This document shows, in pieces, positions 1-64,000 of a stretch of 64,000 nt of DNA. The stretch spans positions 1 to 64,000 of the forward strand of contig OX336359.1 of the NCBI GenBank assembly GCA_946902875.1. The letters are read 5' to 3'. The position numbers were made by a program, and so were the translations under genes. The notes under the pieces were generated by a model that searched no databases, was not told the origin of the DNA, and was given only the letters and a program-made list of their open reading frames with translations. Each line of letters starts with the position of its first letter. Position 1 is the first letter of the stretch. The DNA is from Nematopogon swammerdamellus (lineage: Eukaryota > Arthropoda > Insecta > Lepidoptera > Adelidae).

Positions 1-189
1 TTGCCTTATGGCTACTCAATGAAGAAAAACACAAGCAGTGTTGGTGTTGGTATGTGAAAGAAGACATTGATGGATCGAAACGATCGTGTGTGACGTCCAA
101 AGTCCACATCAAGTCCACACAAAGTCCACAAGACAGTGAAAAGCACCAGGGAGTCGAACGACAGCGCGATGCGCAGGCGGCGCCGTAGT

Positions 190-804
190 CCATGAGTCGT
201 AGTCTGTCGAGCGCCCGCGCTGGCGCCTCGTGTAGATGCGGCTCAAGGCGGAGCGACAGTAGTGGCGGACGAGCAGCGCGGCATACAGCACAAGGTAGGA
301 GGCGAACATGAGTCGGTCGAGCGCCTGCGCTGGCGCCTCGTGTAGATGCGGTTCAAGGCGGAGCGTCAGTAGTGGCGGGCGAGCAGCGCGGCGTACAGCA
401 CGAGGTAGGCGACGAACATGAGTCGGTCGAGCGCCCGCGCTGGCGCCTCGTGTAGATGCGGCTCAAGGCGGAGCGACAGGTAGTGGCGGGCGAGCAGCGC
501 GGCGTACACCACGAGGTAGACGGCGAACATGAGTCGGTCGAGCGCCCGCGCTGGCGCCTCGTGTAGATGCGGCTCAAGGCGGAGCGTCAGTAGTGGCGGG
601 CGAGCAGCCCGGCATACAGCACGAGGTAGACCGAACATGAGTCGGTCGAGCGCTCGCGCTGGCGCCTCGTGTAGATGCGGCTCAAGGCGGAGCGACAGGT
701 AGTGGCGGGCGAGCAGCCGGCGTACACCACCAGGTAGACGGCGAACATGAGTCGGTCGGGCGCCCGCGCTGGCGCCTCGTGTAGATGCGGCTCGAGGCGG
801 AGTG
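190..804 (-). repeat. 110-bp tandem array of exon 11 end (TM4 plus 3' UTR), 6 extra copies
   Basis: Copies centred near 232, 342, 452, 563, 671 and 781 each contain [26 protein letters not shown] sequence and the following 3' UTR. Some copies keep the stop (CACTACTGA); others have one extra base (CACTACCTG) that opens the frame into the next copy. This is the only array at a terminal exon and the only one not including a splice site. Confidence 0.92.
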
Positions 805-1005
805 TCAGTAGTGGCGGGCGAGCAGCGCGGCGTACACCACGAGGTAGACGGCAAACATGAGTCGGTCGAGAGCCCGAGCAAGGGCCGCGTGCGCCGACGA
901 GCGCGCCCGCTGTCGCCCACATAGCGGCGCAGGTTCCTCCGTGCGCAGCGCGCGCGGCGCCTCCTCCCCCTCCTCCTCTGGCTCTGTTACGAAGCTCTCG
1001 TAGCT
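805..1005 (-). CDS. Exon 11: cytoplasmic loop end, TM4 and stop
   Basis: The acceptor TTATGTGCAG is phase 0. Residues 550-615: an acidic stretch ([11 protein letters not shown]), a basic stretch (GRQRARSS), then [24 protein letters not shown] and TGA at 805-807. 'DR.MF' plus a hydrophobic helix at the extreme C-terminus matches the Cys-loop receptor TM4 layout. Confidence 0.84.
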   Translation of the reverse strand, partial: SYESFVTEPEEEGEEAPRALRTEEPAPLCGRQRARSSAHAALARALDRLMFAVYLVVYAALLARHY

Positions 1006-4000
1006 CTGCACATAAGCACACACAACACGTCTATGTCTACTTACATTTTATTTGAATTAAACCAAGTAGTGTTTGTCCGTAAGTAGGTATTTTTTAGTGT
1101 GATGGTTGGCTCTAAAATTATAGATTATTTGATCTCTACCCATCACGACGTACTTATGCACGTAATATTGCGTTCGAGTGTGAGAGACGCGAAGTGAGGG
1201 AGGCTGTTGTGTAATCATGTTTAAGTCTATTCGAGAGGGGTGAGTGAAGGGCGAGAGGGTACAGTCAGGAGACTCTGATTGGAGTGGGGTTGGTAGGGGA
1301 TGTTTGCCGAAAGAGAACGCACGCGTTGAGGCCGATTGACGTTTAGCCTCAGGAATTAATATCGAAAGTGTGATTGGCAAGAGACAATGACATTGATAAG
1401 GTGCAGATTCGTTAATTCAAGTGGCCGCTTAGAGTTGTTCACAATAACATAATCAACAACTTCAGTGAGAAATTGGATCATACCAGACTCGAAGTGGTTG
1501 AATGGTGGCGCTTGCTTGGTGATGTAGCGCGAGGACAATTTCCCTGAAGTCATAATTTTGGGACGTTAGATGTAAAACGTTTTGTTTTCGATTCATAGGG
1601 TACCCTTCTCAAGCTTCTTTACTTTGCCGAGTCTTTACTTTTTATGTACATAAATGACTTAATATTGTTTTGTCAATTGCGTTGAAAGCTGCTGCTGCTA
1701 GCTCAGTCGTAGTTTGAGATGGATCCGCTTCAACTATCGATTTCAATGACTCCTCTTCAACCTTAGTCTTCCGTTTTCCAGGTATAGTTTATAGTTTAGT
1801 TCTAAATTCCCGAATGGAATCGATCAAGCCAAAAAGATGCAGTGCGTTCGCTTGCGGTGTTTATCCCGTACACGTCACTGATGTTGCGTGCCGCCTGCGC
1901 CGCGTTAGAACAGCGACGGAACTCGTATTTAAAACATGTCAAAGCAAGTTCTGAAGCAGCATTAGAATATCTGGGAAGGTACGCACCACGAGGAAATGAA
2001 ACCATCACTTTCAATCCAGTATCGTTCTCCGCAATTAAAACAATTATAAAATAAAAAAAAATTCCAAGAACTTGTGGAATGTCTCACCTAAACTACTGAA
2101 GTCATTAAGTTTTAGTCTTATAGAACCATTAATTAGTGTTATACTTTGAGCACGGCATATTCCCAGATTCACTTAAAATAGCTAGGTTAGTTCCATTGTT
2201 TAAAAAGGGATGTCATAACAATATTGGAAACTGTCGTCCTGTATCTTTGCTTCCTGTATTTAGTAAAGTGTTTGAAAAGGCCGTGGAAAAAATATTAATT
2301 AATTATTTTAATGATAACAACATCTTAAACCATAAACAATTTGGATTTCGCAAGGTCAAGTCTACAGGAGATGCCATTGCGTCAATGATAAAAGCTATAA
2401 TTCAATCATTCATTAGATAATTCTAATCACAATTATGGCATCTTCTGTGATCTATCCAAAGCATTCGACTGTGTTAGTATGACATAATTTTAATTAAATT
2501 AGAACATTATGGTGTAAGGGATAAAGAGTTGCGTCTTTGTAAATCATATTTGAGTACCAGAAAGCAGGTGTGTGATATTAATGGTAATAAGTCTGGTGTA
2601 GGATCCATTTCTATGGGAGTTCCTCAAGGTTCCATACTGAGACCATTGTTCTTTTTAATCTATGTAAATGACATTTCTAGTTGTATTAAAGATGATATTG
2701 AGTTAGTAATGTTTGCTGATGATATATCTGTAGTTTAAAAAAATAAAAACATTGCAGAATTACGTGAGTCCTTCATAGATGTAATTCAGTCATTAAAGTG
2801 TTGGTTTGATTCCAATAACTTTTTACTCAATGCCAATAAAACAAATGTAATGCACTTTGCACTTGAAACTCACAGACGTATTGTTAATCAGAAAATTGTT
2901 AAAATAGCAGAAGATCTCACATTACATATTTCCAAAGAAATAGCCTTTTTAGGAGTAATATTTGATCGCACCCTAACTTGGAAACCTCATATAGATACGC
3001 TTACTAGTAAGCGAAGTTCAGCTTGTTATGCCATAAAAAAATTAAAGAATTATGTGGCATACAAGCTGCTAAAACTGTCTATTATGCTTACTTCGATAGT
3101 CTTATGTCTTATAGATTATTATTTTTGGGAAACGCAGCAGAATCTAATAGAATATTTTATTCTTCAAAAAAGAGCACTGCGTTGTATATTCAGTGTGAAG
3201 GCGAGGGACTCTTGTAGAAATTTATTTCATAAAATAGGAATTATGACATTACCCAGTGTTTATATTTATGAAAATATCTGCTATGCTAGGAAATATTTAC
3301 AGGATGCTACGTTTCACTCTGATATGCACCAGAATGATACTATGTAGGCATAAAAATAATGTTCTAATTACGAAGCACAGGTCATCTAAAATGTCGAAAA
3401 GTTTTGTTTGCAACAGTGTTAGATTGTATAATAAAATACCAGAAGAGGTAAAAAATCTAAACGATACTTTGTTTATGAAACATATAATAAAATCAACTCT
3501 TGTAAAGAAAGCCTACTATACTGTAAAAGAGGCATTAGCCAACAGGACTATATCTTGAGGTTCTGACTGCACAATTAGTTAGCGCATGACTAGGTACTAT
3601 TTGTACCCAAATTTATTTAATAACCGATTGACAACTTGATACTTCAAGTATCTTAATATTTTTATTATAATTTTTTTTTTAATATTTGACAATACTAACA
3701 TTATTAAGTTGATACAAATGACGTATCAAAAATTTGAAAAAGGCTCTCTACACCTGATCCACTTAATTAAGTCTTTGCAGTGAGAACTTCAAAAACAAAA
3801 CAAAAAAAAAAACAAAGAAAAAACAAAAATCTGTTTTTGATCTTGCTCTCAAGCTGTATTTTCAATCGACTGTAGGCGGTGTTATTATGTGGATAGTCAC
3901 TAATGCTTGTAAAAATGATTATGAAAAGAAAGCCCTGCGAAGTTTCTTTCCGGTTCTTCTTCGTGGGTGTAATCGAACCGGATAGAACAAATTGTAACAA

Positions 4001-7000
4001 ATTCGAGTACAGTCATTCTGTCTAACGAATGCTTAAATAAACAATATACAACAATAAAAATAATGCAATCTTTCACCTTATCGAACATTACTTTCATATC
4101 CCGATAACTCGATAAAAACAAATGACTAACAGATTAGGAAAAAAATAATAATATAAGCAAACAAAATTTCAAATTTATAATTCCTACGCGTACAAAAGTT
4201 AGCCCCGTTCAAAGCAATCAGCTTGTAAAAACTGCAATTTCATAGGTAAGTACTTAATGTAATCGGGAGTAGAGTGGAGTAGGCCAGCTGGACAGGGACG
4301 GCATTGCGGCAGGTCGGGGTGCGATGACGTATTGGCAATATCGTGTATCTCATTTCCGTTCCGTCCGGCGCACTTCCTCTCAATAGCTTCCGGCGCTGGA
4401 GTGGCGAACGCGCCGCGCCGCACCATACGCAGTACAAACGAAGGGAGTCGGGCGGCGGCCGCCGCACCGGACGGACGTGCGCGTACGGTACCAGTAATAT
4501 ATTATCTTGCTTTTTATTTCTGTTGAAACTTCTTTATCGTTAGTGTCTTGAACATTTTTCACAATATTGTATCACATAAAAATTTTGCTCTCCCCTACTT
4601 TTATATGTGGGTCTCCGAATCCTTTGTTAAATTAATGTGATTAAAAGTACCTAAATCAATAGATAGATATCTATTGTTTATCTGTTATCTTTAAGTCTCG
4701 TGAACAGGTCTGTGCCGGTCGAGACGGTGCGAGAGGTTAAGGCGGACGCAAACTTTGAGGTGAAATTTCGATTACTCTTAAATAATTATCTTGATCTTGC
4801 AATATTATCTCTACAGAAGTTCAAATTGTTTGCTAGAATAATGGTTCATCACTTCTTCAGCGGCTAGCTGTAGGAGTTGGCGAGATAGCCTCTTTCGATT
4901 ATTCCATTAATACTACACATTATGTATATCAAAGAGTTTGGGGCCGACTATGCTTGAAATTGGATTGTAAAGGTTAGTGAGGATCGGGATCCGCATCGGC
5001 AGGGTTGGAGATTTATGCGAGCGACTATCTGCACGTCAACGCTTAGTTAGAGCCGCACTTATCTCTCGTCTCGTTTTCGCGGCGGAGGCTGTCCGACTGG
5101 GGAAGATGGGGTGCGCCGTGTACGCCTAGACGCAACGTCGCCAAAGAACCCTTTTCCCTACATTGTCCCGTGCGCACCAGCTTTTTGGCCATGCACCCGC
5201 TCTGTACCCGATTCCATCATTTAGAAATATGAATCGTTGGAGAATCATCAATCAACCAAACAAGCATTCTACTACAGAACTCCGCACCGGCTCTGCAGCC
5301 AACTCTCAGCTCGCCACGTCACCCGGTCCGGCTCTGCCTGCAGCCAGATCCCAGCCTGATGTCCATCTGGGCATTCTGCTTGTGCTGCTCAATGTTTGAA
5401 AGAGCTTTTGATTCCAAAGTCCAAATATTTTTTTGAAAATTTTAACAAATTACATACAGGTGTTTATTATACTTTTTCATCTTATCTACGTAATTTACTA
5501 GATTGCCTGAATATTTCCTTACTTCTCGCTAAATTCTATTACGGAGTATCTGAAAGTGCATTAAAGTGGTTCGAAATCTTCTTGGTTGGTAGGCGACAGG
5601 TGTTGTTTGTGGGCAGAATGACGGTAGATCAATGTATTCTCAGCCTAAAAACCTCACTCGAGGAGTGCCCCAAGGCGCTATCCTCAGTCCTCTCCTGTTC
5701 ACAATTTTCACAGCTGACCTCTGCAAAATCCTGAAGCACTCTAACACTCACCTGTATGCTGATGACACCCAGATTTATTTATCATTCCACCCCAATGATA
5801 CGGCTGAAACGGTGGTACTGCTCAATGAAGATTTAAGTGGAGTTTATGACTGGGCCTGTAGAAACACGCTGGTCTTGAATCCTTCCAAATCAAACTGCAT
5901 TGTTTTCGGCACCAAACATCAGGTTGAAACCATTCATTCCCTCAAGCCCTCGGTGGAAATAAACGGGTCACCAGTCAATATCGTGCAGTCGGGTAGAAAC
6001 TTAGGGCTTGTGGTTGACGAAGCGATGCGGTTTGAGGAACACATAAACCAACAAGTGAAAACGGCATTCTATAAATTGAAAACTTTGTACTCATTTAGGG
6101 GGCACCTCACCGAACAGGTCCGTATTATGCTAACGGACGCGCTTGTTCTGGCCCCGTATGATTATTGTGACACTGTTTATAGACCCTTCCTGATGGCCAG
6201 AACAGCTCCGGCCATACAGCGGGTGCAAAACGCACGTGCAAGATTTTGTTTTGATATACCTAGCTAGGCGTTCCCACATTACTCCTTACCTAAAAAATGC
6301 AGACTCCACCGATACAACATTCCTGGGTACACTCTATTCCAACGCTTTATACCCAAGAGTGGTGTCTGCTTATATGGTCGATCCGACGTCTCCGTAAAGA
6401 GACTTTGCCATGTTGAAGACTCCCGCTTCCCCGTGATATGTCAGTCAGTCAGTCAGTCAGCGTGTAAGCGTCCACTGCTGGACATACGCCTCTCCAATTT
6501 TCCTCCAGTCCTCCCGGCCTTCAGCGGTACGGAACCACTGCTTTCCGCCGACGTACTTGATGTCGTCGTCCCGTGATATGGGTCCGTGTGAATCTACCAC
6601 ATGTGGTTAGAATTTATGCGGGCCTATATCGCTCACCTAAGCTGGGTGTCAACGAATCTACCTCATTCTTTGAGCACCTTAGCAGTGTGACGGACCAGTT
6701 GCTTGGTGAGCTTCCAACGGCCGAAATTGTGATGGTGGGCGACTTCAATGTCAAACACAAGGAATGACGTAGAACGACCCTTCCGAAAACCGTATTAGTA
6801 GTTTGACAGCGTTTCATTTTTAGAGAAGAATTCTAGTAAACGATTTTGGATAATTACTTCAAAAAGTTTCGAGAAAATTGGCAATAGACTTATAGGTCGA
6901 TAGTTATTCATGTGAGCAATGTTTCCCTTTTTAAAGACCGGGATCACTTTAGCAAGTTTAAAGTTTTGTGGAAATATCCCTTCTTTTAGGGATTTATTGA

Positions 7001-10000
7001 AGAGTGTGAGCAATGGTTTGCTTAACTCACATTGACAAAGTTTTACTAGGCTCAAAGATAGGCCATATATATCTCGGCTGTGTTTATTTTTCATAACTTT
7101 AAAGGCACTTTTTAGATCAGCACTGTTGATTAATCGGCAGTGACTAGATTATTGGCTTTCTTCAACGTTGTTTTTTAGATAATTTAATGCCTCTAATTTA
7201 CTTACTTTTGAATAATCTGTTACAAGTGATGGTGCGTTTATATAGAATTTGATAAAATTATTAGCTATGTTTAATTCACCTACTATTTCTTTACCTTCCA
7301 CAAGTAACTTGTTAATTGGAGATATGTCATTCTTTCTATCAATTTCATTCTTAATGATCTTCCAAGTGGTTTTACCTAAATCGTTTGAATTCGCGATTAT
7401 GTCACTGTTTCTTTTGCGTTTTGCACAGTTTATTACCTTCTTACCTTTCTATAATTTTTTTTATACTGTTTATAACGTTCTCTTATATTTTCATTATTGG
7501 TGACTTTCATCTCAAAATGTAAGTCCTTCAGGCTCACTGATGATATTCTGATACCAGGAGTTATCCAGTTGTTTTTAGGTTGTTTCGAAATTACTTTACT
7601 AAGTTTAAGTTTAAATACAGCGTTTAGGAAATGTGTTACTTGACCTGTAATTTTCGAAGATAGGTCATGACAGCTGATATTATTGTCATCATCAATGATA
7701 CTGACCCAATCTACTGAGGATAATTTATTTTTTAATTTTAAAATCCCTTTTTTAGTGTACTGTCTCTTAAATGTATGTTTATCCGATGGATCATGTTTCT
7801 TAATAACTGTGAAGTAAAAGTATATTCCTTCATGATCTGATATTGAATTACTAACGACTTTATGGAGATAGTCCGATTCCGTTAAATTGGTGACAATATT
7901 ATCAATACATGTGCATGAGTCTAAAGTGATTCTAGTCGGTTCCTCTATCACCAGATGACAATTTGCTTCTAGAAGCATCTCCCTAAGTTCGTTGTCTCTT
8001 TTACACCTTTTGGAAATGTTAACATTGAGATCTCCCTCTAGAATTATATGCTTATGCTCTTTTGTTAATATCCCTAGGATCCTAGATAATATATTTAAAA
8101 AAGCTTTCAAATGAACCATTATATGACCTGTATAGACATAAGATCACCGAGTTTAGTTCCGTCAATTCAGTAGCAGATATCTCACAATCGAATTCTCTTG
8201 ACAGAGTTACAAAATCCCTGCGTTCACAATGTTGTATACCTTTCCTCATATATACAACTGTACCTCCGTGGATATGTTTACTTCTACAGAAATTACTGGT
8301 TTGTACAAACCCGTAAAAGTTAATACATGATGCTTGCATTTCGCATAACCATGTCTCTGAAAAGCAGAGTGTGTCAAAATTTGTGCCTTGTAAAAATAAG
8401 TCAATTTCACCTGATTTTTTTATTAACGCTCCTAACATTTTGGTAAAATAAAATTAGATAGTTGTTACCCAATGTATTATTGGGATTTTTAACAATACAA
8501 TTCTTAACATTAACATTAATCTTATTATTATTCTCGATCTGGTGTAGCCCTAGCGTCAAATTACTTATCGAAAATTTGTCTCTTCAGTATTAGATTCACA
8601 AATTTCCTTAGTATGAACATAGGACAAATTTGAAAACCCTACAAACTTATTTGCCTGGCTGCAGATCCGCCTTGCAAGTAATAGCTTACCTTTATTATGC
8701 AGAATATTTACTTTTGTATATTTGTCGTTGTTTAGGTCAATGAACTTTACATTTGTATGATTTCTGGCGATATACCATATGCACCTATTAATTTTAACTA
8801 TGTCATGGTCATCTACGCCATTGTACAGTATTGGAATGAGGACAATGTTATGACCTGTAATTAGGCTTTGTTCAGAAATTTAATTTAATTTATGGAGGTA
8901 CATATCCTGCATGTTTCGAATAGAGTCATAGCTGCTTATAAGGGCTACGTCAATTGTAAATGTGGTCATATCGTTTTCCCTTCCCACACCATCCTAGATG
9001 TGCTCAAAACTGGCATTTGGTTTACATAAGTTGAAGACTCTGTGGCTTGTTGGTATGTATTTACTTAGCTTACTCGTCAGTTTTAAACCTAAGATATCTG
9101 AATATATATTTACAGTATGATTGATATTAGGTAGCCCAAATAACACAGGCCTACAGATTTTTTTTTATTAAATATTGTTTGTGATTTTAAGGGTGGCCTT
9201 TACTAATTTTGTGGTCCTGATCACGAATCTGGGCTTAATTTCTGCCTATCACATCAGGTTTTCATGAAAATTTTAAAAATAAGGTTGTATGACATGAAAA
9301 TGAACAAATAGAGACTATTCTGAGTTTATTTAAATAAAAATTACGAAATATTTCCAAATATTAATTTTTATTTAATCTTAATATAAACATTATGTATGAG
9401 ACCGTGTTTTGGAGTGAAATCTGTCTCTTTTATCCTGAAAACTGCGTTTTGTAGTCTTCTTCGAGTGCATGATTTCAGGTCTGTCTCTCTTCAATGCTCA
9501 ACAGTAGTCCGGCATCATATTAACTTTCCATCTGCCTTGGTACTGCCTTTCCATCTCTTTAATATCTTGATGAAACCGTTATCCCTGTTCCTCGCTCACA
9601 TCCCCAAGGTTTTCAGGGAAGTACTCTACATGAGATTGCAGAAAATGAACTTTAATGCTCATATTGCAACTCAGTAGGTATGTTAATTTTTTTTAGCATG
9701 TTTTCAATGAGGTCTTTGTAGTCTGGGTCCATATGATTTCCCAGAAAACCATCCATAAGCCGACCACTCTTCCGACTCTTCATTTGTCATGGTATTATGA
9801 AACAGTATGTCTGATTTGAGCGTTCTTATTTGAGGACCAACAAAAATTGGCTAGTTTCACTTTATTTTATTTATTTTTTTTAATTTTATTTATCTCTTTA
9901 TTTCAGCCAACTAGGCCATATTGAAATACATATTAAATGTCTTAACCTAAGAACTAAAATTACTTTTTCTCCACTTGTGTCTGTACGGGTCCCAATAGAG

Positions 10001-13000
10001 ACCCGTATGCGTCATATTAGTCTGCTGACGCAGTGGATCAGGTGCGCGTAGAGTGGGCGCAGACGTTAACTTCACATTATTTCTGTTCGCTATAATTAAG
10101 CTATAGAATTAAGTAAATTTTAGTATGGAGGTTGAAGATATTCACGATCTTTAGCCACTTTGAACCAACTATTAAATTGCTCTCCTTACAACATATTTTC
10201 ACACAATAAATTCGATTTTGTGAAAAAATCTGATGTGATAGGCAAAAACTAAGTCCATATTCGTGATTAGCGCACCCAAATTAGTAAAGGACACCTATCA
10301 AACTTCAAACAATGCAACTTGTGTAGGCCTGTGTAATCCGTGGTTGACGCACTTTTGAGTTGCTGCATCAGGAGCATCACTTATCGGATTTGTTTCACTT
10401 ATATCATATTTATTTCTTCCAGATATACTCGTAGATGTGCTCTTTTTTCGTATCTTTGTTCATCCGCTGAGGTGATTACACTTGGAGCATCAGTAACGGC
10501 GATGTCGGGTTTGGCAGCTCCACAAATAAACTCCTGGATGACAAGCAGTACGGATTCTGGAAAGCGCGGTCAACAGGAGATCTTCTAACGTACGTTACGC
10601 ATATATGGGCCGAAAGATTGGACAATTTCGTAGAGTCGCTGGCAGTCGCCCCGGATATTTCCAAGGTTTTCGACCGCGTTTGGCACCGAGACCTTCTAGG
10701 CAAGCTTCCGTCCTTCGGCATTCCACCCAAACTCTGCACCTGGAACGCGAGCTTTTTGGCGGGTCGTTCCATCTTCGTTACCATAGATGGCTTGAAATCG
10801 GACGACTTTCCAATCAACGCTGGTGTTCCGCAGGGCTCTGTGCTGTCGCCTACGCTTTTCTCAACCTTCGGTCTGAAGTGGCAGAACTACGATCAACCAC
10901 ATACGACAACAACAAGATCGTTAAGGGAATCGAGACTAAAATGACTTATATTGAAGAAAAATTTCAAGTCGTAGATCAGTTGAAGAACGAAGTCGACACG
11001 ATAAATTCGAGACTTAGTCGTATTGAAGAAGAACAAGGTGCTAGAGAACAATGGGCTCGTCGTCCGAATATCGAAGTCGTCGGAATCCCGGAAAAAAGGG
11101 GGAAGATCTAATTCGCCTGGTGTGTAATCTGGCCAGCACAGTAGGGTTCAACCTAAACCCAAGGATGGACATCAACTTTGTTACTAGGGTCGCTCCTAAG
11201 AACCCTCAGCCTGGGCGCTCAAAATCGATTATCATTGCGATGCAAGCGCGCTATCGAAAGGATGACTTTCTCGCTACTTTGAGAAAAATTCACAGATTTC
11301 GTGGCTCACACGACTATCGAGCACATTGAAAATGAATCTACGGAATTCGAAAAAATATTGTCGCTGAGCGACACGAGAAAGTCGGGATAAGGAAAAGGTT
11401 AGTTGGGTTTTGATGATGGAGCCGGAAGGAAGCCATAGGAACTGTCAAGCTTATCTCTTTTTCTGTCTAAATTGTAGTTTAAATTTTTTAAGCTGCTTGT
11501 GTTTTTGAAAAATAATAAAAAATATATAAATGTAATATTTTTTTTTATTTTGTTGAATTCATTTTCAATGCGACGCATCTTCTAACCTAACCTATATTCC
11601 TATATTCCTATATCCAACGAGCCCAAACACGGTTGATTTATCATGTGTAGTTTAGGAGTTCCTATGGCTTCATTCCGGCTCCATCATCAGGACCCTGGAC
11701 ATACATATGACAAGAGTACTTGCGAAGACAAATCCAACGAGCCCAAACACGATGGGCTTATCATGTGTAGTTTAGGAGATCCTATGGCTTCCTTTCGGCT
11801 CCATCATCAGAACCCAACTAACCTTTTTCTTATCCCGACTTTCTCGTGTCGCTCAGCGACAATATTTTTTCGAATTCCGCAGATTCATTTGCAATGTGCT
11901 CGATATTCGTGTGAGGCACGAAATCTGTAAATTTCTTTTTTCAGAAAGGTTGAGCTACAGGGCAAACCCTTAACCCGATCGTCTTTGTTTTAGGCTCAAA
12001 TTGTAGCTGACTAAACTGTCCAGTGTTTTTTATATTATTCTTCGTTTCCAAAATATCGACCGCCAAAATCAAAAATTCGAAAAAAATTTTTTTTTTTTTT
12101 ACTATTTCGACCATAACTTTTTTCGTTTTTTACTTTCTCGAATAATTATTTTTGCACCTTACACCTCTCATGAGTACGCGTCTTTTTAGCCTTCTTTGAA
12201 TATCATATCTTCACAACTCTCCGAGATATAAGGGGCTCGCACTTTTTCGTGAAATCGGGGCCTATACTGAAACGAACCAAAAGACATTTTCAATGTCAAA
12301 AGAACAATTTCGCGCTTACTTCTCTTGCTTACAGAAGACATATCACAGATGTTACCTTTCTTTTCAAAATCATAAATTCATTTGTAGAGTCACAGTATTT
12401 ATTGGATAAAATTAAATTTAGATGTCCCATCAGAAACACACGTTCTACTGACACATTCTCATTGTACAGAAGTCATTGTAATTATTGCGAGCACAGATTC
12501 AAAAATCGAAGTTGTAAGACATATAATGATTTGTTCTGCAGTGTCGACATTTTTAACACTAGTTTAGGTCAATTAAAAAAACTCTGTTATAATATTATAC
12601 GATAGGTCATTGGTCTCACTTGCTAAACAATTTTCTAAATCGCAATGTTTTATTTTTCGTTTTTTCGTTTTCCTTTCTTGTCCAAATTTAAACAAATGTA
12701 TACACTTTCTATATATATATTATCATTAAGTTTTGTTGATATTATTAATTGTAGGATTAAAATTATTTGTAGAAACTTTACTGGTTTAGGTGTTAGTTTA
12801 GAGTTAATTTACTATGTATTCATTTTGTAACTGTTTGTTTCTGAAAGTTTAAAATAAAAATAAAAATAAAAGTAAAAGAAGTCCGTGGGTCCGCTAAGTA
12901 AATAAAATATAAAAACTCAGAGCTGCGCGACTATTTACTTGGCGGTCCAGGACCCGTTTAATTGCGAGGTGAGTACACACCTTGACCGGGGGGAGGCAGC

Positions 13001-14899
13001 AGATGAAGCTGAGCAGGTGGGAGGATGCGAGTGCACGCAGACAGCCGGCGTAGTGCGCGGCGAGCGTCGGCCGCGCCAGCAGCGGCTGCACCGGCAGCGC
13101 CAGCAACGCGCTCAGCAGCACCCAGCAGTACAGCAGCACTGCCGCACCACACACACACGCACGCACACACATCACACACATCGTGCGCGGCAAGCGTCGG
13201 CCGCGCCAGCAGCGGCTGCACCGGCAGCGCCAGAAACGCGCTCAGCATCACCCAGCAGTACAGCAGCACTGCCGCACCACACACACACACGCGCACACAG
13301 AAACATCATACACATCGTGCGCGGGAGCGTTGGCCGCGCCAGCAGCGGCTTCACCGGCAGCGCCAGCAACGCGCTCTGCAGCACCCAGCAGTACAGGAGC
13401 ACTGCCGCACCACACACACACACACACACATCACACACATCGTGCGCGGCGAGCGTCGGCCGCGCCAGCAGCGGCTGCACCGGCAGCGCCAGCAACGCGC
13501 TCAGCAGCATCCAGCAGTACAGCAAAACTACCGCACCACACACACACACACACACGTCACTCACGTCGTGCGCGGCGAGCGTCGGCCGCGTCAGCAGCGG
13601 CTTCACCGGCAGCGCCAGCAACGCGCTCTGCAGCACCCAGCAGTACAGGAGCACTGCCGCACCACACACACACACACATCACACACATCGTGCGCGGCGA
13701 GCGTCGGCCGCGCCAGCAGCGGCTGCACCGGCAGCGCCAGCAACGCGCACAGCAGCATCCAGCAGTACAGCAACACTACCGCATCACACACACACACACA
13801 CACACGTCACTCACGTCGTGCGCGGCGAGCGTCGGCCGCGCCAGCAACGCGCTCAGCAGCACCCAGCAAAGCAATACAGCAGCACTGACGCACCACACAC
13901 ACACACACACACACGTCACACACATCGTGCGCGTCGAGCGTCGGCCGCGCCAGCAGCGGCTGCACCAGCAGCGCCAGCAACGCGCTCAGCAGCACCCAGC
14001 AATACAGCAGCACTGACGCACCACACACACACACGACACATACATCGCGCGCGGCGAGCGTCGGCCGCGCCAGCAGCGGCTGCACCGGCAGCGCCAGCAA
14101 CGCGCTCAGCAGCACCCAGCAATACAGCAGCACTGACGCACCAAACACACACACACACACACACATCACACACATCGTGCGTGGCGAGCATCGGCCGCGC
14201 CAGCAGCGGCTGCACCGGTAGCGCCAGCAAGCGCTCAGCAGCACCCAGCAGTACAGCAGCACTGCCGCACCATACCCACACATCACACACATCAGACGTC
14301 GGCGAGCGTCGGTCGCGCCAGCAGCGGCTGCACCGGCAGCGCCAGCAACGCGATCAGCAGCACCCAGCAGTACACCAGCACTGCCGCACCACACACACAC
14401 ATCTCACACATCAGACGTCGGCGAGCGTCGGTCGCGCCAGCAGCGGCTGCACCGGCAGCGCCAGCAACGCGATCAGCAGCACCCAGCAGTACAGCAGCAC
14501 TGCCGCACCACACACACACATCTCACACATCAGACGTCGGCGAGCGTCGGTCGCGCCAGCAGCGGCTGAATCGGCAGCGCCAGCAACGCGATCAGCAGCA
14601 CCCAGCAGTACAGCAGCACTGCCGCACCACACACACACACACACACATCACACGTCGGCGAGCGTCGGCCGCGCCAGCAGCGGCTGCACCGGCTCATATA
14701 TTTTATCTTAGTTTTAGGTCCTTTAGTATGATTAACGCGTGACTAGGCACCCGTCAGGGCGGCATGACATTCGTAACCCCCGCACACGATCGAATGCACC
14801 ATAGGCATCGTTGCGCCAGGTTAGACATCGTTAGACACGTCGCATTTTCTATATTTGCCAAAATGAATTGTGAATATGTCCTACATGTCGAAGATCCAA

Positions 14900-14934
<35 letters not shown>

Positions 14935-17900
14935 AAAAAAAATAGTTGGCTCACGTATGTCGGGGAGGGAGTCACCAGGCGGCGTCGCGTCCAGGTGAAC
15001 GAGCAGCGCGCACAGCAGCAGCGTCGCCACGCAGTAGAGCAGCAGGCGACGCTGCGCCTGCGCTGCGTCCCACCAGAACGACATCAGCACCAGCGCCATC
15101 ACGCCTACACACACACGCCACCTCACTTACACAACCGTCGCGTCCAGGTACGCGAGCAGCGCGCACAGCAGCAGCGTCGCCGCGCAGTAGAGCAGCAGGC
15201 GACGCTGCGCCTGCGCTGCGTCCCACCAGAACGACATCAGCACCAGCGCCATCACGCCTACACACACACCCCACCTCACTTACACAACCGTCGCGTCCAG
15301 GTGCGCGAGCAGCGCGCACAGCAGCAGCGTCGCCGCGCAGTAGAGCAGCAGGCGACGCTGCGCCTGCGCTGCGTCCCACCAGAACGACATCAGCACCAGC
15401 GCCATCACGCCTACACACACCCCCCACCTCACTTACACAACCGTCTTGTAACTACTGCAATCATGTTAAACCGGTGGCGTTTTGGATGAACAAGAGAGGA
15501 CTTAGTTGAAATTTAATGAGTATAGATACAGTGCAATGGTCATATAATTTTTAGTTTAGTGGTCTATGGACTTCAACAAAAACATGTTGACCTCTATCAC
15601 CACTCTAGCAACGAATAGTGATTTGCCGGACAACATTCGAAAATATCTACGTAGATATCGCAGATAGCGCAGCACACGTAGAGCGCTAGCGAGTCGGTCA
15701 CCTTACCGTCAGGGATGTCAGCTCCACTACTCGGTAGCGAGGAGATCGTGAGGAGTGTTAGAATGTGTAGAGAAGGAGGAGCGGAGGTGACTGGGTACCG
15801 ACAGACTAGCGGCGTGTAGAGCAGCAGGTGGCGCGCGCCGCGGCGCCGCACTTGCACCTGCAGCAGCAGTAGAGTGTTGGCGTGCCCGCCCGCGCCGCCA
15901 GCTCCACTACTCGGTAGCGAGGAGAGCGTGAGGAATGTTAGAATGTGTAGAGAAGGAGGAGCGGAGGTGAGTGGGTACCGACAGACTAGCGGCGTGTAGA
16001 GCAGCAGGTGGCGCGCGCCGCGGCGCCGCACTTGCACCTGCAGCAGCAGTAGAGTGTTGGCGTGCCCGCCCGCGCCGCCAGCTCCACTACTCGGTAGCGA
16101 GGAGAGCGTGAGGAATGTTAGAATGTGTAGAGAAGGAGGAGCGGAGGTGAGTGGGTACCGACAGACTAGCGGCGTGTAGAGCAGCAGGTGGCGCGCGCCG
16201 CGGCGCCGCACTTGCACCTGCAGCAGCAGTAGAGTGTTGGCGTGCCCGCCCGCGCCGCCAGCTCCACTACTCGGTAGCGAGGAGAGCGTGAGGAGTGTTA
16301 GAATGTGTAGAGAAGGAGGAGCGGAGGTGAGTGGGTACCGACAGACTAGCGGCGTGTAGAGCAGCAGGTGGCGCGCGCCGCGGCGCCGCACTTGCACCTG
16401 CAGCAGCACTAGAGTGTTGGCGTGCCCTCCCGCGCCGCCGGCTCCACTACTCGGTAGCGAGGAGAGCGTGAGGAGTGTTAGAATGTGTAGAGAAGGAGGA
16501 GCGGAGGTGAGTGGGTACCGACAGACTAGCGGCGTGTAGAGCAGCAGGTGGCGCGCGCCGCGGCGCCGCACTTGCACCTGCAGCAGCAGTAGAGTATTGG
16601 CGGCGGAGCGCTTGTGCCCGCCCGCGCCGCCGGCTCCACTACTCGGTAGCGAGGAGAGCGTGAGGAGTGTTAGAATGTGTAGAGAAGGAGGAGCGGAGGT
16701 GAGTGGGTACCGACAGACTAGCGGCGTGTAGAGCAGCAGGTGGCGCGCGCCGCGGCGCCGCACTTGCACCTGCAGCAGCAGTAGAGTGTTGGCGCGCCCG
16801 CCGCCGGCTCCGCACGTCACGTTCTCGTACGGGGAGAGCGCGGTGGTCGCCAGCGAGTAGCCGCTGCTCACCAGCTCCCACTCGTTGCCTACGAACCCGT
16901 TCTCCTGCAACCGCACGTACACACACTACCTACAGCTACTCTGCACACTGCACTCTCTTCACTACTCATTCGTTTCAAGCATATGTGTGAATGTAATAAT
17001 TTGTCTGTTACTTGCAATATGCAGTTATTGCCTCGAGTATATGTCGGTTGAGTGAGATATTATGTATGTGCAGAGAGTGTAGAGTGGTACTGACGCGTGT
17101 GTAGTGTTCGGTATCGCTGGTGTCCGCGGCGCCGCCGGCGGACTGCTCGATGTGTATCTGCTCGTGCATGTCCCAGGGCGCGAGGAACAGGTGGCAGTAG
17201 TGGGAGTCGCGCGGCCAGGCGGCGGCGGCGGCGGCGGCGGGGTCGGCGCACCAGCTCGCGGTCGCGGCGCGCATGCGCAGGCTCGCCGCACCCGAGTGCA
17301 CCACGCGCACCGGCTCCGCCCACGCGCTCGCCAGCGCGCCGATGCCCACCGAGCTGTACATCACATGCGTGCCACATCGCAAACTCTGCTTGCAGTAGTG
17401 AGCGTCCCCGGAACGTGACCCGGTGTCCCGAAGTGTCCCGCGATATAGAACCACTGCAACTCCATAGAAATGTCGGCTCCCTAAGTGTGTTCTATCGCTG
17501 ATTACATGGGAAGTGCTCGAAGGAGCTGTTTAACGCGATCTCGCCGTCCACTTTAATTTCACCTCCGCACCACGCGCACTGGGCACAGATTGCATCCCTA
17601 TTGCGTTGGGGTTGCGAATGTCATGTCGGCCCGACAGGTTCCTATTCACGCCCCTTTTGATGGACCCGAGACTGTACTTCGGCAGAAATATATGGGCAGG
17701 GAGAGCGTTCCAGAGTTTACCGGTTCTGTAGAGGACAGATCTGCAGAACCGGTTAGTACGCGACCGCGGTAAGTCCAGCGTGTAGGGATGCATACCCTCC
17801 CCGGTGCGCGTTGTGCGGAGGTGGAAAGGGGACGGCGGGATCGCGTTAAACAGCTCCTACGAGTACTCCTCATGGAATAAGCGATAGAATACACTTATGG

Positions 17901-20900
17901 AGCCGACATCCCTGCGAACTTGCAGTGATTCTAGACCGCGGGACACTTCTGGGTCACCCACTAGTCGCACGCCTCGACGTTGGATCGATTCCAGAGGCGC
18001 AAGCAGTTATTTCGCAGAGCCATCGCACAGGTGCGAGCAGTACTCCAAGTAGCAACTGATCTGCTATTTATACAAAAGTAGCTTTTGGTCCGGCGTGAAA
18101 TACCGTCGCACCTTATTGAGTACGCCCAGCTTTTTAGAAGCCAGCTTGGCCTTCCCCTCGATATGGCGAAGAAAGTTCAGGTCGTGCGACAGTTCAACTC
18201 CGAACACCCCGAGGTGGTCGCTTAATTTAAGCGACGTGCCTTGGAAGGCAGGTGCTGGTGTAAACGCCGCTCTCTTTGCACTGAACGCGCAATGTGTGTC
18301 TTGGAAGCGTTAAACTCGACCAAATTACTTCGGTCCATTCGGAAATAGAACCGGAGTGTGTGCTCATATGCGAATATTGTGAAATTCCAACGAAACTCTG
18401 GAATGCACTTCCTCCCGATGTGTATCCTTCAGTGTATGACTTAGGATCTTTCAAGAGAAGCGTAAAAAGGCATCTGTCACGCCGGCACGGCATTCGCAGC
18501 CCCCGTTCTAAACCGAATGCTTTTGGGCGTCGTCGGCTCAACAATCCATGCTGACGGCGCCAAGTGTCTCACGAATCAATAAAAAAAAAGATATTACATA
18601 CATACGGGTCGAATTGTCAATGTCCTGTTTTGAAGAATTCGGTTAAAAAATGGCCACAGTCAAACCAACACAAACAATAACTGTCTAACAATAGCTATCC
18701 ACTCACTCTCCAGCGTACCAGTACTAACCTTTAGTCACAGAGCACACCAGTCCACGCCCAGTCACTTTGTCACGTACTTCCTCGCTTGGATTAACTTGTG
18801 GCAGCACGTCCATATAAAGTCGGAATGAATATGTCTAGGATGTGTGTGTAGGTAATGTGTGATTGTGCGGACTGACTTGTGCACGTAGAACTCAGGCTTC
18901 CAGATCTCGCTCTGACGGAAGAGCAGGTCCGCGGTGGCGTTGTAGCGGTCCGGGTCCCACGTGAGCTGCTCGTCCTGCCACCTCTGCAACCCGCACACAC
19001 ACCCTCTGACTGGTCACTCACATCTGTCTGCGGGAGAGCGTATAGGCGTAGAGCCAGGGGGCACGAGAAAACCATTATACGCCCAATTACCCAACTAAAT
19101 AGGTCTGCCCCCCCCCCCCATCCTCCCCCGCCCGCGACGAAGGACGGTTTAGTCCCTCACCCACCTCTCTCTGGACCGTAGTACCTACAGCTGGTTCGAC
19201 GTGTAGCGTGAATTATAAACGAATTAAATTTCGCGGGTCAGTTTGGCGGTATATATAAATCTTTCAATATAATATATAAATCTTCCACTTATTATTTTTG
19301 CTTAGATGTAGTATGTTATAGTTAACGTAATTAAAGTTTAGTATATAAGTTAAGTGTATTTAAACAATATTAAAATAAAAGCTCGGTAAGTTTTCTTGCC
19401 CGTTTCTTCATATAAAGATTACATTGCTGAACGAGACAAAACAAAAATGATTATGAACAATACTGAATATGCACATGTTTCATATGGTGGAATAAACATC
19501 TCAATCTGGATCTACATTACAGTACTTATAGAGGATATTGTTGTGCTAGCTGGACTCGAGTTGCTCCTGCATGCCTGGCCGGTGCCGCGCCGGTGCCGCG
19601 CCGGTGCCGCGCCGGTGCCGCGCCGGTGCCGCGCCGGTGCCGCGCCGGTGCCGCGCCGGTGCCGCGCCGGTGCCGCGCCGGTGCCGCGCCGGTGCCGCGC
19701 CGGTGCCGCGCCGGTGCCGCGCCGGTGCAGCGCCGGTGCCGCGCCGGTGCCGCCCCGGTGGCTACTGACAGTGTTGTAGTCACGGTTGTAGTTTTATTTG
19801 TTTTGTTTGGCATCTTCTGTTCATAATGTGTGACCACATTGCAAGATGTCATCAATTTTATTATTGTTTCGAATTTTCTTAAATTCTATATTTTACTAAC
19901 TCACAACCTAATTGAATTGTTTTTAATTCGAAAGAACTCGTCGAAACCTTTCCAATGAGCACTCGATCACGACCGCAGGATGAAAAAGTCATAAATGTTA
20001 TCTTTAAAAGTTAAGAAAACACATACAATTTGAGCCTAAAACAAAGACGATCGGGTTAAGGGTTTGCCCTGTAGCTCAACCTTTCTGAAAAAAGAAATTC
20101 ACAGATTTCGTGCCTCACACGAATATCGAGCACATTGCAAATTAATCTACGGAATTCGAAAAAATATTGTCGCTGAGCGACACGAGAAAGTCGGGATAAG
20201 GAAAAGGTTAGTTGGGTTCTGATGATGGAGCCGGAAGGAAGCCATAGGAACTCCTAAACTACACATGATAAGCAAATCGTGTTTGGGCTCGTTGGATTTG
20301 TCTTCGCAAGTACTCTTGTCATATATGATGTCCAGGGTCCTGATGATGGAGCCGGAATGAAGCCATAGGAACTCCTAAACCACACATGATAAATCGACCG
20401 TGTTTGGGCTCATTGGATTTGTCTTCGCAAGTCATACGTTATTTCCAGGGTCCTGATGATGGAGCCGGAAGGAAGCCATAGGAACTCCTAAACTACACAT
20501 GATAAATCCACCATATTTGGGCTCGTTGGATATAGGAATATAGGAATAAGGTTAGGTTAGAAGATGGGTCGCATTGAAAACGAATTTAACAAAATAAAAA
20601 AAAAATATTACATTTATATATTTTTTATTATTTTTCAAATACACAAGCAGCTTAAAAAATGTAAACTACAATTTAGACAGAAAAAGAGATAAGCTTGACA
20701 TTATTTCTAACTAAAGTAACAAATTAATAAATATAAAATATAAAAATATTATATAAGGATATAGAAGATAAGAATATAGGTTAGGTTAGGTTAGAAGATG
20801 CGTCGCGTAGCGACGCATCTTCTAACCTATCCTATATTCCTATATCCAACGAGCCCAAATATGGTGGATTTATCATGTGTAGTTTAGGAGTTCCTATGGC

Positions 20901-23900
20901 TTCCTTCCGGCTCCATCATCAGAACCCAACTAACCTTTTCCTTATCCCGACTTTCTCGTGTCGCTCAGCGACAATATTTTTTCGAATTCCGTAGATTCAT
21001 TTTCAATGTGCTCGATAGTCGTGTGAGGCACGAAATCTGTGATTTTTTTTATGTAAACCAACATGGGTGGCTGTGTTGAGGGACCAATATACAGTTGACA
21101 GAGCCAAAAACACCTCTCTTTGCGAAACCACGCTCAGTGAGGCGCCATGCCAGCGGATATTCGGAGTGTTACTAGACTGTCTAGCCCGTTGATACGACGT
21201 TTGAAGACACCCAGTTAAAAGGATTCGGGAAACACACACTCGCCGGGAGACAGTTCCACACCCTAGCTGTGTGACAAAGAAACGATTTTGAGAACCGATG
21301 GGTTCTCAAAAGCCCAATGTCAGCAACAAACGGGTGCTCAGTTTCTCTGCGGCGAGTGCTGCGAAGATAGGTTGGACGGCAAGGAATAAGGGAAGCAAAT
21401 TTCTCCGAGCAGCGTCCATGATAGTACCTGTAGTACAGACTGAGTGACCCTACAAATCGTCTGTGACTGAGAGACTCCAGATCATCAGTCAGTTTCGGGT
21501 CTTCCACCAGACGGACGGCTCGGCGCTGTATTGAATCCAAGGACGCCAACAGATACTGGGAGCTGCATTCCCAAATGTGGCTACAGTATTCCATCACCGG
21601 CCTAATGTTCGATTTGTACAATTATGATTTACAAGCTGTGCCCGCGGCTCCGCCCGCTCTCATATTTCACTTCACTGCTAACCTCATAAGCTATTTAGCG
21701 TGATAGTAAGTAGCCTATAGTTGATGGGAAGAATCAAGCTATCCGTAGAATTTTGTTTTATTAAAATCGGTTCAGTGGTTCTTGAGTTATAAGCGGACAG
21801 ACAGACACTCAGACAGACAGAAAGCAGACGTTGGATTTTATTATAGGTAAGGATGTATGACGTACTAGTAATAAAAGGATTCTTTATATATATACCGCAA
21901 GATTCCGCTCGTACATTTTAGGGTCCGTATCCATACTGAAGCCTATCACTAAGCCTATGTCGTCAGTCTGTATGTCCGTCCATTTTATTAACAAATAATA
22001 AAAAAAACAAAAAGTTACAATATAAGCGCACCCCACAAGAAATATACTGAGATTCGATCAGTACGCATTCACGCTACTTAACAATAGATACAAATATCAA
22101 AACTATACAGGCATGGTATAGATAGAGGATCTAGGGAGCCCTCCGTCACGGATCGTCCATCCATCCATCCTTGCCGTCGGAACTCGCAACTAGGGCTTAC
22201 GCAAAATGTCGAGTTGTTTGTAAATGCGCTACACACACACTCACCGCTCCACTATCTATGTATGTAGTGGAGCGGATCCACTACTCACTAGCACTACATA
22301 GACTAGTAGCTACACGGATTAGGAGCTGATTGGGCGGCGGAAGTCGCTCGAAACGGGAATATGTGACCGACAGTACAAAGCGGTTTTCTTCAGAAGCATT
22401 CGATAGACACGTCGCTCGAGCGGCGACAAAGAGAATCCGCCGCGGAACATTACGGAAGCCGCGTCAGACTCCCCCCCCTCCCCTAATTGTGGACGACCGG
22501 CCATCTCCTCCGCTCCCCCTGTATCTACTGTATGCGGGGGCGCCTAGGGCGGCATACAACTAAGATTTAATTCTACCGAGACAGCGTTTCTTAAAACGAA
22601 GTAATCGGAGGGAGCCTCCGGGAGGGCGCGAGCTCACTAGCTGCGCTCGCTCGACAAACTGCTCACACACAAACAGACAACGGAATCCTTATTTATTCTG
22701 AAATCATGCGAAAGTATCTGTACGCACGTACTCTATGCGCGTCCTTCAGACAACAACCACCACGACACATAGCAAGCATAGTCCTGCGCCGCCGCCGCCC
22801 CCGCCCCGCCCCCGCCCCGCCCCCGGCTCGGCGCGGAGGAGTCGGCAGGAAGACGCGCGCTTTCGAGTCTGCGAAGTTAGTTTTGCCAAAATGAGGAATA
22901 ATAATTGGAAACAGTCCCCTTCAACCTACCTAAGCTATAGCAACCTCCAGTGCAGATACCGGAGCGGAGTGTACAGCCTCCGCCCGCGCCGAGCGGACGC
23001 GGCCTCCAGCTGTTACTTATTATGTAGATATTTGGCAATTAAACAGAGAAGGTAGTCGGCGATGGCGTTCATTAAGCAGACGCTATCTCCAACTAGAGGA
23101 TAATTTATTTAAGATCGCAATCTATTCGAAATTCCGCCTTCACTTATCTGCCCGCCAGGACCCTTTAATTTGTCTTATAGCACGTACAGTCCGCGCGCTC
23201 GCTCACCCACCTCAACTCTATACTCTATACCTCAAACTCAACCTTCAACCATAGGAATAACAATAAAACATGGAAGCTTAAATATTCGCTCGATTTTGAC
23301 AAAAAGAAAGTCGTGCCCAATTGGGTGTGGCCTAGAAATTGTGTCCGGAGATCTGCTAATATTATTGTTAGCCCGGATGTGATATCATCTGAATGTGACG
23401 AAGCTGTGCCGTGTGTGCGTGTGTGCGTGTATGCGTGTGTGCGTGTGAGGGTGTGTGCGCGCGTGTGGCTAGGCACTTGCGCCAAGTATGCGGTGCAGGG
23501 GTTTGTAAGAGTCTACGGATACCTACACTCTACCACCCACTAATCAATACTAAATGTTTAACTTAAAAAAATATATTGATAGTAAGCATTATGGCAAGTG
23601 GAGCAGCTGTGAGTGTGTGCGCACTACACGCACATTTTCAGCGGCTTTTCACTTTCCCCGCTGCTCTGAAGATACTCTTCGAGTTGGAGGAATTCGGTTT
23701 GTACTTGAGTGTCGGTCGCACGCTCGCCGCTCGCTCGCTCCCTGCTAGTTCGCTTGCGGCCGCTCGCGAGCTCGCTCGTTCGGCTGCGCTGTGACCTCCT
23801 GTACCTTCCGATTCACTCGCTCAATCCAAATAACAGACAGATCAGTTAGCTCAATGAGCTCTGCGCGATGAAAATGCTGAATAGGTGAATGAATGGTTTC

Positions 23901-26900
23901 AACCTGATGTTTAGTGCCGAGAACAATGCAGTTTGAAAGGGTTCAAGACCAGCGTGTTTCTACAGGCTCAGTCATAAACTACAATTAAAACTTCATTAAT
24001 GTATGAAATGAAATACTTTTTGTTTAAAATATAATTAAATTAGCAATTAAATTTAGTTGTTTTTTTGTTATCTCTAATTCGCCATTGGTAGTTGGAACGA
24101 AAATTGTTACCGGAAGCTCCCAGACACCGACTCAACGCGCAAAAAATCACTGTATCGAAGACTATTCGACACACGTATTGATTGATTGATGATTACATCC
24201 TCGAAAGTTGCATAGCCAATGCTACCACTTATTATGCAAGTAGCGACGAATGAATACGGCCGGCATACTTGCACGGCTGACGGCGGCGCTCACACAAGTC
24301 TCAACACGACGACGTCCTCACTAGTGTCGTGATTAACAACTCGCCTCCGCGCCGCACAAAACTGATCACTACATACACTATGTACTTAGTGCTGTACAAT
24401 CCCACATCTCTGCCGGTAGGTACGCCCACTATTCCCGTGCGGGACATTGTGTCGAGCTTACGTCACGAAAGCTTTAACTGTAACAGTACAATGCATGGAA
24501 ACGTACCAGCATAATATTATTTTTTGTCGTCGCTCTATAAACGCATCGGTATAATATTTGTTGTGCTCTATAGACGTATAGGTATGTTTGTTTTCGCTCT
24601 ATAAACGCATCGGTATATGAATTGTGGCTCTATAATTGTATCTGTATAAGTAAGTATGTTGTCGCTCTATAGACGTGTCGGTATATTTGTTGTGCTCTAT
24701 AGACATATAGGTATGTTTGTTGTCGCTCTATAAACGCATCTGTATATGAGTTGTGGCTCTATAAACGTATCTGTATAAATGTCGAAGTGTCGATATATTT
24801 GTTGAGCTCTATGTATAGACGTATAGGTATATTTGTTGTGGCTCTATAAACGTATCTGTATAAATATGTTGTCGCTATATAGATGTATCGGTATTTTTTG
24901 TTGTCGCTCTATAAAAGTATCAGTCTATGGTCAATAAGAGCTGGCGTTATAGTCGTAGTAACAGTTGAAGCTACTCCTCACTCCCCCGCTCCGCAGCGCC
25001 GTTATCAATCATTAAGGAAACGTCTCACAGACATTAGGGCGTTAGTCCTTAAACAGTGTTTGATTAATCGCCCGAGGAGCGGATTTATAGCACAATAGGT
25101 ACTGAGTTAGCAGAAACCTCTTCAAACTTCTGCTTCTGTTGAACAGTCGGAACATTTTGATGGTTAAATAAATACGTAATAGCAGGACAAAGTAGTGAAG
25201 GATAAAGAATAAAAACGCGATAGAGTATAACCATTTCTCGTGTAATTTGTTGCGTGTTTTGCCATTCCAATAGGAAGAAAATCTGGATCCAGAAGCCTGC
25301 CGATACTGTCAAACGGATAGAGGGAGATTGGACATCACAGCACGCAGTCAGGCAGCAGACTTGAAGTCGACTGGAGGCACTCGACAGGCTTTCGTAGTAG
25401 CAGATGAACTACTGATCGGGCTGTTAAACATAATTTCGTCTAAAGATGTGTGTCCCATTGTTTTTGGACCGGGGCTTGTCGTTCCTCCAGGGAACAGTGG
25501 AGTATAGACAATTTGTCTGCGCATTTAGAATCAGTTTATATTCTGGTTAGGCTGGGCTAGGCTGTAGAGCTGTGAGGTAAAAGGTGAAGCGGTGTCATGC
25601 CCTCTGGCTCCACGTGTAGCTGCAGCTAATGTATGGGCTACTGCTCAGTTGTTCTGCCAAGCGATCTGTATTTATGCGAGGCGTATTTGATATCTCAACA
25701 ATGTGTTAAGTGGCGTATTATGGAATTGTTAATTACTCGTTATTCGCCACCTGTTGGTGTGCTAGTGAATCTGTCTGTCGTTTCTTCGTCGCGAAGCGAT
25801 GTAGAATATTATCGATCTTTATTATTCAGTTATAGGATAGGTGTCGCTATTCACCACAAGGCTATTGACCCACTAATATTACGTAGGACTTACTGAAATA
25901 TAACCACTTTTCTCATAAGTCACGCTTTCAAGTCCCGGGCCGACTTCGCCGCGCTCCTGTCTGTGAGGGCTCATTCTAATCCCTGCCTCGTTGTTTTAAT
26001 CCTCGTTTTGACAAAAGCTGTTGCAAATTAATTGACTTACCTGTTATTGTTGTGAGTTAGGTGGTCGGGACGGGACAGAACTCGAGCCGGAGCGACATAC
26101 ATCACGCGCGCTCCCCTCTCCGGCTCCGGCTAGGGGGCGACACTTTGGCACAATACTTTCAGTTGCTTAACAAATGTCACGTCTGTCGTGGGAGGACTTG
26201 ACGACAGCTCTTTTGACATTAAAAATGTCTTTTCGATCGCTTCAGTATAGCTCCGATTTCCAGCGAGAGTGCGCATTCGCCCTGGTGTCGTGCGTTTTAA
26301 GGCTACGTGCATATTTAGGATGTCAAATGACGTACGTCGATGATGATCGATGAGGACTACAAGATGGTGAAAAAAAAAAAAAAATTAAAAGAGTTTTTGA
26401 GAAAATCGAAAAAAATCGCTTAAAATAGCCGTTTTCAAAGGGTTTAAAAAGGGAACTTGTAAACATATGTCTAAGTATATATTTTAAACTTTTATATTTT
26501 TATACTGTAGATTGACTCAATATCTGGGGATGTTTTTAAATTTTTTTTAAAGAGTGAAACATTTTAGATTTATGATTTTTTTTATTTTCCGTTACGCGAG
26601 TTACGAGTCGTCGTTTATCTTGCAGTGTGAGTAGTTAAAATGGTTTTTGGTTATGCATATACTTGAAAATTAAGAATAATTTTTTTTTAATAATTTGTTT
26701 TTTATTTTTGGCAATTTTTGTAATATTTTCAAAATTGACATATTTCTTATATTTGAATACGCCCTGCCCTACACGTCATTTTCATATACCCGAAGGCACC
26801 CCGAAGGTCAAGTAATGCATGAGATCTGTGAATTTTTTTGTTAGTCTGATCGCGAAATAATACCTGATTGCCAGGCGCCTTGGAATAAGCCAGTGGCAAG

Positions 26901-29900
26901 TGTGGTTTATTGTACATACAGCACGGCTGTACCCATTCCACTGCACGCCCGTGCATGCTATCGACGAGGGAGATCCTGCTAAAAGGATGGATTTTTGTCG
27001 TTTTATGATAAACATCGACCTAGAGAACCGCAATTATTTAAGTAAGATTTTGTGGACGAACGAATCGAAGTTCTCGCCACTGGCTTAATCCAAGGCGCCT
27101 GGCTGCAGCTCTAATTGAAGTAGTAGGATCTCTTCTGAAAAACCCCAATACTTCCCCCTCATCTTCAGGCGGAATAACACCTGGTCTGCCAGCATCTGCA
27201 TGCCTTCGGTTAATACTGCCGATTTCTCGGAGGCCCCCGTATGTCCCAGAAAACACTCTTACATTAGGTATACGACGATCAGGGTAAGGATGCGCGTATT
27301 CCATTTGTACCGCAGCGTCAACGCCGCCATCGCAAAATCCATAACAAAACAGAATATCAGCGTATTCTTCACGAGTGAATGCAGCCATTACTGCAGGCAC
27401 AACTCAAAAATAACGAACAATTTAGAACAACAACAAGGAATCAACAACGTGGAATTCGTTTTACTAATTACTAATTTACTAATTTTGGCGGGAGACAAAA
27501 CGGCCGATCCCTAGTAAACGTTCTCTCTGTGTCAGACGTTTCATTTTTCGTTCATTTTGAGCACGAGTCTGATACTTGATATCCGATAAAAAATGTAACT
27601 TTTGTGCAAGTGTTCAACATGTGTACCTTTTCTGAAAGCTTATGAAATGATGAAGTTTTTCCCGTAATTTGCATGCCACGTGTCATAGAATTTTTTTTTA
27701 GTAATCCTCTTCGATTTAAATACATTTTGTGGTTTTTTTTTTGCATAACCTGTGAGGAAGCCGAAATAGTGGGAGGTAGGGAGGCGGTGGGATGACAATA
27801 GGGCGGGATAGAGGGGGATGAGGGAGTGGGTATGAGGGAAAAGCGAGAGAGAGCGTTCCAGAGCTTACCAGTTCTGTGCAGGAAAAATCTGCAGAACCAA
27901 TTGGTACGCATCCGCGGTAAGTCCAGCGTGTAGGGATGCAATCCCTGCCCAGTGCGCGTGGTGCGTAGGTGGAAAGGTGATTGCAGGATCGCGTTAAACA
28001 GCTCCTCCGAGCATTCCCCATGGAATAATCGATAGAAGACACTTAGGGCGCCAACATCCCTACGGAGTTGCAGTGGTTCTAGATCACGGGACACGTCGGG
28101 ATCACCCACTAGTCGCACGGCTCGACGCTGGATCAAAGGCGCAAGCTGGTATTTAGCTGAGCCATCCCACAAATGCGAGCAGTACTCCAAGCAGAACCTA
28201 ATCTGCGATTTATACAAAAGCAGTCTTTGGCCCGGCGAGAAGTACCGTCGCACCTTATTGAGTACGCCCAACTTTTTAGAATCGAGGATTGATAATTTTT
28301 GACGTAATAAATAGCTTGAAAATATGTACATAGATGAGCAGGTGGTACAAATGTGATATAAGCAGACGGAGTGAACGCTCACCATGATGACTTCGAGGAG
28401 GGAGTGTAGGACGCCGGCGGCGGCGTCGTAGCGTGCGGAGGCGAGCGCGAGCTCGAGGCGGACTGTGACGCGCGGCGCCGGCGCCGTCAGCGGCGACCGC
28501 TCGCCCAACAACTCCACCTTCAGCCGCTGCGCCGTCGTGAGCTGCGGCGCGACCACCTCCGACCGCGTCGCGTCTGAAACCATTCCGCTCTCCTCGGCAA
28601 GATGCTAGGTGCCGAGTATAGTTGAAAGACGTGTAAGTCGATGTTCTCTCTCGGCGGCGTCAGCGGCGACCGCTCGCCCAACAACTCCACCTTCAGCCGC
28701 TGCGCCGTCGTGAGCTACGGCGCCACCAGCTCTGACCGTGTCGCGTATGTAACCGCTCCTCTCTCCTCTAGAGATGCTAGGTGCCGAGTATAGATGTAGA
28801 TACTCACTCTCGGCCGTGTCGTCGCCGGCGACCGGACAGTCGTAGAGGAACTTGGCCTCCACGTTGGTCCAAGAGGCGAAGCTGAAGTAGTTGATGGAGA
28901 GCGGGTCCAGGTCGTTGTAGTGCAGAAAGGGCAGCGCCTCCCCCTCGCGGCCCACGTCCACCGACCCGTCTGCGTACACATACTTAGTATTAGTATACAT
29001 AATGTTCGGCACAAAGACAATTTTTTTTGTAGGTAAGTGGGGTCATTTGCATGGTTTTGACGCATGATACCTTTTGTCAGGTGTCACGTGGTAGCGAGGT
29101 ATAGTTTTTTTTTATTTAGGTATATATTTTAGTACTTTTTGACAAACTACACAAATGAGGTTATTGTTTTAAATTGGCAACACCTTTTTTTACCTTTGTT
29201 CACATGTTTTATCTGAATTTTCGTAAATAAATCCTAACATCTTTATGTCTTTATGTAAATAAATCCTAACGTTTGGGCAGAACCTTAAAATACACGAAGT
29301 CAAACTATTCACCACAAAGACAAGTTCTTAGAGTGGAATCTCCATGTTAAACGCAGTCCCCGCAGATGATAATATGCTCTTGTTCAGGTTGATATGACAC
29401 TAAAGCTTCCTTGGTGTGGTGGATTACATTGGCGTATTTCAACTTCGGATCATTGATATTCTCTACCTACATAGAAAGTGTACATCCTGCATGTTGGTAC
29501 AGTGTCGATAGGCTCTGGTCGGCCGGGAACAGCTGGTGGAAGTATACACCCTGCATGTTTGTACAGTGTCGATAGACTCTGGTCGGCCGGGAACAGCCGG
29601 TGGAAGTATACATCCTGCATGTTGGTACTGTGTCGATAGACTCTGGTTGGCCGGGAACAGCCTGTGGAAGTGTACATCCTGCATGTTGGTACAGTGTCGA
29701 TAGACTCTGGTCGGCCGGGAACAGCCGGTGGAAGTATACATCCTGCATGTTGGTACTGTGTCGATAGACTCTGGTCGGCCGGGAACAGCCTGTGGAAGTA
29801 TACATCCTGCATGTTGGTACAGTGTGGATAGACTCTGGTCGGCCGGGAACAGCCGGTGGAAGTGTACATCCTGCATGTTGGTACAGTGTCGATAGACTCT

Positions 29901-32900
29901 GGTCGGCCGGGAACAGCCGGTGGAAGTGTACATCCTGCATGTTGGTACAGTGTCGATAGACTCTGGTCGGCCGGGAACAGCCGGTGGAAGTGTACATCCT
30001 GCATGTTAACTCAAAGTAACAGTCTTCAAGACAATTTCGCGCTTACTTCTCTTGCTAACAGAAGATATATCACAGATGTTACCTTTCTTTTCAAAATCAT
30101 AAATTCCTTTGTCGAGTCACAGTATTTATTGGATAAAATTAAATTTAGATGTCCAATCAGAAACACACGTTCTACTGACACATTCTCATTGTACAGAAGT
30201 CATTGTAATTATAGCGAGCACAGATTCAAAAATCGAAGTTGTAAGACATAATTATAATGATTTGTTCTGCAGTGTTGACATTTTTAAAACTAGTTTAGGT
30301 CAATTCAAAAAACTCTGCTATAATATTATACGATAGGTCATTGGTCTCACTTGCTCAACAATTTTCTAAATCGCAATGTTTTATTTTTCGTTTTTTTCGT
30401 TTTTTCGTTTTCCTTTCTTGTCCAAATTTAAACAAATGTATACACTTTCTATATATATATTATCTATAAGTTTTGTTGATATTATTAATTGTAGGATTAA
30501 AATTATTTGTAGAACTTTACTGGTTTAGGTGTTAGTCTAGAGTTAATTTACTATGTATTCATTTTGTAACTGTTTGTTTCTGAAAGTTTAAAATAAAAAA
30601 TAAAATAAATAAATAAATGTTGGTACAGTGTCGATAGACTCTGGTCGGCCGGGAACAGCCGGTGGAAGGCGTGGTGGACGCAATTGTGTTTGGATAACTG
30701 TGCGCATTACTCATTACCTGTTTTGTTCGAACAAATCTCATGTACCTAGCTCCTCAAAAAATAGAGTCCGCTAGCTTGGGTTTATTGATACTAGAGACAC
30801 TCACCGTCGGTGATCTTGATCCAGAAGGCGCGCAGATGTATGGGTGAGAGTATGTTGAGGGTGCGCTCGGAGATCTTGGTGCCGCGTCGCTGCATGCGTC
30901 GCAGTTCGGAGAACTTGTTCGCGCCGCCACCCAGCACTGCACACCAGAGCAGACATCGTTTACTACCGAGCTAGGGCCGGGCAGACGGACGGACGGAAGA
31001 GATAATTAGTATAATATACTTTGTAGTAATAGCACTGAGTAATAGTGCTATTACTAGAACTAACTGTGGAGGTTACCTACCGATCTCATAGACAGGATCG
31101 GACGGAGCGGGATTCTCGACAGGCGAGAGCAGGATGTGACCGTTGCTGGCGGCGAGTATGGCGATGTGCATGAACAGCAGAGTGCCGGGCTCGAGCCGCT
31201 CCGACTCCGAGTCGGCGATGCGGTAGAAGGGGCTGTAGTGGTAGCCGCTCGTGCTCAGGTGCTCCTTGCAGCGGTGCGCCACTGTGGACACAGACACATG
31301 ACGTTGCTGGCGGCGAGTATGGCGATGTGCATGAACAGCAGAGTGCCGGGCTCGAGCCGCTCCGACTCCGAGTCGGCGATGCGGTAGAAGGGGCTGTAGT
31401 GGTAGCCGCTCGTGCTCAGGTGCTCCTTGCAGCGGTGCGCCACTGTGGACACAGACACATCACGTTGCTGGCGGCAAGTATGGCGATGTGCATGAACAGC
31501 AGAGTGCCGGGCTCGAGCCGCTCCGACTCCGAGTCGGCGATGCGGTAGAAGGGGCTGTAGTGGTAGCCGCTCGTGCTCAGGTGCTCCTTGCAGCGGTGTG
31601 CCACTGTGGACACAGACACATCACGTTGCTGGCGGCGAGTATGGCGATGTGCATGAACAGCAGAGTGCCGGGCTCGAGCCGCTCCGACTCCGAGTCGGCG
31701 ATGCGGTAGAAGGGGCTGTAGTGGTAGCCGCTCGTGCTCAGGTGCTCCTTGCAGCGGTGCGCCACTGTGGACAGAGACACATCACGTTGCTGGCGGCGAG
31801 TATGGCGATGTGCATGAACAGCAGAGTGCCGGGCTCGAGCCGCTCCGACTCCGAGTCGGCGATGCGGTAGAAGGGGCTGTAGTGGTAGCCGCTCGTGCTC
31901 AGGTGCTCCTTGCAGCGGTGCGCCACTGTGGACACAGACACATCACGTTGCTGGCGGCGAGTATGGCGATGTGCATGAACAGCAGAGTGCCGGGCTCGAG
32001 CCGCTCCGACTCCGAGTCGGCGATGCGGTAGAAGGGGCTGTAGTGGTAGCCGCTCGTGCTCAGGTGCTCCTTGCAGCGGTGCGCCACTGTGGACACAGAC
32101 AGATCACGTTGCTGGCGGCGAGTATGGCGATGTGCATGAACAGCAGAGTGCCGGGCTCGAGCCGCTCCGACTCCGAGTCGGCGATGCGGTAGAAGGGGCT
32201 GTAGTGGTAGCCGCTCGTGCTCAGGTGCTCCTTGCAGCGGTGCGCCACTGTGGACACAGACACATCACGTTGCTGGCGGCGAGTATGGCGATGTGCATGA
32301 ACAGCAGAGTGCCGGGCTCGAGCCGCTCCGACTCCGAGTCGGCGATGCGGTAGAAGGAGCTGTACCTACCCCGTATTTTGACATTGAAAATGTCTTTTCG
32401 TTCGTTCCAGTATAAACCCGATTTCACGAAAAAGTGCGATCCCTTTATATCTCGGAGAGTTGTGAAGATATAATATTCAAAAAAGACTCAAAAGACGCGT
32501 ATTCATGAGAGCTGTAAGGTGCGAAAATAATTATTCGAGAAAGTAAAAAACGAAAAAAGTTATGGCCGAAATAATGAGAAAAAAAATCAATTTTTTCCGA
32601 ATTTTTGATTTTGGCGCTCGATATTTTGGAAACGAAGAATGATATCAAAAATTTCAGAAAATCCTCCCTCGACAATTTAGTCAGCTACAAAAAAATCAAA
32701 GCCGACCGGGTTAAGGGTTTGCCCTGTACCTCAACCTTTTTACCCGACTACGGCGAAGCCAAAAAAGGAAGGGTTATGAGTTTGGCGTGTATGTATGTAT
32801 GTATGTATGTATGTATGTATGTATGTGACTATCTATATTCCACTCTACAGCCTAAAGTACTGGGCCGATTTGAATAATTCTTGTGGTATTGGATTCGTCT

Positions 32901-33488
32901 TATTCACGGGAGTGTCATAGGCTATATAACAATTTTCAAAATTCAAAATGGCGGGCGCACTGCGTCAAAATGTCAAATTAGTTTTTCAAAATATATTGAG
33001 TAGGGTATCAAATTAAAGATAATTAAATTACGATTCCGAAAACATATACTTTGCTATCTATTAAACTTATGTGTACAGAAAAATAGAGCAAAATGTGTGG
33101 CGCATGCATGTATGAATCGCGCAAAGAGTTTGTATTACGTCGCTGCGCTCCTTAGCGACGTAATACAAACTCTTTGGAATCGCGATTATTCGCGATGAAG
33201 CGATGGTCGCCCGCGCACCGCGCCGCGTGCCCCCACGGTTTCGGTACGTTACATACATACACCGATGACGCGCGACGACGATGACGACGTGAAAAGTAAC
33301 ATGGTATTGTTGGTAATATACCTACATACTTACTCACTGATCTACCGCAATTTTATATAGATACAGTACAGTACAATCTGCCCGTGCATTTACGCTCTAC
33401 TACGTCTATGAATGTATTTAGGATAAATTTTAAGAATCTTTTCCTATCCTTACTGAAGTAAATACATTTATATTGCATTACTTAACTC

Positions 33489-33519
<31 letters not shown>

Positions 33520-36500
33520 TGTCATTCAGTTGATGGTGTTAAACAACAGTGCCACTGATTTAAGTACATAATAAGTAAGTCTATTATATACATATATATA
33601 TGCGTATATTAAAGCGTATTTATGTAGTATTCGTTTGTACTTTTTCTTCTTAATACATTGCCACAAACTATTCTTGTTCGCCTGCGTATACTTCTCCCAC
33701 ATCCCAAAGGTTGGTTAGAATAGAATGCCTCACGGCATTAAGCTCACCCATTGTGCCTATTTTGTGTAAATTGGTGTTCAATAAAGAATATATACATACA
33801 TACATACATACAGAGTTATTATTAGATACAGTACAATGCTAAAATAAATTGGTATTAAATGTCCACGTAGTGTAAGCATATGTAGTGTAGGTACACTAAA
33901 TACACCTAATACCTACAATATTTTCGGATGCAAGTTACCCTTCAGCTAAACGGGATATTGTGGAAGAGAAGAACTGCCGATTGCGGAAAAGTATTCCCAA
34001 TTTTCTGGGTGCAGTTTTAGCCCTAGACTCGATTAGTTGCCGGAAACCTACGTCTTTGCAAATGGTGGTGCCCAGAAGGTCCAGGTGCTTCCAGACAGGT
34101 ATAACGCTGACTTAGAAACGGGCTTGTCGACCTTTGCAGATAATGCGCAACACAGAGTCTTGCTAACGTTGAAGGCGGTGGGCGTAGCATTCAGGGGGCA
34201 ACATATTATCATTGTTATGCGGACGACAGTACGGAACACGGGTTCTACACCAGTCACCCTTCAGATAGGCGGGATGTTGTGGATGAGAAGAGGCGAAGAC
34301 TTGTGTCTGTACTTGGCAAACACTCGGCTCTATTTCCGAATGGGCCGTAGCAAGTTGGTCAAGTTCAATGCCTCCAAGATATAAGTTTGCGCGTTCAGTG
34401 CGAAGAGAGCGGCGTTCACACCAGCTCCTTCCTACCAAGGCACATCACTTAAATTTAGCGACCACCTCGGGGTCCTCCGAGTCGAACTTTCGCATGATCT
34501 AAACTTCCAGCGCCACATCGAGGGCAAGGCCAAGTTGGCTTCTAAAAAGCTGGGCGTACTCAATAAGGTGCGACGGTACTTAAGGCCGTATAAATCGCAG
34601 ATTCGGTCCTGCTTGGGGTACTGCTCGCACCTATGGGATTGCTCAGTCAAATATCAGTTAGCGCCTCTGGACTCGATCTAGCGTCGGGCCGTGCGAATAG
34701 TAGGTGACTCCCAAGTGTACCGCGATCTAGAACCACTGCAACTCCGTAGGTATACATATGTGGCTAAATCACAGCCTGTTGAGAGCAATATTTCCCCCAA
34801 GTACAGTCTCGGGTCCTTCAACCTGGACACCTGTCAGGCCGGCATGGCATTCGCAGCCTCCGTATGCTACCGAATGTCCATGGGCGTCGCTAGACACCTT
34901 ATGGGTGGCTCGGCGCCACATGTCGCGCTTACTATAAAAATAATATCAGTAGCTTTGGCCTCGCCTTAGTGGCTTACCTGCTTCGAGTGAGTACATTATT
35001 CAAATATGTACACGAATCTGAAACCTCGGTCTTCGGCCTTGAACTGATTGGTTTACTACTTCCCGAATCCGCTTCACCCCACGCAGATATGTTTACTTAC
35101 ACAGAGAAAAAAATTATGTACTTACACAGCTCAGTCTTCGGTCTTGCTCTGACTGACTTTTTATTTTACTTCAAGACTTTATATCGTTCAACTATACATA
35201 ATTTGTTTATAGATGTAGGTACTCACTCATGCGCTATTTGCAGAAAACTTTAGTTTCAAATTCATATGACGACAAATAAACGAACGAATAGTATCAATAT
35301 ACGAAGGTATGCAAACAGTTTTTAAAAAAGCCTAAAATAAGAAATTAGTTATAAAAACTAAAACCCGACTACGAAAAAGCTAATTATGAAAATCTTGTAA
35401 CTTAAAAAAAGCCTAAAATAAAAAATAAGTTATAAAAAATAAAACCCGATTACGAAAAAGCTAATTATGAAAATCGTGTAACTAAAAATAACAAAATAAT
35501 GTTTTCCATATTATTTATCAGATACAGCAATTCTCTTTTTATATTGATTTTATCTTAGCACTAACTCTTTAAATTTTGATATTTTTTTTATTTTTAACGT
35601 TCTAAATATAGAGCCGTGGTCGGGCGTTCTTCGTTCAACAAGACAAGTGAGGCCGTCGTCGTGCATTATGGTCGTTGTCGTTCGGTATGTCCTATGTATC
35701 TACTTATAATAATTTTAGATTGGATCTGACTGATCTTACAAAAATTATAGCCTCCGTAAAGAGGTTCCGACTTCCGTCCGATGCCAGTAAGACACAATAG
35801 CGATGGCCGTCCTAAGTTCCTCGCTCTAATTCTATGGACACCAAGGAGCAGTAATATTTGCATGTCCCATTATTCAGCGGGAACGCCCGACCACGGCTCT
35901 ATATTAAGAACGTTTAAAATAAAAAAAATATCAAAATTTAAAGAGTTAGTGCTAAGATAAAATCAATATAAAAAGAGAATTGCTGTATCTGATAAATAAT
36001 ATGGAAAACATTATTTTGTTATTTTTAGTTACACGATTTTCATAATTAGCTTTTTCGTAATCGGGTTTTATTTTTTATAACTTATTTTTTATTTTAGGCT
36101 TTTTTTAAGTTACAAGATTTTCATAATTAGCTTTTTTGAAAAAAATAAATTCACAGATTTCGTGCCTCACACGACTATCGAGCACATATGAATCTACGGA
36201 ATTCGAAAAAATATTGTCGCTTAGCGACACGGGAAAGTCGGGATAGGGAAAAAGTTAGTTGGGTTCTGATGATGGAGCCGGAAGGAAGCCATAGGAACAC
36301 CTAAACTACACATGATAGGCTCATCTTGTTTGGGCTCGTTGGATTTGTCTTCGCAAGTACTCTTGTCATGTTATCTCCAGAGTCCTGACGATGGAGCCGG
36401 AAGGAAGCCATAAGAACTCATAAACTACACATGATAAATCCACCATATTTGGGCTCGTTGGAATATAGGAATATAGGAATATAGGTTAGGTTAGAAGATG

Positions 36501-39500
36501 CGTCGCATTGAAAACGAATTCAACAAAAAAAAAATTACATTTATATATTTTTTATTATTTTTCAAAAACACAATCAGCTTAATAATTTAAACTAAAATTT
36601 AGATAGAAAAAGAGATAAGCTTGACATTATGTGTAACTATAGTAACAAATTAATAAATATCAAATATAAAAATATAATATAAGGGTCTCCGCGCGCTCCG
36701 ACTAGATACCGCGCTACCTTAAAACAACAGCTTCGTGAATGCGGCAACTCAATATTGTAGTGTGTGTAACAAAATGTTGTAGTATGTGTGTGATCCCATA
36801 GTGTTTCCTATTGAGACTGGCTCGAGTACGCCGACTCCGGCGTAGTATTTGTTGCCGCATTGTACACGTACACGGGCGGTATCTAGTCGGAGCGCGCGGA
36901 GACCTATCAATAATCTAAGATATAAGGATATAAAAGATAAGAATATAGGTTAGGTTGGATATGCTAACCTAACCTAGAAGGCGGTACAAAAGCACACCTG
37001 TAGATGGACCCTTTTGTGCTTTTGTACCGCCTTCTACTCAAGATCAAAGTAATATTTAATACTTTTTAGGGTTTGAAGTCCGTTCAACGTTTTTTAAGAC
37101 AGTTTTTTACGTAACGTTTTGGTTAAGGCTGTATGGATAATATGACTAGATGAAAATAATACAAATATCAGCCGAAACTGTTAAGTATGAATCTGTGAGT
37201 ACTAAATTAAACTAAGTTAAAGGTATGGATTATGGATGGATACTGAAGGTGGCAGATTTGAACTGCAGCTCGTCTCTAATAAAACAGCCAACTAAACTGT
37301 GCGCTGACTGTTAACACAGGCCGGACAGATAATGTACAGGAAGCACTGCAGTGCAGTGTACAGTTAGTTGCGTTATCTCCTACACAGTGCTCCCTCTCTC
37401 GTACTATCACCGCCGCCGCCGCGCCGCCGAGCCGACTGTGAACGCTGGAAAGATGGTGACGGCTGATCGTGTGCACTTGGTTTTTTTTTTATGGAAACTG
37501 ACACGATTGGCTACACCACCTACAACATCCGTGATGTCAGCCCATAACCCCGGGTGAACTTGGTGCCACGTCAGTGCTTCCCTTCGGCCGTGCCGGCTAC
37601 ACTGAACTGGACGGAAACACAAACTATTTACATAGCCGTTTCGACCGACCTTTCATTCAGTGCGGTGGCACCAAACCAGGCGGATTAAACCCTACCACCT
37701 AGTAATATAAGAAGGGAGGCATATCCCTTAGTCGCCTTTTACGACATACACGGGGAGAGATGCAGCGGGGCTATTCTTTTAAAGTACCGGCCCCACACGG
37801 TGCGACTAACAGCTGATCATCATCATAGACATAGTAAAATGACTGTTTGGTCTGGTTTAACTATGTCATAAATCCACTATCAAGCTCTGCCTTTACTTCG
37901 CGATTTAATGAGCGTAACCCGGCCGGCGCGCGGCCGGTGTCCGGTGTCCGGTGGGTGGCGGGACGTGGTGGTGCCGGTACACAGCTACCTGCTGTCTGCT
38001 CTGAGCGTTTTTTTATTTTTTTTTATTGACAGCGCGACATATGGCGCCGAGCCACCCATAAAGTGTCTAACGACGCCCATGGACATTCGGTCGTATGCGG
38101 GGGTTGCGAATGCCGTGCCGGCCTGACAGGTGCCCATTCACGCCCCTCTTGAAGGACCCGAGACTCTACTTGGGGGGAAATATATGGGCAGGGAGAGCGT
38201 TCCAGAGTTTACCGGTTCTGTAGAGGAAAGATCTGCAGAATCGATTGGTACGCATCCGCGGTAAGTCCAGCGTGTAGGGATGCAATCCCTGCCCAGTGCG
38301 CGTGGTGCGAAGGTGGAAAGGGGACGGCGGGATCGCATTAAACAGCTCCTCCGAGCACTCCCCATGGAATAAGCGATAGGACACACTTAGGGAGCCGACA
38401 TCCCTACGGTGTTGCAGTGGTTCTAGATCGCAGGACACTTCGGGGTCACCCACTAGTCGCACGGCTCGACGCTGGATTGAGTCCAGAGGCGCAAGCTGGT
38501 ATTTGGCAGAGCCATCCCACAGGTGCGAGCAGTACTCCAAGCAGGACCTGATCAGCGATTTATACAGAAGCAGCTTTTGGTCCGGCGTGAAGTACCGTCG
38601 CACCTTATTGAGTACGCCCAGCTTTTTAGAAGACAGCTTGGCCTTCCCCTCGATATGGCGACGAAAGTTCAGGTCGTGCGACAGTTCGACTCCGAGGACC
38701 CCGAGGTGTTCGCTTAATTTAAGCGACGTGCCTTGGAATGAAGGAGCCGGTGTGAACGCCCCTCTCTTCGCACTGAACGCGCAAACTTGTGTCTTGGAAG
38801 CCTTGAACTCGACCAAATTACTACGGCCCCATTCGGAAATAGAGCCGAGTGTGTGTTCGAGATCAGACACAAATCTTCGCCTCTTCTCATCCACAACATC
38901 CCGACTGGCTGAAGGGTGACTGGTGTAGGATCCGCGTGCGGTACTGTCATCTGCATAACAATGTATGTTGCCCAGAGACAGCATATCATTGATATGCAGA
39001 AGAAACAGCGTGGGTGACAACACAGATCCTTGTGGTACGCCGGCGTTCACTGACATGGCGTCCGACGAGCAACCGTCCACTAGGACCTGAATGCTACGCC
39101 CATGTAGGAAGTCGGCGATGCAATCACAGAGGCCAGAAGGAAGTCCGTAAGCCGGCAATTTGCCCAAGAGCGACTTGTGCCAAACCCGGTCAAATGCCTT
39201 GGCAATATCAAGGCCAATTGCCAAGGATTCACCATGACCTTCAAGCGATTCCCCCTAAAGGTGAGTGACGTACGCTAGGAGATCACCAGCAGATCGTTTT
39301 GGCCGGAAGCCGTATTGCCGATCGCTGATGAAGTCATTCGTCTCTAGGTACTTCATGAGCTGCGCATTTATAATGCGCTCCATCACCTTACAGAGAAGGG
39401 AGGTAATCGCTATAGGTCGGTAGTTTGACGGGTTTGAGCGGTCACCCTTTTTGGGGACCGCTTGCACAAACGCAGATTTCCAGGCCGCCGGCACACGGCC

Positions 39501-41150
39501 ATTGGAGTAGGAGAGACGGAATAGGCGCGTCAGCACTGGAGCCAACTCGGGAGCACACCTTTTTAACACCAATGCAGGAATCCTATCCTGCCTACTCGCT
39601 TTCGTGACGTCTAGGGAGAGAAGCTCCGCCCGTACAGTCCGTTGTCGAAACTGCACTTCCGGCATGGAGTTCTCACACCTAGGTATGGATGGGGGAGTGG
39701 CACCCCCATCGTCCAGGTTGGAGTTCCCCGCAAAGAGAGATACCAGTAAGTCGGCTTTCTCCTTTGCGGAGTGGGCAAGTGAGCCTCCAGGACACTGCAG
39801 AGGTGGAAGAGAGGAGCGGCAGAAATTCGACTCGACAGATTTGGCGAGAGACCAGAACTTACGGCTCCCAGTTGGGTATTGGTTCAGTCTAGGACTAGTA
39901 GGATTCAGTTCAGGATTAGTAGATCTCGCCCTAGGTTAATTTCGAGAAACCTATTTTTTCTAAAAATGAAAAGACGTCCATCTCGCGTTCTTCGCTCCTA
40001 AGTATTTCAAATTCCATAACGCGTCTCCAGTAAGAAATTATTTCAGTAATATTCTTCTAATATCCTAGAAACTACACGATAGAACTACCAGCAATATTCG
40101 ATCCAGGGCGACAGCTACTGAGCCAACACCCAACGAAGGAAATAACAGGAAGTTGACCGATCGGTCTTCGCTTCTCGTAGTCGCCTTTTATGAACATTTT
40201 ATTTTATACATACATACATAAATATAACACGCTGTACCTGGACAATCGGGGTAAGCAGAGTAATCAGTGTTGTGCTGCAAATGCTCTTGTAAAATTACAA
40301 AATTACAATTATTTTATTTTATAAAAAATATTTCTATTACAATTCTACATAACAAATTGTTAAACGGTTAAACAAACAACATAAATTATAAATTAAATTA
40401 AGCCAATAACCAATAAACTATAAAATGTAGCAGGTTCCCTATCTATGACGCTCGCGTTAGTGAGACTAATCCAATGACACCTTACTATTTTAGTCAGGTA
40501 AAAACTGAAAAAACCATGCTCAGAAGTGGCTGAAGTAAGTGTACACTCCGCTCACTGCTGTACGTGAAGTTAGTAAGTGAACACTCCGCTCACTGCTGTA
40601 CGTGAAGTTAGTAAGTAAGCACTCCTCTCACTGCTGTACGTGAAGTTAGTAAGTGAACACTCCACTCACTGCTGTACGTGAAGTTAGTAAGTGAACACTC
40701 CGCTCACTGGCTGTACGTGAAGTTAGTAAGTGAACACTCCGCTCACTGCTGTACGTGAAGTTAGTAAGTGAACACTCCGCTCATTGCTGTACGTGAAATT
40801 AGTAAGTGAACACTCCGCTCACTGCTGTACCTTAAGTTAGTAAGTGAACACTCCGCTCACTGCTGCAAGTGAAGTTAGTAAGTGAACACTCCGCTCACTG
40901 CTGTAAGTGAAGTTAGTAAGTGAACACTCCACTCACTGCTGTAAGTGAAGTTAGTAAGTGAACACTCCGCTCGCTGCTGTACGTGAAGTTAGTAAGTGAA
41001 CACTCCGCCGCTCACTGTTGTACGTGAAGTGAGTAAGTGAACACTGCACTTACTGCTGTAGGTGAAGTTGTACTCAGCGCGAGCGGGGGCGGGTACCAGC
41101 GCCAGCAGCGCCACCGTCGCCGCCGCCACAAGCCAACTCCACTCTCTCAT
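805..41150 (-). CDS. Gene span: PF12248-type domain fused to Cys-loop ligand-gated ion channel subunit (11 exons)
   Basis: Exons in order: 41150-41054, 31281-31081, 30936-30805, 28969-28808, 28573-28383, 18983-18877, 17353-17095, 16904-16715, 15104-14955, 13138-12981, 1005-805. Total 1848 nt, 615 residues plus TGA; all ten introns have matching phases and GT/AG ends. Domains: signal peptide 1-25; farnesoic-acid-O-methyltransferase-type domain about 51-188; Cys-loop receptor ligand-binding domain about 205-437, with W263, W270, W289-K-P and the Cys-loop C332-C350; TM1 439-458; TM2 467-484; TM3 496-517; short cytoplasmic loop; TM4 598-613. Possible N-glycosylation sites at N28, N198, N276 and N411. 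By family it should be a plasma-membrane receptor subunit. The ligand is unknown, and the lack of vicinal cysteines in loop C (single C414) argues against a nicotinic alpha subunit. The PF12248 domain is named for a methyltransferase, but enzyme activity should not be assumed. The exon 8 donor is the weakest call; an expression test is missing. Confidence 0.87.
1560..1945 (-). pseudogene. Mariner-like transposase fragment
   Basis: The minus-strand translation shows the mariner N-terminal helix-turn-helix ([19 protein letters not shown], then [15 protein letters not shown]). Downstream, with a stop between, [14 protein letters not shown] and DKTILSHL match the second HTH of mos1-type transposases. 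The catalytic DDD region was not recognised. It is broken by stops, partial and dead. 1021-1559 on its far side shows nothing I can name. Confidence 0.72.
2110..3600 (+). pseudogene. Decayed CR1-like non-LTR reverse transcriptase
   Basis: Three plus-strand frames join into one [19 protein letters not shown] and [17 protein letters not shown] lie at 2150-2280, [12 protein letters not shown] near 2440-2480 after a frameshift, GVPQGSI with FADD near 2610-2725, and thumb motifs ([18 protein letters not shown]) to 3560. At least two frameshifts and a stop after FADD kill it. It resembles the two better CR1-like copies at 46.9-52.9 and 60.3-64 kb. No endonuclease part is left. Confidence 0.85.
3601..5370. 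other. No gene recognised; AT-rich stretch then GC-rich island
   Basis: Contains an A-rich tract (3795-3830) and a short GC-rich, CpG-dense block (about 4260-4490). Several short open frames lack codon or motif support. The block could be promoter-like, but nothing in the sequence proves it. Confidence 0.4.
5371..6290 (+). pseudogene. Non-LTR reverse transcriptase fragment (LYADDTQIY type)
   Basis: A degraded motif A lies near 5385. It is followed by [27 protein letters not shown] (from 5650), [13 protein letters not shown] (5745-5790), then [20 protein letters not shown] and RFEEHINQ thumb motifs to 6267. YADD is intact but frames shift near 5640 and stop at 6267. It is a different lineage from the FADD copies (L2/Rex/Jockey-like; not assigned further). 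Confidence 0.82.
6432..6571 (-). repeat. RTE-like retroelement 3' end ('EAYVQQWT' tail)
   Basis: A short copy of the very common lepidopteran sequence whose minus strand encodes a decayed end of a non-LTR RT; CAGTCAGTCAGTCAGTCAG is its simple-repeat tail. The same family recurs at 43695-44045. Confidence 0.7.
6573..6766 (+). pseudogene. Non-LTR endonuclease fragment
   Basis: [26 protein letters not shown] and [14 protein letters not shown] match the middle of an apurinic-like endonuclease domain (Y/RSP and GDFN motifs). Only about 60 residues remain; it joins a minus-strand element at 6766. Confidence 0.75.
6767..8455 (-). pseudogene. CR1-like ORF2, endonuclease and start of RT, truncated
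   Basis: Reading down the minus strand: [11 protein letters not shown] (catalytic Glu), [42 protein letters not shown] and SISDHEG form an endonuclease. It is followed by a linker, then [17 protein letters not shown] and [17 protein letters not shown] (RT motifs 0-2) and YGFRKGRST near 6790. Frameshifts occur near 8100 and 7430. The palm with FADD is missing, since another fragment abuts at 6767. Same lineage as the 60-64 kb element. Confidence 0.82.
8456..9170 (-). pseudogene. Remnant of CR1-like ORF1 (SGNH-like domain)
   Basis: The minus translation gives [20 protein letters not shown], then [35 protein letters not shown] and [13 protein letters not shown]. Spacing and context (just 5' of the ORF2 endonuclease) fit the esterase-like ORF1 of CR1 elements; several stops interrupt it. 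Confidence 0.6.
9395..9790 (-). pseudogene. Fragment of a transposon-associated protein ([13 protein letters not shown] family)
   Basis: The minus strand reads [20 protein letters not shown], then [17 protein letters not shown], matching a protein found in many copies in insect genomes and usually linked to mobile DNA. Stops and a frameshift show decay. Function unknown. 9791-10500 beyond it is AT-rich with no gene seen. Confidence 0.55.
10500..10870 (+). pseudogene. Jockey-like RT fragment
   Basis: [20 protein letters not shown], then [30 protein letters not shown] and [18 protein letters not shown] fingers and palm up to motif B. It ends abruptly at 10870 where an unrelated ORF1-type fragment starts. 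Confidence 0.8.
10871..11280 (+). pseudogene. Retroelement ORF1-like fragment (coiled coil plus Baculo_FP-like domain)
   Basis: A coiled-coil stretch ([30 protein letters not shown]) is followed by [12 protein letters not shown] and, after a one-base shift near 11100, [16 protein letters not shown], then [13 protein letters not shown]. This pattern is common in lepidopteran element-encoded proteins related to the Baculo_FP domain family. It is broken by the inverted-repeat element inserted at 11281. Confidence 0.65.
11281..11945. mobile_element. Long-TIR element, family A, copy 1
   Basis: The left end AATTCACAGATTTCGTGGCT and the inverted right end near 11935 are arms of roughly 150-180 bp, including the GTCGCTGAGCGACACGAG segment. 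The interior has two roughly 115-bp direct repeats with 'GATGATGGAGCCGGAAGG'. No transposase is inside, so it is a non-autonomous foldback/MITE-like element. Confidence 0.78.
11946..12295. repeat. Interspersed repeat family C, copy 1
   Basis: AT-rich block starting at GGTTGAGCTACAGGGCAAAC and ending at ACATTTTCAATGTC. It is the reverse complement of 32359-32745. A family A element abuts it at the same base context here and at 20090. Confidence 0.72.
12296..12880 (+). repeat. Non-LTR retroelement 3' end, copy 1
   Basis: [20 protein letters not shown], then [19 protein letters not shown] and [14 protein letters not shown] with a stop at 12605 match the extreme C-terminus of a non-LTR RT, followed by about 270 bp of 3' UTR and an A-rich tail. 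A second, about 95% similar copy lies at 30008-30617. Confidence 0.78.
12981..13138 (-). CDS. Exon 10: TM3
   Basis: The acceptor follows a TG repeat and reads GTGCGGCAG; phase 1 in, with the split codon CTG. Residues 498-549: [20 protein letters not shown] is TM3, followed by [12 protein letters not shown] and the start of the cytoplasmic loop, ending LPPVK. The donor AAG|GTGTGT (phase 0) matches exon 11. This is the only one of about 14 copies of the TM3 sequence that keeps the exon 3' part, hence the choice. Confidence 0.82.
13139..14690 (-). repeat. 115-130-bp tandem array of exon 10 acceptor edge, about 13 extra copies
   Basis: Copies of TM3 coding sequence ([16 protein letters not shown]...) recur about every 115-130 bp; length varies through the CA/TG tract that serves as polypyrimidine tract. 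Each has a CGGCAG acceptor. Downstream of AAH the copies run into TG-rich intron and not into the true exon end. Later copies (14280-14640) share their own variants, so sub-blocks have been duplicated. The array yields long open frames on both strands. Confidence 0.93.
14698..14940 (+). repeat. Jockey-like retroelement 3' end with (AATA)n tail
   Basis: The end of the RT reading frame (GRHDIRNP) and 3' UTR finish in AATAAATAAATAAATAAATA. It sits in intron 9 right at the edge of the exon 10 array. Confidence 0.7.
14955..15104 (-). CDS. Exon 9: end of TM1, TM2
   Basis: The acceptor TGTGTGTGTAG is phase 1 and the donor ATAC|GTGAGC phase 1. Residues 448-496: [11 protein letters not shown] completes TM1, DAAQAQRR replaces the usual 'DSGEK' turn, [18 protein letters not shown] is TM2, and [12 protein letters not shown] is the TM2-TM3 link (family 'P....IPL'). 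The pore helix lacks the usual polar pattern and the acidic residue before it. Confidence 0.84.
15105..15447 (-). repeat. About 154-bp tandem array of exon 9 acceptor edge, 2 extra copies
   Basis: Two upstream copies carry the TG-rich acceptor tract, the AG, and the exon from VMALVL through LDAT. They then diverge into GTTGTGTAAGTGAGG, so each copy ends at a strong donor-like GTAAGT that the real exon does not use. Use of that donor would leave phase 2 (or phase 0 for the GTGTAA alternative) instead of the phase 1 needed for exon 10. Confidence 0.9.
15721..16714 (-). repeat. 180-bp tandem array of exon 8 donor edge, 5 extra copies
   Basis: The last roughly 80 bp of exon 8, its donor and about 100 bp of intron repeat every 180 bp (one interval is about 193 bp because of a 13-bp insertion). 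Because 180 is a multiple of three and no stop occurs, a 441-codon frame runs through exon 8 and all copies. The exon's unique 5' part is present only in the upstream-most copy, which marks it as the real exon. Copies differ at a few bases only. Confidence 0.92.
16715..16904 (-). CDS. Exon 8: loop C region and start of TM1
   Basis: The acceptor CGGTTGCAG is phase 0. Residues 384-446 contain NEWELVSS, equivalent to the family 'WdLl..' strand, an N-V-T sequon with a single cysteine where loop C lies, then [19 protein letters not shown], the pre-TM1 'I..RR....Y' strand and TM1 entry. The donor that keeps phase 1 with exon 9 is T|GTCGGT at 16714; a nearby GTACCC would break frame. This donor is non-consensus and is the weakest splice call of the gene. 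Confidence 0.8.
17095..17353 (-). CDS. Exon 7: ligand-binding domain with expanded Cys-loop
   Basis: The acceptor GATGTACAG completes an Asn codon (phase 2 in), and the donor CGC|GTCAGT is phase 0. Residues 298-383 include the VVHSG strand (family 'V.HSG.V.W'), then C332, seven alanines, WPRDSHYC (C350), then [15 protein letters not shown], equivalent to the 'FGSW.Y....' strand. The spacing between the two cysteines is 17 residues; the family norm is 13. The extra length lies in a GCC trinucleotide run. The acceptor tract is short on pyrimidines, but phase and alignment support it. Confidence 0.85.
17405..17590 (+). pseudogene. Jockey-like RT C-terminal fragment
   Basis: [20 protein letters not shown], then SVFYR and CSKELFNAI on the plus strand. 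It lies in intron 6, 50 bp upstream of exon 7, and meets an oppositely oriented copy of the same family at 17590. Confidence 0.75.
17591..18360 (-). pseudogene. Jockey-like RT C-terminal fragment, inverted relative to its neighbour
   Basis: The minus strand reads, in pieces, [44 protein letters not shown]. It is broken by frameshifts. Together with 17405-17590 (+) and 18361-18595 (+) it forms a +/-/+ patchwork of one family. Confidence 0.72.
18361..18595 (+). repeat. Retroelement 3' end with poly(A)
   Basis: [33 protein letters not shown] and a stop, then a short 3' UTR with AATAAAAAAAAAG. A 5'-truncated Jockey-like insertion. Confidence 0.75.
18877..18983 (-). CDS. Exon 6: receptor 'W.D..L.W ... 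IWKP' segment
   Basis: The acceptor GGTTGCAG is phase 0 and the donor CACAA|GTCAGT phase 2. Residues 262-296 read [15 protein letters not shown], then [10 protein letters not shown]. This is the hallmark loop D / beta-2 to loop A pattern of nicotinic-type receptors (W.D..L.W, then IW.P). An N-A-T sequon lies between. No edge array is present. This exon gives the firmest family assignment in the gene. Confidence 0.9.
19255..19530 (+). repeat. 3' end of the CR1-like family that is intact at 46.9-52.9 kb
   Basis: Shares GCTTAGATGTAGTATGTTAT, the 'GCTCGGTAAGTTTTCTTGCC' block and 'ACTGAATATGCACATG' with 52630-52830, including the terminal AATAAACATCTCAATCTGGA. It is a 5'-truncated copy of the same element. 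Confidence 0.78.
19576..19762. repeat. 11-bp GC-rich minisatellite
   Basis: GCCGGTGCCGC repeated about 17 times. Since 11 is not a multiple of three, all frames read the same [11 protein letters not shown] peptide, which explains open frames on both strands. Confidence 0.93.
20030..20089. repeat. Family C fragment
   Basis: GGGTTAAGGGTTTGCCCTGT and AGCTCAACCTTTCTG, inverted relative to 11946-12000, directly against a family A left end. Confidence 0.7.
20090..21045. mobile_element. Long-TIR element, family A, copy 2
   Basis: Left arm from AAATTCACAGATTTCGTGCC; right arm ends GTGAGGCACGAAATCTGTGA. The arms extend over about 200 bp, with three internal direct repeats carrying GATGATGGAGCCGGAA. 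A near-perfect palindrome (AGAAGATGCGTCGC / GCGACGCATCTTCT) lies at 20790-20825. No coding capacity. The TTAGG-like GGTTAGGTTAG runs are part of the repeat. Confidence 0.8.
21046..21630 (-). pseudogene. Jockey-like RT thumb/C-terminus fragment
   Basis: [60 protein letters not shown] and [20 protein letters not shown]. It has a readable single frame of about 146 codons. The same subfamily appears at 41180 (+), 56590 (-) and 58930 (+). Confidence 0.8.
21640..21860 (+). repeat. Lepidopteran SINE/LINE-tail type repeat
   Basis: GTGCCCGCGGCTCCGCCCGC, then AAAATCGGTTCAGTGGTTCT and GACAGACAGACACTCAGACA. A very widespread lepidopteran sequence; a related head occurs at 43548. Confidence 0.65.
21861..24520. 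other. No gene recognised
   Basis: Intron 5 sequence of the receptor gene. It includes GC-rich low-complexity DNA near 22780-22850 (CCGCC runs), a TG-rich tract at 23405-23470 and short frames without motif support. Confidence 0.45.
24525..24935. repeat. About 32-40-bp degenerate tandem array
   Basis: Units built on GCTCTATA(A/G)ACG(C/T)AT and CGGTATAT with TTGTTGT linkers, roughly 11 copies, diverged. Confidence 0.82.
24936..26740. other. No gene recognised; fragment of family C end at about 26190-26300
   Basis: Mostly unassigned intron. TTGACATTAAAAATGTCTTT at 26212 resembles the end of family C. AT-rich block from 26360 to 26740. Confidence 0.4.
26750..27420 (-). pseudogene. Tc/mariner-superfamily transposase with its middle piece inverted
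   Basis: On the minus strand 27400-27103 encodes an N-terminal HTH region ([58 protein letters not shown]). On the plus strand 26871-27075 reads [33 protein letters not shown] and ILWTNESKF, the next part of the same protein, where the family has a WTDESKF motif; here Asp is Asn. A 27-bp inverted repeat (26871-26897 and 27076-27102, one mismatch) encodes the shared RRLG.SQW segment and bounds the flipped part. Dead element. Confidence 0.72.
27715..28285 (-). pseudogene. Jockey-like RT C-terminal fragment
   Basis: [60 protein letters not shown] and [20 protein letters not shown] run open to RTGKLWNAL. It lies in intron 5 about 100 bp downstream of exon 5. It is the same family as 38040-39950. 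Confidence 0.82.
28383..28573 (-). CDS. Exon 5: start of Cys-loop receptor ligand-binding domain
   Basis: The acceptor TGGTTTCAG and donor ATG|GTGAGC give phases 1 and 0. Residues 198-261 start with an N-A-T sequon made across the junction. Alternating hydrophobic segments follow ([37 protein letters not shown]). These correspond to the N-terminal helix, beta-1 and beta-2 of Cys-loop receptors, where 'V.V.L.L' strands lead to the 'W.D..L.W' motif now at the start of exon 6. The assignment rests strongly on that junction. Confidence 0.8.
28574..28790 (-). repeat. Single decayed tandem copy of exon 5 acceptor edge
   Basis: The 5' part of exon 5 and its upstream intron are repeated once, about 150 bp upstream of the real exon. 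The copy has lost the acceptor AG (CAT in place of CAG) and carries an in-frame TAG, so it cannot replace the exon. It looks like an older relic of the process that built the other arrays. Confidence 0.82.
28808..28969 (-). CDS. Exon 4: end of PF12248-type domain
   Basis: The acceptor is GTACGCAG and the donor GAGA|GTGAGT, phases 1 and 1. The exon encodes residues 144-197. It contains [13 protein letters not shown], the most recognisable PF12248 motif, then [13 protein letters not shown] and FLYDCP, the usual closing strands. It ends in an acidic linker, DDTAE, that leads into the receptor ligand-binding domain. This exon has no edge array. Confidence 0.88.
28990..29480. other. No gene recognised (intron 3)
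   Basis: AT-rich, unassigned. It holds a short direct repeat (AAATAAATCCTAAC twice near 29230-29270). Confidence 0.4.
29484..30007. repeat. 64-bp minisatellite, about 8 copies
   Basis: Unit around GGCCGGGAACAGCCGGTGGA and GTGTCGATAGACTCTGGTC, period 64. One more partial unit occurs at 30618-30667 beyond an inserted retroelement end, so the array was once continuous. Open frames across it are repeat artefacts. Confidence 0.93.
30008..30617 (+). mobile_element. Non-LTR retroelement 3' end inserted in the 64-bp array, copy 2
   Basis: Same sequence as 12296-12880 ([30 protein letters not shown]) and an AAATAAATAAATA tail. The array unit is interrupted at GCATGTT and resumes ATGTTGGTAC, so ATGTT is a possible target-site duplication. 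Confidence 0.82.
30618..30668. repeat. Displaced last unit of the 64-bp array
   Basis: GTTGGTACAGTGTCGATAGA and GGAACAGCCGGTGGAAG match the array unit exactly. Confidence 0.88.
30805..30936 (-). CDS. Exon 3: middle of PF12248-type domain
   Basis: The acceptor TGTGCAG precedes TGCTGGGTGG; the donor is GACG|GTGAGT; both are phase 1. It encodes residues 100-143, including [24 protein letters not shown] and the core tryptophan in RAFWIKI. The glycine turn followed by a basic/Ile stretch and 'FWI.I' is the expected middle section of the domain. It shows no tandem copies nearby. Confidence 0.87.
31081..31281 (-). CDS. Exon 2: first part of PF12248-type domain
   Basis: The acceptor TGTGTCCACAG ends at 31282 and the donor GATCG|GTAGGT begins at 31080; both junctions are phase 1. 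The exon encodes residues 33-99. It starts AHRCKEHL, then [12 protein letters not shown], then the strand [20 protein letters not shown] and ends DPVYEI. This matches the opening of the farnesoic-acid-O-methyltransferase-type domain, where an 'A.NDAHI.L..' strand precedes a YEI motif. The next exon completes a Val codon and begins the LGGG turn. Confidence 0.86.
31282..32358 (-). repeat. 161-bp tandem array of exon 2 acceptor edge, 7 extra copies
   Basis: Copies start at 31302, 31463, 31624, 31785, 31946, 32107 and 32268, exactly 161 bp apart. Each holds the acceptor (CTGTGTCCACAG) and the first roughly 140 bp of exon 2 but stops before the exon 3' end, so none has the exon 2 donor. Copies are nearly identical, which suggests recent amplification or ongoing homogenisation. 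The period is not a multiple of three, so reading through breaks frame. The last unit is cut by another repeat at about 32358. Confidence 0.93.
32359..32745. repeat. Interspersed repeat family C, copy 2 (inverted)
   Basis: Begins at TTTTGACATTGAAAATGTCT, ends at GGTTTGCCCTGTACCTCAAC. It is the reverse complement of 11946-12295 and cuts off the last unit of the exon 2 array. Confidence 0.75.
32746..33020 (+). repeat. Lepidopteran SINE-like repeat with (GTAT)n
   Basis: Begins CCCGACTACGGCGAAGCCAA, then a GTATGTATGTATGTATGTAT tract and GGGCCGATTTGAATAATTCT, a common lepidopteran repeat layout. Confidence 0.65.
33122..33176. mobile_element. 55-bp palindrome flanked by 8-bp direct repeat
   Basis: Two perfect 23-bp arms (33122-33144 and 33154-33176) enclose 9 bp. 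GAATCGCG directly precedes (33114-33121) and follows (33177-33184). This looks like a minute terminal-inverted-repeat insertion with an 8-bp target-site duplication. Confidence 0.7.
33690..33815 (+). repeat. Retroelement 3' end with (CATA)n tail
   Basis: CACGGCATTAAGCTCACCCA, then GTGTTCAATAAAGAATATAT and ACATACATACATACATACA, a frequent lepidopteran element end. Confidence 0.65.
34040..34960 (+). pseudogene. Jockey-like RT, palm to C-terminus, decayed
   Basis: In broken plus-strand frames: CYADDST region near 34210, [17 protein letters not shown] near 34245-34300, KLVKFNASK near 34355, then [20 protein letters not shown] and [20 protein letters not shown] near 34800. Frameshifts and deletions throughout. 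Same family as 38040-39950 but opposite strand, in intron 1. Confidence 0.78.
35327..36137. mobile_element. Foldback element with about 255-bp inverted arms
   Basis: Arms 35375-35630 and 35880-36137 are reverse complements over nearly their full length (for example GAGCCGTGGTCGGGCGTTC and GAACGCCCGACCACGGCTC). The central 249 bp is unique. The left side carries an extra roughly 85-bp direct repeat. No transposase. Family A begins right after it. Confidence 0.85.
36145..36966. mobile_element. Family A element, copy 3, partial and interrupted
   Basis: The left end AATTCACAGATTTCGTGCCT and two internal 'GATGGAGCCGGAAGGAAGCC' repeats are present; the matching right arm is missing. A MITE interrupts it at 36684. 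Confidence 0.72.
36684..36904. mobile_element. 221-bp MITE with 29-bp perfect terminal inverted repeats
   Basis: Left end 36684-36712 (GGTCTCCGCGCGCTCCGACT...) is the exact reverse complement of 36876-36904. ATATAAG precedes it (36677-36683) and recurs at 36920-36926; if that is the target-site duplication, 15 further bp belong to the insertion. Compare the uninterrupted family A copy near 20752. Confidence 0.78.
36975..37036. repeat. Hairpin with 22-bp perfect arms
   Basis: TAGAAGGCGGTACAAAAGCA and its complement at 37015-37036 enclose an 18-bp loop. No target-site duplication is evident. Confidence 0.75.
37480..37800 (-). mobile_element. SINE, same family as 52968-53345 in its 3' half
   Basis: Starts with poly(T) on the plus strand, then ATGGAAACTGACACGATTGG, CATAGCCGTTTCGACCGACC and GGATTAAACCCTACCACCTA. 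It ends in the common lepidopteran TTAGTCGCCTTTTACGACAT block. The tRNA/5S head is not seen in this copy. Confidence 0.7.
38040..39950 (-). pseudogene. Jockey-like RT, best copy of the family
   Basis: 39665-39255: [79 protein letters not shown]. After a stop near 39255, 39224-38166 is open for 352 codons: [38 protein letters not shown] (active YADD), then thumb and C-terminal motifs to [20 protein letters not shown] near 38100. Upstream reading beyond 39665 is degraded, with no endonuclease seen. 5'-truncated, disabled by the stop. Confidence 0.88.
39951..40532. other. No gene recognised (intron 1)
   Basis: AT-rich, unassigned, up to the start of the exon 1 edge array. Confidence 0.4.
40533..41053 (-). 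repeat. 38-bp tandem array copied from the exon 1 donor edge
   Basis: About 13 units follow exon 1 directly inside intron 1. On the minus strand each unit carries a near copy of the last 15 or so coding bases (AACTTCACGTACAGCA against AACTTCACCTACAGCA in the exon), then a donor-like GTGAGC, then intron sequence. The unit is 38 bp with few changes, so the exon 1 splice donor is present in about 14 tandem versions. The true exon is the copy that remains open back to the ATG. Confidence 0.88.
41054..41150 (-). CDS. Exon 1: signal peptide of the receptor gene
   Basis: ATG at 41150 opens 32 codons plus one base. MREWSW is followed by a hydrophobic run rich in Ala, Leu and Val and an ARA end, so cleavage is likely after residue 25, leaving a mature start EYNFTYS with an N-glycosylation sequon. 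The donor reads A|GTAAGTG (phase 1). The phase fits the acceptor of exon 2, where the joined codon is ATG. The 5' UTR and promoter were not found; a retroelement fragment lies about 30 bp upstream. Confidence 0.8.
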
Positions 41151-41179
41151 TATGTTTACGATAGGTACCTGTAAAAACA

Positions 41180-41370
41180 CAACATATCCTTTTGTTATTG
41201 ACATAGTGCTTTTGAGGACCCATCGTTTTTCAAAATCGTTTCTCTGCCGCACCGCTAAGGTTAGGAATTGTCTTCAGGCGAGTGCTTTTAACTTGGGGGG
41301 TTTCAAACGTCTTATTAACAAACTTATTAAAAATCTGCTGGTGTCTACCTCGCCTCGCTGAGTGTGGTAG
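41180..41370 (+). pseudogene. Jockey-like RT C-terminal fragment
   Basis: [31 protein letters not shown] and GGFKRLINKLIKNL match the end of the 21.2 kb copy. It lies about 30 bp upstream of the exon 1 ATG, so it may have displaced or joined the 5' UTR. Confidence 0.75.
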
Positions 41371-41472
41371 CGCGAGTTGAGGTGGCTTGTGTACAGCCGA
41401 GCATCATTGTTCCCTCCACAGTTAGGCACAGTCACCCATACCGATTTTCATAAAAAACCACTCCCCGTCCGT

Positions 41473-43490
41473 TGCTGGCATAGAAAATACGAGCTAACTA
41501 GCAAGAGATGCTGCGCTGGCTTCCAGGTACTGGCATAGCAAATGCGAGCTAACTAGCGAGAGTTGCTGAGCTGGCTTCCATTATTGTCATAGCAAATACG
41601 AGCTAACTAGCAAGAGTTGCTGAGCTGGCTTCCAATTACTGTCATAGCAAATACGAGCTAACTAGCAAGAGTTGCTGAGCTGGCTCCCAATTACTATCAT
41701 AGCAAATACGAGCTAACTAGCGAGAGTTGATGAGCTGGCTCCCAATTACTGTCATAGAAAATGCGAGCTAACTAGCGAGAGTTGATGAGCTGGCTTCCAT
41801 TACTGTCATAGCAAATACGAGCTAACTAGCGAGAGTTGATGAGCTGGCTTCCAATTACTGTCATAGCAAATACGAGCTAACTAGCAAGAGTTGCTGAGCT
41901 GACTTCCATTACTGTCATAGCAAATACGAGCTAACTAGCAAGAGTTGCTGAGCTGGCTCCCAATTACTATCATAGCAAATACGAGCTAACTAGCGAGAGT
42001 TGATGAGCTGGCTCCCAATTACTGTCATAGAAAATGCGAGCTAACTAGCGAGAGTTGATGAGCTGGCTTCCATTACTGTCATAGCAAATACGAGCTAACT
42101 AGCAAGAGTTGATGAGCTGGCTTCCAATTACTGTCATAGCAAATGCGAGCTAACTAGCAAGAGTTGCTGAGCTGGCTTCCAATTACTGTCATAGCAAATA
42201 CGAGCTAACTAGCAAGAGTTGCTGAGCTGACTTCCATTACTGTCATAGCAAATACGAGCTAACTAGCAAGAGTTGCTGAGCTGGCTTCCAATTACTGTCA
42301 TAACAAATACGAGCTAACTAGCAAGAGTTGCTGAGCTGGCTTCCAATTACTGTCATAGCAAATACGAGCTAACTAGCGAGAGTTGCTGAGCTGGCTTCCA
42401 ATTACTGTCATAGCAAATACGAGCTAACTAGCAAGAGTTGCTGAGCTGGCTTCCAATTACTGTCATAGCAAATACGAGCTAACTAGCAAGAGTTGCTGAG
42501 CTGACTTCCATTACTGTCATAGCAAATACGAGCTAACTAGCAAGAGTTGCTGAGCTGGCTCCCAATTACTGTCATAGCAAATACGAGCTAACTAGCAAGA
42601 GTTGCTGAGCTGGCTCCCAATTAATGTCATAGCAAATACGAGCTAACTAGCGAGAGTTGCTGAGCTGGCTTCCAATTACTGTCATAGCAAATACGAGCTA
42701 ACTAGCGAGAGTTGCTGAGCTGGCTTCCAATTACTGTCATAGCAAATACGAGCTAACTAGCAAGAGTTGCTGAGCTGGCTTCCAATTACTGTCATAGCAA
42801 ATACGAGCTAACTAGCAAGAGTTGCTGAGCTGACTTCCATTACTGTCATAGCAAATACGAGCTAACTAGCAAGAGTTGCTGAGCTGGCTCCCAATTACTG
42901 TCATAGCAAATACGAGCTAACTAGCAAGAGTTGCTGAGCTGGCTCCCAATTAATGTCATAGCAAATACGAGCTGACTAGCAAGAGTTGCTGAGCTGGCTT
43001 CCAATTAATGTCATAGCAAATACGAGCTGACTAGCAAGAGTTGCTGAGCTGGCTCCCAATTAATGTCATAGCAAATACGAGCTAACTAGCAAGAGTTGCT
43101 GAGCTGACTTCCATTACTGTCATAGCAAATACGAGCTAACTAGCAAGAGTTGCTGAGCTGACTTCCATTACTGTCATAGCAAATACGAGCTAACTAGCAA
43201 GAGTTGCTGAGCTGACTTCCATTACTGTCATAGCAAATACGAGCTAACTAGCAAGAGTTGCTGAGCTGGCTCCCAATTACTGTCATAGCAAATACGAGCT
43301 AACTAGCAAGAGTTGCTGAGCTGGCTCCCAATTAATGTCATAGCAAATACGAGCTAACTAGCAAGAGTTGCTGAGCTGGCTCCCAATTACTGTCATAGCA
43401 AATACGAGCTAACTAGCAAGAGTTGCTGAGCTGGCTCCCAATTAATGTCATAGCAAATACGAGCTGACTAGCAAGAGTTGCTGGCATTGC
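41473..43490. repeat. 55-bp satellite-like array, about 36 copies
   Basis: Unit: TCATAGCAAATACGAGCTAA, CTAGCAAGAGTTGCTGAGCT, GGCTCCCAATTACTG (55 bp; 53-bp variants lack AA in CCAATTACT). Variants (GCTGACTTCC, AATTAATG, GCGAGAGTTG) recur in ordered blocks, so multi-unit segments were duplicated. It begins about 320 bp upstream of the receptor start codon. Confidence 0.94.
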
Positions 43491-43544
43491 AAATGCGGCA
43501 CCGCCACATTCTCTTATCCGAGTAATCCTCACAATTCTTTGCCT

Positions 43545-43690
43545 TACTAGCTGTGTCCGCGGCTCCGCTCGCCTGAAAGTCGTTTTAATAGCAAATCTGA
43601 TCGAATCGCAAATAAGAAGTCACCAGGAGCGAGGCTGAAGGCCGAGTTGGGTTAGGTTAGGTAAATTACATATAGCTACTCTCTTCAATC
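43545..43690 (+). repeat. SINE-like head fragment
   Basis: CTAGCTGTGTCCGCGGCTCC, then GTCACCAGGAGCGAGGCTGA. It matches the start of the 21640 repeat. Confidence 0.55.
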
Positions 43691-43694
43691 ACAT

Positions 43695-44045
43695 CAGCCA
43701 GTCAGCGTGTGTGCGTCCACTGCTGGACATACGCCTCTCCAATGTTCTTCCAGTCATGCTGGCCTTCAGCGTACGAAACGGAAGCACTGCTTTCCGCCGA
43801 CATACTTGATGTCGCCGTCCCACCTGGCGGATGGCCTTCCCACGTACTGTTTGCCTGTCCACGGGTAGGACACAGTTACTCCAACGGTCTACTGGGCACG
43901 TCAGCCGAACAGACGACCTCTTCGGCTGAAGTGCCCGGCCCACTGCCACTTGAGCTTGGCCACCCGGTGTCCAATATCAACTACTTTGGTGGGTCGATGT
44001 GGTCGGCGCCTTGTCTCTTTACGCACCATATTAATTACGTAGCGG
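43695..44045 (-). pseudogene. RTE-like RT C-terminus ('EAYVQQWT' family)
   Basis: The minus strand reads [40 protein letters not shown], then [16 protein letters not shown] with a frameshift between. This is the usual end of a very abundant lepidopteran non-LTR element. Confidence 0.78.
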
Positions 44046-44766
44046 TATTCCCGATCACATCACATTACACCACATTGTTGGTAGACACATGCAAATCACA
44101 CGAAAGCCAACCGATACCCAACATTTATTTATTTTGATTATTACTACTCGATTCCTGTAAGAGAACGCGTGATGATACCTACATAATATTTGTGTAAGTA
44201 GGTACCATCACGTAACGAAACAAATTTTGCTCACTTTCGTACAAGTTAGTACCTACTATTATGCCTTAGGTAATAAGTCCTCCTTTTGTAAAATCATTGT
44301 ATTGAAAAGCAATAAAGCATATAATATTCTATTGTATTGTATTGTATTGTATTGTACGTAGTTATTGTGTGGTAATGTAGACTGACCTGATGTATACAGA
44401 CAATATGGATGCAGGTAAGGGTGAAGTGAAGAGTGGACGCGGCGGCGTGGGCGCGGGCGCAGGCTGAGCGAGCGAGTCGGCGCGGCGGCAGCGGTGCGTG
44501 CACTACTAGCACTACACACAGACTACTCACTCACTACACTGCCCACTAGTCCCCGCCGCGCCGCGCGGCGCCCCGCGCGCCTCGGCTCCGCTCGCCTTCT
44601 CTTCATAGTTTGTTCTGATACTGAGATGCGGCGCTCATCTCCATCCGACCCGACTACTGTGCTAGCTACTACTACTACTAACCAGCTCATATGAAGAAGC
44701 GCGTCAAGTGGGAGGGAGGCCTATAGCTAACAGTACCTAAGTTAATAAAAGCGCTAGATTATGATT
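44046..44766. other. No gene recognised
   Basis: Contains a (TATTG)n tract near 44332-44356 and a CpG-dense patch near 44430-44600 that might be promoter-like; no exon is supported. Confidence 0.4.
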
Positions 44767-44767
44767 T

Positions 44768-45098
44768 CAATTACCTACAGCGAATAGTCCACTTATTGTT
44801 CTCAAATTACCTACAGCGAATAGTCCACTTATTGTTCTCAAATTACCTACAGCGAATAGTCCACTTATTGTTCTCAAATTACCTACAGCGAATAGTCCAC
44901 TTATTGTTCTCAAATTACCTACAGCGAATAGTCCACTTATTGTTCTCAAATTACCTACAGCGAATAGTCCACTTATTGTTCTCAAATTACCTACAGCGAA
45001 TAGTCCACTTATTGTTCTCAAATTACCTACAGCGAATAGTCCACTTATTGTTCTCAAATTACCTACAGCGAATAGTCCACTTATTGTTCTCAAATTTC
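44768..45098. repeat. 36-bp minisatellite, 9 practically identical copies
   Basis: Unit AAATTACCTACAGCGAATAG plus TCCACTTATTGTTCTC. The copies show no differences that I can see, pointing to very recent expansion or a collapse/expansion issue in assembly. A period divisible by three keeps both strands open. Confidence 0.95.
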
Positions 45099-45528
45099 AA
45101 TGACTTTCGACATTACAAACTTACAACTTGCACGATTCCATATAGAATGTTACGCTATCGTCGCCAAGTTGTATTTTTGGCATCGGACACTAGAAATTTT
45201 TTCGAGGTTTTCCGATGCAAGGTTTTCCGCCCACTACCGAGGCTGACTGAAGTCATCGATGACTGGAGTGATAAAGTGGCGCCGGTAGCACATGTCGACC
45301 AGTAGGTATATCTGCGGGCGCTAACTGCCAGCCGGGCGGGTGTCCGGCCGTGCCTGGCGCGCCGCCCCCGCCCCCGTCCCCCGACCCGCCACCGCAGCGC
45401 AGCCGCAGCCGGAAGCGAGATAAACTCTATTATATGTTTTTATGTCAATCTTATTATCGCTCACATCTAAACACTTCTCCACACTAAAAACCTTCAACTC
45501 ATTCAAATAAAAATCGAAGAAGGGAAGC

Positions 45529-45585
45529 GTGGCGTGGCGTGGCAGGCACGCCACGCCACGCCACGCCACGCCACGCCACGCCACT
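45529..45585. repeat. (CCACG)n tract with inverted flank
   Basis: GGCGTGGCGTGGC is followed by AGGCACGCCACGCCACGCC and more units, a simple repeat able to fold on itself. Confidence 0.85.
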
Positions 45586-45599
45586 TGATTGCGGACCGC

Positions 45600-45790
45600 C
45601 GCCGCGCCGCCGGTTGCGTCCACCGGCATAGGGCCAAGCCTCTTCAAGAAGCTCTTGGCTTCACTGCACCACATACCGAAGGGTTCGACCGCAAACGCAA
45701 CAAATTCGAAATATTGAATGATATCTTTATATTTGTTGGGTTTGAGACTCTCCGCCCCGGCGGGGGCGAGGGGCGGCACCGCGGCGGCCG
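45600..45790 (-). pseudogene. Possible retroelement RT tail fragment
   Basis: The minus strand reads NKYKDIIQYFEFVAFAVEPF, then GMWCSEAKSFLKRLGP. It resembles the 'F.PFAVETFG.W...A..F...LG' tail common after retroelement RTs. Short, no other support. 45800-46140 shows only pyrimidine-rich sequence. Confidence 0.4.
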
Positions 45791-46145
45791 CGCCGCCCCG
45801 CGTGTCTCTCGAAGAGAGCGCGGTGCCGATCCTCGGCGGGCGCGGCATGCACTGCGTCCGTGTATGTATACGTCAACAGCACAGTCTACACCGCACCGTC
45901 GCGTCGCGTACCTACTTGCGGCTCAGTCATCCATCAGCATCACTACTTCCCTAATTCTCTTTCTTTCTTCTCTTCTTTATTTCTCTCTCTCTTTCTTTTA
46001 AATTCCCTTCTCCTCGCTTCCTCTCGCTCGCTTCGGAATCCGCTCAAACTGTACCGACGTCAGGTAGGCAGGTAGTCTACATTTTTGTAAATGAATAAGC
46101 AACTAAAAATGTGTTACTTACATAATGAAAATCGTTTGTTTTGTT

Positions 46146-46255
46146 CATACTCTATGGGGAAGTTGATGTTGCACGCGGCAAGCTCTGTGGGGAAGTTGAT
46201 GTTGCACGCGGCAAGCTCTGTGGGGAAGTTGATGTTGCACGCGGCAAGCTCTGTA
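46146..46255. repeat. 33-bp tandem repeat, 3 copies
   Basis: GGGGAAGTTGATGTTGCACG and CGGCAAGCTCTGT repeat three times. On the minus strand each unit holds TTCCCCACAG followed by AGCTTGCCGC, an acceptor-like edge. Confidence 0.85.
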
Positions 46256-46408
46256 GATTCCTACTAGCTAGAGTCTCCCGAGACTAGGTCATTATTATTA
46301 TCACGTAGGTGAGTGCCATGCGTGCACCTACTCGCTTGTGTGGTGCTGTGCCGTGCTGAGCTCACTCCGCGTCACTACGCGCTTCGCCAATACACGCACA
46401 GATACAAC

Positions 46409-46900
46409 AGGTATACACACCTTGGACAACACAACTCAATATTCCAGGCAGAATGTGTCGGAATCATTGAGGCAGCTACGATAGTGGCCCAGCGGAACAT
46501 GGAGGGATACAGTATCAAGATACTGTCGGACAGCGCCTCGGTACTATAGCGGCGCTGAATGGACTAATCCGTCAGTGTCACCTTGCGCTGGAGGCCATTG
46601 CTACAAGAAACAAGGTAACGCTACAGTGGATAAAGGGACACAGCGGATCCCGGGGGAATGATGCTGCTGATGAACTCGCTAAGAGGGGATCCAGCAGCAA
46701 ACCTGAAGGACCCGAACCTCTAGTACCACTACCACACAACCAACTGAAAAGTTGGATACACAAACGTACGTATCAACTACACATAGACAGATGGGCAGCG
46801 GGCAGCGACTGCAGACAGGCGAGGGAGGCGATGGCGAAGCCGGACCTCCGTCTCACCAAGACGCTGCACCGTGTCCATAGAGCAAAACTGCGTGTGCTGA
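46409..46900 (+). pseudogene. RNase H domain of the host retroelement
   Basis: SIFQAECVGIIEAATIVA (catalytic Glu), IKILSDSASVL (catalytic Asp), then, after a frameshift near 46545, ALNGLIRQCHLALEAIATRN, VTLQWIKGHSGSRGNDAADE (third Asp) and LAKRGSSSKPEGPEPLVPLP. RNase H of LINE type with a normal active site apart from the frame break. It continues at 52868. Confidence 0.85.
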
Positions 46901-48052
46901 GGTGATAGGTATGCTTATATATGCATGGCAACACCAGCCAGTTGTCAAGTTTGAATTTATATTAGTGCTAAGTTTTTAATAATTTTACATATTTAGTCGA
47001 GATAAATAGTATTAAAGTGTTAAATTTAGATAGAGTGACTTGCGTATTAAATGTACGAGTTTTATTAGGTGTGACGAGCGAGTTATTCTACATAAAATCG
47101 TTCTTGACAAAAGTGACAGTTACGACCACGCCGTTCGAACGTCTTTTCGCGAAGGAAAATCGAATTATTGACCGTTGGCGATATAACAGTGAGCTCGCGA
47201 CACCTTGCAACCTGGACCGGACATCATCGCACGATTGACCTGTTGAACAAGCCTCATCAACTCGCCGCGTTCGCTACACTACGCTGACGCGCCCGACTAT
47301 CGACGTGTGCACGCGCGCGACGCGACCCCGCGCTGCGCCGTGACGCCGCCGTCGCAGTCGTGAGGCCGTCTCGTCTCGTCGCATCAAGTCGCTGAGGCCG
47401 TTCTACGACTTCAATTAACTCAACGCATCTAATACGAGATAAGTGCAACTTTTAGAAAAACATAACATTCATTCCCTAGTAATACGGAACCACAGGCATA
47501 ATATAATCTGTAATTGTTAACAAACGGCTTGTACGTTATTGACCTAACTTAAATATTTTTTTAATATTACTAAATACATAGACTGGGAAGTGTCTAATTT
47601 AGTGCAACGTCATTCCGTCTCTGTCTTATCGTGATTAATATCACTGCATGACGATCAGAGGACGGAGCGACAAATACCTGCTGCATTCCGATTTACATCT
47701 CCATAATTTTTCAAGTTACCAGACGTGAAAAGTGAATGGATGATAAAGTGGAATCGAACAATTTAGACATCAAACGGACTATGATTACAATATGTATTCT
47801 TACGGTGGCCCTTAACTTACTTTAATACATACTTACTTGAAGTATTTTAAACAGATCTTTTTCAATATAATATATTATAAATATTAGATACATACCTATA
47901 TATATCAGGTAACTATATGCAAATAAGTAATTCATCAAAATTTTTCCTCCATTAATACTATATATAGGTACATATATGCATTAGTCAATAACAGGGCTGT
48001 TCAGAAATCAAAGAGCAACACTAATTGATTTGTCGTTCTCCATTTCAGGAAA

Positions 48053-48703
48053 ATGCGGACAAGAAGCCAAAGCAGCAGCGTGAGTGATGCGGAGAAAACA
48101 ATAAATAGTGACGCCCATGTTAGTTTAAAATCATTGCGAGTGGACTTAAATAATTCACAAAGATTAAATAAGACGCTTCTGGAGGAACAAGAGGTGAACG
48201 AAGAGAGCATGCGAGACCTATGGAAAAAGATCGCGGACTTGAAAGCGGAGCTCGCCGAGTACGACATCATGCTGAATGATGTGACAGCGGAGCGCGACCT
48301 GCTGCGCACCGAGGTGGAGCGGCTAGCCGGCGACCGCGAGGAGTACGAGCACGTGCTGGAAGCAAACCAGGACCTGGAAGAGCAGCTGCAGGCCGCGCTC
48401 GACACGCAGCGCACCCAGGCCCCGGCCGACGACTCGTGCGCCTCCGACCTGCGCTCCGGCATCCCCACCGATAAGGAGCTGCAGCTGCAGCAGGAAGTCA
48501 TCGTACTGCTGCAGAGCGTGCACGAGAAAGACGTCAGGATAAAGGAGCTCGAGTCGCGACAATACCGTGCGCCGCAGGAACCTGCTGCATACTTCTCCCC
48601 CACTGATGTTACGGTAGCTTCCCAAACACTACCCTCGTCATCACTGACATTGACAACTACCGTTACATCAAAGTCACCGGCAAAAATAAATAAAAAAAAA
48701 TAA
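48053..48703 (+). CDS. CR1-like ORF1, N-terminal coiled-coil part
   Basis: 216 codons. Residues about 20-125 are a strong coiled coil (LKSLRVDLNNSQRLNKTLLE, MRDLWKKIADLKAELAEYDI, EHVLEANQDLEEQLQAALD), with a second heptad patch near 145-175 (ELQLQQEVIVLLQS), then a Ser/Thr-rich tail. CR1 ORF1 proteins bind element RNA and multimerise through such coils. The frame ends in an A-rich tract (48690-48703); a single-base change there would fuse it to the next frame, so the break looks recent. Confidence 0.82.
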   Translation: MRTRSQSSSVSDAEKTINSDAHVSLKSLRVDLNNSQRLNKTLLEEQEVNEESMRDLWKKIADLKAELAEYDIMLNDVTAERDLLRTEVERLAGDREEYEHVLEANQDLEEQLQAALDTQRTQAPADDSCASDLRSGIPTDKELQLQQEVIVLLQSVHEKDVRIKELESRQYRAPQEPAAYFSPTDVTVASQTLPSSSLTLTTTVTSKSPAKINKKK

Positions 48704-48755
48704 GAATAAAGTTAAGAACAAGAATAAGAATAATAAAAAATGTAACAAAATTAAT

Positions 48756-49523
48756 ATGGCTAATGCAAAGGTGACGATAAGCGAACCGGCGAACCCACAC
48801 GTGCACAACACCACATTGCCCAAGAAAAGAGTAATGGCACCGGCGCCGCTGAGTGTGTACTTAGATTGCCCAGTTAGGCGAAAAATGTTAATATTATGTG
48901 ACAAGCAAGGAAGGGACTTGGCAGCGACGATGAAGGAGTGCTCGTCTGGCTACGATGACGTGTCAGCGATATGCAAGCCGGGCGCCCCGCTGCAGGCACT
49001 CATACAAGATGTATCCGGACTCACCAAGGACATGAAGGAGGGAGATGCGCTTGTTGTCCTGGCAACTGACACAGTAACGAACTCTGATTTAAATAAACAC
49101 ATCCGTAGCATTAAGTTTCTGACGCGGCACTGCTGCCAAAAAAATATAAAACTATTTATAAGCTCAATAATGTACAATTATAGATGTACTGATAGTTCTA
49201 GACTTAATAATATAGCGCACCAGATAAATACTCAAATGTACAACGTTAGCTTAAAATCACTAGATATGCATTATATAGATTTAAATTCTTTTGACACACA
49301 GTGCTATAATAGCGTAGGCAACATTAATTCTAAAGGACTGAACAATATATGCATGGGAATAATCAGTAAAAATGGTGTACACAAACATTATAACCCGAAC
49401 TTGTGTTATTTGACTGGTCCGCATATTTCTAAATGTAATAATAGTGTAAATAACACAGAGGACGACGAAAATTCTATGTTCTATTCTTTTTGTCAACCAA
49501 TGACAGACCTACCTCATCAGTAG
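48756..49523 (+). CDS. CR1-like ORF1, C-terminal SGNH/esterase-like part
   Basis: 255 codons from the first ATG, but the frame is open from about 48700, in phase with a slip from the preceding part. RRKMLILCDKQGRDLAATMK stands where active enzymes have a GDSQG motif, KPGAPLQALIQDV is the next block, and DALVVLATDTVTNSDLN replaces the GTND block. Catalytic Ser and Asn are therefore changed; probably structural. Overlaps ORF2 by 34 bases. Confidence 0.75.
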   Translation: MANAKVTISEPANPHVHNTTLPKKRVMAPAPLSVYLDCPVRRKMLILCDKQGRDLAATMKECSSGYDDVSAICKPGAPLQALIQDVSGLTKDMKEGDALVVLATDTVTNSDLNKHIRSIKFLTRHCCQKNIKLFISSIMYNYRCTDSSRLNNIAHQINTQMYNVSLKSLDMHYIDLNSFDTQCYNSVGNINSKGLNNICMGIISKNGVHKHYNPNLCYLTGPHISKCNNSVNNTEDDENSMFYSFCQPMTDLPHQ

Positions 49524-52489
49524 TAATAACATCTAGTCAGTACATAAGCCCGGCTGTTGCAAACACTATAAGGCAAGATAATGTAAATAACGTGCAGGTA
49601 GGCATAGAATCGTTCTTTAAAATATTTCATCAAAATGTACGTAGCCTCCGCAATAAGATAAATTTAATTCAAGTAGACGTTCATAATGACCAACCCGAGG
49701 TAATTGTTTGTTCAGAATCCTGGCTTCATTGTAATGAAGTTCCGAATATAACGCTTCACGGATATAAAGTATCAAATAGTTTTTCCCGCCAAAAGAATAT
49801 TCATGGCGGAGTAATAATATTTACTCGTAATGATGTAAAATTTAAGAAAAGGTCGGAAGTTCATGAAATGACCCAGGAATTCCATCTAGATTGCACGGCC
49901 ATAGAAATTCCAAAATTAAATTTAATTATTATTGGTTTATATAGAACTGACAATGGTGACTTTAGAATTTTCCTTAAATCAATTGACACTATACTAAATC
50001 ATTTTGCAAACGACAATAAGAACATAATTTTGGCTGGCGACTGGAACATTGATTTTTTGACAATTAATTCAAAATGTAGCAAAATAACCGACTTGTTAAA
50101 AACATATAACATGTACAATTTGGTGACTTTCCCGACTCGAACTTGTGATGGGTCAGAATCGTCTATTGATGCCATAGCCTCTAACTTGTCTCCAAGATCG
50201 ATCGCAGTGTCCGCACGTGTCACTGCAATCAGTGATCACGACGGCCAGCTCGCCTGTCTTAGGGAGAGCTCTCTGCAGGCCGGTCGCGTACCTCCTGCCA
50301 CTGTACAGCGGAGGCTTCGTACACCCGGCAGAGTGAGCCAGTATTGCGAAGCGATCGAATTATATGACTGGAGTAAAATAGTATGTAACAGTAATTATTC
50401 AATTGAAGTTAAGTTTGAAAAGTTTATAAATGTATTAACCTATTATATAAATATGTATTTTCCCATGAAAATGTCAAAAAGTAGAAATAAGAAAAACGAA
50501 TACTGGATGAATGACGACATATTATCACTAAAGGAAAAACTCTGTCACACATTTGAAATGAAAAAACAATTCCCTGATAGCGACGTTTTAAAAAAATGTA
50601 TTGAGAAGTACAAGACAGCTATAGATATAATGTCTTGGCAAAGTCGTAGAGATTGCATCGAGTCAAGGATTATGAATAGTAATAATCCTAAAAAAGAGAT
50701 ATGGCGAGTGATTAAAGATGAAACCAAGAGAGGGCAGTGCAGGGAAGATGGTATTCATAAGCTTATAACCTCAGATGGAGATGATGTTCCTATTGAAAAC
50801 ATTCCTGAATGTATGAACATGCACTTCCTGAATATCGGAAGTAAGCTAACAGCCCTGAATCCAGCTTCTCCAAGCAAAGCATTGTCCCTAATGGTAGACA
50901 TTCCCAGTCTTGATGCCGACCAAACCTTTTGCCTACCCTATGTCACACCTGAAAAAATTTCAAAATTAATACGTGACAAATTATCTAAAAAAAGCAGTCT
51001 TGATATTTTTGAGTTGTCGGGAGAGTTGATTGCCAAATGTTCAAATAGTTTGTCGCCATACATATCAGTATTGGTTAACCAAATGTTTGAAGAGGGTACC
51101 TATCCTAATGTACTAAAACAGACCCGTGTATGTCCCATTTATAAAGGAGCCGGCGAAAGAGCTGACCCAAATAACTATAGACCTATAAGTTTAGTGCCAG
51201 CACTATCTAAAATCATAGAATCTGTTATATCTGACTCTGTAATTAAGCATCTTGAGGATAATAAACTTCTTTCTCCCAACCAATACGCATACCGTAAAGA
51301 TCACTCCACAAAATCAGCTGGCATGAAGCTGGTAGGAGAGATAATAAAAGGTATAGACAAGAGGAACAAGGTTGCAGGTATATTCTGCGACTTGTCGAAA
51401 GCATTCGATGTCGTAGACCACAACCTCCTCTTGCACAAATTGGAAAAATATGGTGTAAGTGATAAACCACATGAATTGCTAAAGTCATTTTTAACAGATC
51501 GAAGACAGGTCACTGAGGTCACTTTAAAAGGAAACAAAAAAAGTTCCGAGCCAGGTAAAATTAAAATGGGTATTCCACAGGGTTCTGCATTAGGTAATAC
51601 ATTATTTTTAGTATTTATTAATGACTTAGCCTTGATTAAAATAGATGGTGTTTTAATACTTTTTGCCGATGACACTAGTATAATAGTCTTTGCTGAATCC
51701 ATGCATGAACTGGAAATAAAATTAAATATAGTAGTAGGAAAAATATCGGAATGGTTTGCTGCGAACGGACTGATACTAAATACATCGAAGACCAACTATA
51801 TGGTATTTTCCGGACGAAACTGTGGTCCCCGTGAGCTCTCTATTTCGAATTCATCCGGCTCTATTGGCTCCCAGTCATGTATACGATTTTTAGGGTTCTA
51901 TATTGACCCAACTCTAAGTTGGAAAAGTCACATAGACAAACTATGTGACAAGATGGCTAGAGGTATTTACGCACTAAGAGAGTTACGCCGCTTGATCAGT
52001 CCGGAGGCTTTGAGACAGTCTTACTATGCGTACGTACACTCATTACTGTCGTATGGTGTAATCCTGTGGGGTAACTCAACCAATGCTGAAAGAGTGCTAA
52101 TACTGCAAAAACGAGCGATAAGGGTATTAGCCAGTGTACCGCGAACAACATCTTGTAGAGACTTTTTCAAATCCTTTGGTATATTAACGGTGTGCTCTCT
52201 ATATATATATGAAGTAGTGGTATATGTACGCAAAAACATGAATTCTTTTGAGTCAAATGGCGCAAGTCATAATTATAACACACGTAACTCAGAGCGTTTA
52301 AAATCTGTTGCGCATAAATCGGCGATGGCTGAAAAAGACCCTGACGTGATTGGACCCAAATTGTACGAAAATGTTCCTGATACAATAAAATCAATAAATA
52401 GTGACAATGTGTTCCAGAGTCAGCTGAAAATATTTCTCTTAGACAATCCATTTTATAAGTTAAGTGAATTTTTTTCATACTGTAAATAA
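49490..52489 (+). CDS. CR1-like ORF2: endonuclease plus reverse transcriptase, 999 aa, open
   Basis: Endonuclease about 43-250: N49, ESWL with E76, HGGVIIFTRN, IIGLYRT, LAGDWNIDF, SSIDAIASN and ISDHDGQ. Linker about 250-480. RT about 490-860: [65 protein letters not shown] at 725-728, FAANGLILNTSKTNYMVFSG. Thumb and C-terminus: RFLGFYIDPTLSWKSHIDK, LILQKRAIRVL. No stop or frameshift. Catalyses target-primed reverse transcription in this family. Intact active sites suggest a young copy. Confidence 0.93.
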   Translation: MSTNDRPTSSVVITSSQYISPAVANTIRQDNVNNVQVGIESFFKIFHQNVRSLRNKINLIQVDVHNDQPEVIVCSESWLHCNEVPNITLHGYKVSNSFSRQKNIHGGVIIFTRNDVKFKKRSEVHEMTQEFHLDCTAIEIPKLNLIIIGLYRTDNGDFRIFLKSIDTILNHFANDNKNIILAGDWNIDFLTINSKCSKITDLLKTYNMYNLVTFPTRTCDGSESSIDAIASNLSPRSIAVSARVTAISDHDGQLACLRESSLQAGRVPPATVQRRLRTPGRVSQYCEAIELYDWSKIVCNSNYSIEVKFEKFINVLTYYINMYFPMKMSKSRNKKNEYWMNDDILSLKEKLCHTFEMKKQFPDSDVLKKCIEKYKTAIDIMSWQSRRDCIESRIMNSNNPKKEIWRVIKDETKRGQCREDGIHKLITSDGDDVPIENIPECMNMHFLNIGSKLTALNPASPSKALSLMVDIPSLDADQTFCLPYVTPEKISKLIRDKLSKKSSLDIFELSGELIAKCSNSLSPYISVLVNQMFEEGTYPNVLKQTRVCPIYKGAGERADPNNYRPISLVPALSKIIESVISDSVIKHLEDNKLLSPNQYAYRKDHSTKSAGMKLVGEIIKGIDKRNKVAGIFCDLSKAFDVVDHNLLLHKLEKYGVSDKPHELLKSFLTDRRQVTEVTLKGNKKSSEPGKIKMGIPQGSALGNTLFLVFINDLALIKIDGVLILFADDTSIIVFAESMHELEIKLNIVVGKISEWFAANGLILNTSKTNYMVFSGRNCGPRELSISNSSGSIGSQSCIRFLGFYIDPTLSWKSHIDKLCDKMARGIYALRELRRLISPEALRQSYYAYVHSLLSYGVILWGNSTNAERVLILQKRAIRVLASVPRTTSCRDFFKSFGILTVCSLYIYEVVVYVRKNMNSFESNGASHNYNTRNSERLKSVAHKSAMAEKDPDVIGPKLYENVPDTIKSINSDNVFQSQLKIFLLDNPFYKLSEFFSYCK

Positions 52490-52867
52490 AAATTCTGCTG
52501 ACTTTGATAATTCAAATTGTTTATATGCATAAACACAAATTTTATTAATAACTTGACTGAACCCTATGTTCTTTGTTTTGTATTTTATTATCTTTTTTAA
52601 TGAGTATATTTTTGACTTAGTATTTTTAATTTTTTGCTTAGATATAGTATGTTATATTTAACATAATGAAAACTTAGTATGTAAGCTATATTTAAAAAAA
52701 GCTCTGTAAGGTTTCTTACCCGATTCTTCCTTATAGATTGCACTACTGAACGGGACATCATAAAAAATGATGACGAACCATACTGAATATGCATATGTCT
52801 CAATGTAATATTGTTATTGTTGTGTGTTCTTTATGGCGAAATAAATATCTGAATCTGAATCTGAATC

Positions 52868-52967
52868 TTACTGGTCACTGCACACTCAACAGACACCTCT
52901 ATGTAATTGGAGTAACGGACATCCACTGTGGAGATCATGCCTGCAGGCGGACGAGACACCCACCCAC
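52868..52967 (+). pseudogene. Host retroelement, second piece
   Basis: LTGHCTLNRHLYVIGVTDIH and the cysteine pair region HACRRT, ending in PTH: the post-RNase H zinc-binding-like tail ('LTGH..L..HL..MG'). Confidence 0.82.
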
Positions 52968-53345
52968 GTTTTTTTTTTATGGAAACTGACACGGTTGGCT
53001 ACATCACCTACAACGTCTGTGATGTCAGCCCATAACACCGTGTGAACTAGGTGCCATGTCAGTGCTTCCCCCTTTGATCGTGCCGGCTACACTGAACTGG
53101 TCGGAAAACACAAACTATTTACATAGCCGTTTTTACCGACGTTTCATTCAGTGCGGTGGTACCAACCGGGTGGGTTAAACCCTACCACCAAGTAAGATTA
53201 GGAGGGAAGGGACCTACAGTTTTACGAGGATTCCGAACCTCGGTCAGCCTCCAACAGTCACCCATCCAAATACTGACCGCACCCAGCGTTGCTTAACATT
53301 CAATAGCGACAGTTGACTGTCTGCACCACTGAGCTATCGAGGCTG
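52968..53345 (-). mobile_element. SINE with tRNA-like and 5S-like head
   Basis: Poly(T) at the left is the tail. On the minus strand from 53345: TAGCTCAGTGGTGCAGAC (box A-like), TGTTAAGCAACGCTGGGTGC and GTCAGTATTTGGATGGGTGA (close to the 5S rRNA internal region), then GAGGTTCGGAATCC (box B-like). The body matches 37480-37745. CACGT on both sides may be a 5-bp target-site duplication; it splits the host element between PTH and VLLECEE. Confidence 0.8.
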
Positions 53346-53557
53346 ACACGTGCTGTTGGAGTGCGAAGAGGTGGCAGACCTAGGGCGAAGGAGCTGTGAG
53401 TCCCTACTACACTTCGAGAGGCGTGCCAAGACGCAAAGAGAGTGTGCCGCCTCGCTGGAAGAACTCGGCTGGTTGGAGTAAGGCCGTAGGACGCGCAAAA
53501 GGCCTGCAATGGAGCGGGCTTAAGCGCGGAGAGCGAGTCCGAACAACAACAACAACA
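53346..53557 (+). pseudogene. Host retroelement, last piece and tail
   Basis: VLLECEEVADLGRRSCESLL, HFERRAKTQRECAASLEELG, then 3' UTR and AACAACAACAAC tail directly before the 13-bp duplication. Confidence 0.83.
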
Positions 53558-53589
53558 GCACAGATACAACGCCGCGTTTACAGACGTTA

Positions 53590-53672
53590 GGCGGACACGC
53601 CCCGCGCCGCCCCCGCGCCGCCCCCGCGCCGCCCCCGCGCCGCCCCCGCGCCGCCCCCGCGCCGCCCCGGAG
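53590..53672. repeat. 12-bp GC-rich minisatellite
   Basis: CCCCCGCGCCGC-type unit repeated about 7 times. Confidence 0.9.
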
Positions 53673-55010
53673 GTAAATTAAGTGTGTACTTAATAAATAA
53701 TTGAGTAGCTTCGAGATGATGCAACGTACAAATGCATAAACTTGACAACGATTGTTTTATACATGTTTCATACGAGTATTGGTGAACAACAAGAGTGCCA
53801 GCCGGTGTCGGAGTGCAGCTCAGCCTCCGGACTCGTCGCCGCCGGAGGAGCACACAATCAACCGGAGCTTCATAAATAATGAATCGGCGAGCAGTCAATA
53901 TAGCTAACCGCACTCGCCCCGCCCCCGCTGTCCCGCGCCGCAGTGCCGCACCGACCGAGTCGTTCCCACTTCCTCTATTCACTCTTGTTGTTTTGTGTTA
54001 GAAATGCATTCGTTTGTGGAGCGGTTTATTGCCAATGCATGTGTTGTAGTCGCAGCGAACGAGACTACGCGGGCGGTACCCGCGCCTACACAGTGTATGT
54101 AGATATAGAGTAAGCTGAGCTATTTGGAGGCTAAGTACGTCTTATTTATTGCCTAATGCGTTGAAAATGAAAATTTTAAATGTATATTTTTCTTGCTCAA
54201 TTTCTAGGTAGTGCAAAACGGTACTCGTGCCCTCCCATTAAAATGGTAAGAGGAGCAGCCTGCCCCCATGCTCCCCGGTACTAGAGTGTCTGGGTGAAGG
54301 GCGGCGCGGTGTGTGCGATGCATGAGTGGCCGAGCGAGGGCGCGCGCGGGTTGCATGCTCGTACACCGAGGCCGTGGACGGAGGGAGTCGGCGCACGCAC
54401 AGCGGGACATGACGGTGCTCCCGTACCGCCGCCGGCGCCGCCGCCGCAGGAAACGAGGAGTTACTTACGTCTAGCAGTGAGTGGACCCACCGGCTGACTG
54501 ACTTATTATAAAATTATATTGTGATAGTGCCGCCCGGTCGCTGATACGCAACAGTAAATTATTATAGGTCAATGATTACGCCACATCATTTAATGATGTA
54601 CTATGTGTGTGTAATAATGATATATGATAATATCATCATCATGTATTATATGAGGGCTAGATGAGTTGTCCGTGAAGTATTTTTGTATTAAGTAATTCAA
54701 GAAAAATAAACAAAATGAGTCGAGCGGCTGATGGATGAGCAATGTATGTAGGTACCTACCTACGGACATTTTTGATTATTTTTTAATTAGCAATAATTTT
54801 TTTAGAAGAGCGTAATCTCAGAATAGAACAAATAAAGGAGTAGCTATCGAACACTCACTAGCTTATCGTCCACTCATGCACTAGTTGATAAGATCAATAA
54901 CATTGCGCGAGCCACACCATTAGCGACTCTACACAACAATTAATATTATGTACACAGAGTGCGTAGAACCGTACGTAGTACGCAGTACGCAGTACGTAGT
55001 ACACAGTGCG
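53673..55010. other. No gene recognised
   Basis: CpG-rich near 53900-54110 and 54290-54500; a TACGTAGTACGCAG simple repeat near 54970-55005. No supported exon. Confidence 0.4.
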
Positions 55011-55011
55011 T

Positions 55012-55740
55012 AGCTCAATTCAATTCAATTCAATTTATCTTTAGGTAACTTAGGTTCGTCAACATACAAATAGTGATAGGTATATTATACAATAAGGTAG
55101 GTAGTTAAATCTTTATAGTTCTATCTATGTTATGTATGGTCCAAGCAACAAATAGGCCATCGTCAAGTTTGTTATCACAATTTAAAAAACATATGCAATT
55201 AATTTTCAGAATAGAAATTCAATAACAATAACAAAGTAAAGGCAACGTCTAAAATTTAAAAAAAAATCTTAATTCTAATAATACAAATTTTGTCAAATAT
55301 TGAAAATAATTAAGATTAAAATATTGTAAATAATAAATATTAAAAGATTAAAAAATAAAATGCAGGAAATAAAATTCGTCAAATGATCTTGTCAAATAAT
55401 TATATAAATATGAAGACTATTTAATTCTATATGAACATATATAATAAATAATTCAAATTAGTTGTCAATATTTTTTTTTCGTTGAAATATAATTTGTCAA
55501 AATGAAAAAAAAAAAAAAAATTAAATTAAAACATTCAACTGAATTAATGATCAATAAATAATGACTAGAAAAAAATATCACAAAGGACTTCGTCCAAACT
55601 ATAGTAACTCTTAAATGTTAGCATGTTTTTCACTTTGCTCTCAAACTCCTTATCACCCAAATTTCGTACTTCAATCGGAAATTTATTGAAAAATAAAATA
55701 CTGTTGCAGAGGAAACTTTTTGTCAATTTCGATAGCCTAT
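55012..55740 (-). pseudogene. CR1-like retroelement 3' end with (AATTG)n tail
   Basis: The minus strand encodes LTKSFLCNSILFFNKFPIEV, RNLGDKEFESKVKNMLTFKS and YYSLDEVLCDIFF with a stop at about 55570, the usual C-terminal end of CR1-like RTs, then an AT-rich 3' UTR and CAATTCAATTCAATTCAATT (plus strand) as tail. Confidence 0.75.
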
Positions 55741-56284
55741 GTCCAATGCTCTGAAGCGAGCTGAAGCTCGTCAGCGAGTGCTAGTCAGTCTGCGTGCGGT
55801 GTGCAGTGCAGTTCAGCTTAGCCGTCACCGGCACGAATACAAGACAAACTCTAGTATGCCCACAGAGGAGATGGTATGGATGACACACAGCTTCCACGTA
55901 CTAACTCATACGTGGTCACGTGTATAGCCAAAAACCGTATTTAGAAGAAACAAATCGCTATGATATTGCTATTATAAAAACACAGCGAATCCCACAGAGC
56001 ATCGAATACCGCGCGCGTCCCCTCCAAGAGACGCCCTGAGCGCGATTTCCCTACAGCGCCGTTGAAGCCTGTGGGCGTGGCCTATGACTTACATATGTGT
56101 GTTGTGCGTGTGCATTTGTTTTGTGCGTGTGCCTAACTTGCTCCTCTTTGTGTGTAGTGTTGATACTAGCACACACACACACATACGAAGCGCTACACTG
56201 CGTGTAGTTATTGGGTTTCAAATGTTATCGCTTAGGACGCCTCTAGGAGGGGGCGCGCGCGGTATTCGATGCTCTGTGGCGAAT

Positions 56285-56400
56285 CCATACTAACATTATA
56301 AATTCAAAAGTAAATCTGTCTGTGTCTGCTAGATACCTTTTCGCGCCTAAACCGGTGAACAGATTGCGATAAAATTAAGGCAAGGAGTTAGAATGCATCA
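56285..56400 (+). repeat. Lepidopteran SINE/LINE-tail repeat fragment
   Basis: CCATACTAACATTATAAATT, then CGCGCCTAAACCGGTGAACA and GATTGCGATAAAATTAAGGC, a widespread lepidopteran repeat head. Confidence 0.65.
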
Positions 56401-56445
56401 TGACATGAGAGAGGACATAATTATGCAACCTTTTGTCTCCAAAAA

Positions 56446-56550
56446 CAACCTTGAGAAATGATGGGTTCCAAATACAAATTCTCATCCCCTAATTCGGGGT
56501 GAATTAGGGGATGAGAGTTTGTATTTGGAACCCATCATTTCTCAAGGTTG
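56446..56550. repeat. Long hairpin, 50-bp arms, 5-bp loop
   Basis: Arms 56446-56495 and 56501-56550 pair with one mismatch. Transcribed in either direction it would fold into a perfect-looking stem of miRNA-precursor or hairpin-siRNA size. Confidence 0.85.
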
Positions 56551-56589
56551 TGATATGAGCATTCATAATATTATCTTTCGGTAAGAAAA

Positions 56590-57160
56590 AAAGTATTAGG
56601 AGTTTCTTTTTATTGCTTCCGAAGTGGGTGGCTCTACCCGAGGTGGAAGCCTCAGGCGCAGCCAATTTCACCGCCGAGGAGGTGCCAGTCCGGCTTGCAG
56701 GTGGACTAATGTCGCTGGGGAAAGGCTATTAACCCGAGATTTGAAGATCCCTGCATTGTAGGTGTGGGGAAAGATATTCCTTGGGAGCCCGTTCCACACC
56801 TTTGCAGTGCGGCACAAGAACGATTTAGAGAATCGTGCAGTTCGAAGAACTCTTCTGTCGAAAAAAGGGTGTTCCGCGTGAGTATGGCGGGTTTAGCGAA
56901 GGCGGACAGCAGGAGGAGGGATAAGGGAAGCAAGTTCGTCAGAGTAGCGGCCATAGTAGTACCGATAAAACAGGCTCAAAGAACCAACGGTACGTCTGTG
57001 CTTTAGAGGTTGAAGGTCCTTTGTGAGTACAGAGTCACCAATGAGGCGAATGGCTCGTCGCTGAATAGAGTCCAAGGCTGAAAGAAGGTACTCAGGGGAA
57101 CCCTCCCAAAGATGACTGCAACAATATTCCATCACCGTTTAAGTGTTTAAGTGATTTTGC
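56590..57160 (-). pseudogene. Jockey-like RT thumb/C-terminus fragment
   Basis: MEYCCSHLWEGSPEYLLSAL, SIQRRAIRLIGDSVLTKDLQ, SLFYRYYYGRYSDELASLIP, then FFELHDSLNRSCAALQ after a shift. Same subfamily as 21.2 kb. Confidence 0.8.
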
Positions 57161-57369
57161 AAAATCATTCCTCAAGGGAGTAAAATCCCCCATTTTCCAA
57201 TAGATCGAGATAAATAAAGCGAAGTTTCTACGGGCGACCGTATAACTAGAGAACCACTTTATCGATTTACATACAGTTTTCACCGTTACATTCTGTCACT
57301 TCTTCTTGATGGTTTTGTAGAGCTGTGAGCAAGAAGGTAAAACCCTAAACATAAATCAGCTTACGTATG

Positions 57370-57490
57370 GGTATAACAAACCTAAACGAAATGGGGGGAG
57401 GGGAGGGAGAGGATGGCGGAGAAAAGGAGGGAGGGGATGGAGTGAGAGGGAGGGATGGAAGGAAGGAGGGAGAGAGAGAGAGAGAATATA
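57370..57490. repeat. Purine-rich (GGGA/GAGA)n tract
   Basis: GGGGGGAGGGGAGGGAGAGG through AGGGAGAGAGAGAGAGA. Otherwise 57161-57950 holds no gene I recognise. Confidence 0.8.
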
Positions 57491-57959
57491 TTGGGTCGAC
57501 TAAAATTAAGCATAACCTACAATGCCGCGAGCTAATTCGTCGTTCGTCTTTTGATGTGCGTTCGTAAACCGTTCATCCGATTACGATGAAACTTTGGTGG
57601 GTTGTTGTGAGCAAACAAACAAAAAACAAAAAGGTGGTCGAAATTAAATTTAGGCGATGATTTTCGTTACCATTCCTATCATATGTGTCTCCATTGTCAT
57701 TTGAGAATGTGCAGCAAAATATTGGCATAAAATTTTAATAAAACATTCATACGTAATTAAAATTGTTTGCCAGTTTCCATTAAAAAGAAATGTAGGGAAT
57801 ATTGGTGCTAGTGAAACAGCTGAAAGTGTGATATTAGCTCTAGCACGGAGCGAGGTGCGACTGACGAGTCGCGACAGCCGGCAGAGGGGAGCGTGGTGGG
57901 TGGGTGGTGGGTGACTGGCGCGCTGTGGAGTGTAGTGTAAGCTTGAGATAAGGCGTGTC

Positions 57960-57970
57960 TTATATATAAA
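57960..57970 (+). promoter_or_regulatory. TATA box of a plus-strand gene
   Basis: TTATATATAAA followed by a GC-rich stretch and a possible start near GCACTGT (57993-58000), about 33 bp downstream, then a short 5' UTR and the signal-peptide exon at 58050. Confidence 0.6.
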
Positions 57971-58049
57971 GCGCGAGTGCGGCCGGTCGGGACGCACTGT
58001 GCGTAGGTACCTACTGCTCGCTGCTACAGTACTGAGCTGCACGAGCGAG

Positions 58050-58137
58050 ATGTCGCGGCGACTGCGTGCGGTGGTGCCGCTCCTCCTGGCCGCCCTCACC
58101 GCGCACCAGCCGCTCCCGGCTGCCGCCAGTAGTGACA
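58050..58137 (+). CDS. First coding exon of a secreted or membrane protein (signal peptide)
   Basis: ATG at 58050: MSRRLRAVVPLLLAALTAHQ, then PLPAAASSD, with donor GACA|GTGAGTG at 58138. Basic start, hydrophobic core and small residues give a good signal peptide with cleavage likely after the AAA/S run near residue 26. The intron is phase 1, as after the signal-peptide exon of the receptor gene. No later exon was recognised up to 64000, so the rest is probably beyond the window, and the function is unknown. 58138-58930 shows no exon. Confidence 0.6.
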
Positions 58138-58929
58138 GTGAGTGTTTCACATTCATTCATTTAGTTCCACACTTTCTGACTTATGTACTTTCCTCTGAAT
58201 TATGTAGATATTAGTCACGTGACTATTTTCTCCAAATAAAATCTTTCGGGGCCTATGATTTCCCAGCCCCTAAACTTCGACAGATTTTACCTAACTTGTT
58301 ATCGTGTGACACCTATGGCTACTCTTACGCCTACACGCCTACTGTATAGTAAGAAGGGAGTTAGTTCGGTTGCCAAGACAAAGAACGGAAATATTATGGT
58401 GTGCGGTTAGACAAAATGTGTACAACGTGAAAATGTAATAAGTTTTCCTAAGTGTAAACCATAATAAAATTCATATTCGTATTAATGGCGAGAGCATGAA
58501 AACAAAGAAAATCTTTTCTGTTTCTTAGATTCTAAAAAAAATTGGTGAAGAGATAAACTAGTTATCTTGAACATAATTACATTGAAGGCAATGACTATTC
58601 AGACACGCTGTATCGCGTGCAGTGCAGTGTGGATTGTGTGCAGAGTTGGTGTGTGTGCGGCGTGCAGGTAAGGTTGTGTGAGACGCGTGACGTGTCGTGA
58701 CATCTGTAGTGGACTGATAGATAACTCATAGCACGCGAGCCTTCAGGACGTGAGCACATTTGGGAAGGTTTAGAATAATATCGAAATAATGCATTGTGCA
58801 ACAATAGGAATATATAGCGCAAGAAGGAAACATAGTTACAAATATACGTACAAGTACTAAAGACGAACTTGTCACACCAGTAGGTAATGATTTCTTCTAG
58901 TCAACCATTGGAGTTCACCCAAAGGTTTG

Positions 58930-59330
58930 TCCACACATTTCTCTATGGCAGACACGAGCGCCGCGTTGTCTTGTGTCTTCATTACTGTTCCAGGGCTTAT
59001 ATTTGCATTATCTCCTACGAGAACATCATTGAGCCTTTTTAGCGGTACTACCATGGCCGCTGCTCTGACGAACTTGCTTCCCTCATCCCTCCTCCTCCTA
59101 TTCGCCTTCGCCAAACCCGCCATACTCTCGCGGGAGGAACACCTCTTTGTAGTCGACAGAAGAGTTCTTCGAACTGCACTATTCTCTAAATTGTTCTTGT
59201 GTCGCACTTCACGGTGCGGAGTGGCTTCCGGGGAATATCTTCCCCCACTCGTACCATCCACGGATCTTCAAATTGCGGGTTAATAGCCTTTCCCTAGATT
59301 AGTCCGCCTCCAAACCGGACTGGCACCTTC
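58930..59330 (+). pseudogene. Jockey-like RT C-terminal fragment
   Basis: The plus strand reads [27 protein letters not shown] and, shifted, SSNCGLIAFP. Several frames. Opposite strand to the 56.6 kb copy. In intron 1 of the plus-strand gene if that gene runs on. Confidence 0.72.
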
Positions 59331-59570
59331 TCGGGGGTGAAATTGACTGCGAAATTGGCTACGACTTCGGGCACAGTCACCCAGTTCAGAAGCAATAAAA
59401 AAATTACCTTCCATCTTCGTTGATTTCTGCTCGCGCGGCCGTCGTGTGATATATCGTGCAACAGGTTTTTGTATCGCGTCAGGAAAGAACTCACCAATTG
59501 TTTAGCAGGGTGGCGGCGGTTTCGGAAAGTCTTCACTCCTTTGCCCTGTTTGACTCATTAGAGTTAAAAC

Positions 59571-59629
59571 ATTGCGTTATCTGCGTTACGAGTCGTCATA
59601 ATGACAACTCGTAACGCAGATAACGCATT
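59571..59629. repeat. Hairpin with 29-bp arms, two mismatches
   Basis: GCGTTATCTGCGTTACGAGT and its complement around a one-base centre at 59600. A related GTTACGAGTCGTCG string occurs at 26600. 59631-60125 has no feature I can name. Confidence 0.78.
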
Positions 59630-60125
59630 CATGTGCGATATGAGCGCATGCACCTCTTCTTCATTGAATAGGTTTCGTCCTTCATATTTCCGAGGAGCTG
59701 TACCTTCAGTTTAGCTGCCAAAGTATATCTGTGGATGCCGCGCCGCAGCTTGTCTTGAAATATTACCCGAAGGTACTTCTTCCAAAACTCTTCTCAAAGT
59801 TTCTTCAGTGTAGGTTTTATAGTTTCTGGTTTCAGGAATACACCCGCGGCATGTTGGTACATGGACCCTAGAACACACAAAAACATTTTAAACATTAATT
59901 CTCTGGCAACATTCGACGGCACATTGTTCCCGTTGTTTTCATTTTCCGGAATTGAAATGGGAAATGACCCCTAAATTTTCTAAATGATAACCAATCAGAA
60001 TGAGTTTTACCGTATTTGGATAACAACTAATAATAATAAAAGGCCAACATACCCTGACCCCTGACAACAATCGCTGGAAGCAGTTTGTCTCTGGAACTGA
60101 ACACTTAACCTCAAAACTCGTGTAA

Positions 60126-60262
60126 CGTCGGTCGAAACGGCTATGTAAATAGTTCGTGTTTTCCTTCCAGTTCAGTGTAGCCGACATGAAACGAAGGGAA
60201 TCACTGACGTGGCACCAAGTTCACCCGGAGTTATGGGCTGACAATCACGGATATTGTAGGTG
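60126..60262 (+). repeat. Fragment of the 37.5/53.0 kb SINE family
   Basis: GTCGAAACGGCTATGTAAAT, GTTCAGTGTAGCCGACATGA, TGACGTGGCACCAAGTTCAC. Opposite orientation to the other two copies. Confidence 0.72.
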
Positions 60263-60325
60263 ATGTTAAGAATATAATATAAAAAAGAAAAAGAAACCTC
60301 GGACACATTAAGATTAATAAAATTA

Positions 60326-61180
60326 TGCAACGATAAACTAGACAAAATTTGCGAAAATCGCGAGAGTAACCGGTGTGAAAATATCACGAAGAACAGTCTC
60401 CAAGTACCAACCAGCAATTCAAATAAAATCGTCCAGGGCCCCCTCCCAAGTAAAAAATCCCAAACTGAATTACACGGATCAGACGAAAACCTACAAAGAA
60501 CACATTGCGACAACAAACTATTATTAATAACTACAGGTCACACCAGAGAAAAGAAGACTTCAAAGAGACCCATGCAACGAACAGTCGTCACTCTTGCTAC
60601 TGAAACGCCAAGAAACCTCGAAATTCCTGAAGACTACTCTATCTACAATTCAACAGTAACAAGTATTAACCATGAAATCGAAGCCAATACGAGCCAAATT
60701 CAGTCGGACCCTGGCTCGCTATTGCGGACATCTACTAGCACAATGGAAAAGAAAAAGAAAATATTGATACAATCTGATTATCATGGTACTGAACTGGCGT
60801 ACATATTAAACTCTTCATATAAAATTGAAGCAACAACAAATGTGATTCAAGGCGCCTCGACGGATGTTCTACTAAATAATCTGACCGCTAGGACGAAAGA
60901 CTACACCACTGACGACTATGTGATTATATTCTGTGGAACAAGTGACTACAAAAACCTGTCAATTTCAGACTCCATCAAGTGCATATCAAATACTATAGTA
61001 GGTCTAAAACATACAAACGTAATTATAATTAGTGTACCGTATGCGAATAATTCGTATTCATTTAAGTACAATCTGTTTGTGGATAAATTTAACGAAAAAC
61101 TGATTCAGGACTGCGGTAATATTTATAACTCCAATGTTCACATTATAAATGTGAAAAATTGTTTAAATATAATTGAATAA
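60326..61180 (+). CDS. CR1-like ORF1 with SGNH-like domain (partial)
   Basis: The frame is open from 60326; the first ATG is at 60572 (202 codons). KKILIQSDYHGTELAYILNS, NVIQGASTDVLLNNL and DYVIIFCGTSDYKNLS follow the GDS...GTND block order with the catalytic Ser context altered. A TAA at 61178 interrupts just before KKDGFNINKAGKYKLAEQ, the expected last block, which stays in frame to about 61345. So one stop separates the final 50 residues. Confidence 0.75.
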   Translation, partial: CNDKLDKICENRESNRCENITKNSLQVPTSNSNKIVQGPLPSKKSQTELHGSDENLQRTHCDNKLLLITTGHTREKKTSKRPMQRTVVTLATETPRNLEIPEDYSIYNSTVTSINHEIEANTSQIQSDPGSLLRTSTSTMEKKKKILIQSDYHGTELAYILNSSYKIEATTNVIQGASTDVLLNNLTARTKDYTTDDYVIIFCGTSDYKNLSISDSIKCISNTIVGLKHTNVIIISVPYANNSYSFKYNLFVDKFNEKLIQDCGNIYNSNVHIINVKNCLNIIE

Positions 61181-61443
61181 AAAAAAGACGGATTTAACAT
61201 AAATAAAGCCGGTAAATATAAACTTGCAGAACAAATATATAAAAATGTAATGTGGCCACAAGGTTTAACACCGAACAAAGTTAGTAAAGTAAAGGAAACC
61301 GAGGACCATTTTCTCAAAGCCATGACAGAAAACAATGTGACATAAAAAAGGATAGAAATTTATGTATACTAAATTTAAATATTAGAAGCCTAAGAAATAA
61401 AATATTAGAAATTGAAGAGTTCTTAGAATATCTTCTAAAAGAG

Positions 61444-63954
61444 ATGCAAATAGTGCCGCATTTCTTATGTCTTTGTAAGAGTTGGTTAGAACTTAATGAA
61501 CAACTAAATATTTGTATTAATAAGTACAGAGTAGTGGCACATCAAAGTCGTGTAATATATAAAGGCGGTGGTACCATAATATTGGCCAACGATAAGTTAA
61601 TAAGAATACAGGAAATTGACCTGAAACATTATAATATTGAAAAACATATTGAAATGTCCGGAATAAAAATACTATCAGGTGAGAATTCAAAAGATATAAT
61701 TATTACCATTTACAGAAGCCCCAGCGGAGATTTCAACATATTTTTGGATAAAATTAGTAACGTATTACATGACCTGTCATTTAAAAGCATTATTATTGTA
61801 GGTGATTACAACTTTGACTTCACAGATAAGAAATCAATTAAGTATAAGAAATTTATAAAATTGTGCAAAGAATACAACCTTAAAATATTAGTAAACGTAG
61901 CAACTAGGACCATAAATACAACGTCTACGTGCATAGATAATGTTATTTCAAATATAAACGAATCACTAACTAAAATTAAAGTAATCCCTTGTGAGATTTC
62001 TGACCATGATTGTATTATTTTTCATGTGTTTAATAAGCAAATAGACAAGGAACCAACCCACGTATTTTATAGGAAGCTATATACTAAAAAGAATCTTGCA
62101 AAATTTAAAAATAACATAAATAAAATAAATTGGTGTATTCTAAATAAAGATGAAAGGGCACATAACAAATTTACGATTTTTCACAACTTATTAATAAAAA
62201 ATGCAAATGAATGTTTCAAAACTATAAAAGTTAAAAATAAAAATAACAATAAAAAAAAATGGATCACGAAGGGCATACAAGTATCTAGCAAAAATAAACG
62301 GAATATGTATTTGATTTTAAGAAAAAGTGATTCAAACATCTTAAAGGAAAAATATAAAAAATACAACTTAATACTTAAGCGGGTAAGAAGAGACGCAAAA
62401 AAGAATCACAATATTAATGAAATTCATAACTCGAAGAACAAAATAAAAACTACGTGGAACATAATTCAAAGAAACACAAATAAGGTTAAAACAAAAAAAG
62501 TAGAACAAATAACACTAAAGGATAACAATGTACTAATAAAAGATCCAACTAAAGTTGCTAACAAATTTAATGAATTCTTCTCTACAATAGGCCACACATG
62601 TGGGAACAACAAAAATACAGCTTCAAATAACTACAAAAAAATTATAAACAAACACAAAATAAACAATACAAAATCATTTTTCCTTCAACCAACCAATGAA
62701 AGTGAAGTAAAACTACTTATAATGAACTTAAAAAACAACAATTCGACAGGAGAGGATGGAATAACTACAAAAATGTTAAAAGATAACGTTGATGTTATTT
62801 CTTTTCCACTATCTGAAATAATTAATGATAATCTAAGCACTGGAAATTTCCCTGATCAATTGAAGATAGCTAAAGTTATACCACTATTTAAAAAATGTAA
62901 CAAATTAGATTTCAATAATTACAGGCCAATATCTTTACTGTCTCCATTAGCAAAAATATTTGAAAAAGTAATTTTTGAAAGACTGATCAAATTTTTGGAA
63001 ACAAATGAATTACTAACGAGCCGCCAGTATGGATATCGAAAAAACAAGTCTACAAAAAATGCTATAAAAAATTTAAATAGTTGCATCTTAAGTGGTCTGA
63101 ACAGTGGAAGGCATTGCGCAGGCGTATTTTGCGATCTGAGTAAAGCCTTCGACTGTGTAGATCATACTATACTCTTAAACAAACTAGAATATTATGGAAT
63201 AAGGGGTGTACAGTTGGAACTGTTTAACAATTATCTAAGTAATAGAAAGCAATACGTTGAGGTACCATTTATTAATAATAAAAATGAAGTTCTGGCATCA
63301 ACATCAGACACTATAGACATTAGCGTGGGCGTGCCCCAAGGATCAGTTTTGGGACCCCTTCTGTTTTTAATATTTATTAATGATCTTCCTGCCAATGTTT
63401 CATATAATTTATATTTGTTCGCTGACGATACGAGTGCTATAGTTCTCTCGAAAGTTAAAAGCGAACTAAAAGATGAACTGAACAAATGTATAAAGGAATT
63501 AGAAAATTGGTTTGATCAAAACAAATTAAAGTTAAATAAAAATAAGTCGAAATATATGATATTAAAAAAGTCTGTAATTTACAAAGATCCAGACACGAGC
63601 AATGTAGAACTCTTAAAATGTAATGAAACTGAATTTTTAGGTGTTACATTTGATGATCTAATGACATTTCACGCACAAATTGATAAAGTAAGCAGTAAAA
63701 TGGCAAGTGCATGCTACGCATTAAGAACCCTGAAGAACTATGTAGACACAAGTACACTAAGAATAGTATATCTCAGTTACATAGAATCTATTCTAAGGTA
63801 TGGCCTAGAAGCGTGGGGTAGTAATACGAATGTGAAGAATCAAATATTAATTCTACAAAAAAAAGCAATAAGAATAATCTTTGGTGCTAAGTCAGACGAA
63901 ACATGTCGCCCGCTATTTGTAAAATTAAAGATAATGACTGTTATTTCCCTATAA
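61444..63954 (+). CDS. CR1-like ORF2 (836 aa from ATG), premature stop
   Basis: The endonuclease begins before the ATG: the frame is open from at least 61321 and encodes CILNLNIRSLRNKILEIEEF. Then CLCKSWL (Lys where the catalytic Glu is expected), GGGTIILAND, ITIYRSPSGDF, IIVGDYNFDF, STCIDNVISN and [79 protein letters not shown] at 659-662, WFDQNKLKLNKNKSKYMILK. TAA at 63952 replaces a Tyr codon in ISLYIF; the frame continues to the window end. Lys-rich, AT-rich codons. Confidence 0.9.
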   Translation: MQIVPHFLCLCKSWLELNEQLNICINKYRVVAHQSRVIYKGGGTIILANDKLIRIQEIDLKHYNIEKHIEMSGIKILSGENSKDIIITIYRSPSGDFNIFLDKISNVLHDLSFKSIIIVGDYNFDFTDKKSIKYKKFIKLCKEYNLKILVNVATRTINTTSTCIDNVISNINESLTKIKVIPCEISDHDCIIFHVFNKQIDKEPTHVFYRKLYTKKNLAKFKNNINKINWCILNKDERAHNKFTIFHNLLIKNANECFKTIKVKNKNNNKKKWITKGIQVSSKNKRNMYLILRKSDSNILKEKYKKYNLILKRVRRDAKKNHNINEIHNSKNKIKTTWNIIQRNTNKVKTKKVEQITLKDNNVLIKDPTKVANKFNEFFSTIGHTCGNNKNTASNNYKKIINKHKINNTKSFFLQPTNESEVKLLIMNLKNNNSTGEDGITTKMLKDNVDVISFPLSEIINDNLSTGNFPDQLKIAKVIPLFKKCNKLDFNNYRPISLLSPLAKIFEKVIFERLIKFLETNELLTSRQYGYRKNKSTKNAIKNLNSCILSGLNSGRHCAGVFCDLSKAFDCVDHTILLNKLEYYGIRGVQLELFNNYLSNRKQYVEVPFINNKNEVLASTSDTIDISVGVPQGSVLGPLLFLIFINDLPANVSYNLYLFADDTSAIVLSKVKSELKDELNKCIKELENWFDQNKLKLNKNKSKYMILKKSVIYKDPDTSNVELLKCNETEFLGVTFDDLMTFHAQIDKVSSKMASACYALRTLKNYVDTSTLRIVYLSYIESILRYGLEAWGSNTNVKNQILILQKKAIRIIFGAKSDETCRPLFVKLKIMTVISL

Positions 63955-64000
63955 ATATTTCTAACCTGTTCAGATATATTTACAACAAAAAATGAATTTG

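Follow-up and report, generated by a model that had tools for sequence, protein, structure and literature searches.

Minisatellite arrays built from a gene's own exon edges adjoin 6 of the 11 exons (1, 2, 8, 9, 10 and 11) of an NtR-type receptor gene in the window, the 64,000-nucleotide stretch analysed here, which is bases 1-64000 of contig C28 (15.27 Mb; the assembly has 699 Mb in 39 contigs). Each array holds 3 to about 14 copies of a unit that includes the edge of the adjoining exon, as detected by TRF and self-BLAST (Table 1), and genes on six other contigs (C1, C3, C10, C14, C20 and C26) carry exon-edge arrays as well, so that their formation is not specific to the NtR gene. To judge from sequence, the arrays at NtR and elsewhere are mirages, that is, minisatellites spanning exon-intron boundaries. 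They probably arose by short-repeat-mediated tandem duplication of exon edges and expanded into the intron, most strongly in terminal, probably highly recombining DNA. Provisionally, what is new here is the occurrence of mirage-type arrays in an insect, together with a still thin link to chromosome ends. What was an amphioxus curiosity now extends to insects and can affect about half of a gene's exons, which has a bearing on the gain of introns and exons. Given the provisional tie to chromosome ends, the cause of exon-edge minisatellites can be put to the test in chromosome-level assemblies of Lepidoptera.

Arrays at the exon edges of the NtR gene

Positions 805-41150 of the window, minus strand, hold one 11-exon gene that encodes about 615 residues once the exons are joined. 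The exons were placed via their splice junctions and then checked against homologues; the donor of exon 8 would lie at ..CTAGTCT/gtcggt, because the homologues demand that phase. Going by its predicted product, this is a lepidopteran NtR-type receptor gene that combines a Methyltransf_FA domain with a Cys-loop receptor. PF12248 (Methyltransf_FA, 120.8 bits) is followed by PF02931 (Cys-loop ligand-binding, 60.9 bits), both above the cut-off, and the homology to lepidopteran proteins is full-length (best match 3e-124, 37% identity, 96% coverage, with the best 7990 candidates by common words scored). The names of the matches in the source databases include NtR, and 2 of the 50 matches come from Glossina. 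The 11-exon reading aligns over 96% with the homologues, and the authentic exons are intact and joined to the innermost array copies. The protein itself is divergent, with a GARP/FYMINK ratio of 2.16 in a 15-protein alignment, as against 0.58-0.80 in the 14 homologues, and a mean identity to the other aligned proteins of 0.37, as against 0.47-0.57 for the homologues. Most NtR acceptors in the window are TG-rich and lack a clear pyrimidine tract (14 bases viewed per site).

Table 1. Exons of the NtR gene and exon-edge arrays in the window and in other genes of the genome
Feature	Position	Strand	Unit, copies, identity	Remarks
NtR exon 1	41054..41150	-		Coding start ATG to donor
Exon 1 donor-side array	40534..41069	-	38 bp x14.0, 92%	TRF, self-BLAST
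NtR exon 2	31081..31281	-		Innermost copy, continuous with remainder of exon
Exon 2 acceptor-side array	31141..32364	-	161 bp x7.6, 99% identical	TRF, self-BLAST
NtR exon 3	30805..30936	-		Without extra copy
NtR exon 4	28808..28969	-		Without extra copy within 3 kb
NtR exon 5	28383..28573	-		
Exon 5 acceptor-edge duplicate	28652..28768	-	Single 117-bp copy, 90.6% identical	173 bp upstream; self-BLAST
NtR exon 6	18877..18983	-		Ligand-binding domain; without extra copy
NtR exon 7	17095..17353	-		Without extra copy
NtR exon 8	16715..16904	-		Donor placed from phase and alignment
Exon 8 donor-side array	15719..16802	-	180 bp x6.0, 96%	TRF, self-BLAST
NtR exon 9	14955..15104	-		TM1/TM2
Exon 9 acceptor-side array	14983..15445	-	153 bp x3.0, 97%	TRF, self-BLAST
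NtR exon 10	12981..13138	-		
Exon 10 acceptor-side array	13049..14693	-	About 115-130 bp	15 further BLAST pieces
NtR exon 11	805..1005	-		Last coding exon, TM4; stop at 807-805
Exon 11 array	201..876	-	110 bp x6.2, 92%	Coding end into 3' flank; TRF, self-BLAST
Kinase array	C1		196 bp x5	Donor-side
nAChR array	C20, 19.53 Mb		134 bp x5.8	Donor-side
Second nAChR exon array	C20, 20.51 Mb		181 bp x2.7, 86%	Donor-side
nAChR array	C10		134 bp x5.1	Entire exon as unit, 24-nt introns; spans both boundaries; intronic part largely TG tract
C10 nAChR N-terminal exon (exon A, GC 0.50)	C10		73 bp x6.3	Acceptor-side
C10 nAChR exon after Cys-loop (exon E)	C10		68 bp x14.8	Acceptor-side
C10 nAChR TM2-TM3 exon (exon G)	C10		46 bp x4.2	Donor-side
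GPCR arrays, two exons	C14		216 bp x4.6 and 138 bp x6.0	Acceptor-side
GPCR array	C3		176 bp x4.1	Acceptor-side
GPCR array	C26		135 bp, at least 9.3 copies	Acceptor-side
beat-like Ig exon array	C28:161660-162364		144 bp	Acceptor-side; intronic part largely TG tract

The unit of the exon 1 array consists of the final 16 bp of the exon and the initial 22 bp of the intron, donor included; the donor reads gtaagt in the authentic copy and mostly gtgagc or gtgagt in the others. The reading frame of exon 8 is open across its entire array. The exon 2 array breaks off at its far end within an exon copy and abuts AT-rich sequence, and that of exon 10, in which a TG tract makes up most of the intronic part, also ends mid-exon; 14 of its 15 further BLAST pieces were listed, at 33-116 bp and 88-100% identity. 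Self-BLAST found no additional copy of exons 3, 4, 6 and 7 within 3 kb.

An earlier note on this DNA had described seven exons with arrays of their own edges. Six of these are confirmed by TRF and self-BLAST; exon 5 has a single diverged duplicate 173 bp away in place of the array of period about 150. That the unit usually includes the splice site applies to exons 1, 2, 8, 9 and 10, and the exon 11 unit, which holds no splice site, takes in the closing part of the coding sequence with its stop codon, plus 3' flank. The independent origin of the arrays is supported, as periods, ages and breakpoints differ; the arrays in the window have identities of 86-99% by TRF, and therefore their ages probably differ. 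Acceptor-side arrays do lie upstream and donor-side arrays downstream as described, because only the innermost copy can remain attached to the rest of the exon; this placement is forced by geometry, and array direction was therefore rejected as a clue to mechanism.

Chance clustering, which the same note had doubted, is indeed unlikely. Six of the nine arrays in 1-41200 (period at least 25 and score at least 150, weaker or shorter-period arrays being excluded) overlap an exon, against a mean of 1.65 overlaps under random placement, and at least 6 were reached in 73 of 200,000 trials. When the arrays were rotated, no shift beyond about 500 bp in either direction gave more than 5 overlaps, and 6 of the 18 array ends fall inside exons, which make up 4.5% of the span (P ~1e-4). 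These overlap and array-end tests are post hoc, the finding having been picked as striking, and therefore its recurrence in a second gene, the C10 nAChR gene described below, weighs more. Over a longer stretch (C28:1-264000), the same cut-offs left 43 arrays, comprising 7 derived from exons, 23 with units dispersed in the region, as in mobile elements, and 13 of local origin that were assigned to no exon; with the 23 set aside as dispersed, exons are the source of no fewer than 7 of the 20 arrays born locally.

Several other repeats were seen in the same region. A 64-bp unit is repeated 8.3 times at 29476-30007, with a partial extra copy at about 30617-30690; it looks exon-like and is open in several frames, its translation has no Pfam family, and self-BLAST gave no match to any NtR exon. 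About 37 copies of a 55-bp unit (41475-43483) lie directly upstream of the NtR start codon. Long open frames resembling LINE-type reverse transcriptases occupy 49454-52489 and 61288-63954, the first matching RVT_1 and the second judged by eye. Further along the contig, C28:84522-89026 and 212914-214024 are locally born arrays (146 bp x31 and 34 bp x33), with a minus-strand sequence resembling a GTGAGT donor in the unit of the latter.

Exon-edge arrays in other genes

Profiles of three families (PF00069, PF02931 and PF00001) were searched across the contigs, and a profile stretch that recurred at short spacing was taken as a cluster. The best candidates made up 339 rows (135, 66 and 138, respectively), in which 33 rows in 8 clusters and 306 others were counted by eye. 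Clusters are thus uncommon, at 8 among the 314 exon matches listed (1 kinase, 3 LGIC and 4 GPCR), and 8 of 8 turned out to be exon-edge arrays when examined as DNA. Together with the array in an Ig exon at C28 161.7-162.4 kb, which we take to belong to a beat gene, these kinase, nAChR and GPCR arrays bring to nine the exon-edge arrays confirmed as DNA outside the NtR gene, not counting the C10 exons that were read later. Both types of boundary are affected: donor edges are hit at NtR exons 1 and 8, in the kinase, at two C20 exons and at C10 exon G, and acceptor edges at NtR exons 2, 9 and 10, in beat, at C10 exons A and E and at four GPCR exons. The six 138-bp copies of a GPCR exon edge at C14:481034-481865 are 100% identical and their frame is open; they may be used as exons, or the assembly may deserve a check there. 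Two whole receptor exons at C10:15843250-15844200, 363 bp apart, 80.5% identical and each with its own splice sites, were left out of the cluster count and are probably alternative exons.

As a control at the DNA level, 20 kinase exons were inspected, from which the known C1 cluster row had been deliberately excluded, and none overlapped an array (1 of 21 when that row is included). These were top matches shorter than 320 bp with unmapped true exon ends, C25:13986962-13987276 being passed over; near them, a 29-bp, 2.7-copy array lies 70 bp past one match, and two other matches have arrays at least 130 bp off. The NtR proportion, 6 of 11 exons, differs from 0 of 20 with P = 6e-4 and from 1 of 21 with P = 0.003, and the NtR gene is therefore an outlier. 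Contig C21 (21.87 Mb) has no row from the three families among the best candidates listed and could be a gene-poor sex chromosome.

Position relative to chromosome ends

The second densely affected gene is an nAChR gene that sits 27-46 kb from the end of contig C10 and has arrays at 4 of its 7 recognised exons; we recognised these with what we take to be the receptor consensus. The gene was found via the repeats of one exon, and minus that exon the count is 3 of 6, the N-terminal exon having been chosen by position and the other two being previously unseen. The gene region also holds GC-rich arrays at 38721-44001 and 27657-29717 (58 bp, up to about 90 copies; 103 bp x20), which match none of the recognised nAChR exons. 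In this small sample, the two genes with most affected exons are thus each situated within ~50 kb of the end of a chromosome-scale contig (31 of the 36 contigs examined span 13.0-31.2 Mb). No TTAGG tract was seen in the window or in C10:22001-45970, and distances are given to contig ends, not to the real telomere.

Among all matches listed, 3 of the 8 clusters and 12 of the 306 others are 0.5 Mb or less from a contig end (hand count, Fisher P = 0.004; P = 0.034 when the C14 pair, which probably belongs to a single gene, is taken as one cluster). The remaining five clusters, namely the C3 and C26 GPCR, both C20 nAChR and the C1 kinase, are at least 1.3 Mb from an end. Exon-edge arrays were absent from eight other loci located 0.1-0.5 Mb from the ends of contigs, so that of nine near-end loci only the C10 gene (45 kb) was positive; a 27-bp two-copy repeat within one matched exon and an 81-bp, 1.9-copy array 250 bp off another were not counted. 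Judging from two terminal genes, one of them that of the given window itself, arrays seem to arise at a far higher rate near chromosome ends; the end effect, if real, reaches only some tens of kilobases inwards or concerns particular genes. According to the accessible text of PMC10978632, lepidopteran GC3 and coding GC climb weakly towards telomeres (R2 ~0.02), which was interpreted there as GC-biased gene conversion; such a rise would fit an NtR gene long placed in recombining terminal DNA.

A bolder proposal, to which we give somewhat less than even weight, is that the terminal DNA of this lepidopteran works as a factory of exon-edge tandem duplications, in which genes that come to lie near the ends gain arrays at about half their exons. 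If true, it would link recombination with GC-driven change in proteins and with decoy splice sites that are steadily produced, and some of the decoys, being in frame and open, would be a possible source of new exons and introns.

Breakpoints and a proposed origin

Five of ten arrays tested end just above a whole copy number (exon 1, 14.08; exon 9, 3.05; exon 11, 6.15; kinase, 5.06; C10 nAChR, 5.06) and two just below (beat, 4.90; exon 8, 4.92, with one copy missed), and three are not near one (exon 2, 7.60; C20, 2.83; exon 5, 1.60); indels within the C20 and exon 8 arrays shortened the stretch measured. Nor are the TRF copy numbers near whole at C10 exons A (6.3) and E (14.8) or in a C14 array (4.6). 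Direct repeats were seen by eye at the breakpoints of exon 8 (GGAGC), exon 9 (GACG), the kinase (GAGTA), C20 (CATC) and the C3 GPCR (GCGCCGTGTA), and further ones of ~16 imperfect bases at exon 11 and ~3 at exon 1; the C10 whole-exon array has a TG tract there. Short direct repeats in the single-copy flanks are predicted by tandem duplication between short repeats, and those of 3-5 bp could be due to chance. The exceptions are exon 2, exon 10 and the 216-bp array of C14, with far ends that fall within an exon copy and could stem from truncation or from the insertion of copied circles.

We propose that a replication or repair event would join two short direct repeats, one exonic and one intronic, and so duplicate a segment of about 40-220 bp. 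The copies may then expand via slippage or unequal exchange, mostly by whole units as the copy numbers suggest. Purifying selection would preserve the copy attached to the remainder of the exon, so that extra copies accumulate only on the intron side, which is upstream of the exon for acceptors and downstream of it for donors. The rate would be higher near chromosome ends, probably through frequent recombination-linked breaks, and the same terminal recombining setting would also account for the GC-driven changes in the NtR protein. At several splice sites, TG-rich tracts may provide both repeats and break points, and splicing presumably bypasses the decoys, by analogy with the amphioxus reports.

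Alternative explanations

The earlier note had favoured a gene-linked process, such as replication slippage or break repair in GC-rich exons. Slippage or break repair at exon edges is supported by the short direct repeats at several breakpoints; a gene-specific cause was rejected because genes on six other contigs are affected. GC richness as sole driver fits poorly. In its general form this explanation holds that GC-rich, structure-prone DNA makes arrays anywhere and that exons are merely the GC-rich islands of an AT-rich genome, which we consider rather unlikely. The NtR exons do have a GC of 0.61-0.75, against a mean of 0.43 over the first 264 kb of C28; all six arrays with unit GC of at least 0.60 and period of at least 100 in C28:1-264000 derive from exons, and the 58-bp and 103-bp arrays of the C10 region, with GC 0.60-0.61, are unlinked to any recognised exon. 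However, blocks with GC of at least 0.60 outside exons amount to 7.5 kb of the window, as compared with 1.84 kb of exons, and gave no long-period array of such GC (6 of 11 exons versus 0 of 33 blocks, P = 7e-5), although many of these blocks resemble mobile-element pieces and may be young. The 33 blocks were kept from 38 after five touching exons or exon arrays had been removed by eye, and two of them contain arrays of 11-bp units. In addition, the unit of the exon 1 array has a GC of 0.47, and C10 exon A, with GC 0.50, has an array.

Circles resembling microDNA, excised from exons, copied by rolling circle and reinserted, would leave the far end at an arbitrary phase, as in the arrays of exon 2, exon 10 and C14 that begin mid-exon; the far end of exon 2 opens with TACAGC, common to the exon, and the units of 38-216 bp fall in or under the 100-400 bp stated for microDNA in the accessible part of PMC5587290. 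Such an origin is nevertheless improbable, since 7 of 10 arrays lie near whole copy numbers, as predicted for duplication between short repeats, and the mid-exon exceptions could reflect later truncation. Less probable still is that selection maintains the copies, be it as decoys for splicing or as a stock of potential exons, and none of the observations calls for it. Many copies retain splice signals (authentic site counted, 7 acceptors at exon 2, 6 donors at exon 8 and 3 acceptors at exon 9), and the exon 8 and both C14 GPCR arrays are open in their exon's frame, but such signals are expected in young arrays regardless, 11 acceptor-like sites are left in the ~15 pieces of exon 10, the exon 11 stop is retained in 3 of 6 copies, and the periods of exon 2 (161) and exon 11 (110) disrupt the frame. 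An assembly artefact, with looped or duplicated contigs at scaffold ends, could be read into the terminal position of the two densest genes and the complete identity of the 138-bp C14 copies; it is very improbable, because copies in most arrays carry private differences (82-99%), where loops from an artefact would be exact, and arrays are present deep within chromosomes too.

Relation to known tandem duplications

Minisatellites born by slippage between short direct repeats have such repeats flanking the duplicated unit, which then expands by whole units. The present arrays share the short end repeats and the whole-unit expansion with them, but their units are anchored at exon edges. Subtelomeric minisatellites are associated with hot spots of recombination and are not known to derive from exon edges; a position near chromosome ends is what the terminal arrays have in common with them, whereas the units here are exon edges. 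Compared with the gain of introns by internal tandem duplication, as treated in the accessible text of PMC4974935 and PMC3087553, the duplicates here, known from DNA alone, also hold recruitable splice signals.

Mirages were named in amphioxus Adh3 as tandem duplications of exon-intron boundaries and, in the accessible parts of PMC3087553 and PMC3902484, are also described in globin (BflGb6, BflGb9), TnC and PGBD5 genes. Their units measure 10-72 bp in Adh3 and 150-160 bp in the globins, with 81-100% identity in BflGb6, and lie at the 5' or 3' boundary; regular splicing was reported there to be undisturbed, lengths to be unstable, and intron gain was proposed as an outcome. In agreement with these features, the units of NtR exons 1, 2, 8, 9 and 10 in the window cross the exon-intron boundary, both donor and acceptor boundaries are involved in this genome, and the authentic NtR exons are intact and attached to the innermost copy. 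Unlike the amphioxus mirages, those described here have an insect host, occur at 6-7 of the 11 exons in NtR and at 4 of the 7 exons recognised in the C10 nAChR gene, lie in their two densest genes at most 50 kb from contig ends, have units of up to 216 bp and include one array (C10) that repeats an entire exon with 24-nt introns. No insect report of exon-edge minisatellites was found in the literature searched, which covered few subscription papers.

Exon-edge arrays may be read as coding repeats and are in this way a hazard for annotation, as apparently happened in an NtR-family prediction from Tuta absoluta (P0020). This protein, seen at the protein level only, has 46-residue repeats, with an exon 9 edge repeated in frame; five of them end in an apparent read-through of an exon 9 donor. 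This points either to the same kind of event in a further moth species or to an assembly or prediction fault there. A second Tuta NtR-family protein among the matches (P0035) is of normal size.
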